Source of the DNA: a virus
Length of the DNA: 64,000 bases
IMG/VR virus record: IMGVR_UViG_3300034117_001582
Coordinates: 227,868 to 291,867 of that record
Strand: one strand, 5' to 3'
Part shown: piece after piece, positions 1-64,000 of the stretch
Position numbering within the stretch: position 1 is the stretch's first letter
How the letters are laid out: each line of letters begins with the position of its first letter
Notes under the pieces: generated by a model
The model's input: the letters and a program-made list of their open reading frames with translations, nothing else
Databases searched by the model: none
What the model was told of the DNA's origin: nothing
Position numbers and translations under genes: made by a program

Positions 1-80
1 TTTTCTTTTTTATTTTCATTAATAACTCGTCTAACAATTCTTGATAAATCGGATTCGGTAAGTCTTATTATTCTTGACAC
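1..80 (-). CDS. Class A leader protein, partial (C-terminus outside window)
   Basis: Read on the minus strand from a GTG at 80, the frame encodes a full class A leader (S-R-I-I-RLTESDL-SRIVRR-V-I-N-E) and then runs off the left edge. The GTG is chosen because it places the leader in the same register as its neighbours, whose second residue is A, K or S. The I-N-E at the leader end is the putative prohead-protease site. The start lies 4 bases after the stop of the upstream leader gene. Nothing of the cargo is visible. Confidence 0.7.
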   Translation of the reverse strand, partial: MSRIIRLTESDLSRIVRRVINENKKE

Positions 81-84
81 AATA

Positions 85-351
85 TTAATTTATTTTTGCA
101 TCGATAATAGCATCCATTAATGCGTCTTCAGCTTTTTTCCAATCGTCATTTGATGGAGTTTCTCCATTCTCAAATGAACCACCATTGTCCTCTACTTGTC
201 TTTTGGCTTCTTCTAGAATATCTGAAAAGCTATTCACTATAACCTCAGAAATTACGGCTAAACAAAACTCAGGGGTTTCAATGTCGCTTTCAGATTCTTC
301 TTTAATAACACGTCTAACAATACGTGATAAATCTCTTTCATTTAATCTCAT
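85..351 (-). CDS. Class A leader protein, acidic cargo of unknown function
   Basis: 88 residues. The leader is a shortened class A form (RLNERDL-SRIVRR) ending in I-K-E at residues 17-19. The remaining ~68 residues are acidic and probably helical, without signal peptide or membrane segment. I do not recognise the cargo. By analogy with T4 internal proteins it could be a small capsid-packaged protein, but only the leader supports that. Confidence 0.75.
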   Translation of the reverse strand: MRLNERDLSRIVRRVIKEESESDIETPEFCLAVISEVIVNSFSDILEEAKRQVEDNGGSFENGETPSNDDWKKAEDALMDAIIDAKIN

Positions 352-426
352 AATACATTTTTATTATAAATACCACATGAACCAAAAAATAAGGATATTC
401 CCATGTAAAAGATTTTTATATAAAAC

Positions 427-840
427 TTATTTTTTTTGTTTGGGTACGCTAATACAGGATATCACTTTACCCTCACATTCCATATACTTCACAACCTCAA
501 CACCTGGAGGTATATTACCTGAAACGGTTGTTGTGGTTGTATTTCCTACCGTTACTGTAGATGAATTACCTTGTGCCATTAACCAGTTTCTTTCGGCATC
601 ATATTGGGCATACCTAAAAGCATCATACCCATAACCTTCACCTTTTATGGTGTTTGGTGGACAAGTAAATGTTTTTTCAACTTCACAACCAAATTTAACT
701 TGTTCAAATTCACCATCTTCCAAACGATTAAATAACTTATCAAAAAATTTACGGACCTTTTTTTTAAATCCACGTTCATTTTGTTCATATAATCCCATTA
801 TATGTTTTTTCTCTTCTTCGCTGATAATAAACTTATTCAT
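427..840 (-). CDS. Class E leader protein of unknown function
   Basis: 137 residues. The N-terminus (IISEEEKKHIMGLYEQN) differs from class A but is the same length and ends in L-Y-E. A basic stretch follows (about residues 24-38), then a cysteine-containing part and a Thr/Val-rich stretch (TVTVGNTTTTTVSG, near 95-108) that looks like a beta strand or linker. A late-type motif lies at 856-863, 15 bases upstream. No family recognised. Confidence 0.75.
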   Translation of the reverse strand: MNKFIISEEEKKHIMGLYEQNERGFKKKVRKFFDKLFNRLEDGEFEQVKFGCEVEKTFTCPPNTIKGEGYGYDAFRYAQYDAERNWLMAQGNSSTVTVGNTTTTTVSGNIPPGVEVVKYMECEGKVISCISVPKQKK

Positions 841-855
841 ATTAATGATTTATAA

Positions 856-863
856 ATAAATAC
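856..863 (-). promoter_or_regulatory. Late-type promoter motif GTATTTAT (representative of the long-spacing class)
   Basis: On the minus strand the bases read GTATTTAT, ending 15 bases before the ATG at 840. The same octamer, oriented with the gene, recurs upstream of most leader genes. It differs from the host -7 box (TAnnTTTG) and recalls the AT-rich late promoter of T4. A promoter role is inferred. Confidence 0.5.
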
Positions 864-873
864 CATATAAAAC

Positions 874-901
874 AAAAAACCCCCTCCGTATAAGGAAAGG
901 G
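874..901 (-). terminator. Intrinsic terminator
   Basis: On the minus strand an 8-bp stem (894-901 with 880-887, two G-U pairs, 6-base loop) is followed by six U. It ends the transcript of the 925-1155 gene just before the next late-type motif. Confidence 0.7.
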
Positions 902-924
902 TTCACATATTAATATAAAATTAT

Positions 925-1155
925 TTACATACCATCTCTAAATCGAGATTCAGCGCCACGTCTTACTTTTCTAGACGATGTCATTTCATCAGCAATGTTT
1001 CTTAAAATACTAACGGTTTCTTCGTGACTAGAATTTGAGTTTCTTATAACATCCATAATATCGGAGTATAAAGTATTTTTTTCCATGTCCTCACTAACTA
1101 TACGTTTAACTAATCTTGTTAAATCTCTTTCTGTAAGTCTAATTATTTTTTTCAT
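925..1155 (-). CDS. Class A leader protein, small
   Basis: 76 residues from the ATG at 1155. An upstream in-frame start is possible but would place residues before the conserved MKK-IIRLTERDL leader. The leader ends V-S-E at residues 20-22. The cargo is ~54 residues, helical, with no recognised family. The late-type motif ends only 4 bases before the ATG, so the mRNA may be nearly leaderless. Confidence 0.7.
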   Translation of the reverse strand: MKKIIRLTERDLTRLVKRIVSEDMEKNTLYSDIMDVIRNSNSSHEETVSILRNIADEMTSSRKVRRGAESRFRDGM

Positions 1156-1177
1156 ATTAATAAATATCACATAAAAC

Positions 1178-1207
1178 AAAAAACCCCACCTTAATTAGAG
1201 AATGGGG
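1178..1207 (-). terminator. Intrinsic terminator
   Basis: Stem TGGGG/CCCCA (1203-1207 with 1184-1188) with a run of A on the plus strand (1178-1183), which gives a U-tract on the minus strand. It lies just upstream of the 925-1155 gene. Confidence 0.55.
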
Positions 1208-1212
1208 GGTGA

Positions 1213-1305
1213 TTAACTTTTTCCGTGATAATCAAAATAATCTTTTCTGTCCTTAAGTACCGTTGCAATCACGAACGAAATACTTAATATACTAAATATT
1301 GCCAT
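1213..1305 (-). CDS. Possible 30-residue membrane micropeptide
   Basis: ATG at 1305, TAA at 1213-1215. It encodes a hydrophobic N-terminal helix (MAIFSILSISFVIATVL) followed by a charged tail (KDRKDYFDYHGKS). It fills an otherwise empty interval between two leader genes. The layout (one membrane helix plus a short His-Gly-Lys tail) resembles the micro-ORF at 38728-38808. Short ORFs arise by chance, so this is tentative. Confidence 0.35.
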   Translation of the reverse strand: MAIFSILSISFVIATVLKDRKDYFDYHGKS

Positions 1306-1382
1306 ATACAATATATACTAAAAATTCATTCAATAGTCAATTATCGTAGGTTATGAAATAGTTAAGTTTAAACACCTAAAAC

Positions 1383-1820
1383 TTAATGAGTCGTTCTCTT
1401 TATCTTTTTATTCTTTTTCACATTAAAGTTATATCTTTTATCGTGAGAAGGACCCTTTTCATACCAAAACTCAATACAGTCAATATCAAGACCAGTTTTT
1501 TCATTAACATAAGAAAGAACGGTTTTAGAAAATAGTTTTTTTCTTGTTGCAACTTTTGGTATAAAATTATCTATTTCTTCTCCGGTCTCAGAATTAACAT
1601 ACATATCTTGTTTACACCCCTCACCTTTACCACCAACAGTATAAACTGTAAATATCGCATCACCGTATCCAATCGACTCATTTTCAAACGGATTACTATC
1701 ATTTGGATATATTCTTATCCTATCGGATTCTCTTTCATATGAAAGTTTTGGCCCATACAATACGTCCAACAAATTAAATACAATTTTCTGATACTGTGAT
1801 TTTGTTATGATTACGTCCAT
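1383..1820 (-). CDS. Class B leader-like protein, paralogue of next gene; lacks the L-x-E site
   Basis: 145 residues. Begins with a class B-like leader (VIITKSQYQK), but at the usual cleavage position it reads I-V-F rather than L-x-E. The C-terminal half has YVNEKTGLDIDCIEF, shared with the neighbouring gene (1869-2279) and weakly with the 15323, 16390 and 16846 genes. Basic Lys-rich C-terminus. No catalytic motif seen. Confidence 0.75.
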   Translation of the reverse strand: MDVIITKSQYQKIVFNLLDVLYGPKLSYERESDRIRIYPNDSNPFENESIGYGDAIFTVYTVGGKGEGCKQDMYVNSETGEEIDNFIPKVATRKKLFSKTVLSYVNEKTGLDIDCIEFWYEKGPSHDKRYNFNVKKNKKIKRTTH

Positions 1821-1868
1821 ATAAGATAAATATACAAGAAATAAAAACCACTACGAATATAGGGGGAC

Positions 1869-2279
1869 TTACTTAGTTGTTGTCTTTTTATTTTTTTTAA
1901 CGTTAAACCTATATCTATTTTCGAAATAAGTTTCATCATTATTATATATTTCATAAGGAAAATCAATACAGTCAATATCAAGATTTGTTTTTTCATTAAC
2001 ATAAGAAAGAATGGTTCTAGAAAATAGTTTTTTTCTTAATACCGCTGGTGGTAAATACCTTTCAATTTCCTCAATTGTTTGAGAAAGAACTAACATATCT
2101 CTTTTACATCCTTTAGATTTTCCCTGTTTTGTATAAACTCTAAAAATTTCTTCACCATGATCTGATAAAATCTCAAATATCTCCTCATCTTTTTTAACTG
2201 AAATATTTGGGCCATATAATGTGTCCAACAAATTAAAAACAATTTTCTGATATTGTGATACTGTTATAACAATTTTCAT
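1869..2279 (-). CDS. Class B leader-like protein, paralogue of preceding gene
   Basis: 136 residues, clearly homologous over its length to the 1383-1820 product: the same KIVFNLLD-x-LYGP start, the same LSYVNEKTNLDIDCIDF near the C-terminus and the same Lys-rich tail. It also lacks L-x-E at the leader end. The two genes look like a tandem duplication. A late-type motif (ATATTTAT) lies 5 bases upstream of the ATG. Confidence 0.75.
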   Translation of the reverse strand: MKIVITVSQYQKIVFNLLDTLYGPNISVKKDEEIFEILSDHGEEIFRVYTKQGKSKGCKRDMLVLSQTIEEIERYLPPAVLRKKLFSRTILSYVNEKTNLDIDCIDFPYEIYNNDETYFENRYRFNVKKNKKTTTK

Positions 2280-2302
2280 ATAAGATAAATATAATGGAAA
2301 AC

Positions 2303-2333
2303 AAAAAACCCCACCTTAATTAAAAGATGGGGG
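2303..2333 (-). terminator. Intrinsic terminator
   Basis: TGGGG (2328-2332) pairs with CCCCA (2309-2313), followed on the minus strand by six U. It separates the 2359-2793 gene from the 1869-2279 gene. Confidence 0.6.
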
Positions 2334-2358
2334 TTTCTAAATTTATTATTTATATTTT

Positions 2359-2793
2359 TTAATGACCAGATTGTGAACCTCCATGGTCGTAACGTTCACG
2401 TGGGTCCTGTGAATATTGTGGGTCATACTTACTTGGTTTGCCGTAACTTGTATATTTTGATGTTTGATTGTCATCAACCATTTTCATTGCATCATTAGGA
2501 TTCATACCGTAATCGGCATAAATTAATCCTTTACCTTTTCTTTTTAAATCTCTCAATGATTCTTCATCACCTCTACAATATCTAATGATGATAACCTTGT
2601 TTCCGTCTTCATCTTCTTCAATATCAACATGACCTTTATTATCTTCTTCATCCATATATTCTTCTGATGAGTCACAATCAACGGCTTTTATATCAAATGT
2701 AAAATCCTCATTTGAATTTTCTTCCATTTCCATAATAGTTCTTTTAACAATTCTTGTTAAATCTCTTTCAGTTAATCTTATAATTCTTGCCAT
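2359..2793 (-). CDS. Class A leader protein, acidic cargo
   Basis: 144 residues. Canonical class A leader (RLTERDLTRIVKR) ending I-M-E at 20-22. An acidic stretch follows, rich in Asp and Glu (about 30-65), and the C-terminus is rich in Tyr, Pro, Ser and His and probably disordered. Not recognised. It lies between C-rich terminators, so it is probably its own transcript. Confidence 0.78.
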   Translation of the reverse strand: MARIIRLTERDLTRIVKRTIMEMEENSNEDFTFDIKAVDCDSSEEYMDEEDNKGHVDIEEDEDGNKVIIIRYCRGDEESLRDLKRKGKGLIYADYGMNPNDAMKMVDDNQTSKYTSYGKPSKYDPQYSQDPRERYDHGGSQSGH

Positions 2794-2864
2794 AATATTT
2801 TAATTTATTAATAAATACTTTGATATTCAAAAAACCCCACCTTAATTAAAAGATAGGGATTTTT

Positions 2865-3164
2865 TTAGGATTTTAATTTATCCAAAACTTGAATAAGTTG
2901 GTCAGCTCGTTTGTCAGTGTGACTTCTAGAATCTTGGTGGACTTCCTCAATACGTCTATGGATATGTTCCAAAGTGATATCCAATTCACGTCTTTGGTCA
3001 TCCAATCTTCTTTGGGAGTATTCCATTTCCCGCAAATAAGACAATTCCAATTCTTTTAAATCTTTTTTTGTTCTAACAACCATAACTAACCCCCAAACAA
3101 GAGCAACAATAAAAATTATTGCAATAATCGAAAGGATACCTAAAGTAAAATAAAATGTTTCCAT
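2865..3164 (-). CDS. Membrane-anchored coiled-coil protein
   Basis: 99 residues from the ATG at 3164 (METFYFTLGIL). The frame extends upstream only to a TTG. One strongly hydrophobic helix at about residues 6-30 is followed by a charged alpha-helical tail rich in Arg and Glu, typical of a coiled coil. There is no leader, unlike its neighbours. The topology resembles an inner-membrane spanin subunit, but nothing else supports a lysis role. Confidence 0.7.
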   Translation of the reverse strand: METFYFTLGILSIIAIIFIVALVWGLVMVVRTKKDLKELELSYLREMEYSQRRLDDQRRELDITLEHIHRRIEEVHQDSRSHTDKRADQLIQVLDKLKS

Positions 3165-3233
3165 TAATTTAAGATTTTGTTGTTTATACCTCAAGGGTAT
3201 ATAAAGTATAATGAAAACATATTAAAAATAAAT

Positions 3234-3259
3234 AAAAAACCCCTCTTTGTTGGGAGGGG
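3234..3259 (-). terminator. Intrinsic terminator
   Basis: GAGGGG (3254-3259) pairs with CCCCTC (3240-3245), followed on the minus strand by six U. It lies after the 3290-3727 gene. Confidence 0.65.
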
Positions 3260-3289
3260 AATCATTTTAAATTTATCAAAATAATTGTT

Positions 3290-3727
3290 TTAGTGATTTT
3301 CTCCTGATAAGTACTTAGGATTTGGATATACTATCTTCTTATTATATAATTTATTCTTATCTTCATCGGATAACTTTGGGGTCTTGTCTTTGGATTTGGA
3401 TGCAAGTAGTGAAACAAGTGGTTCTAATGGTGTTAAAGGCACAGGAGATTTAATGAGCAAACAATTTAATACTTTTGTTACTTCTTTTAGATTATTGTAG
3501 GTCAACATATTTCCAATAGCATTTAGACATTCTTTACTTATTAAATCTCCAGTACCCATAGTACCAGACAAAGTCTTTTTAGGTTTTGTGTCACAAGATT
3601 TTGGTATACTTAGAGTTGTTTTACTAAAACAGCCACCGACCATTGATGTGGTGTCTTCCTCTTCTTTAAGAACTCTTCTTACAATACGTGATAAATCTCT
3701 TTCTGTTAATCTAACTATTCTTGCCAT
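3290..3727 (-). CDS. Class A leader protein of unknown function
   Basis: 145 residues. The class A leader (RLTERDLSRIVRR) ends L-K-E at 20-22. The cargo has a Cys/Gly-containing part (MVGGCFSKTT), a predicted helical middle and a basic C-terminus. No known fold recognised. GTATTTAT (3744-3751) lies 16 bases upstream. Confidence 0.77.
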   Translation of the reverse strand: MARIVRLTERDLSRIVRRVLKEEEDTTSMVGGCFSKTTLSIPKSCDTKPKKTLSGTMGTGDLISKECLNAIGNMLTYNNLKEVTKVLNCLLIKSPVPLTPLEPLVSLLASKSKDKTPKLSDEDKNKLYNKKIVYPNPKYLSGENH

Positions 3728-3743
3728 AATATTTTAATTTATT

Positions 3744-3751
3744 ATAAATAC
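3744..3751 (-). promoter_or_regulatory. Late-type promoter motif GTATTTAT
   Basis: Second clear copy of the long-spacing form, 16 bases before the ATG at 3727. The sequence from the motif through the leader codons is visibly similar to that of the 3808-4254 gene, as if promoter and leader move together. Confidence 0.5.
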
Positions 3752-3761
3752 TTCGTAAAAC

Positions 3762-3786
3762 AAAAAACCCCTCTGTTGGGAGGGGG
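3762..3786 (-). terminator. Intrinsic terminator
   Basis: GAGGGG (3780-3785) pairs with CCCCTC (3768-3773), with six U downstream on the minus strand. It ends the 3808-4254 transcript. Confidence 0.65.
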
Positions 3787-3807
3787 AGTATTTTAATTTT
3801 TTTAAAA

Positions 3808-4254
3808 TTATAGATATGCTTTTATATGATTTCTTTTTAACCAACTTCTAACTTGTTCCTCTGTTTGACCTTTTTGTATTTTTGATAATACATGTTTACG
3901 GTCACCATTACCTAGTATTTCACCGGTTTTTGGAACATATTTTATCATGAGATACCCGTCCATTGGTTTTTTTAATTGAATCTCTATGCCGGTTTTAGCA
4001 GTTACGGTAACCTCTTGATATGTTTGTAACTTTGCATACCTATCGGTACCATCGTCTTTACAAGGAATTTCTTTATAATTATTATCAATACAACTGTCAG
4101 GATCTCCATACCTATCGGTATCATTGCCCTTACAAGCTATTCTATTACCTTTAAAATCAATACAGAATCCTTCTTCATCCGCAGTATTTTCATTAATTAT
4201 TCGTTTAACAATTCTTGCTAAATCAGATTCAGTTAATCTTATAATTCTTGCCAT
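3808..4254 (-). CDS. Class A leader protein with two Cys/Asp-rich repeats
   Basis: 148 residues. Class A leader ending I-N-E at 20-22. The cargo holds two similar units, GNDTDRYGDPDSCIDNN and DDGTDRYAKL, each near C-x-G/D motifs, suggesting a small duplicated, possibly metal-binding or disulfide segment. A VTVTAKTG strand and a Lys-rich C-terminal part follow. Function unknown. Confidence 0.76.
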   Translation of the reverse strand: MARIIRLTESDLARIVKRIINENTADEEGFCIDFKGNRIACKGNDTDRYGDPDSCIDNNYKEIPCKDDGTDRYAKLQTYQEVTVTAKTGIEIQLKKPMDGYLMIKYVPKTGEILGNGDRKHVLSKIQKGQTEEQVRSWLKRNHIKAYL

Positions 4255-4349
4255 AATTTATATTTTATTATAAATACATCATAAAACAAAAAAGGAAGGG
4301 GGCGGGGGGATGGTTCAATGTAAAAAATTTTTCCAGAAAATTAGCCGTG

Positions 4350-4754
4350 TTATAAATACAATTTTATTATATCAATAGGGTCCAACCCTATTTCACTAAT
4401 ATTAAATAGTTTGTTTAAACGGTCTCCCGTTAATGAGGAAGTTGCTCCAAGTTCATTATCTATTTCTATATCATAAAATATTTCCAAAGCAAATCCACCA
4501 TTGCGTTCGCTATCCACAAATAAAAAAGTTCTATCCTTAAATTTAATAAGATACAAAGGACCAAATGGTTTTACCTGAGACCTAAACCACCAACGGGTTA
4601 CCAAATCACGAACATTAGTTGGCATATCATCATACGTCTCAATAAGTTTAACTTCCAATTCAAAATCAAACTCATATTTCAAAAACTTTTTAAACTTATC
4701 GGTTTTTGATTCAAACAATAAGTTATACTGGTCTTCAGTTATAATGATTTTCAT
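4350..4754 (-). CDS. Class B leader protein of unknown function
   Basis: 134 residues from the ATG at 4754, which starts the conserved class B leader (KIIITEDQYNLLFES). An upstream in-frame ATG would add 11 residues not seen in relatives. L-F-E sits at the usual residues 13-15. The cargo is mixed alpha/beta with several aromatics. ATATTTAT lies 5 bases before the ATG. Confidence 0.75.
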   Translation of the reverse strand: MKIIITEDQYNLLFESKTDKFKKFLKYEFDFELEVKLIETYDDMPTNVRDLVTRWWFRSQVKPFGPLYLIKFKDRTFLFVDSERNGGFALEIFYDIEIDNELGATSSLTGDRLNKLFNISEIGLDPIDIIKLYL

Positions 4755-4775
4755 ATAAGATAAATATAAGGAAAC

Positions 4776-4800
4776 AAAAAACCCCACTGATGAGGTGGGG
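4776..4800 (-). terminator. Intrinsic terminator
   Basis: Perfect 6-bp stem GTGGGG/CCCCAC (4795-4800 with 4782-4787) followed by U-rich sequence on the minus strand. It lies after the 4827-5432 gene. Confidence 0.7.
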
Positions 4801-4826
4801 AATTATTTTACATATTATAAGGATTA

Positions 4827-5432
4827 CTAATCAAGTTCTGAACCCCATGATTTAATTATATTATTAATTGGTTTTTTGTGCCATTTTCTATAAATGTCAA
4901 TACTATCTTTAACATCTTCCATCATATCACCATTAAATCTTTGTTTATATAGGGTTACAACTTCATTATATTTTTTCCAACATTCAGGACAGTTTCCTTC
5001 TTTTTTTAAAGGTTTTGACATATTTAAAAATGCTGCTTCAATAGGGGCTTCCGCATTCCCATCAGTTATAAACTCAGGAGCGGAGTAATCTTTAGGTACC
5101 ATCTTTTTTCCAAATTCTTGTTGAATCAAGACCGCTAATGAGTGACTTTTCTGTAATGATGCGTAAATTAAATCGGCAAGTTCTTTTGTTGTCATTGAAT
5201 TTTCAATATAGTTATAATCAAGTTCTCCACCTTCAATAACGTCCCTATACAAATTTTTAATTTTTTGAATAAAGGATGGTTCATTTTGTTCAGAAATTAA
5301 AGGTTTAACATCTCCCAATGTTGATTCCATTAATTGTTTAAACCTTGAAGTATCAACCGACATACCCCCATTATGTTGTTCACGAATACTATTCTTTTCT
5401 TCGTCTGATAAATTATTTAATAAATGTTTCAT
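4827..5432 (-). CDS. Class E leader protein of unknown function
   Basis: 201 residues. The N-terminus (MKHLLNNLSDEEKNSIREQ) is of the same type as the 427-840 leader (acidic EEK then I-x-E). A further L-M-E lies near residue 36 (QLMEST), so there may be two processing sites. The cargo is mostly helical with a CPEC pair near residue 148. No family recognised. Confidence 0.75.
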   Translation of the reverse strand: MKHLLNNLSDEEKNSIREQHNGGMSVDTSRFKQLMESTLGDVKPLISEQNEPSFIQKIKNLYRDVIEGGELDYNYIENSMTTKELADLIYASLQKSHSLAVLIQQEFGKKMVPKDYSAPEFITDGNAEAPIEAAFLNMSKPLKKEGNCPECWKKYNEVVTLYKQRFNGDMMEDVKDSIDIYRKWHKKPINNIIKSWGSELD

Positions 5433-5467
5433 AATATATTTGTTTTATTTATAAATACCACATAAAA

Positions 5468-5496
5468 CAAAAACCCCCACTCGTTGGAATAGGGGT
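5468..5496 (-). terminator. Probable intrinsic terminator
   Basis: C-rich and G-rich arms (5474-5478 and 5492-5495) with an A-run at their plus-strand left side, the same design as the neighbouring terminators. It lies downstream of the 5519-5878 gene. Confidence 0.45.
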
Positions 5497-5518
5497 TTAA
5501 TAATTTGACCGATATGAA

Positions 5519-5878
5519 TTAATATTTAGGTTCTCTACCACACGTTAGTTTATAGTAGTAAATTATAAAATCAAGTTTCTCATTAATTAGATATTCCCTT
5601 ATTGATAAATCCAATGAATTACCATCAGATTCAAATTCAGATTTAATCTGTTCATTATGTAAATATAACCTTAAAAACAATCTTTCCATTACATGATTAA
5701 AGTATGTTTTTAGTTTTAAATATTTACAAATTTTCATATCAGACAATATCCCTATTAACAATTCAGTTATATCAATCCCCCTTCTTCTGAAATATGTGTC
5801 ACTTATTGTTGATTCAGATATTACCTGTTTAACGATTCTTGTAATATCTGATTCCGTAAGTCTTATAGTTTTTTTCAT
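5519..5878 (-). CDS. Class A leader protein of unknown function
   Basis: 119 residues from the ATG at 5878. The longer in-frame start would add 12 residues before the conserved leader. Leader RLTESDITRIVKQ ends I-S-E at 20-22. The cargo is helical, rich in Leu, Ile and Tyr, and ends CGREPKY. Function unknown. Confidence 0.75.
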   Translation of the reverse strand: MKKTIRLTESDITRIVKQVISESTISDTYFRRRGIDITELLIGILSDMKICKYLKLKTYFNHVMERLFLRLYLHNEQIKSEFESDGNSLDLSIREYLINEKLDFIIYYYKLTCGREPKY

Positions 5879-5902
5879 ATAATGATAAATATATGGGGAA
5901 AT

Positions 5903-5930
5903 AAAAAACCCCACTAGTTGGAATGGGGGG
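5903..5930 (-). terminator. Intrinsic terminator
   Basis: TGGGG (5924-5928) pairs with CCCCA (5909-5913), followed by U-rich sequence on the minus strand. It lies just after the stop region of the 5935-6309 gene. Confidence 0.6.
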
Positions 5931-5934
5931 TATC

Positions 5935-6309
5935 TTATCTTTTATTCCATTTGGATTTTAATTTGGACTTGTATTTTTTTGGGATGTACTCAAATAAAAA
6001 CTCTTTCACCCTCTTTCTATATTTTTCATCTACCTGTTTAAAATAAAACCCCGAACCTCTAAGTAACTTAAATGTGATTAATCCCCCCATTTGTTCTAAA
6101 AAATGGTCTTCATTTTTAAAACCATTAGTATCTATGTCATCAATAGTTTTATTAACAACATTTAATATGTGGTCATTTAATGAAGTATCTTTTTTATTAT
6201 AGAATCTTTCTAAATCCGATATCTTTTTTATTTCATCACTTTCTTCAGTTATAACTCGTCTAACCATTTCTATAAGTTCTGATTCTGTAAGTCTAATTAC
6301 TTTTTTCAT
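5935..6309 (-). CDS. Class A leader protein of unknown function
   Basis: 124 residues. Leader RLTESELIEMVRR ends I-T-E at 20-22. The cargo is highly charged and helical with a strongly basic C-terminal 25 residues, so nucleic-acid binding is possible. It is the last leader gene before the gene-poor region. Confidence 0.77.
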   Translation of the reverse strand: MKKVIRLTESELIEMVRRVITEESDEIKKISDLERFYNKKDTSLNDHILNVVNKTIDDIDTNGFKNEDHFLEQMGGLITFKLLRGSGFYFKQVDEKYRKRVKEFLFEYIPKKYKSKLKSKWNKR

Positions 6310-6641
6310 AGTATTATTGTTTAAATATAAATACCCCTATTTTCCTAAAATTTTTCTGGAATTTTTTTTTAACATATAGGGGGTATTCCGACTTTTAAAG
6401 AATTTTTACCAAAATATTTTTTAAGACCATATACCCTTTTTTATAACCCATACTCTGCAAGAGGGATTGACCCCCCTTTTGACCCCTGACATTGTGTCAG
6501 AAAGAGGGAGGATACGGGGGAGGGGGCCCCCATTAAATGAGGGGAGGGGGGTATGCCAAAGATATGAGGGGGGTAGACATAGGGGATGTTAGTTATCAAC
6601 ATAATGTTCATAAAGATATATGAAATAAATGTGGGGGATTG
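6310..6641. other. Gene-poor interval with G/C tracts
   Basis: No convincing gene. The stretch is unusual for this AT-rich genome in having several runs of C or G (near 6470-6480 and 6520-6575). Short ORFs crossing it are low-complexity and have no start context. It lies between the late-type promoter of the 5935-6309 gene and a host-type promoter at 6642. Confidence 0.4.
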
Positions 6642-6673
6642 TTTGGCAGTATCAATAACATTCACTATCTTTG
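6642..6673 (+). promoter_or_regulatory. Host-type (Bacteroidetes) promoter
   Basis: TTTG (6642-6645), a 20-base spacer, then TATCTTTG (6666-6673). This matches the primary sigma consensus TTTG-N19-21-TAnnTTTG. No good ORF starts immediately downstream; a structured segment follows. Confidence 0.65.
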
Positions 6674-6679
6674 TATAGA

Positions 6680-6745
6680 CAATGTGAGAGAGATGTCGGG
6701 CTGAGGGAACAACACCCTTTGGAGTGTAGACTCCAACCTGCCTTT
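6680..6745 (+). ncRNA. Candidate structured RNA
   Basis: Just downstream of a good host-type promoter. It contains a perfect 7-bp hairpin (6719-6725 with 6730-6736, loop GTAG), preceded by a GGG...CCC helix and a GACA...TGTC helix. No ORF and no clear U-tract follow, so the 3' end is uncertain. It could be a small RNA or the 5' leader of the downstream ORF. Confidence 0.4.
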
Positions 6746-6755
6746 ATAATATATA

Positions 6756-6968
6756 ATGGGACTTATAAATAATTATGTTAGACCCCCTTGTCATATGAGA
6801 TATTATACTTATCTTTGTTATATGATTTTTATATACATAACACTTATCTCGGTCATCCTTATTGTTGGGGTATCTATTATGATTCTTAAGTGTTCCCCAT
6901 CTTCTAAGGTGTCCTCGTTTATTCGTAGACATATCATTACTGATGAAGACCTTGAACCATTGGACTAA
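6756..6968 (+). CDS. Small membrane protein (start uncertain)
   Basis: 70 residues if translated from 6756. A host-type promoter lies inside this frame (6788-6817), so the real start may be the in-frame ATG at 6822, giving 48 residues. Either form has one strong transmembrane helix (IFIYITLISVILIVGVSI) and a charged tail ending DEDLEPLD. It is one of few plus-strand genes here, converging with the 6965-7282 gene and overlapping it by 4 bases. Confidence 0.45.
   Translation: MGLINNYVRPPCHMRYYTYLCYMIFIYITLISVILIVGVSIMILKCSPSSKVSSFIRRHIITDEDLEPLD
6788..6817 (+). promoter_or_regulatory. Host-type promoter for the small membrane ORF
   Basis: TTG (6788-6790), a 19-base spacer, then TATCTTTG (6810-6817), followed 4 bases later by ATG (6822). 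Transcription would begin at or next to this ATG, implying leaderless or internally started translation. Confidence 0.55.
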
Positions 6969-7282
6969 TCCCCATAGAACTCTTCCATCTTTTGTATTCC
7001 CATGTTTACTATTGTAGTTCTTATATCATGGTAGTCATCCTCAGATAAATTATAGTATTGATTTAAAAACTGTAATACATCTGACATGTGGGCATCAACT
7101 ATTACAAATTGTCTTTTACTTACAATTGGTTTCTTACTCCATCCCTTCTTAGCAAATTCAAAATAGATTACACCATCATCGGTTAATCCCTCCTTATGTT
7201 TGAATATACATTTAATCCCCTTACTATCCTCAGTAATCATTGGGGAGTATTGTTCTATGATAAATTTTTCTATTACGTTCAT
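6965..7282 (-). CDS. Hypothetical protein
   Basis: 105 residues, mixed alpha/beta, acidic C-terminus. The N-terminus (MNVIEKFIIEQYSPMITED) is not one of the main leaders but has I-x-E triplets at positions where a leader would end. A late-type motif lies about 20 bases upstream of the ATG. The only minus-strand gene in the 6.3-8.2 kb region. Confidence 0.65.
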   Translation of the reverse strand: MNVIEKFIIEQYSPMITEDSKGIKCIFKHKEGLTDDGVIYFEFAKKGWSKKPIVSKRQFVIVDAHMSDVLQFLNQYYNLSEDDYHDIRTTIVNMGIQKMEEFYGD

Positions 7283-8236
7283 AACTATACATTAAGGTTA
7301 ATAAATATATTCCATAATGTGAATAACAAATGGGGATGACAGTATGTCAGGAGGGAATTGTTGATAACTATTTATGTTAATTTATTTGATTTTGTCAAAA
7401 TGTCAGTCAGCGAACACGAACGGGACAATCCCTTTTCCCACTTTATCCCACATCTTCTTACCACTATTTACCACCACAATTCCCTCTGTTGCTATAGTGA
7501 GACTAATAAATCCCCTCTATCAGTACCGCCATAAAGGTTTTTTTAGGTATACAGATTTTCCAGCTAAAAATTGTATTAATACTGTAGAGGCGGCCGAGAC
7601 GTAGTCTTATAGTTCTTCCAACGTATAGGGAACCGAAAATATCCCCTTCAACGTGTCATTAAGTCATATCACCAACGTTTAAGACCTCTATAGTTTAGTG
7701 GTAATATGTGGGACAATTAGTCATATCATATAAATCAGGTTTCACCTGACCACAGTGATATATAACATCAGTCCCTCTAATAAGTTCTATGTATATTATT
7801 CCCTTATACATAACGAAGTTATTCTATATATGAATTACTTTAAAGAACACCATATACCACATGTGAATGTCTACCACTATTATGGGGAGAGGTCGAAGAC
7901 CGATTAAATGGGGGGAACTATCAGGTAAACTTTCTATACCTGAGAACCTCATCATGTAAAAGAACTATACATTATCTTATCGTAATGTGGATTACTGTAA
8001 TGACCATTACATTACTGTTTAAGATATGTCCCATTAATTACCACATATCCTTTATACAAAGGTAACGATTACTCTTGTTTTTTATACGAAGGTAAAGATT
8101 ACTCTCGTTAAGAGTATAGGATAAATTTATGAGGTGAATTCCGTAGTGATAACGGAGGACTATGAACCGAATGAATTAATCGTATAGTCTAACTTACTTT
8201 CCCTATAATGTAGAGGATTAGTTATTTTATACATTA
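7283..8236. other. Gene-poor region with scattered short hairpins
   Basis: No believable gene in ~950 bases. Short inverted repeats include 7735-7749 (TCAGGT/ACCTGA), 7891-7901 (GGTC-gaa-GACC), 7921-7943 (TCAGGTA/TACCTGA, 9-base loop), 7997-8010 (GTAATG/CATTAC) and 8140-8156 (TCCGT/ACGGA). There is a 30-bp tandem repeat at 8051-8110. No tRNA could be folded. Possible roles are small RNAs, a regulatory or origin region, or decayed genes. Confidence 0.45.
8051..8110. repeat. Tandem repeat, 2 x 30 bp
   Basis: Two adjacent 30-base units (8051-8080 and 8081-8110) identical at 26 positions. Each contains a GATTACTC core, and the first contains, on the minus strand, TACCTTTG, which resembles a host -7 box. 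Confidence 0.8.
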
Positions 8237-9358
8237 TTATGCGTAGTTAACGTCTCTTGTTGTATCTATTTTTGCAAACTCCTGAGAGTAATCGTATATC
8301 TTATTTAAATCCACCTCTATATATGAATCATACTCATCTTTTACTGTTTTTGTTGCGGTATTAAAAAGTGTTTTAACGTCATGTGCGTCAGTATCATTAA
8401 TAAACAATTTAAAATTTAATAACGTAATATCTTCTGTACTTTTGAATGGTATCTTCATTAAATTATTCTCGTAAACCACATTAAAAACATTATCACCACT
8501 TTTAATCTTAACATTATCTTTTATTAATTTAATAAAATTATCTAATGTTCCAAAATCATCTACCCCTAAAAGTCTTTTTAAATTTTGAACTCTTGATGAA
8601 TTTTCAGTAGCAGAGTTACCGTAATCGGTATTAGTATTAACGGAAATTTGGGGGCCTTTAGCGTCTTCTGGTAAATAATCCACACCCTTACTGATAAAAT
8701 ACCCGCTAAGGCAGTGATTAAACTCGTGTACTAAAATTAACATAATAGAGTTTTTATTAACGTCACTTGGAAATACATTTTTAACACAAAAATTCAACTT
8801 AGAATATTCACCTTTAATAACAAACCCACCTGTAGAATCGTCACATGTCAAACTAAAAACTAAATTTACACTATTTAAAAAGTTTTTTAATTCATTTTTT
8901 TGTTTGTTATCCCATGCCGTTATCACGCCTTTTAATTTTACCTCCTCTTCTTTTACCATATCATTAAAAAACTCAAGGGTTTCTTTTGCTCTTTGTAATT
9001 CAGAAATATTGGCATTTTTTAACCCATTAACTTTGTTTTGCCAATTAATTACTTGTTTTTTATATTTTTCTAAATCTTCTGTATTGTATTTAGAACCTTT
9101 TCCTATTTTTTCTTGAACTTTTTTATTGAACCACTCGCTATCTATGTATTTTAACATGTAAGTTTTTGCTTCTGTAAAAAATGGTTTAACAAAATTTTCA
9201 ACCTCTGTTATTTTTTCTTGTTCGGTTTTGGCTTTGTCTTCCCAATAGGCTCGAAGGGTATTTAAATTAATGTTTTTTAATTTACAAGCATCATCCACTT
9301 CCTCTTTAATTACACCCATTATTGATTGTATTCTTCTTATGTTTTCGTGTAAATTCAT
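8237..9358 (-). CDS. Class C leader protein, HExxH metallopeptidase-like
   Basis: 373 residues. Class C leader (MNLHENIRRI) ending I-K-E at 17-19. A long helical region (about 30-160) is followed by ILVHEFNHC, with HEFNH at 211-215, and a downstream conserved ENSSR (Glu 252), consistent with a zinc-metallopeptidase HExxH...E site. Paralogue of the 11853-12920 gene, sharing the leader, the AWD/WGD-NKQKxELKxF region, the active-site region and the C-terminal DVNYA. Substrate unknown; as packaged cargo it could cleave host proteins on entry. Confidence 0.8.
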   Translation of the reverse strand: MNLHENIRRIQSIMGVIKEEVDDACKLKNINLNTLRAYWEDKAKTEQEKITEVENFVKPFFTEAKTYMLKYIDSEWFNKKVQEKIGKGSKYNTEDLEKYKKQVINWQNKVNGLKNANISELQRAKETLEFFNDMVKEEEVKLKGVITAWDNKQKNELKNFLNSVNLVFSLTCDDSTGGFVIKGEYSKLNFCVKNVFPSDVNKNSIMLILVHEFNHCLSGYFISKGVDYLPEDAKGPQISVNTNTDYGNSATENSSRVQNLKRLLGVDDFGTLDNFIKLIKDNVKIKSGDNVFNVVYENNLMKIPFKSTEDITLLNFKLFINDTDAHDVKTLFNTATKTVKDEYDSYIEVDLNKIYDYSQEFAKIDTTRDVNYA

Positions 9359-9380
9359 ATTAATAAATATATCATAAATA

Positions 9381-9412
9381 AAAATCCCCCCATCTTTACA
9401 AGTGGAGGATTA
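9381..9412 (-). terminator. Probable intrinsic terminator
   Basis: On the minus strand CCTCCA (9403-9408) pairs with TGGGGG (9387-9392, with one G-U pair), followed by ATTTTTATTTAT. It lies between the 9419-10120 and 8237-9358 genes. Confidence 0.5.
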
Positions 9413-9418
9413 GTCATT

Positions 9419-10120
9419 TTATGGTACTTGTTGTAACCCTAACTCAAAGTAGTCATACTCGTTGTTGTAAAATCTTGGATTGTTTACAAATATATTATAC
9501 ATTGGAAGTAAAATGTTATGTAACTCTTCTTTCCATTCGTCGTAGTCAGTTTCTGTCATATCACTTATAAAATATTTAGGTTTTACTTTTTCTAATGTTC
9601 GTTCTAAATTGTCTTGAAGATTAGTTTTTCTTAGGTTTGTTATATTTCCATAAACATATACTTCTACTTCAGGGTCATTTGTTGTGACATGCGTGGTTTC
9701 ATAATCAAAGTCAAACTCATAACGATAAAACACCCCCGAAAAATCAATATGTTTAATTTGTTTTCCACTAACATTAAGATGTGTTCTATCTTCTTTTGAT
9801 ACATAACAATTGTTTCTGATATTTTTCATCCATGAAGCAAAATGCTTATATTTGTTAAAATCAGTGTTTGTCATATCACAAAATGATTTAAACTCATCAT
9901 GTAAAACTTGAGTTAGTATTGTTTTTGAATATGAATAATCATTTGGGTTTTTAACTTTCCATTTTATTTGTAACCCTGTCCATTTTGGAACTAAAAAAAG
10001 TCCTTCGAATTCTATTGGGTTTTCATTTAAATAATTATAATAGTAATACTTTACAGGATTTTCTTTAGGGTTGGTTCTTTCTTCCCTTAATACTCTTCTT
10101 ATGTTCTCTTGTAGGTTCAT
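9419..10120 (-). CDS. Class C leader protein of unknown function
   Basis: 233 residues from the ATG at 10120. The class C leader MNLQENIRRVLREE ends L-R-E at 11-13. An in-frame start 7 codons upstream is less likely because it precedes the leader. The cargo is rich in Tyr, Asn and aromatics, mixed alpha/beta. The start overlaps the stop of the 10117-10848 gene, suggesting coupled translation. Confidence 0.75.
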   Translation of the reverse strand: MNLQENIRRVLREERTNPKENPVKYYYYNYLNENPIEFEGLFLVPKWTGLQIKWKVKNPNDYSYSKTILTQVLHDEFKSFCDMTNTDFNKYKHFASWMKNIRNNCYVSKEDRTHLNVSGKQIKHIDFSGVFYRYEFDFDYETTHVTTNDPEVEVYVYGNITNLRKTNLQDNLERTLEKVKPKYFISDMTETDYDEWKEELHNILLPMYNIFVNNPRFYNNEYDYFELGLQQVP

Positions 10121-10848
10121 TCTGATAAATCTATAAACCAAGCAGATATTGGCACGTTTAGTTGGTTGGCGATGGTTGATCGTTTGTGTCCACCAATTAA
10201 TGTATATTCATTTCCTTCTCTTCCGCCTGTTGGTAATTTCATTACAAATGGTGCTGGAAGTTCTCTATGTTTTTCATTTCTTATTTTTTCTATATTATCA
10301 ACATAACCTTTGTGACGTTGTTTAACTTCTCCATCATCGCCTGTCATTTGTTTAATTAAACCTGATGATGTGGTATCTTTAAACATTCCTGGAAACTCTT
10401 TTGAGAATCTACCCATATAAAATGTGTTATTTATCATATCATTATCCCATTCTTCCATTCTTCCTTTATTAAACAAATTAAACCCTTCCATTTGTGATTG
10501 TCCATCTTTTAATAAAACTTGTCTAAAATCCTCCCAATCATCCATTAAATCAGATATTTCTTTATCTAATAGAATGTCTTTAATTTCTTGTTCATCATCC
10601 ACTTCACTTCCTTTTGAATGTTCGGCAATCATTTTGAATGTATGAGGAAATATGGAATACATTAAATCATAATTTTGTGGGTGAAAGAATTCATCTTTAC
10701 TGAACCTCATATTATTTCCCAATAGTTCATCTAACTCTTGGTTAAAGTATTCTACTGTTGGTTCTAACCAAGTGATAGAATATGGATTTGATATCTCATT
10801 TAACCCCATCATTGATTTAATTCTTTGTATGTTTTCTTGTAGGTTCAT
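10117..10848 (-). CDS. Class C leader protein with ParB-like motif
   Basis: 243 residues. Leader MNLQENIQRIKSMMG ends L-N-E at 16-18. Near the C-terminus it has a ParB/Srx-type segment: a basic-residue loop then LIGGHKRSTIANQL, close to the G-H-R-R-x-x-A signature of ParB N-terminal domains. ParB-like folds bind or cleave nucleic acid or hydrolyse nucleotides. The middle (about 40-180) is helical and not recognised. Confidence 0.72.
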   Translation of the reverse strand: MNLQENIQRIKSMMGLNEISNPYSITWLEPTVEYFNQELDELLGNNMRFSKDEFFHPQNYDLMYSIFPHTFKMIAEHSKGSEVDDEQEIKDILLDKEISDLMDDWEDFRQVLLKDGQSQMEGFNLFNKGRMEEWDNDMINNTFYMGRFSKEFPGMFKDTTSSGLIKQMTGDDGEVKQRHKGYVDNIEKIRNEKHRELPAPFVMKLPTGGREGNEYTLIGGHKRSTIANQLNVPISAWFIDLSE

Positions 10849-10861
10849 ATTAATGAATATA

Positions 10862-11071
10862 TTATTTTTTGATAATTCTTATTCTTTTTTTTTCAATCCA
10901 ATTTTTTAATTCTTGAGTTTCTGGTACTTCAGTTAAAACAAACTCCCTAATATAATCATCGGCTAAAAAATTTGGTAAATTAACGGGTTGAAATCCCATT
11001 TCGTTTTTTGTGATTAAGACCAAATGATTTTTTTTTCTTTTGTGTCTTTTGGTGGGTATTAGTTTTTTCAT
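10862..11071 (-). CDS. Small basic hypothetical protein
   Basis: 69 residues, strongly basic at both ends (KRHKRKKNH near the start, KKRIRIIKK at the end). No leader, signal peptide or membrane helix. Short alpha/beta protein that may bind nucleic acid. It lies between class C and class A leader genes. Confidence 0.55.
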   Translation of the reverse strand: MKKLIPTKRHKRKKNHLVLITKNEMGFQPVNLPNFLADDYIREFVLTEVPETQELKNWIEKKRIRIIKK

Positions 11072-11111
11072 TTATGTTTTATTATTCTTTTTATATAACC
11101 TTGTAGGTTCA

Positions 11112-11429
11112 TTACTTTGTCTTCTTAACACAATTAGGATATCGTTTACCAAACATTGTCTTCATACCTTTTTGAGTATATCCTGCCCAACATCTCTCTG
11201 TAAGTTCACCTTCTTTCATCTCACTTTGTTTACGTTTACCTTGACAGTGAGCTCTTTGACTAAATCCTTTTGGGTTATTGCAGTCGATTGATTTTTTATA
11301 CTTTTCTGACCACTTTTCTGTAACATCCCCTTCTCCCATCTCTTCGTCATTTTTTATTGTATTTTCATTGATTACTCTTTTAACTAACAAAATAAGGTCT
11401 GATTCCGTTAACCGTATTACTTTTTTCAT
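11112..11429 (-). CDS. Class A leader protein with Cys-containing phage motifs
   Basis: 105 residues. Leader RLTESDLILLVKR ends I-N-E at 20-22. The rest is two short cysteine modules: IDCNNPKGFSQRAHCQGK and, at the C-terminus, ERCWAGYTQKGMKTMFGK followed by YPNC. I have seen very similar modules in predicted proteins of marine phages, where their function is also unknown. Four cysteines and several His suggest metal binding or disulfides. Confidence 0.75.
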   Translation of the reverse strand: MKKVIRLTESDLILLVKRVINENTIKNDEEMGEGDVTEKWSEKYKKSIDCNNPKGFSQRAHCQGKRKQSEMKEGELTERCWAGYTQKGMKTMFGKRYPNCVKKTK

Positions 11430-11430
11430 A

Positions 11431-11838
11431 TTATCTATTGTATGGCCTAAACCTTGATGGGTTTGATTTTATTGCTGACTTTGGGAATTTTAATCCAACA
11501 CCCTGTTGTCTTGCGTTCTTTAATGTTCTTGCGTATTCGGTTAGTTCTTCATTTCCCATATCATCAATAGCCTTTACTAATTTATGGCATTTCTCTGATA
11601 CCTCACCCTTTTCGTGATCAGTTATTGATAATTTTACTTTGTTGTAATTTATTTTAATATCAGGATGATGATTTTGTGATTCGGCAATCTTCGCAACTTT
11701 ATTAACAAATTCCATTGATTCATTAAAATCTTTGAATTTAAAAGTTCTTTCTAATTTTTGCTCTGAATCACTCCAACCTTTGGATTCATTCATATTTATC
11801 ATTTCCTGTATTCTTCTTATGTTCTCTTGTAGGTTCAT
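11431..11838 (-). CDS. Class C leader plus pterin-4a-carbinolamine dehydratase
   Basis: 135 residues. Leader MNLQENIRRIQEMINMNE, then a complete PCD/DCoH domain (about 20-105): GW...L.R.F.F.DF, the catalytic HHPD at 57-60, a V-x-L-x-I-x-x-x-D-H strand, and a second His at 75. A ~30-residue basic tail ends the protein. PCDs dehydrate 4a-hydroxytetrahydropterin or act as dimerisation cofactors. Attached to a capsid-type leader, it may be delivered by the virion. Confidence 0.82.
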   Translation of the reverse strand: MNLQENIRRIQEMINMNESKGWSDSEQKLERTFKFKDFNESMEFVNKVAKIAESQNHHPDIKINYNKVKLSITDHEKGEVSEKCHKLVKAIDDMGNEELTEYARTLKNARQQGVGLKFPKSAIKSNPSRFRPYNR

Positions 11839-11852
11839 ATTATATGAATATA

Positions 11853-12920
11853 TTATGCGTAGTTAACATCATTATTTGTATTTATTTTTGCAAATTGTAT
11901 TGAGTAGTCATATATTTCTTTTAAATTGATTTTTAGTAAAGAAAGATTTAAATCTATCATATAATCTCCTACTGATATGGCATCTGATGCCGTCATTTCA
12001 TATTTTTTTCTATAAAAATCATATTTGTTTACCATTTCAGGATCTTCAGTGTATTCATTAAATAACCACCAAACGTCAATAGCGTCTACATTGTTAATAT
12101 TAATCCTAACGTCTATCCATTTCAATCGTTTATCGGATTTTTTATTGTTTTTACCATATATTTTTATTAAATTACCATCATATTCCACTTTATCAATAAC
12201 TACCTTATCGTCTTGCCCTGAAAACTTAACGTTATCTTTTATTAATTTAATAAAATTATCTAATGTTCCAAAATCGGTTACATTTAAAAGTCTTTTAAGT
12301 GTTTTAATACGAGCCGAATGTTCGTTATTTGATTTACCATAATCCTTATCCCATTCTTTAGGATAACGTTCCCCATACCATTTTGAATCAATATTGGATG
12401 GTAAATAGTTAGATACACCAATATTTTTAAAATAAAAAGAAATACAATGGTCAAATTCATGGACTAAAATTAATATACCCTCATTTTTATTAACACCATT
12501 AGGAAATATATTTTTAGTACAAAAATTAAGATTAGAATATTTGTCTTCATTAACAAACCCACCTACTTTGGGTTGACAGATTGGATCATCCGAATTAAAA
12601 ACTAAATTTACATTATTTATAAAGTCTTTTAATTCTTTTTTTTGTTTATCACCCCAATCTCCATTTGTGAACTCAATAAGTTTTTTATTGAACCATTCAC
12701 TGTCTACGTATTTTAACATGTAAGTTCTTGCTTGAGTAAAAAATGGTTTAACAAAATTTTCAACCTCTGTTATTTTTTCTTGTTCGGTTTTAGATTTGTC
12801 TTCCCAATATTTTTTTAAAGTAATAGGGTCAACATGTTTTAATTTACAAGCATCATCCACTTCCTCTTTAATTACCCCCATCATTTCCTGTATTCTTCTT
12901 ATGTTCTCTTGTAGGTTCAT
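11853..12920 (-). CDS. Class C leader protein, HExxH metallopeptidase-like
   Basis: 355 residues. Leader MNLQENIRRIQEMMG ends I-K-E at 17-19. HEFDH at 154-158 in ILVHEFDHC and Glu 200 in NEHSAR form a likely zinc site. Homologous to the 8237-9358 product, but lacking ~55 residues of the helical insert before the catalytic region and with a longer C-terminal part. The two flank three class C genes, which fits duplication and divergence. Confidence 0.8.
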   Translation of the reverse strand: MNLQENIRRIQEMMGVIKEEVDDACKLKHVDPITLKKYWEDKSKTEQEKITEVENFVKPFFTQARTYMLKYVDSEWFNKKLIEFTNGDWGDKQKKELKDFINNVNLVFNSDDPICQPKVGGFVNEDKYSNLNFCTKNIFPNGVNKNEGILILVHEFDHCISFYFKNIGVSNYLPSNIDSKWYGERYPKEWDKDYGKSNNEHSARIKTLKRLLNVTDFGTLDNFIKLIKDNVKFSGQDDKVVIDKVEYDGNLIKIYGKNNKKSDKRLKWIDVRININNVDAIDVWWLFNEYTEDPEMVNKYDFYRKKYEMTASDAISVGDYMIDLNLSLLKINLKEIYDYSIQFAKINTNNDVNYA

Positions 12921-12935
12921 AATGATAAATACTTT

Positions 12936-13649
12936 TTACATATGAATTATTTTCCACTTACCTTTAAAATCCTCCACAAGACATGTGGAGTTCTCACAGA
13001 AGTCCCCACTGTTCATATAGTCCACATCTAACTTAGGTTGATGGATGTGTCCACATACCGCGACATCACATCCTTTTTGTTTTGATAATCCTTTTGCGTT
13101 CTCCTCAAAATCAGATACAAAGTTGATTGCTCCCTTTACAGATTGTTTAATATCATTTGCCAAGGAATGGTATGGTAAGTTAAACTTTCTTCTAATATAG
13201 TTGTATATCGTATTTAATCTAATAACTAAATCGTATGACCATCCACCAAGAACTGCCAACCATCTTACTTTCATAATCACAAAGTCTAATACATCCCCAT
13301 GAAAACAATAATAACTTCTTCCGTCCGCTCCAATGTGTGTGTATTTTCTAACAATCTCTATGTTGTTTAATAAGAACGGAACAAATGGTTTTAAAAAGTC
13401 ATCGTGGTTTCCCCTGATATACACTACCTTTGTTCCATCTTCTGATCGTTTCATAAAACGTCTGAATATCTTTGAGCAATCTTTTTTCCATTTACCTCCA
13501 CCCTTTAATGCCCATCCATCAATAATATCACCATTTAATATTAGTGTTTCAGATTCATTCTCTTCCAAGAACTTAATTATCTTGTCTGTTTGTGATTGTC
13601 TGGCACCTAAGTGTAAATCACTCATTATAATTGTTCTCCACTTTTTCAT
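12936..13649 (-). CDS. Metallophosphoesterase, UDP-2,3-diacylglucosamine diphosphatase-like
   Basis: 237 residues with the full calcineurin-like motif set: MSDLHLG, NGDIIDGW, RGNHDD and CGHIHQP, plus the FHGDVLD block. The pattern is that of the LpxH-like family found beside glycosyltransferases in Bacteroidetes. It would remove UMP from UDP-diacylglucosamine-type lipids. No leader. It overlaps the next upstream gene by 4 bases and forms a unit with the membrane protein and glycosyltransferase. Confidence 0.82.
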   Translation of the reverse strand: MKKWRTIIMSDLHLGARQSQTDKIIKFLEENESETLILNGDIIDGWALKGGGKWKKDCSKIFRRFMKRSEDGTKVVYIRGNHDDFLKPFVPFLLNNIEIVRKYTHIGADGRSYYCFHGDVLDFVIMKVRWLAVLGGWSYDLVIRLNTIYNYIRRKFNLPYHSLANDIKQSVKGAINFVSDFEENAKGLSKQKGCDVAVCGHIHQPKLDVDYMNSGDFCENSTCLVEDFKGKWKIIHM

Positions 13650-13966
13650 ATAAATAAAGATATGTATTGTGCTAATTTATAACCTGTAAATGCCCCAATG
13701 GCGGCAGATCCAGGAAGAATAATAAATTTACCCAATTTTGTTTTATACTTTTCACGATTTACAATGTATGAGATTAATAAATAATATAATATAAAATTTA
13801 TAAATACCATAAAATCAAGCTCCTTTGACATAAAAACAACAATTGAGTTACCAATAAGTCCCCACATAAAATTTATAATGGTTTCTCTTATTAACTCAAA
13901 TGGTGTTGTAATGGCCCCAAATATATTAATTTGTTTGCTCATGGGATTTTGTTTATTTTTTTTCAT
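13646..13966 (-). CDS. Small membrane protein
   Basis: 106 residues from the ATG at 13966, which overlaps the TGA of the glycosyltransferase gene (ATGA). Three hydrophobic stretches (about 30-48, 52-66 and 85-103) suggest an integral membrane protein. Placed between a glycosyltransferase and a lipid-type phosphoesterase, it may anchor or transport a glycolipid intermediate, but no family motif is visible. Confidence 0.7.
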   Translation of the reverse strand: MKKNKQNPMSKQINIFGAITTPFELIRETIINFMWGLIGNSIVVFMSKELDFMVFINFILYYLLISYIVNREKYKTKLGKFIILPGSAAIGAFTGYKLAQYISLFI

Positions 13967-14685
13967 TTCCAATAGTCTTTGTCGTTTGTAAAATATTCTT
14001 TATTTTTATTATTGAAGAATGATGACAACATTAGTCTTAACATATACATCACACCTTTGTTTTCAAATCTTCTTGGTGGTGTATATACAATATTGTTTAT
14101 TCTTCCGAATTTCTTTGGTTTAATTTGTTTTGAGAACATATAATCTTCTGCGACTTTAATCTCTTCATCAAAACCTCCAATTGATTTAAACGTCTCTGAA
14201 CGAACTAACATGTATCCACCTAAACAGAATGGTGTTGACCACTTGGAAAGTGCTTGTATTAAGTCAAACACCTTATATACGTAGTTATATCTTCCATTGT
14301 CTGAACGGAACTTTGTTGTTACTAAATCTAAATGGTATCTATGTATTCTTACTACCGATCGTTTTAGTACCTTTGGATCTAATAGGAACACATCAGCATC
14401 CATAAACAACACATATGGTGTTGTAACAAGTTTGAATCCGTTGTTTCTTGCTATTGCTGGAAGTCCACCATCCATTAAATGTAAATCAAACATATCTGAA
14501 TTATGTTCATATTCTATTCTACCCAACAGGGCAAATTTTGTTACACCATCGTTTGATGCGTCACATACAACAACTTTTACGTTATGTATATCAACCTGAT
14601 AGTTTAACAGGTCCAACGTTTTTAATATAATATCCTTCTCGTTCTTACAAGGTATTACGATCGTTACTAATTTACTTAAATCCAT
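13963..14685 (-). CDS. Family 2 glycosyltransferase
   Basis: 240 residues. GT-A fold signatures: VTIVIPCKNE at the N-terminus, a nucleotide-binding VVCDAS, the metal-binding FMDADVF, and a C-terminal GGFDE...AEDY motif typical of GT2 acceptor sites. Probably transfers a sugar onto a cell-envelope acceptor. It is followed by overlapping membrane-protein and phosphoesterase genes. A phage enzyme of this kind could change surface glycans or lipids to block superinfection. Confidence 0.88.
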   Translation of the reverse strand: MDLSKLVTIVIPCKNEKDIILKTLDLLNYQVDIHNVKVVVCDASNDGVTKFALLGRIEYEHNSDMFDLHLMDGGLPAIARNNGFKLVTTPYVLFMDADVFLLDPKVLKRSVVRIHRYHLDLVTTKFRSDNGRYNYVYKVFDLIQALSKWSTPFCLGGYMLVRSETFKSIGGFDEEIKVAEDYMFSKQIKPKKFGRINNIVYTPPRRFENKGVMYMLRLMLSSFFNNKNKEYFTNDKDYWK

Positions 14686-14763
14686 ATTCGTTTAATATAA
14701 TAATAATCCACCATATTTACAAGTGGAGAATAAAATTTATATTCAGCAATATCCAAATTTAAT

Positions 14764-15273
14764 TTATTTTTGACACCCAGGACTTTTGGGGTTCATTTTT
14801 TTACAATGGGTTCCTGTATAATAATCCCAACCTTTTTCAGAGTGACCAATTGATGTTTTTTCAAAAATATTTGGTTCAAAAAAAGTATTTAATTTATTAA
14901 TAATTTCATTATATACTTTTATAACTTCGCCATCCCATTTTTTATTTTTTTCAGCATCAAATTTTACACTTTCCATACTTGATTTAAAATAACCAACTAA
15001 ACCAACTAATTTAGGAACGTCATCAATAGTTTCACCTTCTTTTAAATTTTCATATTTTTCTTTATCGTAGTATTTACCATCAACTTTAACATAAAAATTT
15101 AACATACGTTCCACATTGTCTTTTAACTCTAAAATTGCGCTTATATGTGTTTTTTCATTATTATCACTTTTTAAGTTTAATTTATTTTTTATATATTCTA
15201 AACTGTTAGTGTTTTCCTCAGATAAGGTTATCATCATTGATTTAATCCTTTGTATGTTTTCTTGTAGGTTCAT
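14764..15273 (-). CDS. Class C leader protein of unknown function
   Basis: 169 residues. Leader MNLQENIQRIKSMM ends L-S-E at 17-19. The cargo is helical and Lys/Glu-rich and ends in GTHCKKMNPKSPGCQK with two cysteines. Not recognised. Confidence 0.75.
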   Translation of the reverse strand: MNLQENIQRIKSMMITLSEENTNSLEYIKNKLNLKSDNNEKTHISAILELKDNVERMLNFYVKVDGKYYDKEKYENLKEGETIDDVPKLVGLVGYFKSSMESVKFDAEKNKKWDGEVIKVYNEIINKLNTFFEPNIFEKTSIGHSEKGWDYYTGTHCKKMNPKSPGCQK

Positions 15274-15322
15274 ATTATATAATTATCTTTGTGTTCATTA
15301 ATGTTATATTTCATATCACTTA

Positions 15323-16393
15323 TTAATCCCAATCACCATTTTTTATTGTTTCCATCATCCAAGAAATGATTGATAATAACTCTTCATTAGTTAGGTTGTT
15401 AATAGTTGTTATGTATTGGTCGTTTTGTTCAGTATGTCCGTATTCATCAATATCAAATTCCATTATCTCAACAGCAATTTGGTCGCTGTCTTGAACCATT
15501 ATATCGTCAACATATTTGTTATTACTTAATTGTATTTCATATCCACTAAGTATTCCACTATTATCTCCCCATTTATTACCATTTATTAAAACAAAATCCC
15601 TAATATATTGTTTTAATACTTCTTTAGGGTTATTCATGTTTTTTAACGCCGAACTAATTTGACGAATGTCTAACCCTGACATGTTTATAAAATCATATAA
15701 ACCATACTCATCTATAAGTTCCGTTAAAGATTGTTTTTTATTTTCTGATTCATTCATGGGTTTCCATTTGCAATTTGGTTTTGATATGGATCCAACATAT
15801 AAATTATCTATTGGCAAATAACCTTTAATAGCGTTTTTAACATCATTTCTTAAATTTTCTCCATGTCGCGCTCTTCCAACAAAACTAAAAAATAAATCAT
15901 TTAGTTCTTCCGACCCAAACACCAAATAAATCACATACATATCGTCTTCGAATGTTACTCTAATATCGCAAACACAATCTTCTTTTTTGAATGGTTCTAT
16001 AAGTTCTTTAATTATGTTAAGATACTTTGGTTGTTTTTCTTCGGATTCATTTATAACGTTTCCTTCACTATCGTATTTTAGTTTAATGGCATCCAAACGA
16101 AAATCTGCACTGTTATCTTGGTCATTGTGCCAATATGGAATAAGTTTAATACCTGTATATTCATAGATTTTACGTTGTATTTGTTCTGCAAAATAAGTCT
16201 CTTCATTACCAGCATATTCATCGTTATCAAAATAAACTCTTATCATTGGTTTATTTTCATATTTTTTAATATCAATAAAACTAACCTCATCAAAAAACTC
16301 ATGAATCATTCTTGTCACCAACTTAAGTTTTTTCTCTTCAGATTTGTCAACTGATTCCCTTAATATTTTTTTTATGGATTCTTGTAGGGTCAT
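15323..16393 (-). CDS. Class C leader protein, multidomain, unknown
   Basis: 356 residues. Leader MTLQESIKKILRES ends L-R-E at 11-13. The first ~75 residues after the leader (IHEFFDEVSFIDI...YTGIKLIPY) resemble the start of the 16846 and 16390 products, marking a shared domain. A second similar unit follows (ELIEPFKKEDCVCDIRV). The last third is helical. A NESENKKQ segment near residue 213 resembles a post-leader junction. No enzyme motif. Confidence 0.73.
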   Translation of the reverse strand: MTLQESIKKILRESVDKSEEKKLKLVTRMIHEFFDEVSFIDIKKYENKPMIRVYFDNDEYAGNEETYFAEQIQRKIYEYTGIKLIPYWHNDQDNSADFRLDAIKLKYDSEGNVINESEEKQPKYLNIIKELIEPFKKEDCVCDIRVTFEDDMYVIYLVFGSEELNDLFFSFVGRARHGENLRNDVKNAIKGYLPIDNLYVGSISKPNCKWKPMNESENKKQSLTELIDEYGLYDFINMSGLDIRQISSALKNMNNPKEVLKQYIRDFVLINGNKWGDNSGILSGYEIQLSNNKYVDDIMVQDSDQIAVEIMEFDIDEYGHTEQNDQYITTINNLTNEELLSIISWMMETIKNGDWD

Positions 16394-16845
16394 ATAAAAA
16401 TTATATTAGTGGCTTTACAACCAAACTTTTCATTTATTAACTCTAATAACTCAATTTTCCAATTACCTTTACGTCCCAAGTAGTTCTCAATTTCTTCAGC
16501 AAACTGTTCGTAAAATATTATAAAATTAAAATTTGGATTTTTAACATCAGGCATTTCATAACATACTTCAGGTAACTCACCCATTACTTCTTTAAAGTAT
16601 TTACCATTATCGTCATAGTTATTACCATCAACCAATTTGAATAAATAATCATCATAATTATTTTTTGGAAGAACAAACCCAACAGCATATGGGTCACAAC
16701 AAACACCCATTCCACAATTATATTGAGCCCAATCATAATAGATATCATCAAATCCATCAAACAACATATTAAGTAAATTGCTTAAAACGGGTTTAATATT
16801 GGTTTCTTCCCTTAATATTTTTCTTATGGATTCTTGTTGGTTCAT
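16390..16845 (-). CDS. Class C leader protein of unknown function
   Basis: 151 residues. Leader MNQQESIRKILREE ends L-R-E. The cargo starts NLLNMLFDGFDDIYYDW, related to the first domain of the 15323 and 16846 products, and has a CGMGVCCDP cysteine cluster. It overlaps the next gene's start by 4 bases and begins one base after the stop of the 16846 gene: a tight operon. Confidence 0.75.
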   Translation of the reverse strand: MNQQESIRKILREETNIKPVLSNLLNMLFDGFDDIYYDWAQYNCGMGVCCDPYAVGFVLPKNNYDDYLFKLVDGNNYDDNGKYFKEVMGELPEVCYEMPDVKNPNFNFIIFYEQFAEEIENYLGRKGNWKIELLELINEKFGCKATNIIFI

Positions 16846-18441
16846 CTATATATTATTTTTAACCATATTATAAAAGAACTCACTGATTTTATCAGGAGTT
16901 GTTATGTTCTGTTGTTTTAATTGTGACCGATAAAACCCTACCATCGCAATTATTTGTGACATAGGCGCGTTTTTATATAATGATGGAGGAATAAACCCTT
17001 TATCTAATAATCCTTGTTTTTGGAGTTGTTTAATCTTTTTTCCCGCAAACTCATCCGCAACTTCTTCAGTATGTTTCATTAGGTTTGCTGCCTCCTCAAC
17101 ACTTATATCACCAAGATAACACTCATACATTAAATCTTCACCATATTTTTTAAATTGGTACTGATGTGCAGTCTCGTGAAATATAATAAACAATAGATAT
17201 TCTAACCTTTGGTTTAACGCCATTTTATTTATTAACACACCATCATGTAAAGCAACTCCCATAGCCGGCATCTTGAAATTGGCAAATTCTATTTTTTTGC
17301 AGTTTGATTGTGAAATAAAATCTTTTACCTTTTCTATTAACTCATCAGACATTTCATGTCTTGATGTAATATCATCTATTAAGGTGTTAACACCATCAGT
17401 TTCTTCCTTTAATACTTTTCTTATGGATTCTTTTAGGTATATGTTTTTCTTTCCACAATCGTTAACTGTTTTGTAATACGTATCAACCGCCTCGTTTGTG
17501 TAATTATAAATTACCTGCCAAATCTCATCCAATATGTTATCATACATTTGTTTAATCCCTTGAGTTTGTGGAAAAAGTTTTGTTCCATGTCCACCAATAA
17601 ATGTTACGGTAACACTTACAAATTTAAATGTATTATTACCCAAAGTATTTCTTTCATTAGGTACCTTAACTTCAAACCCACATATTACGTGGTCATATTC
17701 AGGTAGTATTATATTATTTAATACATTCTCAATCATTTCTTTTTGTGACTCTTCTTTGGATTCTCTTATCATATCTCTGCCAGTACCTTCACGCATTAAT
17801 TCTATTGCTTCTGATGGTATGTTATCAAACGTAACTATATGTTTCTTAGATGATTCAAAATGTCTATCTTTATACCACTTAACATTAGGTATTAATTCTG
17901 TATTGATTGTCCATACATCGTCGTCATATGTAGAATCAAACCACGCTCGTTTATTTGTCGAGTTGGTTGCAAATATTGCAGGTATACATTTTTCACCATA
18001 TCCTGCGTATATTTTATAACATTCACCAGCAATTGCCTTTAACCCTTCATTTGATATTCTATCTCTAAACTTTGGATTGGATTTATGTATAACAATTTTG
18101 TTTGGTGTAATTTCTTTTCCTGCTGGGCTATAATTTTCATTAAGTTCTTCCTCATATCTTTCAGTATCTAAATAAAAATCAGGTTCCTTTTTTAATTCTG
18201 TTCGTTTCTTGTAGTCATACCAAGGAACAACATTTAAACCGGTAAACTTATTTATAGTATCACATATTTCTGAACTCTCTAACTCTTCCCATGCATCATA
18301 GTAAACCATAATCTCATTTCTTTTGGCGATGTATTCTAAATCTATAATATTATCAAACATGGTATATATAAAATTCTTAACTAACTCAAATTTATTAGTC
18401 TCCTCTTTTAATACTTTTTTTATGTTCTTTTTTATGTTCAT
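16846..18441 (-). CDS. Double-leader fusion: unknown domains plus HExxH metallopeptidase-like domain
   Basis: 531 residues. An N-terminal leader (MNIKKNIKKVLKEE) precedes a first cargo. Part of this (about 110-220: KIVIHKSNPKFRDRI, AIFATNS, DDDVWTINTEL) is reminiscent of ADP-ribosyltransferase or RNA 2'-phosphotransferase folds, which is uncertain. At residues 333-348 a second complete leader appears inside the protein (YLKESIRKVLKEET), followed by a metallopeptidase-like domain with FHETAHQ (HETAH 422-426) and acidic residues 449-460. If the protease cuts at both L-K-E sites, two cargos would be released. Confidence 0.8.
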   Translation of the reverse strand: MNIKKNIKKVLKEETNKFELVKNFIYTMFDNIIDLEYIAKRNEIMVYYDAWEELESSEICDTINKFTGLNVVPWYDYKKRTELKKEPDFYLDTERYEEELNENYSPAGKEITPNKIVIHKSNPKFRDRISNEGLKAIAGECYKIYAGYGEKCIPAIFATNSTNKRAWFDSTYDDDVWTINTELIPNVKWYKDRHFESSKKHIVTFDNIPSEAIELMREGTGRDMIRESKEESQKEMIENVLNNIILPEYDHVICGFEVKVPNERNTLGNNTFKFVSVTVTFIGGHGTKLFPQTQGIKQMYDNILDEIWQVIYNYTNEAVDTYYKTVNDCGKKNIYLKESIRKVLKEETDGVNTLIDDITSRHEMSDELIEKVKDFISQSNCKKIEFANFKMPAMGVALHDGVLINKMALNQRLEYLLFIIFHETAHQYQFKKYGEDLMYECYLGDISVEEAANLMKHTEEVADEFAGKKIKQLQKQGLLDKGFIPPSLYKNAPMSQIIAMVGFYRSQLKQQNITTPDKISEFFYNMVKNNI

Positions 18442-18442
18442 G

Positions 18443-18766
18443 TTACATTACTTGGGATAAAAACTTTTTAATTGTTCTAACCACTTTTTGTCTATATGGA
18501 TTGTTTTCATTTGAAAAATTATCAATTGGTTCTGTAACGTTATTATCTTCTAACATATTCAATATCAATCTTACTTGTCTTTTTTTATTATCAAAAGTTC
18601 CAATATTATAATAATCGTCATCTACTTTGAAATAAACTTTTTTAAATCTAATCTGGTCATCAATATTTATTTCTTCAACTTTATATCTTCGCATAAGAAA
18701 ATTCATAACTTTTTTGTCAATGTCCTCAGTTTCTTCTTTCAATATGTGTCTAATTAGTTTTCTCAT
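18443..18766 (-). CDS. Class D leader protein of unknown function
   Basis: 107 residues. The class D leader (MRKLIRHILKEE) ends L-K-E at 9-11. The cargo is compact alpha/beta, with a FKVDDDYYNIGTFDNKKRQ region and a helical C-terminus. First (3'-most) of six consecutive class D genes. Confidence 0.75.
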   Translation of the reverse strand: MRKLIRHILKEETEDIDKKVMNFLMRRYKVEEINIDDQIRFKKVYFKVDDDYYNIGTFDNKKRQVRLILNMLEDNNVTEPIDNFSNENNPYRQKVVRTIKKFLSQVM

Positions 18767-19209
18767 TAAATAAAAATATAATCATCAACTTTTAATCCTT
18801 TATATCCTGTCACAGATCCATACGTATAACTCTCTTCTAATTTTAATTCGTCAGGTATATATTCATACATCTCAAACACATATTCACCTAATTTTTGAGA
18901 CTCTATATAGGGGTCAAATTTACCTTCATAATCAAATGGAGTAAGGACATATGCTATTTGTTTGTTTTTAATATATTCAAGGTTATACATCCGTTTTTTT
19001 TCCAAACCATAAAATTCTTTTACCTTTTCATATTCAACAACTAAATCAATATAAATACTTGTCCTATATTCCTCATAGTCGTTATGTAATTGCCAACCAA
19101 CAACAAATGGAAACTCGTTCTTTAATCCGTTAACAACAATATCAATACCCTTATCTATTTGTTGTTTAGATACCTCTTCATTTAATATGTGTTTAATAAG
19201 TCCTCTCAT
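18766..19209 (-). CDS. Class D leader protein of unknown function
   Basis: 147 residues. Leader MRGLIKHILNEE ends L-N-E. The cargo has a GIDIVVNGLKNEFPF start similar in layout to other leader cargos with a first helix and a beta-sheet (WQLHNDYEEYRTSIYIDL). Its stop overlaps the ATG of the 18443 gene by one base. Confidence 0.75.
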   Translation of the reverse strand: MRGLIKHILNEEVSKQQIDKGIDIVVNGLKNEFPFVVGWQLHNDYEEYRTSIYIDLVVEYEKVKEFYGLEKKRMYNLEYIKNKQIAYVLTPFDYEGKFDPYIESQKLGEYVFEMYEYIPDELKLEESYTYGSVTGYKGLKVDDYIFI

Positions 19210-19211
19210 TA

Positions 19212-20273
19212 TTATGCTTTTAACGTTTCTACTATATCCTGAATGTCAGACAAATCATAACTACGACTTATGTTGTTTGGTCGTTGTGCAGTCTTTCCGT
19301 TTATTTCCCCCAACTGAACATAGGTTTGAGGCATCCTATGTTCATTACTATCCAATTTAACAACTTTTACTGAAGACTCATCATTAAAAGAATCATATAA
19401 AAAATCTTTAAATTTATGATTCTCATCTTCCGTTAATTTATTTTCATTATAAATAATATTAACTATTGGCCAACTATTAGACATCCACCTATTCCATCCG
19501 GCATCGATAGTTTTAAATGGTAAAACAATTGATGGTTCGTCCCCATCCGTTGTCCAAGATACCTCAACCAAACCTTTTTGGTTTTCAATTCTTTCAACCA
19601 TTTCGGGGTCGTCTTTGAATATTTTTTTTAAATTGTCTAATCCTCCAACCAATTTTGCAGCATAAAATAATCCATCCGTTTTTATTAGATTAATAATGTC
19701 CGAATTATTACTTTCATTTAAACTTTCAGATTCGCCATAAAGTTTGTCGTGTATTCTCTCTACATCTTCTATTGAAAAAGAGTCATCATAATCATGTATA
19801 TCGACATCATTACCGTTTATTTGTGTAACATCAAAATAAGTGGACTTCCCAAAATCAAATGATTTAGTTTTTAACTTTCCTACAGTGTTGTCATTTTGAA
19901 TTACCGAAATAATGGTTATCAGTTTGTTTTTTTCCACCGAAGTTAATTTACTGTCATCATAAATAAGATTTAATTCAGGCCAAGAATGTGTGCCCCATAT
20001 ATTTTTTCCAATACCTATTATTTCATATTTAATTGGAAATACAACAAATTTATCACTTTTAAATTTCCCATCGTAATACATTTCAAAATCAACAACACCT
20101 GTTAATTCATCTAATATTTCAGAAACTTCGAGGTCATCTTTGAATATACTTTTAAGATTATCCAGTCCACCAACCATTTCAGCAGCATCAAAGATATTAT
20201 TATCTTCGATAAATTGTTTCAGCTCTTGTTGGAGTCTATTTTCTTTTAATATGTGTTTAATAAGTTCTCTCAT
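19212..20273 (-). CDS. Class D leader protein with internal duplication
   Basis: 353 residues. Leader MRELIKHILKEN ends L-K-E. Two similar units of about 170 residues follow, each beginning with A-A-x-x-V-G-G-L-D-N-L-K-x-I-F-K-D-D and containing W-x-x-x-S/H-WP-x-x-N-x-I-Y-x-x-x-K-L-T. Between them (near residue 187) is a short SLNES segment like a processing site. Function unknown. Confidence 0.75.
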   Translation of the reverse strand: MRELIKHILKENRLQQELKQFIEDNNIFDAAEMVGGLDNLKSIFKDDLEVSEILDELTGVVDFEMYYDGKFKSDKFVVFPIKYEIIGIGKNIWGTHSWPELNLIYDDSKLTSVEKNKLITIISVIQNDNTVGKLKTKSFDFGKSTYFDVTQINGNDVDIHDYDDSFSIEDVERIHDKLYGESESLNESNNSDIINLIKTDGLFYAAKLVGGLDNLKKIFKDDPEMVERIENQKGLVEVSWTTDGDEPSIVLPFKTIDAGWNRWMSNSWPIVNIIYNENKLTEDENHKFKDFLYDSFNDESSVKVVKLDSNEHRMPQTYVQLGEINGKTAQRPNNISRSYDLSDIQDIVETLKA

Positions 20274-20275
20274 TA

Positions 20276-20926
20276 CTATCTACTTCCTCTTACTCTATCT
20301 ATTTCGACCTCACGAAGTTTATCTACATATAATTTATCAATATAACCAGGAGTTTCTTTTTCTTTTTTAATTAAATCGTTTGCTTTCCATAAAGTATTTT
20401 TGACAATAAAATCAATCATTTCATCATTTGTAACTCCTTCAGGTTTTGAAACAGGAGGAACGCAAATTTGAGTTTTTTCTGGATGTACAGAAAATTCATC
20501 TATTGTTATATCATTTCTTCCCATTTTATTTTGGATTGTTTCTAAAAATGTGTCTTCAAACCAGTCTTGAATAACATATTTTAAATAGTTTTTTCTTACG
20601 GGAATGTCTGAATTTAATTCATCAAATATATCTTTAGGCATTTGTAATTCACCACTTTCAAAATCTCTTTCTTCCGTTTTTCTTTTATCATCAAAAACAT
20701 TTTCATCATCATGGAAGAATAATATAACACTCATTATTTCTTTTCCGTCGTTACACCATTCAAAATCATGTCTTGTTTCCCAAGATTTGTCATGATACAT
20801 TTGTGCGCCATCAACATAGTCGTTTAACCACCTATAGATAAGTTTATCCACACTTGGTGTTGGCTTTGAGTATTTCTTATTAACCTCTTCTTTTAATATA
20901 TGTCTAATTAAATTTCTATTCTCCAT
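20276..20926 (-). CDS. Class D leader protein of unknown function
   Basis: 216 residues from the ATG at 20926, which begins the leader (MENRNLIRHILKEE). Upstream in-frame starts would extend it into the preceding gene. The cargo is acidic, with the motifs ICVPPVSKPEGV and WCNDGKEIMSVILFFHDDE. No family recognised. It overlaps the 20916 gene's stop by 11 bases. Confidence 0.73.
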   Translation of the reverse strand: MENRNLIRHILKEEVNKKYSKPTPSVDKLIYRWLNDYVDGAQMYHDKSWETRHDFEWCNDGKEIMSVILFFHDDENVFDDKRKTEERDFESGELQMPKDIFDELNSDIPVRKNYLKYVIQDWFEDTFLETIQNKMGRNDITIDEFSVHPEKTQICVPPVSKPEGVTNDEMIDFIVKNTLWKANDLIKKEKETPGYIDKLYVDKLREVEIDRVRGSR

Positions 20927-21347
20927 CATCATATTCTTCTTGTACAAATTGGTATTTCATATTCATTGAATAGTCACCTCCCGCACTCCATTCACAACCA
21001 ATAAACCAAAACATCAAGTTATTATGTTTACCTTTCTTTTCCCCAAAAGACCCATTACTTGTAAATGAATAATTAAGTAAAATTTTATTCAATTCTTTAT
21101 CGACTGTTTTTAGTTGGTCGGTAAACGAAAAAAGGTCAGGGTCTTCACACCAAGATGTTATTAATAATTCACCCTCAATTTCGTTACTTCTGCTAATATA
21201 ATTAATATTCGCAGTTTCTATATTTGTTATTAAACTTGAATCTACATTACTTTGTAATATCCACGCAATTTTTTGAGCAGATCTAATAAACTTTTCTTTA
21301 AGATCTGAAGTATCTTCTTTTAATACTTTTCTAATTATTTCTTTCAT
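20916..21347 (-). CDS. Class D leader protein of unknown function
   Basis: 143 residues. Leader MKEIIRKVLKED ends L-K-E. The cargo is a small alpha/beta domain with WFIGCEWSAGGDYSMNMKYQ near the C-terminus. Both ends overlap neighbouring genes, so it is translated within the class D operon. Confidence 0.75.
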   Translation of the reverse strand: MKEIIRKVLKEDTSDLKEKFIRSAQKIAWILQSNVDSSLITNIETANINYISRSNEIEGELLITSWCEDPDLFSFTDQLKTVDKELNKILLNYSFTSNGSFGEKKGKHNNLMFWFIGCEWSAGGDYSMNMKYQFVQEEYDDGE

Positions 21348-21988
21348 TTTACTGGCTTACCGTATTTGTAGAATTTCTGTTGTATGTTTATTGTGCCCTT
21401 ACATCCACCTGTCTTCTTAGTCCCATTATCATTAAAACATTTAGGTATGGTTTTATTAAAATAATAAACCATTTTAGGCTCCCCTGAATTGCCTGAGTGC
21501 ATGGATTGTAATTGTCCATTAACCGCAGACTCACCTCCACCAGCACTTCCTCTACTATCGAATTGCTCGTAAGTATATCCATCAGTACTAGGACCAATAG
21601 TAACTTCCCAATTTACCGTTAAAGTATTTGGGTCAATAAACACATACATGTCTTTAATATCAACGGCCTTAACATTTTTATTTTTAAATTTATAATCTTT
21701 AATACCATTTTGTACTATCGTATTAATTCTACCACCAAACCCATCGGACCGTCTTCTGTGAAATGAATGTAATGCGTCGTAAACTCCTGATTTACCAGCA
21801 GCACTATAACTTCCTTTTATTACTTCATCTGATGAAAATCCTTTTGATGGGTCTAACCATAGTGAACCTTTAAGGTCTTTAGTCGGGTCAGGTTTAATAT
21901 TAGCCCCTTTTTTCTTTTCGTTATCCTCTAATATATTAGGATTTAAACCAACATATTCTTTTAATACTTTTCTAATTAAATCTTTCAT
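21344..21988 (-). CDS. Class D leader protein of unknown function
   Basis: 214 residues. Leader MKDLIRKVLKEY ends L-K-E. The cargo contains SFHRRRSDGFGGRIN, a VTIGPSTDGYTYEQFDSRG segment with a Gly/Ser-rich loop, and a cysteine-containing C-terminus (KTGGCKGTINIQQKF). It could be a small beta-rich enzyme; no family recognised. First gene of the class D operon, with a late-type motif upstream. Confidence 0.73.
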   Translation of the reverse strand: MKDLIRKVLKEYVGLNPNILEDNEKKKGANIKPDPTKDLKGSLWLDPSKGFSSDEVIKGSYSAAGKSGVYDALHSFHRRRSDGFGGRINTIVQNGIKDYKFKNKNVKAVDIKDMYVFIDPNTLTVNWEVTIGPSTDGYTYEQFDSRGSAGGGESAVNGQLQSMHSGNSGEPKMVYYFNKTIPKCFNDNGTKKTGGCKGTINIQQKFYKYGKPVK

Positions 21989-22011
21989 AGTTATAAATAT
22001 CGCTTAATTAT

Positions 22012-22042
22012 TTTGCGTCATCAATAGTTTATCGTATCTTTA
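22012..22042 (+). promoter_or_regulatory. Host-type promoter
   Basis: TTTG (22012-22015), 19-base spacer, TATCTTTA (22035-22042), on the plus strand 5 bases before the ATG of the 22047-22319 gene. Confidence 0.55.
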
Positions 22043-22046
22043 TGTT

Positions 22047-22319
22047 ATGAAAAAATTCTTAGCATATTACTTTATCTATCGAACCACTAAGGACCCTATG
22101 ACAGCGGCCAAAATATATCAAATGATATATCATCCAGAGAAAACAACAAATATGCAAATATTTGAATACGTAAAACCATCTGTGGTTGAAACACCAAGAG
22201 TCTCTGATAAAAAACAAGAGATAATTGCGTCATTAAACTACCTTAAAAATAAATCAATTAAGTCTAAACAAGATAAAGAATCTATCTATAGTTTGGAGAT
22301 GGTATTAAAGAATATGTGA
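22047..22319 (+). CDS. Small basic hypothetical protein
   Basis: 90 residues on the plus strand, with an N-terminal hydrophobic/aromatic helix (KKFLAYYFIYRTTKDPMTAAKI) and a charged helical C-terminus. No leader. Its own host-type promoter suggests early expression, unlike the surrounding minus-strand leader genes. It converges with the 22326 gene 6 bases away. Confidence 0.65.
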   Translation: MKKFLAYYFIYRTTKDPMTAAKIYQMIYHPEKTTNMQIFEYVKPSVVETPRVSDKKQEIIASLNYLKNKSIKSKQDKESIYSLEMVLKNM

Positions 22320-22325
22320 CGAGTA

Positions 22326-23093
22326 TTATAATTTCATATCTTTAATAAACTTATTGTGCGAATCCTTATACGATTTTTTACTTTCGTCATTCATATTTTT
22401 AGTGTATTGCCAATTCCAATAAAGTTTATCATTAGGTTTAAACCCATAATATTCATGACTTTCTTTTTGTGTTTCAGTAACGTTTTCACCATTCCAGTTT
22501 TGACCAACACAAATAAACCCCGATTCAATATCTTTGATTAAATTAGATTCACCTAGCGTTGAGTGTCGGTTTTGAATCCATGTAAGTCTTTCCATTAAGT
22601 TTTGGTAATACATATTTGCCTGTCCCCATCTTATTGATGAAAAGAATAACACAGCGTCCGATTCAAATAATTCTCTACTAACTTTCCATAGTTCGTCTGA
22701 TGGTTCATTAATGTTTACCCAACATCTGTGGTTACCTGTAGGGTTCTTTTTCTTATCTTTAAGTGTTGCCTTTAGTAATCCACAAGAGTTTCCATCTTTT
22801 CTTGATACATTACCTTCACAAGGTAATATTTTGAGTTCAGTAATATCTATGAACGTTGCTTTGTCACCTAACTCTTCTTGTATGTGTAAAGCCAATAACC
22901 TTGATTTTGGAATATCTATATTCTTTGGGTCAAACTGATACCTATTTGAACAAGACAATAAAAGAACTTTGTCTTTCTTTTTTAAAATATCGATGGTTTG
23001 TTTTAGTTTTTTATATCCGTCACTTTGAACCATCTCTTCAGACAACATTAATTGTCTAAGTCTATTTAATTCTTCTTGTAAAATAGTTTTCAT
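22326..23093 (-). CDS. Class E leader plus flavodoxin-fold NAD(P)H-dependent reductase-like protein
   Basis: 255 residues from the ATG at 23093. The leader MKTILQEELNRLRQLMLSEE ends L-S-E. A flavodoxin-like fold follows: VLLLSCSNR (phosphate loop), SRLLALHIQEEL, a CEGN block with Cys, AVLFFSSIRWGQ (FMN edge) and a terminal helix. This pattern fits NADPH-dependent FMN reductase or iron-sulfur flavoproteins. Why a phage would carry it behind a capsid-type leader is unclear. Confidence 0.75.
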   Translation of the reverse strand: MKTILQEELNRLRQLMLSEEMVQSDGYKKLKQTIDILKKKDKVLLLSCSNRYQFDPKNIDIPKSRLLALHIQEELGDKATFIDITELKILPCEGNVSRKDGNSCGLLKATLKDKKKNPTGNHRCWVNINEPSDELWKVSRELFESDAVLFFSSIRWGQANMYYQNLMERLTWIQNRHSTLGESNLIKDIESGFICVGQNWNGENVTETQKESHEYYGFKPNDKLYWNWQYTKNMNDESKKSYKDSHNKFIKDMKL

Positions 23094-23176
23094 AATAATA
23101 AATATCACCTATTTTATTTATGAGGTAAAGAGCGTTTTGATATCATTACAATATGAGAAAATTATAATATAAAATA

Positions 23177-23199
23177 AAAAAAGGGAGACTTTCTCCCCC
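23177..23199 (-). terminator. Intrinsic terminator
   Basis: Stem of 6 bp (GGGAGA/TCTCCC, 23183-23188 with 23192-23197, 3-base loop) with seven U on the minus-strand 3' side. It lies just after the stop of the 23208-23936 gene. Confidence 0.75.
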
Positions 23200-23207
23200 C
23201 CTTTGTC

Positions 23208-23936
23208 TTAGAACATTTTCAGAAGTAAGTCCCCGTTTCCTTCCCACATTTTGATTTGTCGTTTAGGAACCCAAAACTCCATTTCACCAATTTCTTCAAC
23301 TCTTTTGAGGTATTCGTTACGGAAACGCTCAGTTTCTGAACTGTTAGTGATGTATTCAACACCCATGTGACCAGCACAAGTCTTACCCATTTTAGTCAAC
23401 ATAGAGAACTCATCAGTCAAAGTTCTACCACAACATACACAAACATCACCACGTTTGATTGTCATTTTACCTACCAATTTTACAGCTTTAGGTGAAATGG
23501 CCAACACTTTAGTGAGGTCCAAAAGTGTTGGGTTGAATTTAAGTCCATAAGTTTCTTTCATCTTTTGACCAATGCTACGTCCTACGATAATAGTGTCACC
23601 GTCCAAAACAAGATTCATTTTACGAGTCGCATTTTTAGTCTCCTCTTTTTGGATTTGACCCAATGCTGCCGATACTTGTTTATCAGACAATTTACCAAAC
23701 TTCTCAAGTTTAGATTTGATATCGTTAACGAAGTCGTTTGGACCATCGTATGATTGAATTTTTTTCATGCCGTCAGACAATTCAACTTGTTTTGCTTCGA
23801 CAACAACTGATAAGATTTTTTCTACAGCGGCTACTTGTTTTGGTGTTAGTGTGCCGTATTTTTTGATTACATCATTCATCTTAATAACGAAAGTGTTAGA
23901 TCCTTGGTAGTTTTGTACTTGAGTGATAGTGGACAT
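23208..23936 (-). CDS. Zinc-ribbon-containing hypothetical protein
   Basis: 242 residues. Two similar helical segments in the first 95 residues (LTPKQVAAVEKIL and LSDKQVSAALGQI, each preceded by F-V-x-x-x) form a duplicated small domain. The C-terminal half has a CVCCGRTLTDEFS knuckle and TCAGHMGVEY, together a Cys/His zinc site. Similar proteins occur in phages. Better codon and GC balance than the leader genes. Its own host-type promoter. Confidence 0.75.
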   Translation of the reverse strand: MSTITQVQNYQGSNTFVIKMNDVIKKYGTLTPKQVAAVEKILSVVVEAKQVELSDGMKKIQSYDGPNDFVNDIKSKLEKFGKLSDKQVSAALGQIQKEETKNATRKMNLVLDGDTIIVGRSIGQKMKETYGLKFNPTLLDLTKVLAISPKAVKLVGKMTIKRGDVCVCCGRTLTDEFSMLTKMGKTCAGHMGVEYITNSSETERFRNEYLKRVEEIGEMEFWVPKRQIKMWEGNGDLLLKMF

Positions 23937-23962
23937 AGATATGTGTTTTATTGATTACCTTA

Positions 23963-23992
23963 CAAAGATAGTAATAAAACGGTAATTGCAAA
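23963..23992 (-). promoter_or_regulatory. Host-type promoter
   Basis: On the minus strand TTTG (23989-23992), 18-base spacer, TATCTTTG (23963-23970), 26 bases before the ATG of the 23208-23936 gene. Confidence 0.65.
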
Positions 23993-24016
23993 AAAAATCC
24001 CCACTTTTTTGTGAGG
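23990..24016 (-). terminator. Intrinsic terminator
   Basis: CCTCAC (24011-24016) pairs with GTGGGG (23999-24004), followed by seven U on the minus strand. It ends the 24028-24780 transcript and overlaps the -33 box of the next promoter. Confidence 0.65.
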
Positions 24017-24027
24017 ATTTTAATTTT

Positions 24028-24780
24028 TTATAACATTTCCTCAGCCAATGTCCAAAGTTTTGTATTCACTTGGTTCACAGCCATAATGTTTTCAAGACCT
24101 CGTAGTTTAGTTCTACGTCCACGTTGTGATGTTGTTTCAATACCACCTCTAATGTATTTCTCTTGTACCACATTGAAGGTTGTCCACAAGTCGTCACCTT
24201 GATCCTCATCTCTGTTTGGTGTTAATAACCCAACAATCTGTAACTCATTTAACACTTTGTCTTGTCCGAATCGGATTCCAACTGACTTACGAACAAATTC
24301 AATCTTCTCGTCAATTGTCATCTCACGTTCCATCATTCTTTTAACCGAACCCTCAATTTTAGGTAGTTTTCCAGCAAATGACTCTGTAAGTCGTTTTACC
24401 TCATCTAAATCAAAACGTGAGTGTCGTATATTGAATGATTCTGCAAGTGCTGTTGGTACTGTTAGTCCGTTTGAGCAGACCAATCTGTGTAATCCTGCAC
24501 TTACTCGGAAGGACGCCATTCCGTTATGTGAATTACGTATGATAGCTTCAACCAATGTGTCTCCAACTTTTGGTAGTTCGCCATTACGTAATCGTAGTTC
24601 GTGTACTGAGTGAATACCTTTACCCACTTGTTTTGCTGATGCTAATTCCCATCCTTCACGTTCGAAGTTTTCAAGGATATCCATAGTTGGGACAAATACG
24701 TATTTGTCTGACATCTTTGTAGATGGTGACGTTGCAAATACAGAAGGTGTTTGTGATTTTAATTGGTCAAGTGTTATCAT
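24028..24780 (-). CDS. DUF932-like phage/plasmid protein
   Basis: 250 residues. Shows the DUF932 hallmarks: HSVHELRLRN-like strand, a middle RLVCSNGLTVP block and a C-terminal DDLWTTFNVVQEKYIRGG segment followed by a basic RGRRTKLRG loop. Family members are common in phages and plasmids; their biochemical role is not established. No leader. Strong host-type promoter 26 bases upstream. Confidence 0.82.
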   Translation of the reverse strand: MITLDQLKSQTPSVFATSPSTKMSDKYVFVPTMDILENFEREGWELASAKQVGKGIHSVHELRLRNGELPKVGDTLVEAIIRNSHNGMASFRVSAGLHRLVCSNGLTVPTALAESFNIRHSRFDLDEVKRLTESFAGKLPKIEGSVKRMMEREMTIDEKIEFVRKSVGIRFGQDKVLNELQIVGLLTPNRDEDQGDDLWTTFNVVQEKYIRGGIETTSQRGRRTKLRGLENIMAVNQVNTKLWTLAEEML

Positions 24781-24806
24781 ATGTCGTTTAGTTTTTAATT
24801 AGAATA

Positions 24807-24838
24807 CAAAGATATGTAATTGGTTACAAACTTCCAAA
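24807..24838 (-). promoter_or_regulatory. Host-type promoter
   Basis: Minus strand TTTG (24835-24838), 20-base spacer, TATCTTTG (24807-24814), upstream of the DUF932-like gene. Confidence 0.68.
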
Positions 24839-24854
24839 CATTTTTAAATAAACT

Positions 24855-26213
24855 TTAACCATAAAAGTAAGTTTTTAACGTCTTTCTAACGTTTTCGTTA
24901 ACTTTTATTATTAATTCTTGATTTTTACTTTTTTTAAACTTTAAATCATTACCATCCCATATTGTATTTACCATTTTACCATTTACCAACGCATTTACCT
25001 TATCAAACTTATCTAACGTTAAACGAACGCTTGTTATTTTTTTATTAAATTTTGATTTTAAATATAAAATAAAGACATTAACGGTTCCTGTTTTAACGTC
25101 ATATTTAATCTTATGTTCTTTTTCTTTATCAATTTCAAAACTAGGCACGGTACCATCTAAAAGTGATTGGAAAATGTCATCCTCATTTGATAATAAGTCA
25201 TTTGGGTTAGTCATCGAAACATTATTAATTTTACTAAATAAATTTCCCCATGTAGTTCCGTTTAATATGCCGTCCTTGATTGTTAATGCCTCACCACTAC
25301 CAATACTAACCTTATACCCATTAAGTGTTTTTTTAAGTGATAAATAATAACCTGACCCATCAGGTATTTTTTTTGTTTTGCCATCATTTTCTAATGGTTC
25401 TCCATAAAAAATATATTCACCATCACCTAAAACACCCAAAGAAACGTTTTCATCTAACACAAAATTACTATATGAATCAACAACCCCTGTTGGTGTTGTA
25501 TTATTATTATTTAGTGTTGGTTTTGGTATTACCTCATCATTTGGCGTATCACTTTGCCCAAACTTTAAATCTTTACCATCCCATATTACGGTAACATCTT
25601 CCTGATTTATGGTGGCAGTTATACCATCGGACGAATTTAATTCTAACCGAACATATGGTATTTTTTTATCACATTTTGATTTTAATATTAACGTAACAAT
25701 AATAACGGTTCCGGTTTTAGGGTCAAACACAATGTTATTTGACACATCTTCTTTATCAATTTCAAAACAAGAAACGGTATTATTTAAAAGTGATTGGATG
25801 ATGTTATTTGCATCCGATGATAAACCATTTGGAGTATTAAATGAAACTTTATTAAATTTATAAAATAAATCTTTCCATGTGTTATCAATTAATTTACCAT
25901 CTTCGATTGTTAAATATGCATTATGGTCAATATTAACGTTAACCCCATTAATTGTTTTTTCAAGGGTTAAATAATATTTTGACCCGTCAGGTATATTTTT
26001 AGTTGTGTTATAATCTTTAAAAACACTTTCGACATTAAAAAAGTCATAAACACCACCATCTAAAATACCCAAAGAACTATTTTTATCTAATGTTATATAC
26101 TTACCACTTGAATTAGCAACCCCCGTTGGTGTTGTAGGATCAACATCTTCATTCAATATTCGTCTAACAATTCTTTTTAAATCGGATTCAGTAAGTCTTA
26201 TTACTTTTTTCAT
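24855..26213 (-). CDS. Class A leader protein with two ~200-residue repeats
   Basis: 452 residues. Leader RLTESDLKRIVRR ends L-N-E at 20-22. Two homologous units follow (about 30-225 and 240-440), each with a T-P-T-G-V start, a S-L-G-x-L-x-x-G-x-Y-x-F strand, an IPDGSxYYLxL segment, and a closing T-x-x-x-x-I-W-D-G-K/N-D-L-K-F. It is beta-rich and could be a binding or adhesin-like protein. Largest class A cargo here. Confidence 0.78.
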   Translation of the reverse strand: MKKVIRLTESDLKRIVRRILNEDVDPTTPTGVANSSGKYITLDKNSSLGILDGGVYDFFNVESVFKDYNTTKNIPDGSKYYLTLEKTINGVNVNIDHNAYLTIEDGKLIDNTWKDLFYKFNKVSFNTPNGLSSDANNIIQSLLNNTVSCFEIDKEDVSNNIVFDPKTGTVIIVTLILKSKCDKKIPYVRLELNSSDGITATINQEDVTVIWDGKDLKFGQSDTPNDEVIPKPTLNNNNTTPTGVVDSYSNFVLDENVSLGVLGDGEYIFYGEPLENDGKTKKIPDGSGYYLSLKKTLNGYKVSIGSGEALTIKDGILNGTTWGNLFSKINNVSMTNPNDLLSNEDDIFQSLLDGTVPSFEIDKEKEHKIKYDVKTGTVNVFILYLKSKFNKKITSVRLTLDKFDKVNALVNGKMVNTIWDGNDLKFKKSKNQELIIKVNENVRKTLKTYFYG

Positions 26214-26252
26214 ATTAAATAAATATGTCTTAAGACATAAAACAATACTTTA

Positions 26253-26579
26253 TTAAACTAATAACGTAACCATTTCTTTAATGCTTTGTTCTGAAACGAC
26301 ACCAACACTTGTATTCGTTACTTCAGACCCATTAAACGATTTGATTGCAGGAATACTTCTAATACCAATAGACGTTACGTAATCCTTATTTTTATCTATG
26401 TCCATAGTATACATTTGGATTTCAGTTTGATTGTTTTTGGCCACTTTTTCAAATATTGGCATCATCATCTTACAGGGTCCGCACCATAATCCATGAAATT
26501 CAACAATAATTTTTTCACCATTGTTTAATTTTTCTTTTAATTCTTTTGCGGTAATTTCTAAATTATTATGTCCTTCCAT
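26253..26579 (-). CDS. Thioredoxin
   Basis: 108 residues, a full thioredoxin domain with the active site WCGPC (Cys 33 and 36), the MPIFEKVAKNN helix, and cis-Pro region IRSIPAIKSF. It reduces disulfides in the cytoplasm and in phages can be a polymerase processivity factor or reduce ribonucleotide reductase. No leader. Its start overlaps the GIY-YIG gene by 22 bases. Confidence 0.9.
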   Translation of the reverse strand: MEGHNNLEITAKELKEKLNNGEKIIVEFHGLWCGPCKMMMPIFEKVAKNNQTEIQMYTMDIDKNKDYVTSIGIRSIPAIKSFNGSEVTNTSVGVVSEQSIKEMVTLLV

Positions 26580-27226
26580 CTTCTATTATTTTTTATACTA
26601 TATAAATATTGTTTATTAAATTTTGGGTATTTTTTATTTACATCGCTAATAGATGCGCCTTCTTTAAATTCTTTTTTTATTTCCTTAATAATTTCAACAC
26701 CATATTTTGATTGTTTTCTAATATTTTGTGTTGTTTTATTTATTCTTTTTTCTTTTTCTTCTTCGGACATATTGTCCCAACCATTTTTAACTGATAGTTT
26801 TCGTCTTTCTTTTTCTTCATTAGCCTTATCCCCATATAAGTCCTCATACGTTTTACCTTTATGTGATCTACCATCTTTTAATTTTTTAGAAATCTTTTCT
26901 CTAATTTCTTTAGAGTGTCTATACCCTAAACATCCTTCACCTCCGTGTGTTGAGTTTAAACCTTCTTTATATGTGTCAAGGTCATTTATGTGGTGTTTTT
27001 CTCTTTCGTATATGTTTGATGCATTACACTCTTCTAATAACTCTATTTGAAAGTTTTCAACCCCATACTTTCTTATAGAATTACAAAATTTTGTATTTAT
27101 GTCTGTTTTTAAACATCTCCAAGCGTGTTCTTCAAATCTTTTTTTTAATGATGTTATTGTGCAACCAACATATTGTTTACCGTTAATAATGTTTTTAATT
27201 ATATATATGTAACCTTTTTCTAACAT
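26558..27226 (-). CDS. GIY-YIG family endonuclease (probable homing endonuclease)
   Basis: 222 residues. The N-terminal GIY-YIG module (YIYIIKN...NGKQYVG near 6-22, then FEEHAW) is followed by a NUMOD3-like segment (GYRHSKEIREKISKKLK) and a C-terminal helix-turn-helix-like part (ASISDVNKKYPKFNKQYLY). This is the layout of free-standing homing endonucleases in phages. It overlaps the thioredoxin start, suggesting insertion into a former operon junction. Confidence 0.85.
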   Translation of the reverse strand: MLEKGYIYIIKNIINGKQYVGCTITSLKKRFEEHAWRCLKTDINTKFCNSIRKYGVENFQIELLEECNASNIYEREKHHINDLDTYKEGLNSTHGGEGCLGYRHSKEIREKISKKLKDGRSHKGKTYEDLYGDKANEEKERRKLSVKNGWDNMSEEEKEKRINKTTQNIRKQSKYGVEIIKEIKKEFKEGASISDVNKKYPKFNKQYLYSIKNNRRWKDIII

Positions 27227-27276
27227 TATGGTGTTTATATATAAATATCACCATACAGCTCAAATTTCCATAATTA

Positions 27277-27534
27277 TTATATTTTAACGACACGATTCCT
27301 AAAAAAACTATTAACTTTATGTTCTTCTCTATAATAGTTATTTTTTGGATTTTTCTTCTTTTCTGCATCCATATGACCATAATGATAAGCTCTATTTATA
27401 GCACTTTCTTCGTGGTTTTCTAATGAATTTGTTTTATCTATAATTTCTTCAATTAATGACAAAATGTCAGGGTTTGTTTCATTACCCTTTTTTTCTTTTA
27501 ACCAATTTCTTAATTCTTGTCGGAATGTTTTCAT
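27277..27534 (-). CDS. Possible class E leader protein
   Basis: 85 residues. MKTFRQELRNWLKEKKG resembles the leader of the flavoprotein gene (MKT, ELxxL) and has L-K-E at 12-14. The cargo is charged and helical with a basic C-terminus (FFRNRVVKI). Unknown function. Confidence 0.6.
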   Translation of the reverse strand: MKTFRQELRNWLKEKKGNETNPDILSLIEEIIDKTNSLENHEESAINRAYHYGHMDAEKKKNPKNNYYREEHKVNSFFRNRVVKI

Positions 27535-27600
27535 AGTGAATAAAATATAATTTACAAATTTATAAATGTCAAATAATTTACGACTTTTTGAACTTATCTT

Positions 27601-28176
27601 TTAAATATAATATTCAATTAATTCTTTTATTGGTTTGATTAATTGTTTAGGGTAATCGTTATTTAAAAAATCAATAAGTTCCTGTATTGAGTTAAAACTT
27701 GATGGAGTGTATTCTATTTTTTTATCTGAATTACTGTATTCATCAACATATTCATCTGTTTTTTTATCCTCAAAATAACTACCATCAACAGGAGTTTCAC
27801 AATCACCACCCCAATAAGGTGTTGCAAAACCTGTTAACTTATATTCTTTATCATTAAACTCAAAATCTATAGTCCCACTAAAACCACCCGAACTTAAATT
27901 TAGAAACATTTGACCATTGTTAAAATTATAATTTTTATTAATAAAATCAGTGTTAAACATAAGTTTTAGGACTAAGTCCTCAGCAAATTTACAATCTATG
28001 TTTATTTCTCTATTTTTAAGATAAGAAATAATTTGATGATTACTCATTCCCGTATAATCTTTAATGTCATCTATTGACATTCCCTCCATCCACATACTAT
28101 ATAAAAGGTCTGACTTCTTTTCTTCTTTGGATTCAAAAAGATTCTTATATTGAGATTCTGTTAATATTATTTTCAT
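27601..28176 (-). CDS. Class B leader protein with helix-turn-helix-like segment
   Basis: 191 residues. Leader MKIIITESQYKNLFES ends L-F-E at 13-15. Residues ~25-55 (MSIDDIKDYTGMSNHQIISYL) look like a helix-turn-helix. A beta-rich domain with CETPVDGSYFE follows. It may bind DNA. 3'-most gene of the class B operon, its ATG overlapping the previous stop by 4 bases. Confidence 0.75.
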   Translation of the reverse strand: MKIILTESQYKNLFESKEEKKSDLLYSMWMEGMSIDDIKDYTGMSNHQIISYLKNREINIDCKFAEDLVLKLMFNTDFINKNYNFNNGQMFLNLSSGGFSGTIDFEFNDKEYKLTGFATPYWGGDCETPVDGSYFEDKKTDEYVDEYSNSDKKIEYTPSSFNSIQELIDFLNNDYPKQLIKPIKELIEYYI

Positions 28177-28469
28177 CTTTTCTTTTTAACTTTATTAAAA
28201 CCGTTTCTAATTTTATTGTTAAATTGTCCCGACATTAACATTAAAAAATCGTGTTTTGTAAATTTAATATCTGGATTATTATCTTCAAAACTCCATTCAG
28301 TTCTATTCGTTACCCACCCTTCGTAAACACCAAAATTATCAGGTTTATTACCTGGACCACTATTCATTATATCCTTATTTAATTCTTTAATAGAAGTATC
28401 AAGAATTTGTTCTAATTCACTTATCCTTCTTAATAATGCTATTTGAGATTCTGTTATTATTATTTTCAT
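28173..28469 (-). CDS. Class B leader protein, small
   Basis: 98 residues from the ATG at 28469 (an adjacent GTG is also possible). The class B leader KIIITESQIALLRRISE has its x-S-E at 16-18, three residues later than usual. The cargo is charged with a NRTEWSFEDNNPDI segment and a basic C-terminus. Function unknown. Confidence 0.72.
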   Translation of the reverse strand: MKIIITESQIALLRRISELEQILDTSIKELNKDIMNSGPGNKPDNFGVYEGWVTNRTEWSFEDNNPDIKFTKHDFLMLMSGQFNNKIRNGFNKVKKKR

Positions 28470-28876
28470 CACCAGTTAAAGTCTTTTCTTTTATTGATTA
28501 CTTCTCCTATTGATATAGACGCAACACTTCCCCCTAATATGTCTCTTACTTCCCCCTGTAACTGATAAATAAAATTATCTAAATCGTAAAATAAATATAT
28601 AGATTCAAGATGAATATCAACGGTAATATGTATTTGAGATAATTCTTTTTTTTCAAGGTAACCCATAGAGGTTGTTTTTGATACATCTACCACCTTTATT
28701 TCTTCAATCATTTCTATTGGGTCACATATGTAATTGTGGTGTGACCTTATATAAGAACCTCCCTCACATTTTTCTTTTACCCCATCAAAAGCCATGTCAA
28801 TAAGATTTTGCATCGACTCATTTTTATTTGATTCAAATAACATTTTATATTGTCTCTCTGTAATTATTATTTTCAT
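28469..28876 (-). CDS. Class B leader protein of unknown function
   Basis: 135 residues. Leader KIIITERQYKMLFES ends L-F-E at 13-15. The cargo has a MAFDGVKEKC helix and beta-strands (IHITVDIHLESIYLFYDL), resembling in layout the small cargo domain seen in the 15323-18441 genes. It ends exactly at the next ATG region. Confidence 0.75.
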   Translation of the reverse strand: MKIIITERQYKMLFESNKNESMQNLIDMAFDGVKEKCEGGSYIRSHHNYICDPIEMIEEIKVVDVSKTTSMGYLEKKELSQIHITVDIHLESIYLFYDLDNFIYQLQGEVRDILGGSVASISIGEVINKRKDFNW

Positions 28877-29985
28877 ATCTCCACGTAATTTACGGTAACG
28901 TACATTGCAGTTCTTGGGTATGTTAAATCATTCATACAATCTTGAATTACCCCTTCAACTTCGTTTTGAATTTCCCACCCAACATTACTATCGGCAATAG
29001 CATCATCTAATCTTTCAGTTTTACCATTCATTAAAGAAACCATTCCACCTTCAGATACTTGGGCGGATAAATATATTTCAAAATCTCTTACGTATACATC
29101 AGATATTCTCCATTCAAAATCATAACCACCAACAGTTTTTTCAGGAAAATCTTTGGTGTGAAAAGTATTAATTGCTATGTGGTTTATGATTTCCCTTATT
29201 TTTTCCTCTCCTCCAATGTAGTCACTAAAAAATTCCTCGTACATTACGATATCTTTTCTATTATTATGGGTACTAATACCAAAATATTTTAATACGTCAG
29301 GATCAAATGTAGCATAACCTTTTTCCTCCTTTTCTTTATCCCACATCTGTATAAGAATGTCAGATTTTCTGGTAGGTTTTTGTGTGTTCTCATTTATACC
29401 ATAAGGTGCTCCATATATCTCTTGTAAGTCAATATCCACATCAATTGGGATTCCGTATTTTTCTAATAAACCATAAAAGAAATCATATACTGAACTTCTA
29501 ATCATTCCTTCAAAATCAGAACCTTCATAATTAAGTAACGCCTCATGGTAAGCAGCATCTATTGTGTCGTTCACCGTATATTCTTCATCCGTATCTTCAT
29601 TCCATCCTTGAAATCTCATAGTTCCACGAGGATCAACATCAACCATAATTTCAAGAATTGGTCTTTCAAAATCAAGATGAACAACTTTCATTGTTGTTTC
29701 CAAATCAAATTCACCCTCAACTAACTTATATTCCTTGGCATCAATTTCATCTTCAAGTTTTTTAAACAACACCTCAGAACCTCCATTGTATTCATACCAA
29801 ATTGGTCTAATGGTATCGTAATCTTCACGAGTTTCTTTATTAATATCCAAAACTCTAAATAACATATAATCCAAACTTGGTTCTTCCCCATGTTTTTTTT
29901 GATTATCCCAAAAACCATATAAAAACTCCCGAAGTTTTTTTTCAGTGAGGTTTTGATATTGTGATTCTGTTATTATTATTTTCAT
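28873..29985 (-). CDS. Class B leader protein, large, unknown
   Basis: 370 residues. Leader KIIITESQYQNLTEKK ends L-T-E at 13-15. The cargo is acidic alpha/beta with two apparent halves (before and after NENTQKPTRKSDIL near 198), each starting with a helix of the type ILIQMWDKE or LREFLYGFWDNQ. The second half may repeat the first. No catalytic motif seen. Confidence 0.73.
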   Translation of the reverse strand: MKIIITESQYQNLTEKKLREFLYGFWDNQKKHGEEPSLDYMLFRVLDINKETREDYDTIRPIWYEYNGGSEVLFKKLEDEIDAKEYKLVEGEFDLETTMKVVHLDFERPILEIMVDVDPRGTMRFQGWNEDTDEEYTVNDTIDAAYHEALLNYEGSDFEGMIRSSVYDFFYGLLEKYGIPIDVDIDLQEIYGAPYGINENTQKPTRKSDILIQMWDKEKEEKGYATFDPDVLKYFGISTHNNRKDIVMYEEFFSDYIGGEEKIREIINHIAINTFHTKDFPEKTVGGYDFEWRISDVYVRDFEIYLSAQVSEGGMVSLMNGKTERLDDAIADSNVGWEIQNEVEGVIQDCMNDLTYPRTAMYVTVNYVEI

Positions 29986-30905
29986 TTTATTTTTAATTTT
30001 TGACCAACTTTTATACTATCTGATTTCAAATTATTTAATTTTTTTATTGTTTCAGCCGTTACCGTTTTATCGTATTTAGCCGCTATTTTAGAAAGACTAT
30101 CACCTGGTTTTACCGTATAAAAGACATCATAAGAATTAATAGGTTTAGAGTTTAATGTTTTATCTGTTTCCTTACTAATTTTTTTATTTGGGGTAAAATA
30201 TTGGTTACACTCAGGATGTTGACTCATTTTATACATATCTAATCCCGATATTAATTGTGATAAACATTTTTCTTTACCCCATACCGCACCCTTTTCTAAT
30301 GGGTTATTAACTGGTTTTTTTGTTTTTAATTCGTTACCATATCTTTTAAAAGCCTCTTGATTTGTTACCATTCTATCGGCAACACCACCTTTATATTTTG
30401 GATTCTTTGCTTGTGAAAAATCTATATCCCAACCTTGTAAGTATTTTGTTGCAGCATCTTGCCAATTACCAGCGTTAATTGCTTCAACCCACTTGTAACC
30501 TTTTTTTGCTTCACCTCGATAAACTGAATTTACAAGAGCCTTTCTTACGTATAACGGATAGTTATCATACTTTGGGAAAAGAGATTTAGTTTTATTTTCT
30601 TCTTTTTGAATATCTGACGTTAATAATTGTTCCGCCTTAGATTTTGTTATAGTATTTCCAATTTTAGCTTCAGGTCCTGTGTGTCCCCAACCGATAGTCA
30701 AAGTGCCTCCTCTTTTTTTACTTGATGCGTTTACAAATGTTTTAGGGTCTTTAGGGTCTTTGTCATCAAAAACATAGTGTTTACCTGATGAATTGGTCAC
30801 TTCATTTTCGTAAGACTTAATAATTTTTCTAAAATCTTCATCATCAGTCAATGGCGTACCCTCCATTAATAAATTAAATTGTGATTCTGTTATTATTATT
30901 CTCAT
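29982..30905 (-). CDS. Class B leader plus GH24-like lysozyme with LysM domain
   Basis: 307 residues. Leader RIIITESQFNLLMEG ends L-M-E at 13-15. A T4-lysozyme-like catalytic domain follows (E33 in SYENE, TIGWGHT at 70-76, helical lobe to ~200). The C-terminus has a LysM peptidoglycan-binding domain (YTVKPGDSLSKIAAKYD...VGQKLKIK). With a packaging-type leader it may be virion-associated, acting on peptidoglycan during entry, rather than a cytoplasmic endolysin. First gene of the class B operon. Confidence 0.83.
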   Translation of the reverse strand: MRIIITESQFNLLMEGTPLTDDEDFRKIIKSYENEVTNSSGKHYVFDDKDPKDPKTFVNASSKKRGGTLTIGWGHTGPEAKIGNTITKSKAEQLLTSDIQKEENKTKSLFPKYDNYPLYVRKALVNSVYRGEAKKGYKWVEAINAGNWQDAATKYLQGWDIDFSQAKNPKYKGGVADRMVTNQEAFKRYGNELKTKKPVNNPLEKGAVWGKEKCLSQLISGLDMYKMSQHPECNQYFTPNKKISKETDKTLNSKPINSYDVFYTVKPGDSLSKIAAKYDKTVTAETIKKLNNLKSDSIKVGQKLKIK

Positions 30906-30925
30906 AAACTATAAATAGTTTAAAC

Positions 30926-30957
30926 AAAAAAAAAAGTCAGGGATATCCCTGACCTTT
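30926..30957. terminator. Palindromic terminator
   Basis: Perfect 18-base palindrome GTCAGGGATATCCCTGAC (30936-30953) with a 10-base A-run on the left and CTTTTC on the right. It works best on the minus strand, ending the 30977-31228 transcript before the class B operon. Confidence 0.75.
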
Positions 30958-30976
30958 TCATATATATAGAGTGGGT

Positions 30977-31228
30977 CTATACTAACCCGTAGAGTGCCAC
31001 TTTATTACCCAATAGTTCAATAGCTTTGGTAATAGCCATGTCTTTTGTTTTAAAGTTCCCTTCTTTTAATTTTTTAGCGTGTACGATATTATAAACCGTA
31101 GACTTCACTTCGCCCTTCACAAAACTATACTTACTTTCTTTTTTTGGTTTTAAACTATCTTTAGCATAGATGTCATAAAATCCAACTTTGCAAATGTAAC
31201 GTCCTTTGTTTCCTGATTTTGTTGCCAT
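30977..31228 (-). CDS. Small basic hypothetical protein
   Basis: 83 residues, basic, with beta-strands (YICKVGFYDIYAKDS) and a C-terminal helix (DMAITKAIELLGNKVALYG). No leader. It has a clear host-type promoter, making it a candidate early gene. Not recognised. Confidence 0.7.
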   Translation of the reverse strand: MATKSGNKGRYICKVGFYDIYAKDSLKPKKESKYSFVKGEVKSTVYNIVHAKKLKEGNFKTKDMAITKAIELLGNKVALYGLV

Positions 31229-31267
31229 AATTTCTTTTGTTTATTTTTTAAGTGATTAATACTGATA

Positions 31268-31299
31268 CAAATATATAAAACTTATTTCTATAATTCAAA
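31268..31299 (-). promoter_or_regulatory. Host-type promoter
   Basis: Minus strand TTTG (31296-31299), 20-base spacer, TATATTTG (31268-31275), 39 bases before the ATG of the 30977-31228 gene. Confidence 0.68.
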
Positions 31300-31319
31300 A
31301 CTTTTATGAATTATTTTTA

Positions 31320-32348
31320 TTATTTTTTTTCATTACCAAGTATAAAACTCATATCAGTTATAAATTCTTGACTTTTTGCCAAATCCATAACAATATCTTG
31401 TGGTAGTTGACCACCTAAACCATTAACTCCGTACTTTCTACCAAATTTATTTAAAACATCTACGGTTGCCTTAGTTGTATCATCACCAATTAAAAATGCC
31501 TCATAATCTGCATCAGTCAGGTTTGGAAATATGACACTACCTGTTAGATCAGCTTCAGATAATATACTAGATGAAAGTCTTAATTGTTTACCTCCTTTAG
31601 TCTTAGGGGCCATAATAACACCTTTCGTTGTCGCTAACTGAACTAATCGTTCTTTAGTAAAGTAATATAAATCAACTCTATTATTTTCTTTTGGTATACC
31701 AATTAAAAGTGAATCAATACCTTCTAACGATAATCTAACAACATCTTCAGCAATGTTTACCATATCGTTGTTTTCAGAATTAACTAATTCTTTAATAGGG
31801 TTTTCTGAATTGAAGATGTTAAGTAATTCCTCCTTATTTTCGGGTGAACCATTATATGTGTTGTAATAAGTTTTTAAACTTGTAGATATAGATTTAATAA
31901 CCACAGATTCTGTTTCGTTATTTAAAGTTTTAAGTGATATTTTATTCCCTTTAGCGTCTACGTCAAATGGTGATGATTTACTTTCAGAAATATCCCCATC
32001 TAAAAATCCTGCTATCATTCCTTCAAAATCAAATCCCCTATTTCTTGATACGTAGAATCTTCTATAATAGTTATCAAATCTAAATTTAGAACGAGTGGTT
32101 ACGTTTGATAAATTCAAAGACATTAATGATGCAATTGTTCTATTAAAATTAATAGTTTTTCTTCCAATTTCTGCATATATAATGTTACTGATAGCGTCTC
32201 TAGCACTAAACATATCAAGTGGTATCAACTTAATTTTTTGTAGTTCTCTAGCCATTATCCTTTTTAGGTCTTCTTTTGGCATCTCATTTAATAAAAATGA
32301 AACCACTTCCATTTTTTGTTCGGCAATTTGGTAAAATATATTATTCAT
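31320..32348 (-). CDS. Possible PD-(D/E)XK-like nuclease
   Basis: 342 residues. In the first third, FDFEGMIAGFL (Glu 109), then PFDVDAKGNKISLK (Asp 129/131, Lys 140) has the spacing of a restriction-endonuclease-like E...D...x-x-K core. The C-terminal half has a VDLYYFTKERL strand and helices. The N-terminus (IAEQKMEVVSFLLNEM) has L-N-E near 20-22 and could be a divergent leader. It forms an operon with the 32355 and 33479 genes. Confidence 0.6.
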   Translation of the reverse strand: MNNIFYQIAEQKMEVVSFLLNEMPKEDLKRIMARELQKIKLIPLDMFSARDAISNIIYAEIGRKTINFNRTIASLMSLNLSNVTTRSKFRFDNYYRRFYVSRNRGFDFEGMIAGFLDGDISESKSSPFDVDAKGNKISLKTLNNETESVVIKSISTSLKTYYNTYNGSPENKEELLNIFNSENPIKELVNSENNDMVNIAEDVVRLSLEGIDSLLIGIPKENNRVDLYYFTKERLVQLATTKGVIMAPKTKGGKQLRLSSSILSEADLTGSVIFPNLTDADYEAFLIGDDTTKATVDVLNKFGRKYGVNGLGGQLPQDIVMDLAKSQEFITDMSFILGNEKK

Positions 32349-32354
32349 AGTTAG

Positions 32355-33476
32355 TTATATATAGTCGTAAAACATTTCGTTTATGTATTTTTGAGTTGTG
32401 GACCAATCTGGATAATCAGGAGTTCTAAAATCTATACAGTCATAATCTTGATCGTAGATTAGTTGTTTCATTAAAGTAGTATAACTACCAAAATAGTCTA
32501 AATATGAATCGGAATATGATTGACCTCTATTGTTTTCTAAAAATAAAGTGATGTTTCCAACAAAATCTCTAATTTTAATATAATTTAAGTATGTGGTCAC
32601 TTTTTTACCATCCGATTTGGTAGTTTCTTTTCGTACTTCATCAATTTTTCCTTCAAAGTATTCATTTAAACCATCATATACTAATTCATATATTTCATTT
32701 TCATATGCAGAATTATAAGCGTTCCAATAAATATTTTTTAATTCTTGACCTAACTCACTTAAATCTTTTTCACATAGTTCGTTTATTGCGTCGGAATCTT
32801 TAATTAATTCATTTAAGTCTTCAGCTTGAATTTTAAAATAACCTTCAGTTCCCTGTTCTTCTGATAAACTTTCAAAAAAATCGGAACTATAATCTTCTAA
32901 AGATAACTCAACATTACCAATTTCTTTAAAAATAGCATCTTTTAAATGAATAGTATTTTTTTCATTTAAATCGTCAATAACATCAGATGGTTTTGTATCA
33001 TTATCAAAATACCAATCGTTACCTAAACCATCTTCACTAAATACTAGTTTTGCAACATCTTGAGGAGAACTATCACGACGAGAGGAACCGCAAAAGAAAT
33101 CAGCTAATTCATCTCTATCATTACCTAAATATAGATAGAACCCATCAGGTCTAATTTCAACATCACCTAAAACGTTGCTTGTAATATATTTAACGGTATT
33201 TTCATAGTTATATTCTAAACCATGTAGTAAATAATTGTTTTGAAACTCTTCTGGAACAGAATTGTAGTCTAAATTAGCCATAATACCATTATCAACCAAA
33301 TAATCAAACAATTCATTACTAAAATCATTAGAAGGTATCGATCTTAAATCAAGGTCATCTAAACGATTATATTTGTTAATGAATTTAAAAAAAGTTATTA
33401 TATCATTAAAATATGGTTTGATTTCGGTATCAAAAAAACCGTCATTAAAGTTTTGTATAAGTTCTTCTACATCCAT
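32355..33476 (-). CDS. Acidic hypothetical protein
   Basis: 373 residues, very acidic (Asp, Glu and Tyr rich), mostly helical, without leader, signal peptide or membrane helix. Very acidic proteins in phages are sometimes DNA mimics; nothing here proves that. It lies between two nuclease-like genes with gaps of 2-7 bases, so the three are probably co-transcribed and may act together. Confidence 0.68.
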   Translation of the reverse strand: MDVEELIQNFNDGFFDTEIKPYFNDIITFFKFINKYNRLDDLDLRSIPSNDFSNELFDYLVDNGIMANLDYNSVPEEFQNNYLLHGLEYNYENTVKYITSNVLGDVEIRPDGFYLYLGNDRDELADFFCGSSRRDSSPQDVAKLVFSEDGLGNDWYFDNDTKPSDVIDDLNEKNTIHLKDAIFKEIGNVELSLEDYSSDFFESLSEEQGTEGYFKIQAEDLNELIKDSDAINELCEKDLSELGQELKNIYWNAYNSAYENEIYELVYDGLNEYFEGKIDEVRKETTKSDGKKVTTYLNYIKIRDFVGNITLFLENNRGQSYSDSYLDYFGSYTTLMKQLIYDQDYDCIDFRTPDYPDWSTTQKYINEMFYDYI

Positions 33477-33478
33477 AA

Positions 33479-34396
33479 TTAAAACTGAATTGGTGCCTCT
33501 TCAAATTGAATTGTGTCATTATCTAAGATTTTGTATTTATTAATCTTATTTCTAAATATATAAATATCATTATTACCACTAGATGCAAAAACAAAATAGT
33601 CAACAGGTTTTTTATCTAAGTTTTTAATATTATAACTTGTTATCTTATATTGGTTTCCATCTTTTTCAAGCGAACTAAAAGGTTTTACTTGGAACTTAGC
33701 AAGGTCATTGGTACCTTCTTTTTCCATTACAAAGTCAATACCTTTTCTATCCAATTTTGAACCAGGAACTGATCTACCCCTTAACTTCCAACCTTTTAAG
33801 TTTTTAAGTATTTTGATAAGGTATTCGTAAGCGTGTCTTTCATTTAATTCTCCCCGATAAAGTGACTCCGTATTTTGTTTAATTAACTTATCAAGGATTG
33901 GCCCGTTCTTAAATAATTTGTTTCTATTCATTGACATCCATTTAATGAAGTCGTTCATAGTGTCCTCATTGTTTATCACATTTTTTGTTTCATTTTCATA
34001 TAAACTAATAATTGTTTTTCTAACTTGTGGATTGGTGTCGAAGTAATTTAATATTGACCAATCACCACCTTCTGGATCATAATCATCTAATCCTTTTTTA
34101 ATTAATAAATCATGTACCGTATGAACATTAACAACACCACCTCCACCACCAGGACCTCTACTTCTATCACTATCCCAATTTGACTTATATAAGTCTTTCA
34201 ATATGAAATATACTTTTTCTTTGAACTTTTTTGTAAATTCATCTGAATTGATGGATATTGGTTTAGAAGTGTTTTTTTCTATAGGTGTTTCGGGTTCAAT
34301 GGTTTCATCCGAATTAAAATCAAACGTTAGTTGTTCATCGCTTTCAACTAACATTAACTGTTTGATTCTTATTATATCTTCATTTAATCCCTTCAT
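33479..34396 (-). CDS. Class E leader plus PD-(D/E)XK-like nuclease
   Basis: 305 residues. The leader MKGLNEDIIRIKQLMLVES ends L-V-E. A linker with a Gly-rich loop (SRGPGGGGGVVN) follows. The C-terminal third has ELNERHAYEYLIKIL, then KGIDFVME and KFQVKPF, the E...D...Q-x-K arrangement of PD-(D/E)XK nucleases. If packaged, it could attack host DNA or a competing genome on entry. Confidence 0.68.
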   Translation of the reverse strand: MKGLNEDIIRIKQLMLVESDEQLTFDFNSDETIEPETPIEKNTSKPISINSDEFTKKFKEKVYFILKDLYKSNWDSDRSRGPGGGGGVVNVHTVHDLLIKKGLDDYDPEGGDWSILNYFDTNPQVRKTIISLYENETKNVINNEDTMNDFIKWMSMNRNKLFKNGPILDKLIKQNTESLYRGELNERHAYEYLIKILKNLKGWKLRGRSVPGSKLDRKGIDFVMEKEGTNDLAKFQVKPFSSLEKDGNQYKITSYNIKNLDKKPVDYFVFASSGNNDIYIFRNKINKYKILDNDTIQFEEAPIQF

Positions 34397-34408
34397 TAAT
34401 TATAAATA

Positions 34409-34549
34409 TCAACACTCTGTAAGTTTAAACTTATCTTTTCTATTATAAACTTTTTTTGAAGGTACAGATTTTTGAATCATCTTTCTTCTGACAATTTGAG
34501 CTACGTGTCGTAGAGATAAACCATTAATTTTTATTTCTTCTTTTTTCAT
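34409..34549 (-). CDS. Small basic protein
   Basis: 46 residues, ATG at 34549 and TGA at 34409-34411. Strongly basic (MKKEEIKINGLSLRHVAQ then IVRRK, KVYNRKDK). A TATATTTG box lies 5 bases upstream, a possible host-type -7 element. It fills the gap between two long genes and may bind nucleic acid. Confidence 0.5.
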   Translation of the reverse strand: MKKEEIKINGLSLRHVAQIVRRKMIQKSVPSKKVYNRKDKFKLTEC

Positions 34550-34584
34550 AATTACAAATATACAAAAAGTTTTTTAATTAATAA

Positions 34585-35349
34585 TTAAACTAGTTTAAAT
34601 TCTCCAATATCTTGGACAAATTCATCCTCATAGTTCATATTATGTGATAACATGACAGTACCTTCTTCAAAATTAAATTTAATTCTACCGTCACCACCTT
34701 CATTGTTTTCCCATCCTGAATGGTACAAATCAATTATTTCATATCCCGTATACTCAATATCTTGGTTTAGTCGCACACTACTTGTTTCACTATCTCCGTA
34801 ATCATTAATTTGACCACTATCCCCTCCACCTTCATAAGTTATTTCTAAAGTATTTCCATAATCTTTTTTCATTTTTTCAATAAAATTAGAATCACCTAAT
34901 TTTTTTAGGTATTCATATTTAGCGCCCCATTGACTTTGTGTTTTATTTTTTAAATCATCAAAAGCCATAAAATTTTCACTCTCTTGGGAATCTCTTGTTG
35001 TTATATTTAAAAAAATATTAATTTTTGAATCCATTGGTGAGTATTTTACATTAATATTACCATAACCTGTGCAATTATCACAAAACAAAAAACTCATAAA
35101 TTCATCTTCATTGTTTTTGATGAATTCATCTATAATATCATTAAGTAAGATTGCCCCACTACTTCCTCTATCAATATCGTCTGAGGTATCATATCTTCTG
35201 GTATAAGGACCTTCAAAATCATAAAGACCATCATCTTCAGAGACATAACCATCCCAAAATATTCCAGAATCACCAACAACCGCCATTAGGTAATAGTTGT
35301 ATTTATTTATTATTTTTTTTTGTTCGTCAGTTATTTTAATATTTTCCAT
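34585..35349 (-). CDS. Acidic hypothetical protein
   Basis: 254 residues from the ATG at 35349. The N-terminus (MENIKITDEQKKIINKYNYY) loosely recalls class B (ITDEQ) but has no L-x-E. Many Asp, Gly and Tyr residues, including YEGGGDSGQINDYG, and a FCDNCTGYGNINV knuckle with two Cys. Not recognised. Confidence 0.7.
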   Translation of the reverse strand: MENIKITDEQKKIINKYNYYLMAVVGDSGIFWDGYVSEDDGLYDFEGPYTRRYDTSDDIDRGSSGAILLNDIIDEFIKNNEDEFMSFLFCDNCTGYGNINVKYSPMDSKINIFLNITTRDSQESENFMAFDDLKNKTQSQWGAKYEYLKKLGDSNFIEKMKKDYGNTLEITYEGGGDSGQINDYGDSETSSVRLNQDIEYTGYEIIDLYHSGWENNEGGDGRIKFNFEEGTVMLSHNMNYEDEFVQDIGEFKLV

Positions 35350-35362
35350 AATAATAAATATA

Positions 35363-35716
35363 CTAGTCCTCAAACTCTAACTTTTGAGTCCTTGTTGCCC
35401 ATAAAGGTCTTTGTTTATTTTCTACAATTTGGAACCACTCTCTTGCGGTTGGTATGTATCCATCACAATCTTCTTTTACATGTTGCTCACCAACGTATCG
35501 AGTATAAACCGTTTTCCCGTCACTATTTTTAAATTCAGGCCCAAACCTTTGTTCCATCTCAAATATCCCTTCTGAATGGTGTCTCCACATCCTATGAAAG
35601 GAATGGCCATGCCAACTCTTGGTCTCATCTAACCAATTATGTAAATGGATATAATCTTCCCATTTTCCGCCAAACTTTTTAACTGAACTTTTTGCATGTA
35701 AAATCGGATGTGCCAT
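35363..35716 (-). CDS. DUF6915-like protein
   Basis: 117 residues. The start (MAHPILHAKSSVKKFGGKWEDY) and the HRMWRHHSEGIFEMEQRFG block match my memory of a conserved phage/bacterial family (DUF6915), whose His-rich core suggests a metal site. No leader. The stop of the upstream gene is 2 bases away. Confidence 0.7.
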   Translation of the reverse strand: MAHPILHAKSSVKKFGGKWEDYIHLHNWLDETKSWHGHSFHRMWRHHSEGIFEMEQRFGPEFKNSDGKTVYTRYVGEQHVKEDCDGYIPTAREWFQIVENKQRPLWATRTQKLEFED

Positions 35717-35718
35717 AA

Positions 35719-36084
35719 TTAATCTTCTAATGTTGGAAAATAGTTTATCATTTCTTGTATTGTTAAACTTACTGGTAAGTCCCCTTCTATTAATGTTTCA
35801 AACAAATCCCTTGATAGTTTATTTATATAAATATCTGAAAATAATTCAGTTAAATCTGTTACGTAATCTTTATGAAAATATTCAATTCCTGTGATTTCTT
35901 TTATGTTACCCCAAGATAAAATAACCTTTTTACCTTTAAAATTACCAATAGGTATAAAATTTGGTGATGACTCGCAAATCATACCCTCATTACTATCTTC
36001 AAAAAATATAACATTTCTTTTGGGTAGATAAGTAATGTGGTAGTATTCCCTGACAAAATCTTTAACCGCATTTTTGATACTCAT
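35719..36084 (-). CDS. Hypothetical protein, possible SUKH-like
   Basis: 121 residues, alpha/beta, with EGMICESSPNFIPIGNFKGKKVI and a helical C-terminus. No leader. The layout is reminiscent of SMI1/KNR4 (SUKH) immunity-type domains but too weak to assign. Transcribed divergently from the 36140 gene from a shared palindromic motif. Confidence 0.65.
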   Translation of the reverse strand: MSIKNAVKDFVREYYHITYLPKRNVIFFEDSNEGMICESSPNFIPIGNFKGKKVILSWGNIKEITGIEYFHKDYVTDLTELFSDIYINKLSRDLFETLIEGDLPVSLTIQEMINYFPTLED

Positions 36085-36104
36085 ATCATTTTAATAATAG
36101 ATAA

Positions 36105-36120
36105 TATTTATTAATAAATA
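36105..36120. promoter_or_regulatory. Divergent late-type promoter, 16-bp palindrome
   Basis: TATTTATTAATAAATA is a perfect palindrome holding one TATTTAT for each direction. It lies 29 and 28 bases from the diverging start codons of the 35719-36084 (minus) and 36140-36739 (plus) genes. Confidence 0.6.
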
Positions 36121-36139
36121 AACTAAAAAACTATTAAGA

Positions 36140-36739
36140 ATGGGTTACACAAGAGAACAGGTTGTGGCTGCCGTTAAAGCCAAAGGTTACGTCTACTTTG
36201 AAGACGCAAATAATAAAAGTTATGATGTTAACATCATTGGAATTAGAAACTCAACAACAGGACAAAAAGTTACGAATGTGTTTGATGATTTATTAACCGT
36301 TTCTTATAAAGACGAAACCGGTGCTTGGCATTACCACGAATGGGCTGCAACTACAGACCCAGGAACAAAGGGTGTTAAACAATTTGGTAATAAAGCTGGT
36401 GTTGCTAGACTTGTTGAAGGTCAATACAGAGGTTCACACATTATTAGATTACATGGAGGAAAATACGAAGCGTTAGGACAAAACAAACCAGTAAAGGTAT
36501 ACCGAGACGCAAACCGTGATATGGCATATGACGAAAAATTAATTCAAGAAGGTGTTTTTGGTATAAACATTCATAAAGCAGGTGCCGATTCTACATATGT
36601 GGAAAATTGGTCTGAAGGATGTCAAGTATTTAAAAAATCAGCAAACTTTGAAGAATTTATGAAAATCTGTAGAAAATCGAAAGATATTCACGGCAATTCT
36701 TTCACTTATACACTAATTGAAAGTTCAGACATTAAGTAA
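36140..36739 (+). CDS. L,D-transpeptidase-like (YkuD-type) protein
   Basis: 199 residues. The C-terminal half has NIHKAG followed ~14 residues later by WSEGCQVFK, resembling the H-x-x-G...S-x-G-C catalytic core of L,D-transpeptidase folds, with Cys as nucleophile. The N-terminal half is a small alpha/beta domain (EQVVAAVKAKGYVYFEDANN). It may cut or remodel peptidoglycan, for example at lysis. One of the few plus-strand genes. Confidence 0.65.
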   Translation: MGYTREQVVAAVKAKGYVYFEDANNKSYDVNIIGIRNSTTGQKVTNVFDDLLTVSYKDETGAWHYHEWAATTDPGTKGVKQFGNKAGVARLVEGQYRGSHIIRLHGGKYEALGQNKPVKVYRDANRDMAYDEKLIQEGVFGINIHKAGADSTYVENWSEGCQVFKKSANFEEFMKICRKSKDIHGNSFTYTLIESSDIK

Positions 36740-36741
36740 TG

Positions 36742-36770
36742 AAAAAGGGAAGTAAAACTTCCCTTTTTTT
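36742..36770. terminator. Bidirectional terminator
   Basis: GGGAAGT/ACTTCCC stem (36747-36753 with 36757-36763), 3-base loop, with A-run on the left and seven T on the right. It separates the convergent 36140-36739 and 36769-37089 genes. Confidence 0.85.
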
Positions 36771-37089
36771 ATATCTCTTCGTTGTTATTAACAACTTTTA
36801 TTTTACCATCTTCAACTTCAACAATAATAAAACCATCACCATTTCCAAACGCCCTTATTGTTTCATCATCCAAATCAATCTTTTCAGGTTTCATTATCAC
36901 TTTATGTCTTTTGGTCATCGATAACTTTGATTCTTGTATTAATTTAATTTGTTCATCATTTTTACATTCAACAACAGATGGATAAAAATCACCAACGGTA
37001 ACAATCGCAATATCCCCAACAGATATAGGTTCATCTGTGGTTAAGTATGGTTTTTCTTTCACCATAAAAAGTTTAAAGGTTTGTTTCAT
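36769..37089 (-). CDS. Hypothetical protein
   Basis: 106 residues, beta-rich, with GDIAIVTVGDFYPSVVECK and IIVEVEDGKIKVV strands. The fold could be a small SH3/OB-like barrel. No leader. Overlaps the upstream gene by 17 bases. Confidence 0.68.
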   Translation of the reverse strand: MKQTFKLFMVKEKPYLTTDEPISVGDIAIVTVGDFYPSVVECKNDEQIKLIQESKLSMTKRHKVIMKPEKIDLDDETIRAFGNGDGFIIVEVEDGKIKVVNNNEEI

Positions 37090-37390
37090 CTTTTTTGTTA
37101 TATACTAAACTATATCCGTAATTACCACACGCATCACATTTATCATAATCTTTCGATTCATCATCATTCATTTCAAATTCATCAGATCGACTGGTAATGA
37201 TTTCAGCAATCGCCACCCAATCCATTATATCCAACTTATCTTTTATTTCATCTAATTTTAAAATAAACGTCGATTTAAGATTGTTAATATACTCAGGACT
37301 CCTATTGTCGTATTCATGAGTAAATAATGATTCACCATCTACTAAAACATCATGACCTAAACATGCCTCACTAATTTCTATTTTTTTCAT
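37073..37390 (-). CDS. Hypothetical protein with zinc knuckle
   Basis: 105 residues, acidic, with a C-terminal CDACGNYGY knuckle that may bind zinc. The middle is helical (LDEIKDKLDIMDWVAIAEII). Part of a chain of short overlapping genes (36769-38050) that probably form an operon. Confidence 0.68.
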   Translation of the reverse strand: MKKIEISEACLGHDVLVDGESLFTHEYDNRSPEYINNLKSTFILKLDEIKDKLDIMDWVAIAEIITSRSDEFEMNDDESKDYDKCDACGNYGYSLVYNKKDETNL

Positions 37391-37698
37391 AATCCAATTT
37401 TATATAAGGTATTTATGGTTTCAATATACTTTTTAAGGTTAACCACACTTTTTTCAAAATCAACTCTTGGTGTCTCATTAAACCTAATAGATTCCTCATT
37501 ATCATTAATTGTCTGTTCACAACTTTCTTTAATGTCTCTAATCACATTAATTAAGATGTCCTCTTTATCGTATTGTTTATTAATCTCCACTTCCATTAAT
37601 TTTCCCTCCAATTCTCTACAATAATCTATTAACTCTTGCACCTCAGGATGTTCGATTAAATGTTTATTATTTTTGAATATTTGATTTACGTTCTTCAT
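37387..37698 (-). CDS. Coiled-coil hypothetical protein
   Basis: 103 residues, almost entirely helical and charged, consistent with a coiled coil. Overlaps both neighbours. No motif recognised. Confidence 0.65.
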   Translation of the reverse strand: MKNVNQIFKNNKHLIEHPEVQELIDYCRELEGKLMEVEINKQYDKEDILINVIRDIKESCEQTINDNEESIRFNETPRVDFEKSVVNLKKYIETINTLYKIGL

Positions 37699-38050
37699 GG
37701 TGTTTATTACATAATGTTTTATACCAACCTACAGACCTTAACTCTCCTTTTTCCCCACAGGTCTCACAAGTTTCATAACTTAAGTCCTCAGCAGTTTGTA
37801 TTCTTTTATAAATCTCTTCTGATGCCCCATTAATATAAAATCTTAAGCCACCAAACTTTTCCTTAACCTGGCAGGTTTGTTTGTCCCAACCTAACACTAT
37901 TAAATCGGTTATTAGGTCTTTAATTAATGGATACCAACCATCACCACACTCAAAGAACTTAGAGTCCTTAATTAGGTCTTTATCGGGATAAAAACCATTC
38001 TCAAGTCCACCTATGGACTCAAGGTATTCATTCATTTCTTTATCTTTCAT
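37667..38050 (-). CDS. Conserved phage protein with zinc ribbon
   Basis: 127 residues. Has the pattern DGWYPLIKDLITDL...GWD...QVKEKFGGLRFY followed by CETCGEKG and a C-terminal LCNKHH, a combination seen in many phage hypothetical proteins. The Cys/His set suggests one zinc site. Role unknown. Confidence 0.75.
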   Translation of the reverse strand: MKDKEMNEYLESIGGLENGFYPDKDLIKDSKFFECGDGWYPLIKDLITDLIVLGWDKQTCQVKEKFGGLRFYINGASEEIYKRIQTAEDLSYETCETCGEKGELRSVGWYKTLCNKHHEERKSNIQK

Positions 38051-38149
38051 ACAACTTTAATTTACAGGTCCCAAATTGATTTTCGTTTCTTCTTTGGGAA
38101 CTTGAGTGATATCCACAGCACAATCTTTTGGATTATTCTTTTATTCACC

Positions 38150-38731
38150 TTAAGTCAAAAATTTTAATATTTTTTCTTTAATACCACTTTGTTTAATCCC
38201 TTCACTTGATCTTGGTGTTAATACAAAATTATCAATTGCCCAAACATCTTTCCACGGTTCACCAATTTTACCCATATTCAAATCATCAACTGAAACCCAA
38301 TGTGTAACCTCAGGATGGTCATGTAAATATTGTCTAATCTCAATAGTTCTGGTTTGTTCTAAATCCCATCGTGGTGACCATATAAAAACATTACCATGAA
38401 CCGTACAATTTTGTATATCCGGAGTTAACGCAATTGGTCGTTTAATGATACCTTGACTTTCGTAGTAATCACCAAGTTCTTCAAGAGTTGCGTGCAATTT
38501 CCAATCTGAACTTACAACTATTTCAGCACCGGTTTCTTCGATAATTTCATTTAGGACCTTAATTGCCTTTGTATCAAAGTCATCAAAACGATATTCAACA
38601 GGAGCAGTTTTTTTCTCATCACTACTTTCAGGATTTTCGCTTCTATATTTTTTCCATTTCTTTGTTCGTCCACCCCAATTATTGGATAGACAAATCACTC
38701 CATCGTGATCTAAAAATATTACTTTCATCAT
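38150..38731 (-). CDS. HAD-family phosphatase, RNA-repair (Swiss-army-knife) type
   Basis: 193 residues. Motif I FLDHDGV, motif II VVSSDWK, and an acidic motif near WVSVDDLNMG fit the HAD fold, closest to the HAD domain of SAK-type RNA-repair systems. Expected role: phosphatase or polynucleotide 3'-phosphatase. Its ATG overlaps the stop of a 26-residue membrane micro-ORF. Related RNA-repair candidates lie at 41.9-47.5 kb. Confidence 0.75.
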   Translation of the reverse strand: MMKVIFLDHDGVICLSNNWGGRTKKWKKYRSENPESSDEKKTAPVEYRFDDFDTKAIKVLNEIIEETGAEIVVSSDWKLHATLEELGDYYESQGIIKRPIALTPDIQNCTVHGNVFIWSPRWDLEQTRTIEIRQYLHDHPEVTHWVSVDDLNMGKIGEPWKDVWAIDNFVLTPRSSEGIKQSGIKEKILKFLT

Positions 38732-38808
38732 TTAAAGTGTTTTCCGTGTTTACCCCATATCCCAATACATAGGATTAAAACAATAAACAATATGGTCATA
38801 ATTAACAT
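38728..38808 (-). CDS. 26-residue membrane micropeptide
   Basis: ATG at 38808, TGA at 38728-38730 overlapping the ATGATG of the HAD gene. One hydrophobic helix (LIMTILFIVLILCIGIW) and a basic tail (GKHGKHFK). A TATCTTTG box at 38813-38820 lies 4 bases upstream. The stop/start overlap suggests translational coupling with the HAD gene. Confidence 0.45.
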   Translation of the reverse strand: MLIMTILFIVLILCIGIWGKHGKHFK

Positions 38809-38835
38809 AACACAAAGATAAGTAAAAGAATTAAA

Positions 38836-38956
38836 TAAAAAAAGGGGGAGTAGCGAATTCCCCCCTTTAAATCGTTACCCTAACGGATAACGGCCCTAAA
38901 GCCCATCAACTAAGATGGGGTCTCTTAAAAAAAAATCCCCACATATTTCAGTGGGG
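38836..38956 (-). ncRNA. Candidate structured RNA, downstream part
   Basis: Minus-strand segment with no ORF. Terminator-like hairpins bound it: GTGGGG/CCCCAC (38951-38956 with 38937-38942) then nine U, and GGGGG/CCCCC (38861-38865 with 38844-38848) then seven U. Between them are CCCATC/GATGGG and an 8-bp hairpin (38873-38880 with 38885-38892). The latter keeps a G-U pair only on the minus strand, which favours minus-strand RNA. Confidence 0.5.
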
Positions 38957-39060
38957 ATCAATTTCACCTAGGGGTGGGATTTTCAACCTGTGTCGGATTA
39001 CGCCAGACACCCTACGATTGGTATTTTTTTAATGATTGAACCAATAACAATCAATTCTTA
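38957..39060 (-). ncRNA. Candidate small RNA with its own promoter
   Basis: Follows a perfect host-type promoter (39063-39092) on the minus strand and runs to the terminator at 38927-38956, giving an RNA of ~105-130 bases. It contains a GTGTC/GACAC hairpin (38990-38994 with 39006-39010). No ORF of note. It could be a regulatory RNA or a riboregulatory leader. Confidence 0.5.
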
Positions 39061-39062
39061 TA

Positions 39063-39092
39063 CAAAGATAATACTTTTTTACAATTCTACAA
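39063..39092 (-). promoter_or_regulatory. Host-type promoter driving non-coding RNA
   Basis: Minus strand TTG (39090-39092), 19-base spacer, TATCTTTG (39063-39070). It lies at the very end of the 39079-39582 gene and points into the non-coding interval. Confidence 0.68.
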
Positions 39093-39582
39093 CTATATAA
39101 TCATTTTTACAAAAATTTTCTTCTAACCTTTCTTTTTTAGTTTTTACTTTATTAAGCAAAAAATTACCATCTTTCGAATAAGCGGAGGTAATTATTGATA
39201 GTTCATTTCCGTCCTTTTGGAGTATAAATTCAACAAAATCAAAATATTCTGAATTATTATTATTCTTAATTTTTTTTATAAAAATAATTCTATTGCTGCA
39301 CGGTTTATTTAATTTGAAACTTTCTACAATTTTTTGAATGTTATTTTTAATTGTTGGTGCCAAAATTGAGTCTGTCGCACCTATTCGATAGTCATATCCC
39401 TTTTTATCAAGTATGTCAATGTGTTTTAATAGTGAGTCATCACCATGTCTTTCAAACCACTGATGATATGTAGATATAATCTTATACATCATCTTATCAT
39501 AGACTTCAATACCTTTTTGCTTAGGAAATTTTTTTTCCTCCAAAAGATATTCTCTGAAAATTCTTTCTATTAATCTTTTCAT
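39079..39582 (-). CDS. Possible class D leader protein
   Basis: 167 residues. The start (MKRLIERIFREYLLEEKK) is class D-like with L-L-E at 13-15. The cargo has a FEWH-like segment (YHQWFERHGDDSLLKHIDIL), a basic middle (RIIFIKKIKNNNN) and a helical C-terminus. Unknown. Confidence 0.65.
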   Translation of the reverse strand: MKRLIERIFREYLLEEKKFPKQKGIEVYDKMMYKIISTYHQWFERHGDDSLLKHIDILDKKGYDYRIGATDSILAPTIKNNIQKIVESFKLNKPCSNRIIFIKKIKNNNNSEYFDFVEFILQKDGNELSIITSAYSKDGNFLLNKVKTKKERLEENFCKNDYIVVEL

Positions 39583-39650
39583 ATTCTATAAATATAAAAT
39601 CCCCACTTTTTTCAAAATGAGGACTTTTATATAGTTTGCGGAACTAAAAA

Positions 39651-40232
39651 TTATTTTCTATCCATTCTTGATTTGTCGGCGGCCTTGTAGTGAAAACCGG
39701 TTTTATACTTATCATATCCACCTCTTTTAAAGAACGCAGAGTCTTTTAAAGTCACACCCAACAAAGAAACAATACCAGCAACAAGAGCGGCTCCACCACC
39801 AATAAACATCGCGGCCGGCACAATTCCTAAACCAGCTATCAAACTAGTATTTTGAACAATTTTATCTAAAATTCCTCTTAATTTCATTTCAGTTTCACTC
39901 ATTCCGTATTGTTTTTCAAAATCCTCATACATCATTTCGTCAACTTCTGAATAATTAGCATCTTCCTCTTCCATTTGTGATACCACATCCATCAACATGT
40001 CTTCTAATTCATCTTTACCTTTACGTTTCATTAAATCACTAAGGAATCTCATTTCAGATGGTGAAATAGTATGTTGTAGTTCTTCTTTAGCGGTTTCTAA
40101 ATCCATTTTAGAAAAATCCGATTCCCCTTCCATTTCTTGGGAGTCTGCCATCCATTGTTCTTCATCTTCTTTGATAATTCTTTTTACCAAATTAATAAGT
40201 TCGGATTCTGTTAGTCTTATAGTTCTTTTCAT
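39651..40232 (-). CDS. Class A leader membrane protein
   Basis: 193 residues. Leader RLTESELINLVKR ends I-K-E at 20-22. An acidic helical part (25-115) is followed by a hydrophobic Gly/Ala-rich segment at about 133-163 (IAGLGIVPAAMFIGGGAA then LVAGIVSLLG), and a basic tail. If injected it could insert in the host inner membrane or form a channel for DNA entry; that is inference. Confidence 0.76.
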   Translation of the reverse strand: MKRTIRLTESELINLVKRIIKEDEEQWMADSQEMEGESDFSKMDLETAKEELQHTISPSEMRFLSDLMKRKGKDELEDMLMDVVSQMEEEDANYSEVDEMMYEDFEKQYGMSETEMKLRGILDKIVQNTSLIAGLGIVPAAMFIGGGAALVAGIVSLLGVTLKDSAFFKRGGYDKYKTGFHYKAADKSRMDRK

Positions 40233-40258
40233 TTTTTTATAGTTTTATTATAAATACT

Positions 40259-41176
40259 TTATAGTTTTAAAATATCTCCAATTTTTACAAAATCATCATT
40301 AAATTCTTCCATTCGCATTCTATCTTCATAATCGTAGTCATCAATATCATTATAATTAGTGATAATTAATTCATATGAAAATGCGCTATCGTTAGCATTT
40401 AATTCTTCAAATTTTTCTAAAGTCATTTCGGTGTCTTCAAACTTTTTAATTTTTGAACCTAGCACAACAATACTCATATAATTTATATTAAAATAGTCTT
40501 CGGTAGATTCTTCTTGTCCACTACCATCACAATTTGAACATTGAACATCACCATCTCCACCACAATCACTACAGGATAAAGTTTGTGATCCGTCACATTC
40601 ATTACATTCATAATTACCCTCTCCACTACAATTTGAGCAAGCTTCTTTACCCGAACCATCACAACTTGAACATTCAACTTCTATCTCTTCACCTTCATCG
40701 TCATAATCAGTTTCTTCACCAGAACCATCACAATTTGAGCAATCTTCTTTACCCGAACCATCACATTCGTAACAATCTTCTTTACCCGAACCATCACAAC
40801 TTGGGCATTCAACTTGTCCATCTCCATCACATTCGTAACATCCCTCTTGACCTCCACCATCACAGTATGAACAATCCATGGTTTTTTTGGTTAACTCAGT
40901 AAAAATTTGAATTTGATATTCATAAAGATTACTAATAATTTTTACTAAACCGTCTGTTGGTATTTTTGGGTTTCTAATCATAAAGTAAGTAGCAAAAATA
41001 GTTTTTGTTCTTTCTCTATGTGTGTTTAGTTTAGAAAATAAAACATTAACCAAATGGTCATTGTCTGAAATACGTTTTAGATTGTTTAACGTTTTTATAC
41101 CCATACCTTCACTTTCAATATAATTTTTGAAAGTTTTAGCAATTGATAATATTTTTCTTATCTCTTCTTGATTCAT
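40259..41176 (-). CDS. Protein with ten DnaJ-type CxxC zinc-finger repeats
   Basis: 305 residues from the ATG at 41176. The N-terminal ~110 residues are helical (MNQEEIRKILSIAKTF). Residues ~110-225 hold about ten C-x-x-C-D/S/G-G-x-G units spaced 8-10 residues apart, like the DnaJ cysteine-rich domain (normally four), probably binding about five zinc ions. No J-domain is visible. The acidic C-terminus is unknown. It may be a chaperone-like or thiol-rich scaffold. Confidence 0.78.
   Translation of the reverse strand: MNQEEIRKILSIAKTFKNYIESEGMGIKTLNNLKRISDNDHLVNVLFSKLNTHRERTKTIFATYFMIRNPKIPTDGLVKIISNLYEYQIQIFTELTKKTMDCSYCDGGGQEGCYECDGDGQVECPSCDGSGKEDCYECDGSGKEDCSNCDGSGEETDYDDEGEEIEVECSSCDGSGKEACSNCSGEGNYECNECDGSQTLSCSDCGGDGDVQCSNCDGSGQEESTEDYFNINYMSIVVLGSKIKKFEDTEMTLEKFEELNANDSAFSYELIITNYNDIDDYDYEDRMRMEEFNDDFVKIGDILKL
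40510..40880 (-). repeat. DNA repeats encoding the CxxC units
   Basis: Degenerate repeats of about 24-33 bases (plus-strand cores such as ACCATCACA and ACAATTTGAACA-like) that encode the C-x-x-C-D-G-S-G units. They follow codons and appear to result from expansion within the gene. Confidence 0.7.
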
Positions 41177-41241
41177 ATAAATAAATATATTAAAAAACAA
41201 AAAACCCCACCATTAAAATAAAGAGGGGTTTATATTATTTA

Positions 41242-41424
41242 TTAATCAACAGTATCTATTAAATAGAAACTATATTGTTCATTTTCTATGTGGTAATTCC
41301 CTACTTTAACAATAGTTGAATCTTTTTGTGTGTCATATGAACTATATGCGTCGCAACCAGCTTTAGATGTTTTACAGGACATTAAAATAACAACAAGTCC
41401 AAGTAAATAAATTAGTTTTTTCAT
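41242..41424 (-). CDS. Small lipoprotein
   Basis: 60 residues from the ATG at 41424. N-terminal signal MKKLIYLLGLVVILMSC, with Cys 17 as lipobox cysteine, then a short beta-rich domain. Longer in-frame starts are possible but precede the signal peptide. The lipoprotein would sit in the outer or inner membrane. Confidence 0.7.
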   Translation of the reverse strand: MKKLIYLLGLVVILMSCKTSKAGCDAYSSYDTQKDSTIVKVGNYHIENEQYSFYLIDTVD

Positions 41425-41462
41425 TTTTATATTTTTTATGATTTTATTTTCTCTCATAGTTC

Positions 41463-41639
41463 TTAAGTTTTTTGTAATTCTTCCCAATCTTCTTTTTTTA
41501 CCGAAACTCTGATACCATCGATATTAAAAAATACCTCATTAGTAAATATCATAGGTTTTTCTATTTTTTTAGGGTCTACCATAATTCTAGTATAATAAAC
41601 ACTTTCATTTGCAAATCTTACGAACACTTCTTTTTTCAT
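41463..41639 (-). CDS. Small hypothetical protein
   Basis: 58 residues, ATG at 41639 overlapping the TGA of the upstream gene (ATGA). Sequence starts MKKEVFVRFANESVYYTRIM and ends VKKEDWEELQKT: beta-strands then a helix. Too short to classify, but position and coupling support it. Confidence 0.6.
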   Translation of the reverse strand: MKKEVFVRFANESVYYTRIMVDPKKIEKPMIFTNEVFFNIDGIRVSVKKEDWEELQKT

Positions 41640-41845
41640 TTTTTTTCATTTTCAGAAAAGGTTGATGTTAGAATACCTAACTCTAAAAGAACTAATAATA
41701 CTCTACCCCACACATTTTGTGTTAACCACCACTCTAATGGGTTAATATTAGCATATATTGTTGAAAATATTAAAAACCAAAAAAGATTTTTAAATATTAA
41801 CTCGGTCAAAACTAACCCAGTTGGTTTATCTGTTTCCATTTTCAT
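41636..41845 (-). CDS. Small membrane protein
   Basis: 69 residues with two hydrophobic helices (about 12-32 and 45-62), without signal peptide. Its stop overlaps the start of the 58-residue gene. Unknown function. Confidence 0.65.
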   Translation of the reverse strand: MKMETDKPTGLVLTELIFKNLFWFLIFSTIYANINPLEWWLTQNVWGRVLLVLLELGILTSTFSENEKK

Positions 41846-41892
41846 AATTTGTTATTTTTTTAATAGTAAGTAATAAAAGTGACCCCATCAAG

Positions 41893-43011
41893 TTAATGGG
41901 AGTCACCTACGTTATGTTTTTCACTAAATATGCTATAGTCAGGATTAATTACTTTACCTACTTTGTGTCTATCACCAGTAACAGATTTAACAACTACACC
42001 TTCGTGAGGAACTTTGGTTCCCTCTATATTATTATTAAATACGTATTTATCTTGTTTTTCTTTGCACCAAGTCCCCAAATAAAGAACCTCAACTCTTTGT
42101 AACCCCAAAGATTTGAAGACATTCTTTTCATCGTAATAAGGTCTGTAATTACCATTTAATTCAACATCAAAACCAGCAAATTTAACATCAGTTAAACCAT
42201 AATCATAATTTTTTTGTATACCATGACCATATATCTCACCATAGATGATTAACCCATCACCCAAATAGTCAGGACGACTATATGTCTTAACATAATCCCA
42301 TAGTTTATCTTTTATTTTGTAATTATCTGCGACAGTTCTCCAAACATCGGTTTCATAAAAACCTTGAGAGTCAGAACCTTTCTCTACATTGTGAGACCCG
42401 TAAACATATTCATACCCAGCCCATTTGTTTCCAAAGAACTTTTTAACATAGTCCCAAAAAGATAATCTTTTCTTTTTAACAATACCATAACGAGCATTTG
42501 TTCCGTGAAGTTTACGAGTGATAGTAACTATGTCTTCCTCGTTAAACATTTCAGGTGCGTTCTTCAAGTTAGGAAACTTGTAGTAGATATGGAAGTTAGG
42601 GTTTTGGTGGTACTTAAATTTTCTACCCCCACTTAACTGAACCATCTTAACAGGTGGTTCGTATTTGAACACTTCAAGTAACTCCATGCAGTCAGAACCA
42701 TCGTATCTGTATTCCTCAGGAACAAAACTTATTGGTATTATTAAACATTCAGAATAAACCTTACGAAGTTTTATAGTTCTTACTCTCTGACCCTTACGAA
42801 GATAACTTGTAACACCTAATTCATCAGAAAGTTTTTGTGGTATAACCGCATCGGTAGTTGCAACAACAACTAAATCACCTTCTGTATATTCACCTTTTTT
42901 AGTTATAGCGTTCCAACCATTAACGATTGCAAGCTCTATGTTGTCAGCACCTTCTATTGTCTTAACCTCTCCGATTGCACCAACATAACATACACTATTT
43001 AAATTTTCCAT
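41893..43011 (-). CDS. RNA ligase, DRB0094 (Rnl5) type
   Basis: 372 residues. An N-terminal OB-like domain (about 1-115: VCYVGAIGEVKTIEGADNIE) is followed by a nucleotidyltransferase domain with motif I KLHGTN (Lys 167), motif IV EIYG and motif V EGVVVKS. The N-terminal OB layout matches the Rnl5 family. It would seal nicked or cleaved RNA, such as tRNA cut by host anticodon nucleases. The organisation with cREC and P-loop kinase neighbours supports RNA repair. Confidence 0.85.
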   Translation of the reverse strand: MENLNSVCYVGAIGEVKTIEGADNIELAIVNGWNAITKKGEYTEGDLVVVATTDAVIPQKLSDELGVTSYLRKGQRVRTIKLRKVYSECLIIPISFVPEEYRYDGSDCMELLEVFKYEPPVKMVQLSGGRKFKYHQNPNFHIYYKFPNLKNAPEMFNEEDIVTITRKLHGTNARYGIVKKKRLSFWDYVKKFFGNKWAGYEYVYGSHNVEKGSDSQGFYETDVWRTVADNYKIKDKLWDYVKTYSRPDYLGDGLIIYGEIYGHGIQKNYDYGLTDVKFAGFDVELNGNYRPYYDEKNVFKSLGLQRVEVLYLGTWCKEKQDKYVFNNNIEGTKVPHEGVVVKSVTGDRHKVGKVINPDYSIFSEKHNVGDSH

Positions 43012-43014
43012 TTC

Positions 43015-43275
43015 TTATACTTTTTCAAATTCTTCTTTAACTAAATTTATTTCTTCATCCAACTTTTCAAGTTCTTTAATCATCATTTCTTTTATAATCT
43101 CTTTATCATATAATCCGACTTCACCTGGCGTTTGGAATTTACCTCCATACGTATACTTAATCGTAACCCCCAAACTACAAGATTTAAGTGCGGATTCTAA
43201 TTTATGTTTCCGTGTTTTTAACCTTTCAAGGTTTTCTTTAACTTTTTTTGCTTGTTCAAATTTTTCTAATTCCAT
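43015..43275 (-). CDS. Coiled-coil hypothetical protein
   Basis: 86 residues from the ATG at 43275 (MELEKFEQAKKVKEN), avoiding overlap with the upstream stop. Mainly charged helix with a short IKYTYGGKFQTPGEVG loop. Lies between RNA ligase and the receiver-domain gene. Confidence 0.62.
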   Translation of the reverse strand: MELEKFEQAKKVKENLERLKTRKHKLESALKSCSLGVTIKYTYGGKFQTPGEVGLYDKEIIKEMMIKELEKLDEEINLVKEEFEKV

Positions 43276-43285
43276 AACTATTTTT

Positions 43286-43708
43286 TTATACTGTATGTTC
43301 AATTTTAACTCTTACACAATTTTGTTCCATTCTATTCAAGTGTCGGTAATTGTTGATGTAACCCATCATGTTTCCACTACCCACCGCATTTGCTGAATGT
43401 ACTACAACTTCAACAATATGTTTACCATCTAACCATTGATTAACTAACCACTTGGTGCAATCCATACCAGTTTTTTCGGTGATGTTATCGTAATTGATAG
43501 TATAGTTTTTTACAACTCCGTAATGCCATTCTCTCATTGCGGTATCACCCAAATCATGATCCAAAGATATTAGTTCAATGTTCTCCAAACCAATTTCATT
43601 TATCTTACTAACAAATTCATCATAAGAACGAACAACAATCCAACTTGGATCTACCGGTGTACGAACATCATCTAGATAGATTCTGTATTTTTGTTTTTCT
43701 AATTCCAT
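43286..43708 (-). CDS. Cyclic-phosphate-processing receiver domain (cREC)
   Basis: 140 residues. A receiver-like fold without two-component context: IYLDDVRTP at the N-terminus, SLDHDLGD in the middle, and VVVHSANAVG near the C-terminus. This matches the cREC family described with RNA-repair enzymes, thought to process 2',3'-cyclic phosphate ends. Adjacent to RNA ligase, it probably prepares ends for ligation. Confidence 0.75.
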   Translation of the reverse strand: MELEKQKYRIYLDDVRTPVDPSWIVVRSYDEFVSKINEIGLENIELISLDHDLGDTAMREWHYGVVKNYTINYDNITEKTGMDCTKWLVNQWLDGKHIVEVVVHSANAVGSGNMMGYINNYRHLNRMEQNCVRVKIEHTV

Positions 43709-43732
43709 ATCACAAATATATTAATTATTTTT

Positions 43733-44257
43733 TTAATCTTCACCATCTTCTTCAGAATATTTTACCTTCATAGATCTTGGTTCAACAAAATCCCACTTAT
43801 TACTTTCAAACTCTGTAACCCATTCATTAACATCTTCTCTTGTCCAATGTGGAGCAAAAGAAGGACGATACTTAAATGGTAAATTTTTACTTTCATCCCA
43901 CTCATCAAGTCGTTGTGTTACATCTTCAATAAGATTTTTACTTTTAGTGTGTTTAATCCACTCTCTGTAATCGTCCTCAGATTTAATAAACATAACGTCA
44001 CCATAATTTTCAAACTCCATTTCAGAAAATTCTAAATTTGGATTGTTGGTATAAACATCAACAATACCATTGTCACCGTAATATGAATCACAAAGTTCTC
44101 TTAAACCATATAAACTACTTGGTTTTTCTTCCCATACACTACCGAACTGACGAACAGAACAGATATACAAATACCCATCTGTGTAGGAATGTATTTTTCC
44201 TTGAATTTCATTTCTTAATGAAATAAGTTCGTCCATTGTTAATTTGTCTAAATTCAT
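43733..44257 (-). CDS. Hypothetical protein
   Basis: 174 residues, acidic, mixed alpha/beta with CSVRQFGSVWEEKPSSLYGL and a KYRPSFAPHWTREDVNEWV segment. Not recognised. Overlaps the upstream stop by 4 bases. Confidence 0.65.
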   Translation of the reverse strand: MNLDKLTMDELISLRNEIQGKIHSYTDGYLYICSVRQFGSVWEEKPSSLYGLRELCDSYYGDNGIVDVYTNNPNLEFSEMEFENYGDVMFIKSEDDYREWIKHTKSKNLIEDVTQRLDEWDESKNLPFKYRPSFAPHWTREDVNEWVTEFESNKWDFVEPRSMKVKYSEEDGED

Positions 44258-44559
44258 TTTGCGTATTTTCTAATTAGTTTAAAAATTTCTGTAATATCCG
44301 TAAACTCGGATGGTGGACTATCGTTTCTACCCGGTAAAAATATTAATGTAAATCCGTGATTCCCTTCAAACTTTTCAGTTACTCTTTTACCACAGATTTC
44401 AGTAATATATACCCAAGGAAAGTTTCCTGATAGTTTTACATCAATACCAATTTTTTTCAATCTTTCTACAAATACCGTGATTTTATCACCAGTTAATTTT
44501 GTGCTTGTTTCTGTTTCCATATCTATATATGTTCCAAATTTAGTTTCTATTGTTTTCAT
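44254..44559 (-). CDS. Hypothetical protein
   Basis: 101 residues, beta-rich (GNFPWVYITEICGKRV), with VTEKFEGNHGFTLIFLPG. Short soluble protein. Overlaps both neighbours, consistent with an operon. Confidence 0.65.
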   Translation of the reverse strand: MKTIETKFGTYIDMETETSTKLTGDKITVFVERLKKIGIDVKLSGNFPWVYITEICGKRVTEKFEGNHGFTLIFLPGRNDSPPSEFTDITEIFKLIRKYAK

Positions 44560-44819
44560 TTAATTAATTCTAAAAATATTATTACAACAAAGGACCCAAA
44601 CAAATATCCAAGTCCCGAACATAATGCCAATCTCATTCTTTCCTTCCAAGTTTTTGACTCAACCATAAATCCCACGAAAGGTAGTGATAAAAATGGTCCG
44701 ATGAATGCAAAGAACAACATTCCAATATAGTTCTTGTCAGCAACAACTGTAATGTAAAATGTGCTTCCAATCTCTAATATAAGTGCCGAAAAGAAAACAA
44801 TCAAATATTTTTTAATCAT
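44556..44819 (-). CDS. Small membrane protein
   Basis: 87 residues with three hydrophobic segments (about 5-25, 30-50 and 67-86), without cleavable signal. Integral membrane protein of unknown function, translationally coupled to its neighbours. Confidence 0.7.
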   Translation of the reverse strand: MIKKYLIVFFSALILEIGSTFYITVVADKNYIGMLFFAFIGPFLSLPFVGFMVESKTWKERMRLALCSGLGYLFGSFVVIIFLELIK

Positions 44820-45037
44820 CTAAGAACGTATCTATGAATTACTATTACCAGATTACCACCAAATAACGCTCGGTCTGTTTGAATGTCAATCTCCATCATA
44901 CCCAAGTCTTCCTTGAGTCTGTTAGCTTGTACCCCAACTTCGTGTTCAGCGTCTTTTTCATTTTTGAAAAAACCAAAGTAGGAATCACACCCACCTGTTT
45001 TATCACATACTCCGTAAATCATCTCTCTTTGATCCAT
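44816..45037 (-). CDS. Small hypothetical protein
   Basis: 73 residues, soluble, with CDKTGGCDSYFGFF near the N-terminus and a helical middle. Overlaps the 45003-45194 gene. Unknown. Confidence 0.58.
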   Translation of the reverse strand: MDQREMIYGVCDKTGGCDSYFGFFKNEKDAEHEVGVQANRLKEDLGMMEIDIQTDRALFGGNLVIVIHRYVLR

Positions 45038-45194
45038 AACATTCTAATTTTTTATCTGTAACATTCCATAAATCTTTAACACCCTCCGTCATATGACAAT
45101 TATGTTTCTTACCAGTCCTACGACCAAATTCAACAATCATATCATTATGACGATTCTTAATAACGTGGGGACATTCTTTGCACGGTTTTTTCAC
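45003..45194 (-). CDS. Small Cys-rich protein
   Basis: 63 residues from a GTG. CKECPHVI near the N-terminus, then KHNCHMTEG and a later Cys: a likely zinc site. A TATATTTG box lies just upstream, so it may be the first gene of the 44-45 kb operon. Confidence 0.6.
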   Translation of the reverse strand: MKKPCKECPHVIKNRHNDMIVEFGRRTGKKHNCHMTEGVKDLWNVTDKKLECYGSKRDDLRSM

Positions 45195-45226
45195 AATACA
45201 AATATAATAAATAAATTTAGATTAAA

Positions 45227-46471
45227 CTATTTTTTTTTGAATTTAAATTCGGTTTCTATTTTTCTTTTACCGTATTTTTTTTCCATTAGTTTTTGGTGTA
45301 GTTCCCAATTGATAATTGATTCGCTGACAGGTTGATTATCATCTTTTGCCATTGCATATAATTTTGATATTTTCTTTAACATTTTAGTTGATATATAATT
45401 AAATTTTTCACATTCAGCCTCAAAGAATCCCGTTGGGTCATTTTGAAATTTAATAAGGTAATTTAAAAACTTAGTTCTTAAGTTATCCATTTTTTCTTTA
45501 TTGTCATCCTCCATAAAAGATGGGACATTTTTAGACATTAGTTTTAAAAAATTTCTTATCTCATCAGCTTTATCTGAAATCATATCATTAAAAATCCCCA
45601 TTCTAAGATTTACTAAGTTAACATAAACAAGATTTAGAACCTCATCAATTTTTTCATTTTCCGACATATTTTCAGGATCAGTACCAATGTGTTCAAGTAA
45701 AGCGTCCACCCTATTCATTTGTTCTTTCATTCCTTCAATTAAATTATTAAATGTAAAATTTTTAATTTCAATAAATTCTTTATAAACACTGTTATTTTCT
45801 AAAAATTCTTTGAATTGTGATTTGGTAATATTTTTACTTTTAAGTTCTGAAGCGACCTCTGTTGTTCTAACCAAATTTTCAGCAATTGAGGTATAATACA
45901 TATATCTAAAGAATTTATGATCAATTACCGGAATACCAAAAGTAGACATTCTTTGTGTTGCAGTATATTCGGCATCTCTACCAACTAAATCTAATTCTTT
46001 TGCTTGTTTATCATATTTGTGTTTTAATTCGTGAGCAATAGCCGATAAATGTTTTACCCTTTCTTTCATTATCGTATCATATAACTCATGTGGTTCCCAA
46101 TTTTCTGAAACACCAAATGTTATTTCAATCTCAGCGGTTGTGGATGGTTCAATTCTTTTCATCATCACTTCTCTATCAAAGTTAAATGATTGACCCATAC
46201 CCATTGACATAATCAAAACATTACCATCATAACCATCAAGTTCTTCCACATTAACCGTTAACTCATAACCATCAATTACGATTTTTTTCTTATCTCCCAA
46301 TTCAAAATCTAAATCACCACTAAACGCATATGTGTTTTCTTTTTCATCTATTGATTTAACATCATTTACAACAATATCAAAAACTTCTTCAGCAGCAGCT
46401 AAAATAGAATCAGGAACCCCTAACGCTTCGTTAATAAATTTAAGTTGTGATTCTGTTATAATAATTTTCAT
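45227..46471 (-). CDS. Class B leader protein, HExxH metallopeptidase-like
   Basis: 414 residues. Leader KIIITESQLKFINEA ends I-N-E at 13-15. After a beta-rich region, AIAHELKHKYD (HELKH at 147-151) and a downstream SIAENLVRTTE (Glu 198) form a likely zinc site. A long helical C-terminus (240-400) follows. This is a different subfamily from the 8237 and 11853 proteins. A late-type motif lies upstream. Confidence 0.78.
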   Translation of the reverse strand: MKIIITESQLKFINEALGVPDSILAAAEEVFDIVVNDVKSIDEKENTYAFSGDLDFELGDKKKIVIDGYELTVNVEELDGYDGNVLIMSMGMGQSFNFDREVMMKRIEPSTTAEIEITFGVSENWEPHELYDTIMKERVKHLSAIAHELKHKYDKQAKELDLVGRDAEYTATQRMSTFGIPVIDHKFFRYMYYTSIAENLVRTTEVASELKSKNITKSQFKEFLENNSVYKEFIEIKNFTFNNLIEGMKEQMNRVDALLEHIGTDPENMSENEKIDEVLNLVYVNLVNLRMGIFNDMISDKADEIRNFLKLMSKNVPSFMEDDNKEKMDNLRTKFLNYLIKFQNDPTGFFEAECEKFNYISTKMLKKISKLYAMAKDDNQPVSESIINWELHQKLMEKKYGKRKIETEFKFKKK

Positions 46472-46497
46472 ATTTATAAATATATTGAAGTTATGGT

Positions 46498-47151
46498 TTA
46501 ACCCACAACTCCATCTATATCATCTAAGTGGTGGTCATTCACTATTTCTGAACGAACTTCACGGCGGTCCATCATATGAACAATCTCAGTTAATTTATAA
46601 GGTTGGTAGTTATTACCATCAACACCAACATCCAATCGTTTCCCATTACCCCATTTTTTATTTGTAGGTAAGTGAACGTGTCCGTGAAGTTGGATTGCCC
46701 CTTTTGATAGTTGATTCCAACTACATAATGGATAGTGAGACAATACAAAGTCAGCACCACCAATATTTACTTCCAAATAATTTTGAATAGATAAAAACCT
46801 ATCATGGATATTTTCTCGATTATTTTTAATGTGGTGGTCGTGGTTTCCTAATACAAGGTGAATGTTTTTACAAACCAAACGATCCAAGAATTGCCCTATT
46901 TTATCAAACCCACCAAAAGAGAAATCACCCAAGTGAATCAACGTATCGTCAGGTCCAATTTTTGAATTGATGTTATCAACAATAACACTATTCATATCCT
47001 CAATACTATTAAAGTCTCTTGTCGATTCTATAGGGGTTTTACCGTCTTTGGTTCTCCAATTGGTAACTCCGCGACAAATGTTTTTGTGCGAATAGTGAGT
47101 GTCTGAAGTAATCCAAACAACCCCACTAGTTAATATTTTATCAAATTTCAT
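46498..47151 (-). CDS. Calcineurin-like metallophosphoesterase
   Basis: 217 residues. ITSDTHYSHKN, HLGDFSF, LGNHDHH, and a C-terminal LHGHVH complete the metallophosphoesterase set. No leader. Next to a P-loop kinase, it may act on nucleic-acid ends or nucleotides; substrate unknown. Confidence 0.83.
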   Translation of the reverse strand: MKFDKILTSGVVWITSDTHYSHKNICRGVTNWRTKDGKTPIESTRDFNSIEDMNSVIVDNINSKIGPDDTLIHLGDFSFGGFDKIGQFLDRLVCKNIHLVLGNHDHHIKNNRENIHDRFLSIQNYLEVNIGGADFVLSHYPLCSWNQLSKGAIQLHGHVHLPTNKKWGNGKRLDVGVDGNNYQPYKLTEIVHMMDRREVRSEIVNDHHLDDIDGVVG

Positions 47152-47154
47152 TTC

Positions 47155-47547
47155 TTATATTTTTATCTCAAAACGGTTTTTCATTTGTTCTAATTTATCG
47201 TCAGGAACTCCATGTTTGTTTGTTCCTCCGTGTCTATTTTCCACAATAATAGAGGTCACATAATAACCATACTTAATTGCCAATTCATAATATGGTTGAA
47301 GTTCCCATTCTTGTGTGAATGTGTTTGACACTGCAATTTTTGGTGTGTTTGACTCCATTGCATATCCAACATATTGTTGACACTCTTTATGAGCATCTTT
47401 TATTTCAGATGCAATAAAATTGTAGTTACCATCATTATCATAAAAATAATGGTCTGCCTCAAAAACCCAATTTGGGGCTAATTGTTTTGCTAAAGTTGTC
47501 TTACCACTTCCTGGTATTCCTCTAACTAAATATATCATTTTTTCCAT
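47155..47547 (-). CDS. P-loop kinase, polynucleotide-kinase-like
   Basis: 130 residues. Walker A RGIPGSGKTTLAK near the N-terminus, then FEADHYFYDNDGNY and a short basic lid region (NRHGGTNKHG). This is an AAA_33-type small kinase, as in nucleic acid 5'-kinases. It overlaps the divergent intergenic region and is adjacent to a phosphoesterase. Probably part of the RNA-repair set with the ligase. Confidence 0.75.
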   Translation of the reverse strand: MEKMIYLVRGIPGSGKTTLAKQLAPNWVFEADHYFYDNDGNYNFIASEIKDAHKECQQYVGYAMESNTPKIAVSNTFTQEWELQPYYELAIKYGYYVTSIIVENRHGGTNKHGVPDDKLEQMKNRFEIKI

Positions 47548-47574
47548 AGTACAAATATAATAAACAATTTGATA

Positions 47575-47582
47575 ATATTTAT
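47575..47582 (+). promoter_or_regulatory. Late-type promoter motif (plus strand)
   Basis: ATATTTAT on the plus strand, 6 bases before the ATG of the plus-strand class B leader gene. The motif keeps gene orientation on the opposite strand, which argues it is a directional signal. Confidence 0.5.
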
Positions 47583-47588
47583 CAATAT

Positions 47589-48152
47589 ATGAAAATAATA
47601 ATTACAGAAGAACAATACAAAACAATTTTAACCGAAAACATATTAAAGGATATTTTAAAAGACTTTAATATTACTTCCGGAATATTATTTACGTTTGGTT
47701 CCGGAATGGCCGCACTTATGGGACCAGTGGATAGGTTATTAAACAACTCAGGATTTTCATTAAGTGAAAAAGAAATATTACTATTATTAATCACATCAAT
47801 TGCAATTATCATTAAGGACTCCGAATCTAATATATTATTAGATGAGGTTAAAGAAAAAGGATTGACTGAGGCCCTTAATGGTGTTGGTGAATTTTTAATT
47901 AACACTAAAAAACTAATTAATAATATATCAAGTAAAGTGATTGGTGTTACTTATTCTCTATTAGATATTTTAGGTTTTGCATTATTATTAAACCCAACGA
48001 TGAATATCGTAAACGACATAATATCTGATGAAAATATAACCTCATCAGACACAAATAGATTATTATCAGGTGCCGCATTTGCAACGGTAGTTTACGGATT
48101 AAAAAGCGTAATGTCTAAAATTAAAAATAAAATAACCCCAATCGAAGATTAA
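47589..48152 (+). CDS. Class B leader membrane protein, plus strand
   Basis: 187 residues. Leader KIIITEEQYKTILTEN has L-T-E at 14-16. Several hydrophobic helices follow (about 25-45, 58-80, 120-140 and 155-175). It is the only leader gene on the plus strand, showing that the leader does not depend on genome position. Might insert into the host membrane. Convergent with the 48169 gene. Confidence 0.75.
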   Translation: MKIIITEEQYKTILTENILKDILKDFNITSGILFTFGSGMAALMGPVDRLLNNSGFSLSEKEILLLLITSIAIIIKDSESNILLDEVKEKGLTEALNGVGEFLINTKKLINNISSKVIGVTYSLLDILGFALLLNPTMNIVNDIISDENITSSDTNRLLSGAAFATVVYGLKSVMSKIKNKITPIED

Positions 48153-48168
48153 AATAATCATTCATATT

Positions 48169-50037
48169 TTATCTTATCACTCGTCTAATGGTTCCATCCG
48201 TATAAATTTCAATAACAATTCCTGTAGCATTTGGGCCAACTTCTTGTCCTGCAGCATTAATAGTTTTGGCAATTATTTTAATGGCATCTCTATTGTTAAT
48301 AGCTATTGGTCCAAATACCTCATTAACACCATCAATATCATATTGATGTAATCTATAGTAGTTAATTACTTGGGACACATCTTTATCCTCTAAACTATAG
48401 TCTATTTTTTGAGTTGAGTTACCAACAGATTGTACTTGTCCGATACCACCCCATTTAAAACCATCTTCACTTTTTTCAATAATAAAGTGACTAGTATTGT
48501 GTTCAGACGCGGTTGACCAATATAATAGATTTGAGTTAGTTTGTTTCTTACCTTCAAACGATAACAACTCAATAGGTAACGCAGACATTCTAGTCACAGA
48601 AACATCCCTACATACATTTACTGTTCCACATAATGAGTTTGTATTAACATGTATGTATAAGGTATTATTGTTTGTAGGTGTGAAAGATAATGGCGATAAC
48701 CCTACGGCAATAACAGACCCATTAGATGTCCCACTTCTCACTGTTATCCAGTCAGTTGCGACCGTAGTCATTGCAATATATGGTGTTCCTACCACAGCAC
48801 CACTCCAAACTGAATATTCACCGGCAAATTGACACGGCACCGTAGTATATGATATTCCACCAAATACCGGTAAACTTTGTGTTCCATATGCAATGGTATT
48901 GATACAAGGTCCTGGTGTAGGAGGTGAAACGCAAGTTAAGTTTATAGAAAAACCACTATTCGTACTATACCCATGAACTAGTATATAATAATTTGTTCCT
49001 ACCACAGAAGACCATGAAAATGAAGCGGATGAACTACCACAAGCAGGACCATAATCATCATTACCCCCCACACAAGTTAGACTTCCGCACCCTACCCCTG
49101 AAAATACAGACATTTTACTATCCCATGCCGTTGCACAAAGATTTGCAGTCATGATTTGTCCATTTCCTGGAATAACATACCAAACACCAGGTTGCGTTTG
49201 ACTAACAGAACAAAATCCACCTTCACCCGTTCCAGAGTTAGTGGCATTTACTGTTGTTCCTGCTATGGTTTGGCCACAAGTAATAGGTGTTGAATTACAC
49301 ACTAAATCATTTGATGGGGCTGCAGGTGCTGAGCAAGTTAAACAAGAAATAGATGATGTTCCGCAGTTCATAGCGGTACCACAAGTATTATTTGTGTTGT
49401 AATGAACGAAATACGTTCCTGAGGATGGACATGTCCAATTTAGTGGAGCATTTCCACTAGCAATTACCGTACCATTATATGTTCCTGATCTAACCGTTAT
49501 GAATCCACCTAAATTGTAAGCTGATTGATATGTACGACCTACAATACAAGAATATATCGTACTGTATTCTGCTTGAAATTGACAAGTACTAATAATTACT
49601 GTTGTTGGTGTTGATGGTGCCGTTGCCGATCCGTATGATGTGGTATTAATACATGGACCTACAGCGGCACCTGCACAACTTGCTAATACGGTTTGCCCTC
49701 CAGCGGTTGCAGATCCAGCAACCGGTTGGATAGTATTGATTATGGTGGTTCCTGCTCCATTGATAACTCGTATACGCATTTCGGAAGGATAAAGTCCTGC
49801 AGTGGTTCGGAATACTCTAATTGTTGCCCCTACAGCAGCACTAAAGGAAGAAGAAGTAGGTCCGGCTCCAACACAACTTAAATTAGATAAAACAGTTACA
49901 CCGTTAACGGAAACAGATACCAAACCTCCATTCCAACCATCACCCCAAGTGTCGGTTCTTTGTATGGTATGTAAGCATGATTGTGAAAATAAGAGAGATG
50001 AAAATAGGACAAAAAATCCAAGTAGTATATTCTTCAT
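48169..50037 (-). CDS. Secreted T9SS-type protein with repeated beta domains
   Basis: 622 residues. Signal peptide MKNILLGFFVLFSSLLFSQS, then several beta-domains, including a duplicated segment (FITVRSGTYNGTVIASG and WITVRSGTSNGSVIAVG) and a Cys-containing pre-peptidase-type part. Near the C-terminus is the T9SS-associated module (ALPIELLSFEGKKQTNSN then WSTASEHNTSHFIIEKS), and the last ~30 residues are a short sorting-like tail (GQEVGPNATGIVIEIYTDGT). Cell-surface or released adhesin-like protein. Confidence 0.8.
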   Translation of the reverse strand: MKNILLGFFVLFSSLLFSQSCLHTIQRTDTWGDGWNGGLVSVSVNGVTVLSNLSCVGAGPTSSSFSAAVGATIRVFRTTAGLYPSEMRIRVINGAGTTIINTIQPVAGSATAGGQTVLASCAGAAVGPCINTTSYGSATAPSTPTTVIISTCQFQAEYSTIYSCIVGRTYQSAYNLGGFITVRSGTYNGTVIASGNAPLNWTCPSSGTYFVHYNTNNTCGTAMNCGTSSISCLTCSAPAAPSNDLVCNSTPITCGQTIAGTTVNATNSGTGEGGFCSVSQTQPGVWYVIPGNGQIMTANLCATAWDSKMSVFSGVGCGSLTCVGGNDDYGPACGSSSASFSWSSVVGTNYYILVHGYSTNSGFSINLTCVSPPTPGPCINTIAYGTQSLPVFGGISYTTVPCQFAGEYSVWSGAVVGTPYIAMTTVATDWITVRSGTSNGSVIAVGLSPLSFTPTNNNTLYIHVNTNSLCGTVNVCRDVSVTRMSALPIELLSFEGKKQTNSNLLYWSTASEHNTSHFIIEKSEDGFKWGGIGQVQSVGNSTQKIDYSLEDKDVSQVINYYRLHQYDIDGVNEVFGPIAINNRDAIKIIAKTINAAGQEVGPNATGIVIEIYTDGTIRRVIR

Positions 50038-50239
50038 ATTAAAAATAAATAAATAAAGTTATTTACTCACTTGAAGAATCTTTTAAGAAACCCCCATATT
50101 CCATGGGCCGGTCGAGACGTACATAAATATAGAAGTACCACAAAACAATTAAAGGTAATTGCGTTATAGATGAATATTTATGGTGTTTTAATTATTATTT
50201 AGAATATATCTTTATCGAATACTATTTAAACCCAAAAAC

Positions 50240-50270
50240 AATAACCCCAATCGAAGGTCAATTGGGATTA
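50240..50270 (-). terminator. Probable terminator
   Basis: CCCAAT/ATTGGG stem (50246-50251 with 50261-50266) just downstream of the 50271-50963 gene. The U-rich tract is interrupted. Confidence 0.45.
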
Positions 50271-50963
50271 TTATAAAAAGTCAATTTCATTGGTTACTGG
50301 ATTCCAATCAATAATCCAAGGCTTGTGAGAATAAAGGTATTGTTCATTCAACACAGACGCATTGAAGTAGTGTGTGTATCCATCAAAGTAATGTCCGTGT
50401 CCACTATGGATGTGACCACAGATGTGAATCTTAGGTTTGATTTGTTTGATTTTCTCAGCAAGTAATTCACAACCCAAGTGAACATTGCGGTTACCTTCAA
50501 CATCATCCAATATTCCCCAAGCCGGTCCGTGAGTAATTAAGATATCAATTCCTTCAGGAATCATATCCCATACCGCTTTTAACTCCTCACCATTTTTTGG
50601 TAAGTTAAACGCCCAATTGTAGAACTCAGGTTGCCAAGGAGATCCCCAAATTTTAATCTCAGGTCCATCACCATCTTGAATGGTCATTAACTCATCTTGA
50701 ATATATTCAATAGTTTTGTAACCTGTCAAGATACCTTTTACTTTCTCAACATTGTTTTGGAATCCCCAATCGTGATTACCCGCAATAAATACTTTGTGAT
50801 CGTAGGTTACGATTTTGTCATACCAACCCGCAAACTGAGTGATCTCGTGTTCGTAACCCATAGAACTGATGTCACCTGCGTGTAACAACAAATCGCCACC
50901 AGGTAAATCGTGGTGTACGTGTTTGTGTTTTCCGTGAGTGTCTGATATGATAGTTAATTTCAT
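50271..50963 (-). CDS. Calcineurin-like metallophosphoesterase
   Basis: 230 residues. ISDTHGKH, LHAGDISS, AGNHDWG, ITHGPAW and CGHIHSGHGH: complete metallophosphoesterase motifs, close to phage/bacterial proteins of the YfcE/serine-threonine phosphatase type. A TATATTTG box lies just upstream of the ATG. Third such enzyme in the window. Confidence 0.83.
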   Translation of the reverse strand: MKLTIISDTHGKHKHVHHDLPGGDLLLHAGDISSMGYEHEITQFAGWYDKIVTYDHKVFIAGNHDWGFQNNVEKVKGILTGYKTIEYIQDELMTIQDGDGPEIKIWGSPWQPEFYNWAFNLPKNGEELKAVWDMIPEGIDILITHGPAWGILDDVEGNRNVHLGCELLAEKIKQIKPKIHICGHIHSGHGHYFDGYTHYFNASVLNEQYLYSHKPWIIDWNPVTNEIDFL

Positions 50964-51037
50964 AATACAAATATAATCATTTTTTTAATTTTAATAAAAT
51001 ATATTTTAATAATTTGTATTTTAATTTGTAAAACATC

Positions 51038-51433
51038 TTAATTTATTTTAATCCATTTATTGTCGTGATTATATTTAAAAGACCCAATGTGTTCACGATT
51101 CCATTCTTTTGGGTCTATTAATGATAAGAAAACATTTCCTTTTTTACCATAATAAAGATGATATATTTTTCCAATCACAGGTTCAAAACTAAACTTTGCA
51201 TTATAAACCAAGTCATTCCACTTGTATTCGTCAATTAGTTTTTGATATTCATTCTTTAATTCCTCAACCTTATCTTGGAATTGTTGGTTAACGTGAATTA
51301 CTCTTGGTTGTTTCCAACTTTCTATATTAGGAACATGTATAGCAGGTGCCCCAATATTACTACCATAAGGTAATAATCCTGCGTTTTCCACATAATTATC
51401 AGGTTTTTTTGAATTAATAGTTTCCTCTTCCAC
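51038..51433 (-). CDS. Hypothetical protein (GTG start)
   Basis: 131 residues; only a GTG (51433) is available after an in-frame stop. Tyr, Asn and Pro rich N-terminus, then a helical part (VEELKNEYQKLIDEYKW) and a beta-rich end. The upstream micro-ORF overlaps its start and may couple translation. Confidence 0.6.
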   Translation of the reverse strand: MEEETINSKKPDNYVENAGLLPYGSNIGAPAIHVPNIESWKQPRVIHVNQQFQDKVEELKNEYQKLIDEYKWNDLVYNAKFSFEPVIGKIYHLYYGKKGNVFLSLIDPKEWNREHIGSFKYNHDNKWIKIN

Positions 51434-51497
51434 AGTGAACCATAGCTTTTATTCTTTCTTGTTCTAACCAAGAAAGGTATTTAAATAATCTTTTCAT
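51414..51497 (-). CDS. Possible 27-residue upstream micro-ORF
   Basis: ATG 51497 to TAA 51414-51416, encoding MKRLFKYLSWLEQERIKAMV followed by HCGRGNY. It overlaps the GTG start of the 51038-51433 gene by 20 bases in a different frame. Either a real micro-protein or the sign of a shifted N-terminus of the next gene. Confidence 0.3.
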   Translation of the reverse strand: MKRLFKYLSWLEQERIKAMVHCGRGNY

Positions 51498-51500
51498 GTC

Positions 51501-51818
51501 TTAACTTATTATTTTAATTTCACTTTCAGTTTCTATTACTACTCTTGCCCCACAACTTAATAACGGTTTCTCATCCCCACTACCACAATATATAATTCTA
51601 CTTGGTCCAAGTATTTCGACCTCATTACAATACGTGTTCTTTCTACCTTGTTTAATTGTTATTACCGGTAAGTCCGTATTCTTTGTTTTGTTTGACCTAA
51701 TATGGTGTTGGTTAACGTGGATTTTTGTTTTCAAAATGAATTGGGTTTTCACAATTTCCTTTATGTGAACCCCAAGTATTTTCTCCAAAACCAACTTTAA
51801 TGTATTCACAACCTCCAT
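51501..51818 (-). CDS. Hypothetical protein, start uncertain
   Basis: Up to 105 residues. The first ~35 residues overlap the 51712-51996 gene, and no better ATG exists between them, so the real start may be a non-ATG codon near 51715. The likely core (VITIKQGRKNTYCNEVEILGP) is beta-rich with two Cys. Unknown function. Confidence 0.5.
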   Translation of the reverse strand: MEVVNTLKLVLEKILGVHIKEIVKTQFILKTKIHVNQHHIRSNKTKNTDLPVITIKQGRKNTYCNEVEILGPSRIIYCGSGDEKPLLSCGARVVIETESEIKIIS

Positions 51819-51996
51819 ATGTAAATTCTGTTACATTTTTGAAACGGTCATTAGATTTCTGTCTTAACTCTATAGGTTTTTCTATTTGTTCAGATATTGT
51901 TTTATCACACGATGTTAACGATATAAGAACCATACCAAGTAGGAATCCAATTATCATCACAAATAATGGTCCAATATCTATTTCTTTTTTTTTCAT
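51712..51996 (-). CDS. Small lipoprotein
   Basis: 94 residues from the ATG at 51996. A signal-like hydrophobic stretch ends LISLTSC (lipobox Cys near 30), followed by a small beta-rich domain with GGCEYIKVGFGENTWG. Probably exported and lipid-anchored. Confidence 0.65.
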   Translation of the reverse strand: MKKKEIDIGPLFVMIIGFLLGMVLISLTSCDKTISEQIEKPIELRQKSNDRFKNVTEFTYGGCEYIKVGFGENTWGSHKGNCENPIHFENKNPR

Positions 51997-52031
51997 ATAC
52001 AAAAATTAAATGATTTGTGTTCTAAAATCAA

Positions 52032-52484
52032 CTATGGTTTTGAATAAAATTTGATTTTGTTTTTGGCGTTTTCTATTAACCATTCATCAACATATGGAAT
52101 CTTTTTTAAGAAATCCAACTCATGTTGATAAGTTATTACTTCTTCAACGTTTGGTGCCAAGTTAAAGTTAGTTGTTAAAAAATATAAATGTAATGACTCG
52201 TGAACAAGGATTGCGGCTATATTGTATATATTACCGTTGTTCATCTCTTTTGTTGGAATTGTAATTATACTATCCGATTCTGTTGTTGAAAACCCTCCAT
52301 TCCAAAAAGCAACTACCTTACATGTTTCCATAATAAGGTAGTATTTTTCTATATCATATTTTTGTACAGTATCTAAAGCCTGTTCTACTTTACCTTTCCA
52401 CCCATCCCCAACATCAGTAATTCTGATTTGAGAGAAAGAGTATGAGGACAAAATTAACAATATCAAAAGTGTCCATATCTTCAC
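52032..52484 (-). CDS. Secreted HExxH metallopeptidase-like protein
   Basis: 150 residues. Signal peptide (MKIWTLLILLILSSYSFSQ), then VHESLHLYF (HESLH) with Glu residues ~15 further on (VEEVITYQHE), a compact zinc-peptidase-like layout. Unlike the leader peptidases it is exported. It lies in the secreted module and overlaps the upstream stop by 4 bases. Confidence 0.68.
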   Translation of the reverse strand: MKIWTLLILLILSSYSFSQIRITDVGDGWKGKVEQALDTVQKYDIEKYYLIMETCKVVAFWNGGFSTTESDSIITIPTKEMNNGNIYNIAAILVHESLHLYFLTTNFNLAPNVEEVITYQHELDFLKKIPYVDEWLIENAKNKIKFYSKP

Positions 52485-52936
52485 GGCAATTTAGTTGCAG
52501 CCTCGTGTATTGCTTTTTTTAACGCTGACGATACCGTCATCTTTTCAAATGGAATTGACCCTTCTTGAACCTCAATCATTATCGCTCTAATCTCAGTGTC
52601 TGATTCACCAATACCTTGGTAACAATTACCTTTATAGTGAAGTTTAACTCCGACCTGAGTTATTGTGTTTGTTTTTTCTACACCAACAACTCTTATGGTT
52701 GTTTTAGGTAATCCAAAATAATACACCTCAACATCAATATCATCACCATTGTCAGATAAACAATACTTTTCAGATAACTCTTCTTCAACAATTTGTTTAA
52801 TACCAAAACGAATATCTCTATTACCCAGTTCTCTTAATTTTGCCGTATTATATATTGAATCAACATGAACACATTGTTGAGCCGTTGCGAGGTTACCAAG
52901 TAGTAACATACCAAAGAGTAAGATTAAATTCTTCAT
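52481..52936 (-). CDS. Secreted hypothetical protein
   Basis: 151 residues from the ATG at 52936, where a clean signal peptide begins (MKNLILLFGMLLLGNLATAQ). The C-terminal MTVSSALKKAIHEAATKLP segment recalls accessory regions of CsgG-type proteins, which is only suggestive. Periplasmic or outer-membrane factor of the curli-like module. Confidence 0.68.
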   Translation of the reverse strand: MKNLILLFGMLLLGNLATAQQCVHVDSIYNTAKLRELGNRDIRFGIKQIVEEELSEKYCLSDNGDDIDVEVYYFGLPKTTIRVVGVEKTNTITQVGVKLHYKGNCYQGIGESDTEIRAIMIEVQEGSIPFEKMTVSSALKKAIHEAATKLP

Positions 52937-52938
52937 AT

Positions 52939-53949
52939 TTAAAACCAATTTTTTGGATTCCATTTTGATTTTTCAGCATCTCTAGCAGCTCTATCTAACG
53001 CGTCTTGAGCCTCTCTTGCCTGTCTATTAATTTCATCTTGTGCCGCTCTTGCTTGTCTATCAAGTTCATCTTGTGCTGCTCTCGCTTGTCTATCAAGTTC
53101 TTGTTGTGCCTCTCTCGCCTTTCTATCTAATTCTTCCTGAGCAATTCTTGCCAATCTATCAGTTTCCTCTTTAGCAGCTTTCGCTTGTCTATCAAATTCT
53201 TCTTGAGCTTCTCTCGCCTTTCTTTCAGTTTCTTCTTGGGCTATTTTTGCAAGTCGTTCAGTTTCTCTTTGTGTTGCTTCAGATAATGCTTGTGCTTCTG
53301 CCGCCACACGTTCTGATTCTTCAGCCGCCAATCTAGCGTCTTCAGCAATTTGGTTTGTATCAACACTAACACTTAAATCAACATCAACACCAAGTAAAAC
53401 CGCCACTTCACCACTAACTCCAACAGTTGCAACTCCATCCACAAAGGTAGCTTCACCACCACCACCAATTCCAACTTGTTCTCCAACCGATACTCCTGCT
53501 CCAGCAGTTACTGAACCTTCTCTAAAATCGGCAGTTCCTTCACCATCAACACCTACTGATGTACCTGCAGATACACTTCCGTTTGCAACTACACCTTCAT
53601 CTCCCGCTCTTACTTCTAAACTTGCCTCATTTCCTGTTTTAGCATAAGCGTCTACAGAACCACCAACTCCAAATCCTTCAGCATTTGCTTGACCTTCTAC
53701 CGTCACATGAACTTCAGTTGTATCTGAGTAGTTTGCTTCTACATATACGTTATTACCGTCTAATCCACCTTCCACAGATGCCTCTGTTCCGGTTTTAGCA
53801 GACGCTTCAATACCAATTGAGGCATTTTCATCTCCGACTTCCACACCCGCAGATGCAGTGGTTGTATTGTCAATTGATGCTCCACCTGAGGTTTCATTTG
53901 AATGTGTTTCGGCGGTTTCGTTGTGTTTGATGTGTGCGTGTTTTTTCAT
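52939..53949 (-). CDS. Repeat protein: Gly/Ala beta region plus 11-residue coiled-coil repeats
   Basis: 336 residues. The N-terminal ~200 residues are rich in Gly, Ala, Ser and Val (VEGGLDGNNVYVEANY), like beta-helical or amyloid-like segments. The last ~130 residues are about ten 11-residue repeats of the form AQ-E-E-L-D-R-x-A-R-x (hendecads), predicted as a long coiled coil. No signal peptide; begins with a His-containing MKKHAHIKHNET. Could be a fibre, scaffold or surface polymer. Confidence 0.75.
   Translation of the reverse strand: MKKHAHIKHNETAETHSNETSGGASIDNTTTASAGVEVGDENASIGIEASAKTGTEASVEGGLDGNNVYVEANYSDTTEVHVTVEGQANAEGFGVGGSVDAYAKTGNEASLEVRAGDEGVVANGSVSAGTSVGVDGEGTADFREGSVTAGAGVSVGEQVGIGGGGEATFVDGVATVGVSGEVAVLLGVDVDLSVSVDTNQIAEDARLAAEESERVAAEAQALSEATQRETERLAKIAQEETERKAREAQEEFDRQAKAAKEETDRLARIAQEELDRKAREAQQELDRQARAAQDELDRQARAAQDEINRQAREAQDALDRAARDAEKSKWNPKNWF
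52975..53320 (-). repeat. 33-bp tandem repeats encoding 11-residue units
   Basis: About ten degenerate 33-base units in the 3' end of the 52939-53949 gene. Each encodes one hendecad (A-Q-x-E-x-D-R-x-A-x-x), with the central ones most alike. Length variation between related phages is expected. Confidence 0.75.
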
Positions 53950-53967
53950 TTTTACTTAGTTTTTAAT

Positions 53968-54252
53968 TTATTTATCTTTTAATTCATTTATTGCATCCTC
54001 AACATACTTATCTCTTTGGTCTTGGAGATACGTAATTCTTTGTAAGAGTATTTCTTTATCTTCTTTGGCCGTTTTATCTATAAGTTGGTCCTTTTCTTCG
54101 TATTGTACTTGCCAAAATGAAACTCTTTCTTCCATCATACGATGTTGATAATAAATTACACCTAACATAAGTATAATAATAAAAGATTGTTCTTTAAGTT
54201 TAGATAAGAACGTATCTGCGAATCCTGAAATTGGGTTTGTGTTTCCTGACAT
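53968..54252 (-). CDS. Membrane-anchored coiled-coil protein, spanin-like topology
   Basis: 94 residues. One transmembrane helix near 24-42 (FIIILMLGVIYYQ), then a charged coiled-coil tail. This is the topology of an i-spanin or small scaffold protein. It sits in the secreted module. A late-type motif is upstream. Confidence 0.7.
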   Translation of the reverse strand: MSGNTNPISGFADTFLSKLKEQSFIIILMLGVIYYQHRMMEERVSFWQVQYEEKDQLIDKTAKEDKEILLQRITYLQDQRDKYVEDAINELKDK

Positions 54253-54279
54253 AACGTTTAGTTTTATAAATAAATAGTC

Positions 54280-54873
54280 TTAACTTTTAATAATGTATTT
54301 AGTAAAGTCAGTGGATAAAGGTTTTTCATTTTTGAAGTAATATTTCTCCATTTTATTACCATATTTTATTGTTTTAATATACCCATCAGGAACTGTTGCC
54401 CCTGTTGGTAAAACAATTGATTTTTTAGAAAATATACATCTGATTTCAACGACAACATTTTTACCTGTTTTTGCTAATTCCCTTTCTCTAACTTCTAATA
54501 ATCTCCAAGTCGTTCTATTTAAGTTTTCTTGTTGTAATGAACAATTTAGATAAGTGAACGTTTTAAATAATAAATCTTTTGTGCAATTAAAGTCAGCCGC
54601 TGGTGCCATATGACCTTTATCATATGAATTATTAAAATAATCTTTATCATCAGAGGTAAGTATTGAATCACAAGTATAGAAATCCATCCCTGTTCTTGGT
54701 GCCGATCCATTAGGACATTGTACCGTATACCGAATAAACTTTGGTTGTTGTAATTTCTCTGAATAAACAATCTCAAACATATCTGTTTTAATATAGATAG
54801 AATCTCTTAACGTCTTCTGACTGAATACGAATAATGGTAATGTTAATAATAGTGTTAATAATAATTTTTTCAT
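54280..54873 (-). CDS. Secreted DNA/RNA non-specific endonuclease
   Basis: 197 residues. Signal peptide MKKLLLTLLLTLPLFVFSQ, then the EndA/NucA fold with DKGHMAPAADFN (metal-binding and catalytic His) and a following Asn (NCSLQQENLNRTTWRLLE). It would degrade extracellular or periplasmic nucleic acid, such as released host DNA or DNA of competing phages. Confidence 0.82.
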   Translation of the reverse strand: MKKLLLTLLLTLPLFVFSQKTLRDSIYIKTDMFEIVYSEKLQQPKFIRYTVQCPNGSAPRTGMDFYTCDSILTSDDKDYFNNSYDKGHMAPAADFNCTKDLLFKTFTYLNCSLQQENLNRTTWRLLEVRERELAKTGKNVVVEIRCIFSKKSIVLPTGATVPDGYIKTIKYGNKMEKYYFKNEKPLSTDFTKYIIKS

Positions 54874-54878
54874 ATCAG

Positions 54879-55751
54879 TTAAAGTTGGAATCTTGTACCT
54901 ATCATAAATAAAATAGGATTACTTTTTTTATACGTTGTAATTGTTTTATCTATTGTGTTGTTTAATCTAAAGTTTGTATTTAAAACAAATTTATTAGTAA
55001 TTTTCCAATTCATAGAAATTCCGTAATAAATGTCTAAGTTGAAATTTTCAAAATACCCAATATTTAAATCATCGCTTTTAAACACTTTATAAATATCTCC
55101 TGTGGTAAATATCTGTGGTGAAATATCAACGATTTTCGTCTTTATCGGGTAAGTATACATTAACATAACTCTAATTGTTAGTTGAGTTGATGGTGGGTTT
55201 ATTGGGTAAATATTCTCAACCCAATTACCACTTGAATCAACCACAAACTGACCTTCCCAAGGACCTTCCCACTCACCCCAAAATGTTTTTGATGTTATAA
55301 AATTGTAACCAAACTTTCCAAATTTTTTAGTGTTGATTACATCAATAAATGATACGGTTATATTTTTTTGGAAAACAAAATCACAAGACCCAATTGTTTG
55401 TAATGTAATTACCCTATTTTTTTTTGTTTTTGAAATCCCATATCCAATCCCATAATACTTCCATATTGGGTTTATTGATGTTATAAATGCGTGATTCCAT
55501 TTTTGAGTGTTTGATGTTATATTATAACTTAAATTAAGAGTTGTTGATAAACGATTATTAACATAACCTAAAGATATGTCAGATGAAGAAAGTATGTCTT
55601 TTGAATAATCAACGTAAGATTGGGTAGTCCCTAAATTATTCCATTTTGAGTTATAATCAAATAGTTCTTGTGGTGTTAATTTAATAGTATCTTGAGCTTG
55701 AAGTAAAAACCCCAAAAAAGACAAAATAAAAAGTAATGTTAGTTTTTTCAT
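54879..55751 (-). CDS. Outer-membrane beta-barrel-like protein
   Basis: 290 residues with signal peptide (MKKLTLLFILSFLGFLLQAQ). Alternating beta-strands with aromatic residues throughout, ending in FMIGTRFQL, which resembles the C-terminal beta-signal of outer-membrane barrels. No TonB box. Part of the CsgG-containing module. Confidence 0.7.
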   Translation of the reverse strand: MKKLTLLFILSFLGFLLQAQDTIKLTPQELFDYNSKWNNLGTTQSYVDYSKDILSSSDISLGYVNNRLSTTLNLSYNITSNTQKWNHAFITSINPIWKYYGIGYGISKTKKNRVITLQTIGSCDFVFQKNITVSFIDVINTKKFGKFGYNFITSKTFWGEWEGPWEGQFVVDSSGNWVENIYPINPPSTQLTIRVMLMYTYPIKTKIVDISPQIFTTGDIYKVFKSDDLNIGYFENFNLDIYYGISMNWKITNKFVLNTNFRLNNTIDKTITTYKKSNPILFMIGTRFQL

Positions 55752-56758
55752 TAGTAATTTACTGTTGTTTTATATCCAGGAGCAATCAAGTAATAGTTTT
55801 GTGACCCCCCACTTACGGGTGAGTTTATTGTCATAGATGGCATACCAGGAATACTTATTCTTAGGTCTGTTGTGTTTGTTGTTAGTGTTGTATATTGTGC
55901 TGGTGTGAATAATTTAGATGGTGTCATTGTAACCCAATTTGTTAATGTGTTATACCTTCTTAAGTTAATATAATTTTGGTCAGCAATGTTTATTTTACCA
56001 TCGTAGTTCACATCATATCTATGGTAATGAATACTTTTAATGGCTGTCGTTCCCAAAACTAACTTTGATACCTCAACCATATCTGTTATTTGTAATGCGG
56101 TTACAGGTGTTGTGGCATCGTATTGTAAATACCACTCAACCGCAGGACTTGTTGGTTGTGAGAAACTATAATACCCCGACGCATTTGTATATGCCGTTTG
56201 ATGTAATACCCAAGAAGTGTATGTAACAATGTATTCAAATTCCAACACATACGGCAACGACATATTAGGTAAATCATTCCATCTTCCACCACCAACAAAT
56301 TGTATGTAATCCTCATTATTAGAGTTATTCGGTTCACCACCATTCCAATATGACCAAGAATATGGTTCTCCAGTTACCCATTGCCAAACACCTTCGGTAA
56401 CCTCATCGGTTAAACCAATCCACCCACTTGGCCATAATCCAAATAAAAAATTATTTTCAGCCAATGTAGTTGAGGTAACAAGATGTCCTCCCATATTAAT
56501 ACAGGCTTGTTTGGCCGCAGTCCAAGTCATTGACCCTGTTGATCTATAGTATGAATGTCCATTAAAATTATTTTGTGATGTAAACCCATTCATTACGGGT
56601 GTAGTTCTTTTATACAACTTAACAGGTACATTAACCGCACCCGTTCCATCCGCATTATAAATGTATCCCGAATATGTAAAGTTTTGAGTAAACCCTATAA
56701 ACGGAATAACAAATAACATTAACGTTATTATTGTCCTACTAACATTCTTGCTCCACAT
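55751..56758 (-). CDS. Secreted C-type-lectin protein with dockerin-like repeat
   Basis: 335 residues from the ATG at 56758 (signal peptide MWSKNVSRTIITLMLFVIPF). A C-type lectin domain lies at about 45-185 (SYYRSTGSMTWTAAKQACINM, GWIGLTDE, GEPNNSN, WNDLP). Then a beta-domain and a dockerin-like calcium loop (VNYDGKINIADQNYINL). Likely binds glycans on cells or particles and may pair with the cohesin-like protein at 59773-61683. Confidence 0.78.
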   Translation of the reverse strand: MWSKNVSRTIITLMLFVIPFIGFTQNFTYSGYIYNADGTGAVNVPVKLYKRTTPVMNGFTSQNNFNGHSYYRSTGSMTWTAAKQACINMGGHLVTSTTLAENNFLFGLWPSGWIGLTDEVTEGVWQWVTGEPYSWSYWNGGEPNNSNNEDYIQFVGGGRWNDLPNMSLPYVLEFEYIVTYTSWVLHQTAYTNASGYYSFSQPTSPAVEWYLQYDATTPVTALQITDMVEVSKLVLGTTAIKSIHYHRYDVNYDGKINIADQNYINLRRYNTLTNWVTMTPSKLFTPAQYTTLTTNTTDLRISIPGMPSMTINSPVSGGSQNYYLIAPGYKTTVNY

Positions 56759-58317
56759 GTTACCGTATAATTTAAAGCACTTGATTTCAAATCCCAAGCA
56801 CCACCTGCGTTTATGTTAAATTTAAACTTTTTTGTTATTTTAATATTTGTACCAATACTTGGTAACATTACATAAGGAGATTTCATTACCACATCATTAT
56901 AGTAACTCACATAAGGAGCATAAACAAATAGGTTCATTAATTTAATATCAAATCGTTTACCTATTTTCATATCATAAGTTGCCCCACCAATAACGGCAGT
57001 ACCTAAAAAAGATTCTCTATATACTTGACCATAAGATACGGTTGCCATATAAAGAAGTTTAAGTGATTTAGGTTTTTTAAATGTAAACATTTGACCTACC
57101 GCTATTGTTCCATATAATGATTTATTACCAAAAAACCCTACGGTCAGTGTACCTGAACCTATTATGATTGATTTAGACCTAATGAATGCATAAAATCCTG
57201 TTATGTTAGGACCTCTAAGTGCTGAGGTGTAATCAACTAAAACCCCAGAACTTCGTTTACCATCCCATCTCATTGCAGTATAACCACCCGTTAACTTTAA
57301 CCCCGACTTAACGTCATTGTTTCTAAAGTTAAACCCAATAAAATCTCCACTACCCACTATTGTTGGTTTACCACCTTCTTTAGATGTTGGTGTTGAGTTT
57401 ATTGTTGTGGTTGCACCTCCTGTTATATTTGTTTGTCCTCCTCCTTCTTCCGTTGTTGTTTGGCTTTCTTCCGTCTGATTATTTCCTGAACCAGACCCTG
57501 TACTCCCATTCCCACCGTTATTCCCAGTAGTCCCGACGCCGCTATTGTTACTATTACCACCATTTTCCGTTGTTGTTTGATTGTTTATTTGACCACCTAT
57601 CTGACCGCCTATCTGACCACCTACAGACGATTCAGACGACTGAGTTCCTGTTTCATTTGATCCACCTTCAGTTGTAGTTCCTCCTGTTTGTGTTGAATTT
57701 TGAGTTCCAACATTTTGATTAGTGGTTCCATTTCCTCCGTTTGTAGTTCCTTCATTTGATCCAGAAGTGGTTGTACCTCCTTGAGTAGAGTTACCTGTTC
57801 CATTCGTTTGATTTTGAGTATTATTGGTTGTGGAATTATTAGTATTTGTTGTATTACTTCCACTTCCATTTTGGGAATTATTCCCTTTTTTGTTTTTATT
57901 GCCAGACCCCCCATTACTTAAAGAACTAACAGCCCCTCCCAATATGTTGGTGGACCCACCGGCTAAATCAGATATTGACGATAATGAGTTTAGAATCCCA
58001 ATAACATTTAATGCGGTTCCTTGGGTTACATTTATTGTGGTACCTAAACCCACGATTTCAGAGCAAGGACTATTCGTACCATATTGTGAAAATATGTTAT
58101 TAGTCCAATTGTCAAATGTTCCGTTTGTAAAATCGTTTTGACTAAACGACCCGATTTCTCCGTAGTATGCAACGGTGACGTTTCCGTTGATAGGCACTAC
58201 TATTGTTTTTAGATTACCCGTACAAGGGTCTGTGTAACTATAATTGTAAGTTTGTGCATTCAGGTTTAAGAACCAAAACACACAAAAAAACAATAGTATA
58301 ATAACATTTAGTTTCAA
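56728..58317 (-). CDS. Fusion: secreted domain, Gly/Asn/Thr linker and outer-membrane barrel-like C-terminus
   Basis: 529 residues with signal peptide. Residues ~20-135 form a folded domain; ~135-310 are a low-complexity Gly/Asn/Thr/Ser/Gln linker with GGQIGGQIGGQINN; ~315-529 are beta-strand-rich (SGLKLTGGYTAMRWDG) like an outer-membrane barrel, ending TCGARMLVGQ. Located next to CsgG-like. It may be the outer partner, or an amyloid-like surface component. Confidence 0.72.
   Translation of the reverse strand: MKLNVIILLFFCVFWFLNLNAQTYNYSYTDPCTGNLKTIVVPINGNVTVAYYGEIGSFSQNDFTNGTFDNWTNNIFSQYGTNSPCSEIVGLGTTINVTQGTALNVIGILNSLSSISDLAGGSTNILGGAVSSLSNGGSGNKNKKGNNSQNGSGSNTTNTNNSTTNNTQNQTNGTGNSTQGGTTTSGSNEGTTNGGNGTTNQNVGTQNSTQTGGTTTEGGSNETGTQSSESSVGGQIGGQIGGQINNQTTTENGGNSNNSGVGTTGNNGGNGSTGSGSGNNQTEESQTTTEEGGGQTNITGGATTTINSTPTSKEGGKPTIVGSGDFIGFNFRNNDVKSGLKLTGGYTAMRWDGKRSSGVLVDYTSALRGPNITGFYAFIRSKSIIIGSGTLTVGFFGNKSLYGTIAVGQMFTFKKPKSLKLLYMATVSYGQVYRESFLGTAVIGGATYDMKIGKRFDIKLMNLFVYAPYVSYYNDVVMKSPYVMLPSIGTNIKITKKFKFNINAGGAWDLKSSALNYTVTCGARMLVGQ
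57395..57905 (-). repeat. Low-complexity Gly/Asn/Thr-coding repeat
   Basis: Degenerate short repeats (about 9-12 bases, such as the 12-base units coding GGQI near 57585-57620) inside the 56728-58317 gene. They encode the linker and are likely to vary in length. Confidence 0.65.
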
Positions 58318-59054
58318 TTTTTAAATACGCCTTTAGTAATAAGTCTACTAACGACTCTTGACGATGCCGTTTCCAATGCCTTCTTGGTAGTAATACCTAT
58401 CGTTGATTGATTGAATTTAACCTCGTCTGATATATCACCTAATAATGATGATGTTTTCACCGTACTTGCTTCACCAAGACCTGATCCTACAATCACTTGA
58501 CTTGTTTCAGCATCTACAAATTTAATTTGTAACCCTAAACGAGTTGTTTGTGTTGTTGTCTGTTGACCATTAACTTTTACAACCTCATCCTCAGATACAC
58601 TGAAATCGTAGACTTCAATATAAACAAAGTACTTCGCCAATATCACATTTCCTTTTACATCGATTTTATTAACTGAGATTCCTTTATCAGAAGCCTTGTC
58701 CTGAGCAATCATTCGTTGTTTGATGTCTTCCTTTTCTTCAGTAAATACAAATCTACCCGTATACTCCAAATACTCAATTACAATGTTTGTAACCCCCAAA
58801 CCAACTCGTTTGTCTTTAAGTTCAGGATATAGCTCATACAACTCCTCATTAATACCAATCTTTAATAATTGGATGGGTACTTGTATTGTATCAGTATAAT
58901 TTGCAACATCATTAATAGATTGTTTCTTTTCAAATTCAGCCTGATATTGTTCAGTCTTTACAGAACCAATACCCCCACTGGTTTGTGGGGGTTGGGCTTG
59001 TACTGTTTTACATCCAATCAGAAATAGTGATAATATGTAAAGTATTTTTCTCAT
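58314..59054 (-). CDS. csgG: CsgG-like curli-type secretion lipoprotein
   Basis: 246 residues. The lipobox LFLIGC gives Cys 15. The rest matches CsgG: VTNIVIEYLEYTGRFVFTEE, a strand RLGLQIKFVDAETSQVIVGSGLGEAS and a C-terminal ALETASSRVVSRLI helix. CsgG forms a nonameric outer-membrane pore that exports unfolded polypeptide. A phage copy with barrel-like neighbours suggests export through the host outer membrane or a holin-like leak. Its start overlaps no gene; the next gene's ATG overlaps its stop. Confidence 0.83.
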   Translation of the reverse strand: MRKILYILSLFLIGCKTVQAQPPQTSGGIGSVKTEQYQAEFEKKQSINDVANYTDTIQVPIQLLKIGINEELYELYPELKDKRVGLGVTNIVIEYLEYTGRFVFTEEKEDIKQRMIAQDKASDKGISVNKIDVKGNVILAKYFVYIEVYDFSVSEDEVVKVNGQQTTTQTTRLGLQIKFVDAETSQVIVGSGLGEASTVKTSSLLGDISDEVKFNQSTIGITTKKALETASSRVVSRLITKGVFKN

Positions 59055-59099
59055 AATGTGTAAAGTATTTTTCTAATAATATGTAAAGTGGATTTTTTA

Positions 59100-59381
59100 T
59101 TATCCCTCTACTTCTTCGTCTTTATCTTTGTTTTTACCAGCAAAGTATTTATCAACAGACGCAATACCAAATGAACCTAAAGTTATCCATAAAAACCCAT
59201 CATAGATAAATTGATTTATTGGCATTTCTTGTCCGTGTAATCCCGTCCATATATCAACACCAAGACAAATAACCATCATGATAAATGACCCAAAACCTAC
59301 TATCGATTTTTCATTAATGTCGTTATGATCCATAAACATTCTTACTAAGAATGATTTCTTTTTTGTTTTCTTTTCTACCAT
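59100..59381 (-). CDS. Small membrane protein, holin-like
   Basis: 93 residues with two hydrophobic helices (about 28-47 and 62-78), Lys-rich N-terminus and charged C-terminus (KNKDKDEEVEG). Holin-like topology, next to the CsgG-like gene. A lysis role is inferred only from topology and neighbours. Confidence 0.65.
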   Translation of the reverse strand: MVEKKTKKKSFLVRMFMDHNDINEKSIVGFGSFIMMVICLGVDIWTGLHGQEMPINQFIYDGFLWITLGSFGIASVDKYFAGKNKDKDEEVEG

Positions 59382-59418
59382 TTTAATTTTAATTTTAATT
59401 GTTTATTTTAATTGTTTA

Positions 59419-59751
59419 TTACCAAGATTCTTCCTCTTTTTTAGGTTGAGGTTGAACCGGTTGGGGATTAGATGCGGGTTTCTCAATAACTCTTTCATGA
59501 ATTACTGTATTACCCCCATTGTTTTCAGTTTTTTGTTTATTTTCTTGGTTTTGTTCCACATTAATAGTGATTGGTGCTTGACCTCCACTTTGTTCTGTTT
59601 TAGTTTCTTCTTTTGGTTCTTCATGACTACCAAATAATGTAACACCTAACCATGTACCCCCACCAGCAATTACTGTTGTTAATGTACCAATAATTGTTTT
59701 TTTCAAACCTGACCATGTTCCGTCATTGGTCTCTTGTGCTTCTTCTGACAT
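59419..59751 (-). CDS. Single-helix membrane protein with Pro/Gln-rich tail
   Basis: 110 residues. A hydrophobic helix at about 15-38 (TIIGTLTTVIAGGGTWLGV), then a long Gln/Asn/Pro-rich tail with KPASNPQPVQPQPKK. This is an N-terminal anchor with a flexible periplasmic spacer, a possible partner of the adjacent holin-like protein. Confidence 0.65.
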   Translation of the reverse strand: MSEEAQETNDGTWSGLKKTIIGTLTTVIAGGGTWLGVTLFGSHEEPKEETKTEQSGGQAPITINVEQNQENKQKTENNGGNTVIHERVIEKPASNPQPVQPQPKKEEESW

Positions 59752-59772
59752 TTTTTGTTTTTATTTATTTGT

Positions 59773-61683
59773 TTATTGTTTTACTATTCTTTCAAATGAT
59801 GGAACACCATTTTCTACAGTAAGTTTAACTATATATACACCAGGAGCTAATTGTCCTAAATCTTTAGTGTAGTTATAAACTCCGTTAGGAATTTGTGTAT
59901 CCAAAATTGTAACTAACTTTCTACCCACAATATCATAAATTGATAACGTAGCGTTTGTAGTTTCTTCAACTTTAAAAGTGATGTTAACCTCATCTTGATA
60001 TGGGTTAGGATAAACTTCCATGTTGTTACCATTTAGAATTTTTCCACCTTCCATCTTTAATACTTGAAGGATTCCATTTGTAGGAGTTAAAGTTAAATCT
60101 TTAGATAATGTATTTCCTGCAAATTTTCTTGTAGTATATAATGGACTTGCTTCCCATAAGTTTTGTGGTTGTAACGCCAAGAATTGTAATGTAACTACTT
60201 GGTCACCATCTTTTAATGTGTTCGTATTATTTGTTGGGTCAAATCCACCCCAATCAATTTCATTATCATTTGGGTTAACATATGTAATCCATTTCATAGC
60301 ACCTGCCGAAGAAATTATCCCTTTAAATTCTAATAATGTGTCATCATATATAAAACCAAATTGTAATGAACTTAACTCTACCCCGTTAGTATTAACTTTA
60401 ACGGGAAGTTCAACCAAGTTTCCAGCTTGTACTGAAATGTGTGGTACGTTTACCTCAATAGATTGTGTAGGGAAATCGTATTCAACTTTAGTGTCGATAA
60501 CATTATAGATTTGATTCTCTAAACCAGGTGCCGGTCCAACAACCACTTCAATAGGTGTAACACGAGCCATATGATAACCTGTACCATTTGCGTCACCCGG
60601 TACCATTACATAATAAACAACTGAATCAGGTTGACCCGGTAATATATTAAATGTAAAGTTGGTGACTCCACCAATTGTTGATGTGTAGTTAGTTGCCGAT
60701 CCGTTAATTGTTGTGTATTCTGATGATGTAAAGAATTTAACATCTTTAGTGTTGTTAGGCCACTGAGTAAATCTACCTGACACTCTACCAAACACACCCC
60801 ATACGTCAGATATTGTTGTACCATATGATCCATTAACATCTGCAGTATAGTAGTTAAATCCTGTCATAGTACCGTTGCCCAATACCCACTGATTGATTAA
60901 TTGAGCATCTGTTGATGAGATAACATTACCCACACCCATACTATCACCTTGAACCGCTAAACGAACATCCCAAAAAGTAGTATCCAATGGAACTGAAATT
61001 GCAAAATCTCCGTCGTTATCTGTTATATATGTAGAGTGTTGTGTCCAAGTATTACTACCTAATGGTTTCTTTTCTAAAGCTAAAGTTAAAGTTTTTGCTC
61101 CCGTACCGGTTACGTTTGTAAATGTTCCGTGATACGCAAAGTTTACAGGTGTAAACACACCACCATAGTTATGAACACTTAAAGTAGTATCCATACCATC
61201 TTGTTTTGCGGCATATGGTGTGAAAGTTTGAGCTCCTGTCCATGTTAAGTTACTTATGGATGCTAAGTTGTTGAAAGTAGCCGCAGGTGCATGAGTAAAT
61301 GTAATTAAGAATTTTTCACCATTTGGTACTGTGTACGCCGCACTTGGTCCTGTGTAACTTAAAGTAACGGTAATATAACCATTCACAGTATTTGTTATAT
61401 ACTGAAGGTCTAAGTTGGTTGATGATCCGATTAATGTTACGGCAGCATTTGTAAATGCAATATTATCGTAAAACACTCGGAATTGAACCCCCGCAAATTT
61501 TGTAAGGGTTGTATTTTGTAATGTGATTTTTGCTTGGGTCGTTCCCTGAGCAGTAGTTCCTACTTGATATTGTGATGCGATGATACCCCACAAACCATTA
61601 GATGGTGCTGCGGGTACCTGTGCAAAAACGAATAAAGGAGATAAAAGAACTAAGGTTAATAGTAATTTAAATAGAATAGACAT
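59773..61683 (-). CDS. Secreted protein with cohesin-like domains, dockerin-like loop and T9SS C-terminal domain
   Basis: 636 residues. Signal peptide; a first cohesin-like beta-sandwich (about 30-175), a beta-domain, a dockerin-like segment (SSTDAQLINQWVLGNGTMTG, near 262-285), a second cohesin-like domain (about 410-540: LPVKVNTNGVELSSLQFGFI), and a canonical T9SS type A sorting domain at ~555-636 (VYPNPYQDEVNITFKVEE, YDIVGRKLV, PGVYIVKL, ERIVKQ). Exported through the host T9SS and anchored on the cell surface. Strong evidence for a Bacteroidetes host. Confidence 0.88.
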   Translation of the reverse strand: MSILFKLLLTLVLLSPLFVFAQVPAAPSNGLWGIIASQYQVGTTAQGTTQAKITLQNTTLTKFAGVQFRVFYDNIAFTNAAVTLIGSSTNLDLQYITNTVNGYITVTLSYTGPSAAYTVPNGEKFLITFTHAPAATFNNLASISNLTWTGAQTFTPYAAKQDGMDTTLSVHNYGGVFTPVNFAYHGTFTNVTGTGAKTLTLALEKKPLGSNTWTQHSTYITDNDGDFAISVPLDTTFWDVRLAVQGDSMGVGNVISSTDAQLINQWVLGNGTMTGFNYYTADVNGSYGTTISDVWGVFGRVSGRFTQWPNNTKDVKFFTSSEYTTINGSATNYTSTIGGVTNFTFNILPGQPDSVVYYVMVPGDANGTGYHMARVTPIEVVVGPAPGLENQIYNVIDTKVEYDFPTQSIEVNVPHISVQAGNLVELPVKVNTNGVELSSLQFGFIYDDTLLEFKGIISSAGAMKWITYVNPNDNEIDWGGFDPTNNTNTLKDGDQVVTLQFLALQPQNLWEASPLYTTRKFAGNTLSKDLTLTPTNGILQVLKMEGGKILNGNNMEVYPNPYQDEVNITFKVEETTNATLSIYDIVGRKLVTILDTQIPNGVYNYTKDLGQLAPGVYIVKLTVENGVPSFERIVKQ

Positions 61684-61758
61684 TTTTTTATTTTTTAGGT
61701 TTAATTGATATAAATAAATATATCTTAAAACCCAAACTGAATAAAAAAATTCAATTTT

Positions 61759-62067
61759 TTATTTACTTTTGCTATCTACCCATTCCCAACCCAAAAATAG
61801 TTTCATACAGTTTCTATGTAACCAATTTGGTTTAGTCTCTAAATGTATACAAAATCGTTTTCCATTACCCATACAATAGCTTCCAACTGATTTTGGAATT
61901 TTTAATCCTTGCGATGCGGCAACAAATGGTTTTTCAGAATTTGCAACCACGTCGGTTAATACATTTTCTACATTTTTTGTTTTAGTTTTGTAATACTTTT
62001 TTTTTGGTTTTTTTTCAATTTCAGGTTTCCCTTTAGTAATTGTTTCTTTTAATATTTCTTTTTCCAT
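61759..62067 (-). CDS. Small basic hypothetical protein
   Basis: 102 residues. A Lys-rich N-terminal half (KKPKKKYYKTKTKN) and a C-terminal compact part with MGNGKRFCIHLE and HRNCMKLFLG (two Cys, two His: possible zinc site). Likely nucleic-acid binding. Confidence 0.62.
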   Translation of the reverse strand: MEKEILKETITKGKPEIEKKPKKKYYKTKTKNVENVLTDVVANSEKPFVAASQGLKIPKSVGSYCMGNGKRFCIHLETKPNWLHRNCMKLFLGWEWVDSKSK

Positions 62068-62089
62068 AATCTTATTATAATCATTATTA

Positions 62090-62329
62090 TTAATAATGTA
62101 AATGTTCTAATTGATCCTCATTAAAGATATGGAGTAGTCCATACTCATCCATCTCACCCACTACTCGGACATTACCATCTACGGTTTTGAATACCGATAC
62201 GATTGTACATGGGAACTTATATCCTTTAACTTTTACTGCTTTGTCTCCTACTTGGAATTTTGTTTTGTTTACTTGGGGGAAATCCCCGTCTGATAACACA
62301 GGGTCATTCCAATTGTTTTGTTCATTCAT
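62090..62329 (-). CDS. Small hypothetical protein with SH3-like strand pattern
   Basis: 79 residues. FQVGDKAVKVKGYKFPCTIV and VRVVGEMDEYGLLHIF suggest a small SH3/KOW-like barrel. No leader. Overlaps nothing, 2 bases from the next gene. Confidence 0.65.
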   Translation of the reverse strand: MNEQNNWNDPVLSDGDFPQVNKTKFQVGDKAVKVKGYKFPCTIVSVFKTVDGNVRVVGEMDEYGLLHIFNEDQLEHLHY

Positions 62330-62331
62330 AA

Positions 62332-62565
62332 TTATATTTTTTCGTAAGTCATTTCAAAAATGTCAGGTTTACAAGGATAAAACTCGCCCATAACTCCTTT
62401 GATTATGTAGTCACCAATACTAGCAGTCATAGATCCCTCTAAAGTTTGAATTCTTAACTCTTGATTAGTGATATAAGACATGTTACAAAAATCAAAAATC
62501 TCTAATTTGTTATCTCCTGTCCATTGGATTGCGTCAATCTCTACCGGTTTCTTTCTATATTTCAT
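62332..62565 (-). CDS. Conserved phage protein (PGDYI-type)
   Basis: 77 residues. Begins MKYRKKPVEIDAIQWTGDN and has IGDYIIKGVMGEFYPCKPDIFE near the end: a pattern I know from many phage genomes (small protein often beside nucleotide-metabolism genes). Function unknown. Confidence 0.78.
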   Translation of the reverse strand: MKYRKKPVEIDAIQWTGDNKLEIFDFCNMSYITNQELRIQTLEGSMTASIGDYIIKGVMGEFYPCKPDIFEMTYEKI

Positions 62566-62572
62566 AATTTTA

Positions 62573-63724
62573 TTAATTTGATAATGGTGCCTTTATTGGT
62601 GGATGTGATTGATAATCTTTTAATGTAAAATCACCAACAACATACGATTCAATACTTGGTCTTGTTCCTGTGTAAGTTGGGAACTGATTTAGTGTTGGTA
62701 ATTCAAATGGTTCTCTTGTATGTGTTGGTGTAGTTTTTTTATATAATTCTTCTGTTATTAAAACATTATCCATTTCAAGACCAGTATTTTTTATTACCCA
62801 TTGAATTTTTTCTTCCCATGTCATTTGTCTACCAATCTGTTCTTTTGCTTGTTCAATGTGATTTAAATATAAATGTGTATCACCCAAATTACCAATCAAT
62901 TCATCAGGAACCATATTAACTTCTTTTGATAAGATTTCAAGTAGTAGTCCATAAGAAGCAATATTGAATGGGATTCCCAAAAATAAATCCGCAGATCTTT
63001 GGTTCCACATTAAAGAGATTGATCTGGTTGGAATGTTTGCTTCATCTAAATCTTTATTGGTAATCTTTTCTAAAAATCTTTCAACTTTCTTACCTTGCAT
63101 AAACAAATTTACTCTTTCACTTATACTCAACTCTCTTGTATAAACTTGAAATCCATAATGACAAGGTGGAAGAACCATTTGATCCAATTCACCCACATTC
63201 CAAGCATTAACCATTAATCGTCTTGAGTCTGGGTTTGTTTTGAGGTCGTTGATTAGGTTTTGGATTTGGTCTATTTGATAAGTATCAATAGTTTTTTCAC
63301 CTTTGTATTGTTGAAATTTAGTCCAATTACGCCATTGCTTACCGTAGATTTGCCCCATATCAAACATTGAATCGTGAAAAGAATGATTACCATCTTTTAC
63401 TTTCTGTTTAACCTCTTCTATTGTATATGGTTCTGAACAAGTAGTTTTGTAATTTTTTTCCCAATCACCGTCCCATATTTTACAATTATTTTCCCATAAA
63501 AACCTAATATCTGAATCACCACGAAGGAACCACAATAATTCTGTTGTAATTGTTTTGAATGACATTTTCTTTGTTGTAAGTAATGGGAATCCCTCACTCA
63601 TTTTATGACGGATCTGTCTACCAAACACTGAAAGAGTCCCAGTACCAGTACGATCCGATTTTGTAACTCCATTTTCAAGAATGTCCTGTAATAAATCTGT
63701 GTATTGTTTATCTAAGTTATTCAT
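62573..63724 (-). CDS. thyA: Thymidylate synthase (ThyA), enlarged
   Basis: 383 residues, longer than the usual 264-315. Signatures: LTTKKMSFKTITTELLWFL, catalytic Cys in LPPCHYGFQVY, QRSADLFLGIPFNIASYG, GDTHLYLNH. Insertions include GDWEKNYKTTCSEPYTIEEV and ISERVNLFMQGKKVERFLE; the C-terminal part also has an extra segment. It converts dUMP to dTMP using methylene-THF, supplying thymidine for phage DNA. Confidence 0.93.
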   Translation of the reverse strand: MNNLDKQYTDLLQDILENGVTKSDRTGTGTLSVFGRQIRHKMSEGFPLLTTKKMSFKTITTELLWFLRGDSDIRFLWENNCKIWDGDWEKNYKTTCSEPYTIEEVKQKVKDGNHSFHDSMFDMGQIYGKQWRNWTKFQQYKGEKTIDTYQIDQIQNLINDLKTNPDSRRLMVNAWNVGELDQMVLPPCHYGFQVYTRELSISERVNLFMQGKKVERFLEKITNKDLDEANIPTRSISLMWNQRSADLFLGIPFNIASYGLLLEILSKEVNMVPDELIGNLGDTHLYLNHIEQAKEQIGRQMTWEEKIQWVIKNTGLEMDNVLITEELYKKTTPTHTREPFELPTLNQFPTYTGTRPSIESYVVGDFTLKDYQSHPPIKAPLSN

Positions 63725-64000
63725 TATTTCTCACCTATAAACTTAAGTGCCGATGTGCTTCCGGCCATGTTGAAGGTAAAAACTTCAGATGAGCAAGTTA
63801 TGTCATTTACCCTAATTTTTAATATACTACATAGTTTAAAGTCGTTAAGTATAGTACTTTCCATTAAGTTATTAACTATCCATATAATTGTTCTATCTTC
63901 AGAAACTTCCATAGGTTCAGAGTATTTCACATAAGAACCATTAACTAAAAAAGACAAGTCTACCGTTGGGTATTCATCACAAGTATATCCACCCTGAAGA
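63724..64000 (-). CDS. Hypothetical protein, partial (N-terminus outside window)
   Basis: The frame stays open to the right edge; the last ~15 codons before the TTG at 63957 read ...GGYTCDEYPTVDLS, so the ORF extends upstream. The visible part (SFLVNGSYVKYSEPMEVSED, then SSEVFTFNMAGSTSALKFIG) is beta-rich and not recognised. Its stop overlaps the ATG of thyA, suggesting co-transcription. Confidence 0.6.
   Translation of the reverse strand, partial: LQGGYTCDEYPTVDLSFLVNGSYVKYSEPMEVSEDRTIIWIVNNLMESTILNDFKLCSILKIRVNDITCSSEVFTFNMAGSTSALKFIGEK

What the first reader, a model, noticed from the sequence alone, without database searches (positions are those of the whole stretch)
1..48152. About forty proteins share interchangeable N-terminal leaders ending in [L/I/V/M]-x-E: a candidate capsid-packaged cargo system
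Seen directly: five leader types (A RLTESDL-x-RIVKR, B IITESQY, C MNLQENIRRI, D MRELIKHILKEE, E varied) start unrelated proteins. In class A the last triplet is at residues 20-22, in class B at 13-15, in class D at 9-11, and it is almost always [LIVM]-x-E. Established: T4 internal proteins and Alt have a short capsid-targeting sequence cut by prohead protease gp21 after L/I-x-E, and are injected with DNA. Inference: this phage packages a very large set of such proteins. Different leaders ending in the same site argue for one protease.
Basis: partly seen in the sequence, partly recalled or inferred. Interest (0 to 1): 0.95.

Follow-up and report, generated by a model that had tools for sequence, protein, structure and literature searches.

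The report
Jumbo phage's cleavable cargo-packaging tags
A very large uncultured virus of Bacteroidetes bacteria puts short, interchangeable tags on about sixty otherwise unrelated proteins, most probably so that they are packed into the virus head, trimmed by one viral protease and delivered into the host with the DNA, which would make it one of the largest delivered-protein sets proposed for a phage.

Summary
The window has 39 leader-bearing genes and the 292-kb phage genome about 62. The class A leader (MKKIIRLTESDLTRIVKRVIxE) heads 121 unrelated protein bodies in this phage and relatives. Its Glu22 is kept in 117 of 121, and conservation collapses right after it. Codons vary, so selection acts on the protein. 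Homologous bodies carry different leaders: E|ALGVP is preceded by INE, ITE, ISE or LRE, and one capsid-locus protein has D-, A- and B-like leaders, all 48 ending in [LIVM]-x-E.

The missing parts exist elsewhere in the genome: a T4 gp21-type (S77) prohead protease between portal and major capsid protein, and a capsid prodomain ending LINE|A in 80 of 80 relatives. Of 17 leader-bearing contigs of at least 96 kb, 12 carry S77; the one long exception is cut off at the capsid locus. Leader genes share a TATTTAT element with protease and core genes (28/29 versus 30/98 other genes). The leader pattern has no N-terminal hit in about 85,000 bacterial genomes.

I read these as a greatly expanded T4-like capsid-targeting/internal-protein system with new leader families. 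Cleavage, packaging and injection are inferred, not shown. Cargo is mostly orphan.

The parts
85..351 (-). class A leader gene, MRLNERDLSRIVRRVIKE|ES
925..1155 (-). class A leader gene, ...RIVSE|DM
1383..1820 (-). class B-like leader (MDVIITKSQYQKIVFNLL), no [LIVM]xE site found
   Evidence: counts against uniform cleavage of class B
1869..2279 (-). class B-like leader, paralogue of 1383-1820, no site near the leader end
2359..2793 (-). class A leader gene, ...KRTIME|ME
3290..3727 (-). class A leader gene, ...RRVLKE|EE
3808..4254 (-). class A leader gene, ...KRIINE|NT
4350..4754 (-). class B leader gene, MKIIITEDQYNLLFE|SK
4827..5432 (-). class F leader gene (LSDEEKNSIREQH), candidate cut LISE|QNE
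5519..5878 (-). class A leader gene, ...KQVISE|ST
5935..6309 (-). class A leader gene, ...RRVITE|ES
8237..9358 (-). class C leader gene, MNLHENIRRIQSIMGVIKE|EV; body has HEFNH, paralogue of 11853-12920
9419..10120 (-). class C leader gene, MNLQENIRRVLRE|ER
10117..10848 (-). class C leader gene, MNLQENIQRIKSMMGLNE|IS
11112..11429 (-). class A leader gene, ...KRVINE|NT
11431..11838 (-). class C leader fused to a pterin-4a-carbinolamine dehydratase domain, ...MINMNE|SKGW
   Evidence: PF01329 E=5.5e-24; PDB matches
11853..12920 (-). class C leader gene, ...GVIKE|EV; body has HEFDH
14764..15273 (-). class C leader gene, ...MMITLSE|EN
15323..16393 (-). class C leader gene, MTLQESIKKILRE|SV
16390..16845 (-). 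class C leader gene, MNQQESIRKILRE|ET
16846..18441 (-). class C leader gene, MNIKKNIKKVLKE|ET; body has HETAH
18443..18766 (-). class D leader gene, MRKLIRHILKE|ET
18766..19209 (-). class D leader gene, MRGLIKHILNE|EV
19212..20273 (-). class D leader gene, MRELIKHILKE|NR
20276..20932 (-). class D leader gene, (MM)MENRNLIRHILKE|EV
20916..21347 (-). class D leader gene, MKEIIRKVLKE|DT
21344..21988 (-). class D leader gene, MKDLIRKVLKE|YV
22326..23093 (-). class C leader gene, MKTILQEELNRLRQLMLSE|EM
24855..26213 (-). class A leader gene, ...RRILNE|DV
   Evidence: no relative in phage or plasmid records
27601..28176 (-). class B leader gene, MKIILTESQYKNLFE|SK
28173..28469 (-). class B leader gene, site ambiguous (LLRRISE)
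28469..28876 (-). class B leader gene, MKIIITERQYKMLFE|SN
28873..29985 (-). class B leader gene, MKIIITESQYQNLTE|KK
29982..30905 (-). class B leader fused to phage lysozyme plus LysM, MRIIITESQFNLLME|GT
   Evidence: PF00959 E=1.3e-11, PF01476 E=7.6e-17
33479..34396 (-). class C leader gene, MKGLNEDIIRIKQLMLVE|SD
39079..39582 (-). class D-like leader gene, MKRLIERIFRE|YL
39651..40232 (-). class A leader gene, ...KRIIKE|DE
45227..46471 (-). class B leader gene, MKIIITESQLKFINE|ALGVP; invariant HELxH; relatives carry other leaders joined at E|A(L/V)GVP
47589..48152 (+). class B leader gene, MKIIITEEQYKTILTE|NI

Best explanation
The leaders are capsid-targeting propeptides. Late in infection about 60 proteins are made with an N-terminal basic, amphipathic leader of roughly 11-22 residues that takes them into the prohead core. 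The T4 gp21-type (S77) prohead protease then cuts after [LIVM]-x-E, releasing the mature proteins inside the head, where they are packed with the DNA and delivered into the next host. Several leader families are equivalent and have been exchanged between bodies at the cleavage junction. Shown by sequence: the leaders, the fixed site, swapping at the site, the protease, the capsid-protein site, phage specificity and the shared promoter-like element. Inferred: targeting, cleavage, packaging and ejection.
For: S77 protease in the genome, homologous to T4 gp21, beside T4-type portal and Gp23 capsid protein. Capsid prodomain LINE|A invariant in 80/80; [LI]xE enriched in the prodomain (5 versus 1.3 shuffled) but not in the mature part. 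121 unrelated class A bodies keep E22 in 117, with information falling from 3.4 to 1.1 to about 0 bits. 274 leader proteins fall into 192 body clusters, 8 of mixed leader class. Swap junctions lie at the site; 48/48 distinct N-termini of the capsid-locus protein end in [LIVM]xE across leader types. Leader DNA pattern: at least 118 stretches in viral contigs against three internal, non-N-terminal hits in bacterial genomes. TATTTAT element upstream of 28/29 leader genes versus 30/98 others, also upstream of the protease and core genes, and again enriched in relatives. T4 gp24 has the D-like propeptide MAKINELLRE|S. L/I-X-E is the published gp21 motif, and T4 internal proteins use 10-19-residue propeptides (PMC9026906).
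Against: No proteomics, cleavage or infection data. Class B often lacks the site. The candidate core protein is not enriched in [LI]xE (10 versus 8.3 shuffled). One cargo looks like an endolysin (GH24+LysM). The cultured relative immuto shows only one leader-like N-terminus, its own core protein. No cargo matches PADLOC models or a described T4 internal protein.
Confidence: 0.85

Rival explanations
1. The leaders target proteins to the prohead or to another virion part but are not removed, or only some classes are. [LIVM]xE would then be the C-terminal part of a conserved binding helix.
For: Class B and some F/C leaders often lack a site at the expected place. The helix is conserved as a whole, not only its end.
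Against: Conservation stops at Glu+0 across leader families of different length and sequence, and swaps join at that residue. The same triplet ends the capsid prodomain.
Confidence: 0.08
2. The leaders address proteins to something in the infected cell (membrane, replication site, ribosome or a host complex), not to the head.
For: Basic amphipathic helices can serve many targets. Cargo includes a lysozyme with LysM and a metabolic enzyme domain.
Against: Leaders also sit on two proteins in the capsid locus (149774-150232, 150229-150948). The element shared with the protease and core genes fits late expression. It leaves the L/I-x-E site and the protease unexplained.
Confidence: 0.05
3. The N-terminal conservation is at the nucleic-acid level, for instance a translation-initiation signal for phage-selective ribosomes carrying the phage-encoded bS21.
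For: The phage encodes bS21 between portal and protease, and leaders lie at gene starts.
Against: Codons vary synonymously within the class A leader. Leader families have different sequences and lengths but the same protein-level end.
Confidence: 0.01
4. Ordinary paralogous families that share an N-terminal domain by descent, with no special function.
For: Some true paralogues exist (8237-9358 and 11853-12920).
Against: 192 body clusters among 274 leader proteins, 150 of them singletons. Homologous bodies carry unrelated leaders.
Confidence: 0.01

Closest known systems
T4 internal proteins IPI-III and Alt with capsid-targeting sequences (CTS), cut by gp21
   Same: Short N-terminal propeptide ending L/I-x-E on unrelated, fast-changing bodies; S77 protease; gp23 prodomain cut of the same kind; T4 itself uses several propeptides (MKTYQEFIAE, MAKINELLRE).
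   Different: About 62 candidates here against 3 IPs in T4 and at least 10 reported in relatives (PMC12373910). The leaders are not similar to the IP CTS; class A and B families are new; bodies are unrelated to known IPs.
phiKZ/SPN3US/201phi2-1 ejection proteins cut by gp175/gp245-type proteases
   Same: Jumbo phage, many head proteins, propeptides cut after x-x-E.
   Different: Those propeptides are mostly over 100 residues with S/A/G-x-E or A-x-E sites, and about 8-19 proteins are processed (PMC5694885, PMC9026906). Here leaders are short with [LIVM]xE and the capsid module is T4-type.
bS21-encoding freshwater Bacteroidetes phages (PMC9723584)
   Same: bS21 on the opposite strand between portal and protease in a T4-like module, genome near 300 kb: very likely the same kind of phage.
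   Different: In the passages read, that paper does not describe leaders or packaged cargo.
P1 DarA/Hdf and phage polyvalent proteins
   Same: Head-packaged proteins delivered with DNA.
   Different: No shared portable leader family is known to me; large or few proteins. Not tested here.

Membership tests
T4 gp21-type prohead protease (Pfam Peptidase_S77) | Matches the S77 profile above its curated cut-off | tested here: met
   88.5 bits, cut-off 27
T4 gp21-type prohead protease (Pfam Peptidase_S77) | Conserved ELNHP and SSRG blocks around the catalytic His/Ser | tested here: met
   Both aligned with T4 gp21; catalytic role of these residues from general knowledge
T4 gp21-type prohead protease (Pfam Peptidase_S77) | Encoded between portal and major capsid protein | tested here: met
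   Portal 157328-159139, protease 154799-155509, Gp23 151022-152830
T4 gp21-type prohead protease (Pfam Peptidase_S77) | Cuts after L/I-x-E | not testable with these tools
   Indirect: LINE|A in the capsid prodomain, invariant in 80 sequences
T4-type CTS / internal protein system | Short N-terminal propeptide shared by unrelated proteins | tested here: met
T4-type CTS / internal protein system | Propeptide ends in L/I-x-E | tested here: met
   Class A 117/121; 59/64 leader genes overall; class B inconclusive
T4-type CTS / internal protein system | Sequence similarity to the T4 IP CTS MKTYQEFIAE | tested here: not met
   Only the end motif is shared; class D resembles the T4 gp24 propeptide instead. 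So it works like the T4 system but is not filed as the same CTS family
T4-type CTS / internal protein system | Packaged in the head, cleaved, ejected | not testable with these tools
   No virion proteomics held
bS21-encoding Bacteroidetes jumbo phages | bS21 on the opposite strand near TerL, portal, protease and MCP | tested here: met
   PF01165 at 156088-156282 (+) between portal and protease; description in PMC9723584

The most novel reading that the evidence does not exclude
One phage virion carries and delivers about 60 different proteins through a portable, evolutionarily swappable zip code. Reading the leaders alone would then list the injected effector and anti-defence repertoire (including possible HExxH metallopeptidases) of a whole uncultured, abundant lineage of Bacteroidetes jumbo phages.
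Probability: 0.6. Interest if true: 0.87.

Novelty: new variant of a known kind. Interest (0 to 1): 0.75.

Why it matters
In T4, reading the signal sequence of internal proteins led to injected inhibitors of host restriction (PMC12373910). Here the same logic gives several hundred orphan candidates across an abundant uncultured clade, new packaging tags, and a concrete set of proteins to test as injected effectors. The leader swaps also show evolution using the cleavage junction as a recombination boundary between signal and cargo, in effect a natural modular protein-packaging system.

Tried and rejected
Structure prediction of the HELxH cargo family (alignment A3) gave pLDDT 65 with the leader (residues 1-16) below 50, and Foldseek against PDB gave nothing with E below 0.39. 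The paralogous pair A4 gave pLDDT 35, useless; the metallopeptidase idea therefore rests on the HExxH motif alone. Pfam, PHROGs and PADLOC on the cargo mostly returned nothing. A search for T4-type TATAAATA upstream showed nothing; the enriched element was TATTTAT. A first version of the promoter count cut the window too short and missed sites, corrected. Bacterial hits of the leader pattern were rejected as chance: internal to one Janibacter protein family. The 274-kb contig without protease looked like a counterexample, but it begins 44 bases from the gene next to the capsid protein, so the capsid module is simply cut off. A search for the leader in annotated phage records found none, but a 22-residue query is insensitive. 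Literature searches found no description of these leaders; the library lacks most subscription journals and bioRxiv, so this is weak evidence of novelty.

Full report
OBSERVATION. The window is positions 227,868-291,867 of a 291,867-base virus record. I called genes over the record and re-defined leaders with patterns that do not include the Glu of the proposed site. This gives 64 leader-like genes, two probably spurious (4423-5142, 108617-108814), 39 of them in window 85-48152, so 'about forty' is right for the window and about 62 for the genome. An [LIVM]xE ending at residues 10-24 occurs in 59/64 of these and in 66/229 other genes of at least 90 residues. Class A in this genome has Glu at the expected column in 13/13, and the following columns are unconserved. 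Aligning the 39 unrelated window proteins gives the consensus MK...ILxE followed by nothing.

RELATIVES. In one genome for each of about 85,000 bacterial and archaeal species it matched three contigs, all internal to one Janibacter protein family. Taking one protein per body cluster, 121 class A proteins keep Glu in 117; information per column is 3.4 bits at Glu, 1.1 at the next residue and about 0 from the third on. Codons within the leader vary synonymously, so the constraint is on protein.

LEADER SWAPS. 274 leader proteins form 192 body clusters by BLAST, 150 of them singletons; 8 clusters mix leader classes. The clearest case is the family of window 45227-46471: bodies starting A(L/V)GVP are preceded by class B ...FINE...YITE, a longer ...KSLISE, or class D MRELIRQVLRE, and alignment starts exactly there. 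A second case is the protein encoded beside the capsid gene (genome 149774-150232, body RYMFFSNLEQM): 48 distinct N-termini, 41 of D type and 7 of A or B type, and all 48 hold [LIVM]xE.

THE PROTEASE AND THE HEAD. The genome has a Peptidase_S77 gene at 154799-155509, 33% identical to T4 gp21 over 172 residues with the ELNHP and SSRG blocks, between a T4-type portal and a Gp23 capsid protein. The capsid protein's prodomain ends LINE|A at residues 57-60, invariant in 80 sequences, like FLTE|A in T4 gp23; the prodomain has 5 [LI]xE against 1.3 in shuffles, the mature part no excess. The putative core protein is not enriched (10 versus 8.3), a point against. Published work states that gp21 cuts after L/I-X-E, that T4 IP propeptides are 10-19 residues, and that targeting and processing residues are separable (PMC9026906). 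T4 gp24 begins MAKINELLRE|S, close in form to class D here and to MIERTIKNILKE|ATSTSG of the gene next to the capsid gene. So T4 too has several propeptides for one protease.

CO-OCCURRENCE. Of 17 leader-bearing contigs of at least 96 kb, 12 have S77. The other five lack a clear capsid gene as well; one of them, G015, has a short weak match only. The longest of the five, 274 kb, starts 44 bases from the gene adjacent to the capsid gene, so the module is cut off. Leader numbers differ: 38 in G010, 19 in G001, and only one in the cultured Flavobacterium phage immuto, where the single hit is its prohead core protein.

EXPRESSION. Among genes with at least 40 bases of upstream gap, TATTTAT lies within 60 bases of the start in 28/29 leader genes, 9/17 genes of structural regions and 30/98 others (p=6e-11, leader versus other). 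The host-like TAnnTTTG is found in 0/29 leader genes and 23/98 others. The same element precedes the protease, core, bS21 and capsid-adjacent genes. It recurs in two relatives (17/19 versus 53/142; 6/6 versus 59/150) and in class A genes of other contigs (115/153 versus 226/506). The phage encodes a sigma-70 factor and bS21. Calling the element a late promoter is inference.

CARGO. Nearly all bodies are orphans. Exceptions: a pterin-4a-carbinolamine dehydratase whose domain begins at the predicted cut, a GH24 lysozyme with LysM, and weak DHH and peptidoglycan-binding matches in relatives. Four leader proteins (three families) hold HExxH against one in 75,890 residues of other ORFs; it is invariant in the 45227-46471 family. 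Structure prediction did not confirm a zincin fold. The leader-bearing lysozyme is awkward if leaders mean packaging, but another cell-wall hydrolase gene without a leader exists (6651-7487, PG_binding plus GH19).

VERDICT. Everything testable by sequence, apart from the class B irregularity and the un-enriched core protein, agrees with a T4-like capsid-targeting system. It is not the T4 CTS family by sequence, and its size and leader families are new to the literature I could search. The phage fits the bS21-encoding Bacteroidetes jumbo phages of PMC9723584. Cleavage, packaging and delivery remain to be shown.

Noticed in passing
genome-wide; e.g. upstream of window 925-1155, 3290-3727, 24855-26213: Putative late promoter element TATTTAT, often with a T tract about 13 bases upstream, shared by leader, protease, core and bS21 genes; other genes often carry host-like TAnnTTTG instead.
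   Followed up: partly
window 45227-46471, 8237-9358, 11853-12920, 16846-18441: HExxH motifs in leader-bearing proteins: candidate packaged metallopeptidases.
   Followed up: partly
window 29982-30905: GH24 lysozyme plus LysM carrying a class B leader, odd for a head-packaged protein; relatives L157 and L143 also have LysM proteins with class B or A leaders.
   Followed up: partly
window 11431-11838: Pterin-4a-carbinolamine dehydratase domain behind a class C leader.
   Followed up: partly
genome 156088-156282 and 41958-42773: Phage-encoded ribosomal protein bS21 and a sigma-70 family factor.
   Followed up: partly
L359-L373 (relative G010): Seven or more class B paralogues (KLIKENISLKEKLLGLIKKVGF) scattered in one genome.
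   Followed up: no
L374 (relative G001) 1186-3547: Tandem array of five class B-like small proteins without an [LIVM]xE site; similar site-less genes lie at window 1383-2279.
   Followed up: no
genome 126693-143373 (+): Opposite-strand block that looks rich in glycosyltransferase, nucleotide-sugar and methyltransferase-like genes.
   Followed up: no
genome 192520-201228: Very large proteins (534-1031 aa) with class C-like leaders.
   Followed up: no

Follow-up and report, generated by a model that had tools for sequence, protein, structure and literature searches.

Large viruses of Flavobacterium-like bacteria share a conserved gene set that seems to place an exchangeable sugar-binding protein on the infected cell; the set seems to use an export system of the host together with phage-made outer-membrane parts, and it lies beside cell-bursting genes. 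The example described here comes from a window of 64,000 nt (the whole stretch of DNA analyzed; IMG/VR record IMGVR_UViG_3300034117_001582, positions 227,868-291,867; one strand, 5' to 3'). Our preferred reading, to which we give about an even chance, is that the module is a phage-encoded device, probably acting late, by which an infected Bacteroidota cell comes to carry an exchangeable adhesin on its surface.

An earlier note on this DNA had proposed a curli-like outer-membrane module at this place. All of the genes that it listed are present as long minus-strand open reading frames. Of its interpretation, the co-conserved envelope module, the surface structure and the link to lysis are supported, whereas the strict curli label, the late motif and several of the members are not. 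It had overlooked the cohesin and T9SS sorting domain (59773-61683), the dockerin, p160 (52481-52963) and p150 (52032-52484). The features are listed below in window coordinates, with the number of loci carrying each where it was counted.

51712-52002, minus: p96, small lipoprotein-like protein (SLTSC lipobox by eye), local accessory; 14/185
52032-52484, minus: p150, exported metallopeptidase-like protein (HESxH ... EE ... E); 68/185
52481-52963, minus: p160, exported short CsgG-family paralogue; 157/185
52939-53949, minus: hendecad-repeat protein, local accessory; 6/185
53968-54252, minus: sh94, one TM helix and a charged helix, i-spanin-like topology, local accessory; 9/185
54280-54873, minus: exported NUC1-type DNA/RNA nuclease (PF01223, 9.8e-19), accessory; 42/185
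54879-55751, minus: OMP290, second barrel-like exported protein, local accessory; 3/185
55751-56797, minus: dockerin-bearing C-type lectin (Lectin_C 1.2e-12, Dockerin_1 0.0027)
56728-58317, minus: OMP529, N-terminal domain, disordered linker of ~190 aa and 12-stranded barrel (AF2, Foldseek); 178/185
58314-59054, minus: CsgG-fold outer-membrane lipoprotein, 246 aa (Foldseek); in 185 loci
59100-59381, minus: hol93, two-TM holin-like protein, holB family; 96 loci
59419-59751, minus: TM110, inner-membrane anchor with low-complexity tail and invariant C-terminal Trp; 161/185
59773-61683, minus: cohT9, secreted scaffold protein, 636 aa (PF18962 1.6e-12, TIGR04183 1.3e-13, Cohesin 1e-6)
59776-60015, minus: T9SS C-terminal sorting domain, residues 557-636 of cohT9
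60169-60459, minus: cohesin domain 2, residues 409-505 of cohT9
61707-61723, minus: ATATATTTATTTATAT, phage promoter-like motif before cohT9; the motif is general in the genome

The six-gene core and its neighbours

The core consists of cohT9, the dockerin-bearing lectin, the CsgG-fold protein, p160, OMP529 and TM110. Its gene order is near-constant across the 185 loci examined for module genes; thus, the single gene cluster claimed earlier is not a chance grouping. IMG/VR has at least 514 stretches that encode the CsgG relative. Among cultured phages, the module was found only in Flavobacterium phage immuto, which infects Flavobacterium sp. LMO8. When 84,980 species genomes were scanned once, just two MAG contigs matched, both from Bacteroidetes, and the larger of these has phage-like neighbours around the match; a plasmid search for the module returned no match, and so no cellular donor was found. 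As the immuto host and both MAG matches indicate, the hosts of the module are Bacteroidota.

Several neighbouring genes are as the earlier note described them. The nuclease has a signal peptide and an Endonuclease_NS match, the hendecad protein shows a residue identity of 0.58 at lag 11 (0.06-0.25 at other lags), and the two single-helix proteins are TM110 and sh94. OMP290 (290 aa) is exported and beta-rich as judged by eye. Given their locus counts, however, the hendecad protein, OMP290 and p96 lie outside the conserved module in which they had been included. In p150, residues H95, E96, H99, E114, E115 and E122 are invariant among 11 members. The earlier note spoke of late-type motifs. The motif TATTTAT is positional and strand-specific, and it occurs upstream of 19 of 40 structural-region genes and 63 of 143 others. 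Because it is equally frequent before both, it marks phage promoters in general rather than late ones.

The cohesin scaffold and its lectin partner

The domains of cohT9 run in the order cohesin-like 1, prealbumin-dockerin-tail, cohesin 2 and T9SS type A sorting domain (CTD). As in T9SS type A cargo, an N-terminal signal peptide is combined with a C-terminal Por_Secre_tail above cut-off (48 bits against 27 for PF18962, and 50.7 bits against 23 for TIGR04183); the cohesin, at 29.4 bits, also exceeds its cut-off of 24.1. The CTD is found in 149 of the 169 loci having cohT9 and occurs in immuto as well. Among 24 cohT9-family sequences scanned, 16 have a cohesin and seven a dockerin. Against the display reading, a minor clade (L062, L063 and L065) has cohT9 without the sorting domain, and there a separate lipoprotein bears a CTD-like domain. 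Another candidate for T9SS cargo, p622 (48169-50037), was rejected because Pfam, NCBIfam and the CTD profile of the family all gave no CTD match.

The lectin announced by the earlier note is clear from its Lectin_C match; the likely true start of its gene is the ATG at 56758. Its dockerin-like domain is a weak HMM match (18-21 bits against a curated cut-off of 22.9) and was also matched in a dockerin search of the virus's own genome, at 9.1e-5; the calcium-loop residues are conserved in the alignment. The lectin itself lacks a sorting signal for the outer membrane, which counts against display. Among 43 non-redundant adhesins, the heads are Lectin_C (26), LamG (8), GEVED (4), Ig_7 (4) and PA14 (1), and they are swapped between phages with CsgG proteins >90% identical. 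Two loci (L022 and L023) have CsgG 92-93% identical to that of the window and adhesins only 24-38% identical; for three others (L004, L009 and L012), identity is 94-97% in CsgG, 83-85% in the dockerin tail and 52-54% in the head. A diversity-generating retroelement acting on the C-type lectin was considered and rejected, with no reverse transcriptase in the genome.

Because cohesin, dockerin and T9SS domains are present, the earlier suggestion of a surface structure is supported. Under the display reading, the Sec signal peptides seen on nearly all core proteins across the families (TM110 is the exception) would take these proteins out of the cytoplasm. The host T9SS would carry cohT9 across the outer membrane by its sorting domain and fix it at the surface, where its cohesins would bind the lectin dockerin and so present an exchangeable glycan-binding head. 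A variant of display would confer a different benefit, superinfection exclusion only, with the head masking or occupying the phage's receptor glycan. Head swapping between close relatives fits such receptor-specific competition, but the size of the apparatus and the link with lysis genes would be left unexplained and no receptor is known; we consider this variant unlikely. Phage fibres commonly carry C-type lectin and Ig domains, and the module proteins might instead be virion components (decoration or fibre). The Sec signals, the beta-barrel outer-membrane protein, the T9SS sorting domain and the location of the genes outside the structural block make that the least credible of the alternatives.

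The CsgG-fold protein, the barrel and the lysis genes

The CsgG-like lipoprotein of the earlier note has a lipobox (N-terminus ...LIGC-K) and a predicted fold that matches CsgG: the top 24 PDB matches from Foldseek are all CsgG (best E 1.3e-7), with a model pLDDT of only 49. Pfam CsgG (PF03783) has no match in the genome at E<=10. Comparison with 11 Flavobacteriaceae CsgG by hhalign gave a probability of 3, with controls equally low, and searching solved structures by sequence with the CsgG and p160 profiles found no relative. Pfam, NCBIfam and PHROGs provide no name for the CsgG-like protein, OMP529, p160 or TM110. Since these profile and sequence comparisons are negative, the putative homology to CsgG is one of fold only. 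Within the module, p160 matches the phage CsgG with an hhalign probability of 98.3. As a separate observation, the short local match of phage and Flavobacteriaceae CsgG in hhalign lies at a strand motif that corresponds in the two, TRLGLQ-FVDAETG.

OMP529, the first of two barrel-like proteins noted earlier, is predicted to have 12 strands (pLDDT ~90). Its layout of periplasmic domain, linker and barrel is that of FapF, the functional amyloid secretion pore of Pseudomonas (PMC5557850); however, there is no sequence similarity to FapF, no match to FapB, FapC, FapD or FapE among the module proteins and thus no FapB/FapC substrate, and the barrel match is generic, with autotransporters and small porins scoring alike. 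Amyloid secretion of the curli type (type VIII), with a surface fibre as its product, was first proposed; what might favour it is the CsgG fold, a barrel resembling FapF among many others, the CsgGF published for pelagimyophages (PMC7029224) and the curli annotated in a marine Bacteroidetes virus (PMC7198788). We think this improbable. Neither Pfam nor NCBIfam recognizes CsgA, CsgB, CsgE or CsgF among the module proteins and Pfam CsgG fails, so the module is not curli in the strict sense; the Flavobacteriaceae comparison likewise fails. A repeat-type amyloid subunit is also lacking, the sole N/Q/G/S-rich stretch in the module being the OMP529 linker, whose composition is not conserved.

For display, the CsgG-fold protein, p160, the stalked barrel and the TM110 tether may instead form an outer-membrane assembly to export, anchor or gate the adhesin. 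Judging from gene order, the module would be made together with a GH19 endolysin and the holin-like proteins. It would probably act late, so that until lysis infected cells stay attached to polymer or to host cells, or receptors are masked.

The lysis link suggested earlier is supported by the clustering: two-TM holin-like genes lie in the operon at 164 of the 185 loci, and a GH19 endolysin, its family confirmed, is encoded at 106, within three genes of the core in 95. In hol93, the two hydrophobic segments fit the holin-like label, which is given by topology only; no named database family supports it. This closeness could mean a role in lysis rather than display, and the main rival, possible but clearly less probable to us, casts the module as the lysis machinery's outer-membrane arm. 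A bridge would run from TM110 to a CsgG-fold ring and OMP529 and, after holin and endolysin action, would take the place of a spanin by opening or fusing the outer membrane, with adhesin and cohesin parts sensing or localizing the event. The topology of TM110 and the W that ends every listed member suit this role, and a similar proposal exists for CsgGF in phage Melnitz (PMC9004378). The module does not have the form of a spanin pair, with an i-spanin (TM and periplasmic coiled coil) adjacent to an o-spanin (small outer-membrane lipoprotein): the TM110 tail is low-complexity rather than coiled coil, and the partner would be the 246-aa CsgG-fold protein. A lipobox was detected in only 64 of 183 CsgG members, and lysis needs neither a T9SS-sorted cohesin nor an exchangeable glycan-binding head, yet these are nearly as conserved as CsgG. 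We also entertain, as a rather speculative idea, a novel trans-envelope apparatus: infected Bacteroidota cells would bear phage-encoded adhesins, rapidly exchanged, on a cohesin-dockerin joint and a T9SS-exported scaffold. The CsgG-fold ring and stalked barrel would link these to a tether in the inner membrane, next to the holin, and lysis would be timed by surface contact with host cells, with glycan or with sibling phages.

Related systems and significance

Pelagimyophages and methylophage Melnitz carry CsgGF modules, for which lysis and cell-capture roles have been proposed (PMC7029224, PMC9004378). They share with the window a phage-encoded CsgG-fold outer-membrane protein, and Melnitz CsgGF adjoins thymidylate synthase just as the window module lies near thyA (62573-63724). 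In those phages CsgF stands beside CsgG; here Pfam does not recognize the CsgG, and its companions are the cohesin/T9SS protein, the adhesin with its dockerin, the barrel on its stalk, a second CsgG paralogue and the tether ending in Trp, a set richer than the pelagimyophage modules, as the earlier note had supposed. Cryophage carries T9SS type A cargo genes (Bellas 2020, PMC7468147), presumably also served by a host T9SS and likewise variable in cargo. There, variable islands encode enzymes and a PA14 protein separately, whereas the conserved operon of the window has a single, scaffold-like cohesin protein. As in cellulosomes, cohesins are in one protein and a dockerin in another; here the system is phage-encoded, with adhesin heads, no catalytic module and an internal dockerin in the scaffold. 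Immutovirus immuto gp12-gp19 (NC_055915) is the same module (nuclease, lectin, cohesin, TM110, CsgG, barrel and p160), differing in having cohT9 split into two genes and no hol93; the annotation of its core reads hypothetical, cohesin or lectin protein.

The CsgG-like genes of marine phages have had no agreed function so far, and here a CsgG-fold gene has interpretable operon partners. Since the operon is conserved and a cultured pair exists in immuto and Flavobacterium LMO8, roles in adhesion, superinfection and lysis are directly testable. Phages that are nearly identical otherwise have swapped heads, which points to strong selection acting on what the surface of the infected cell binds. If the display reading is true, a wide group of phages rather than a single one would make conserved use of the host type IX secretion system, and cohesin-dockerin joints would be used by a virus.

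Gene content and the cohesin protein with a sorting domain

The viral record totals 291,867 bases, of which the window covers bases 227868-291867, and it has the layout of a contractile-tail phage, its structural block being encoded mainly by the minus strand (gene names assigned by eye). The cluster is read on the minus strand from 61683 down to about 51700. The genes listed for it in the earlier note all exist; that list left unnamed, however, its most informative member, a cohesin protein with a type IX secretion (T9SS) sorting domain, here called cohT9. Just upstream of the module lies thyA (62573-63724), much as thyX immediately precedes csgGF in Melnitz (PMC9004378).

Features referred to in the text (L numbers are loci compared)
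Genome position 108780: tail-sheath-like open reading frame, by eye
59773-61683, minus strand: cohT9, a 636-aa secreted protein whose cohesin domain and T9SS type A C-terminal sorting domain both score above curated cut-offs
L062:8959-9327, L063:8989-9381, L065:9309-9683: separate small lipoprotein with a sorting-domain-like end, divergent clade
G000:C1:6651-7487 (L188): GH19 endolysin with a peptidoglycan-binding domain in the window's own genome, of the same family as the endolysin adjoining the module elsewhere

The sorting domain is found in 149 of the 169 cohT9-bearing loci with the family's own profile, and the Pfam model is passed by 18 of 24 cohT9-family sequences. The domain is missing from the cohesin protein of a minor clade (L062, L063, L065 and others), where the next gene encodes a small lipoprotein with a similar end. 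The cohT9 alignment shows the first, cohesin-like domain and an internal dockerin-like stretch. Separately, the exported 622-aa protein p622 (48169-50037) has a Bacteroidota-style end (GQEV ... GIVIEIYTDGTIRRVIR) resembling a degenerate sorting domain, which no sorting-domain model matched.

The protein called a lectin consists of a C-type lectin followed by a segment with prealbumin-like, dockerin-like and tail parts; cohT9 shares this whole segment, with reciprocal family-profile matches (E 6.7e-11 and 9.1e-22). Among 43 non-redundant members, the head in this slot is a C-type lectin (26), LamG (8), GEVED (4), Ig_7 (4), PA14 (1) or pentaxin-like (1), with overlaps. In L022 and L023, CsgG is 92-93% identical to that of the window and the adhesin only 24-38%; in L004, L009 and L012, CsgG is >90% identical, the dockerin tail 83-85% and the head down to 52-54%. 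No reverse transcriptase is present, so the change of heads is replacement rather than retroelement hypermutation.

Predicted outer-membrane proteins and a candidate tether

Neither Pfam CsgG nor a comparison of profiles with true Flavobacteriaceae CsgG recognises the CsgG-like protein. Its AlphaFold2 model (19 sequences) is poor, with pLDDT 49; nevertheless, CsgG structures fill the first 24 places among its PDB matches, followed by FlgT, PelC and LptE of the same broad superfamily. The fold is very probably CsgG-like; a strict curli system is unlikely. Two transmembrane hairpins, if present, would indicate a pore rather than a ring. The window's protein has a lipobox, but only 64 of 183 relatives do, and lipidation is therefore not general in the family. 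A shorter paralogue, p160, is related to it by hhalign (probabilities 96.7 and 98.3) and hmmsearch (1.6e-6).

The structure model of the outer-membrane protein OMP529, built with 45 sequences, falls into three parts: residues 23-118 form an N-terminal domain (pLDDT ~80), 121-314 a disordered linker and 319-528 a barrel of 12 strands (pLDDT ~90). The PDB structures matching it are autotransporter barrels with 12 strands, FapF and small porins. The barrel similarity, taken alone, is generic; a periplasmic domain joined by a linker to a barrel is the architecture described for FapF (PMC5557850).

TM110 (59419-59751) has positive residues before its transmembrane helix, then a low-complexity tail; the final residue is Trp in every listed member (ESW, PKW, APW, SPW), in the window and 161 loci. 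These features would suit an inner-membrane tether docking into an outer-membrane partner.

Linkage to lysis genes, timing and possibly packaged proteins

A role for the module in lysis is a serious rival because of gene linkage. At least one of two families of two-transmembrane proteins in the operon occurs in 164 of 185 loci, and a PG_binding_1 and GH19 endolysin (PHROG endolysin, 1e-64) in 106; in 95 it lies three genes or fewer from the core. With a mean locus length of 17 kb, we estimate that chance would place an endolysin in about one-tenth of such loci for phages of 150-350 kb. If the record is circular, the endolysin in the window's genome would lie ~9 kb upstream of the module.

The motif TATTTAT is strand-specific and clusters 11-40 bases ahead of start codons, and is thus probably a phage promoter element. 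It precedes cohT9, sh94 (a small protein of the cluster), the nuclease gene and p622, but also 63 of 143 non-structural genes; it is no sign of late expression.

Dozens of small proteins, at 85-46471 and elsewhere in the record, begin with similar leaders of ~20 residues (MKKVIRLTESDLxRIVKRVINE, MKIIITESQY, MNLQENIRRIQ, MRELIKHILKE; 36 of 322 genes by a loose pattern). The leaders resemble capsid-targeting propeptides of T4 internal proteins, and their bearers may be packaged in the head. A lysozyme-like protein with a LysM domain (by eye; 29982-30905) bears the leader MRIIITESQ and is possibly a packaged, virion-borne lysin. The hendecad protein (52939-53949), found in only 6 of 185 loci, has an 11-residue-repeat helix after a glycine-rich beta-repeat region and no signal peptide. 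Another protein (40259-41200) has many CDGSGKE-type cysteine repeats, resembling an expanded DnaJ zinc region.

Distribution and proposed surface display

Relatives of the CsgG-like protein occur in at least 514 IMG/VR stretches. The 185 loci compared comprise IMG/VR contigs, two MAG contigs and immuto; core gene order is near-constant, with OMP529 in 178, cohT9 in 169-171, TM110 in 155-161, p160 in 157 and the dockerin-adhesin in 140-141, counts that are lower bounds because many loci sit on incomplete contigs. The sole cultured carriers found are isolates of Flavobacterium phage immuto. In bacterial genomes the module was found only on two Bacteroidetes MAG contigs, one of which (254 kb) has phage-like neighbours; the family therefore looks phage-specific.

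A search of the openly available literature found no description of this module. The nearest published facts are CsgGF in pelagimyophages and Melnitz (PMC7029224, PMC9004378), a curli annotation in a marine Bacteroidetes T4-like virus (PMC7198788) and T9SS cargo in Cryophage (PMC7468147).

Judged from sequence, the combination of Sec export, sorting by the T9SS and a cohesin-dockerin pair whose head is exchangeable best fits display at the surface of infected cells. The core proteins other than TM110 would leave via Sec, T9SS sorting would carry the scaffold outward, and the cohesin-dockerin pair would hold the exchangeable glycan-binding head on the cell surface. The CsgG-fold protein, stalked barrel and tether would form the outer-membrane assembly for exporting, holding or gating the displayed adhesin. 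For the phage, such display may allow attachment to further hosts, receptor masking or control of lysis.
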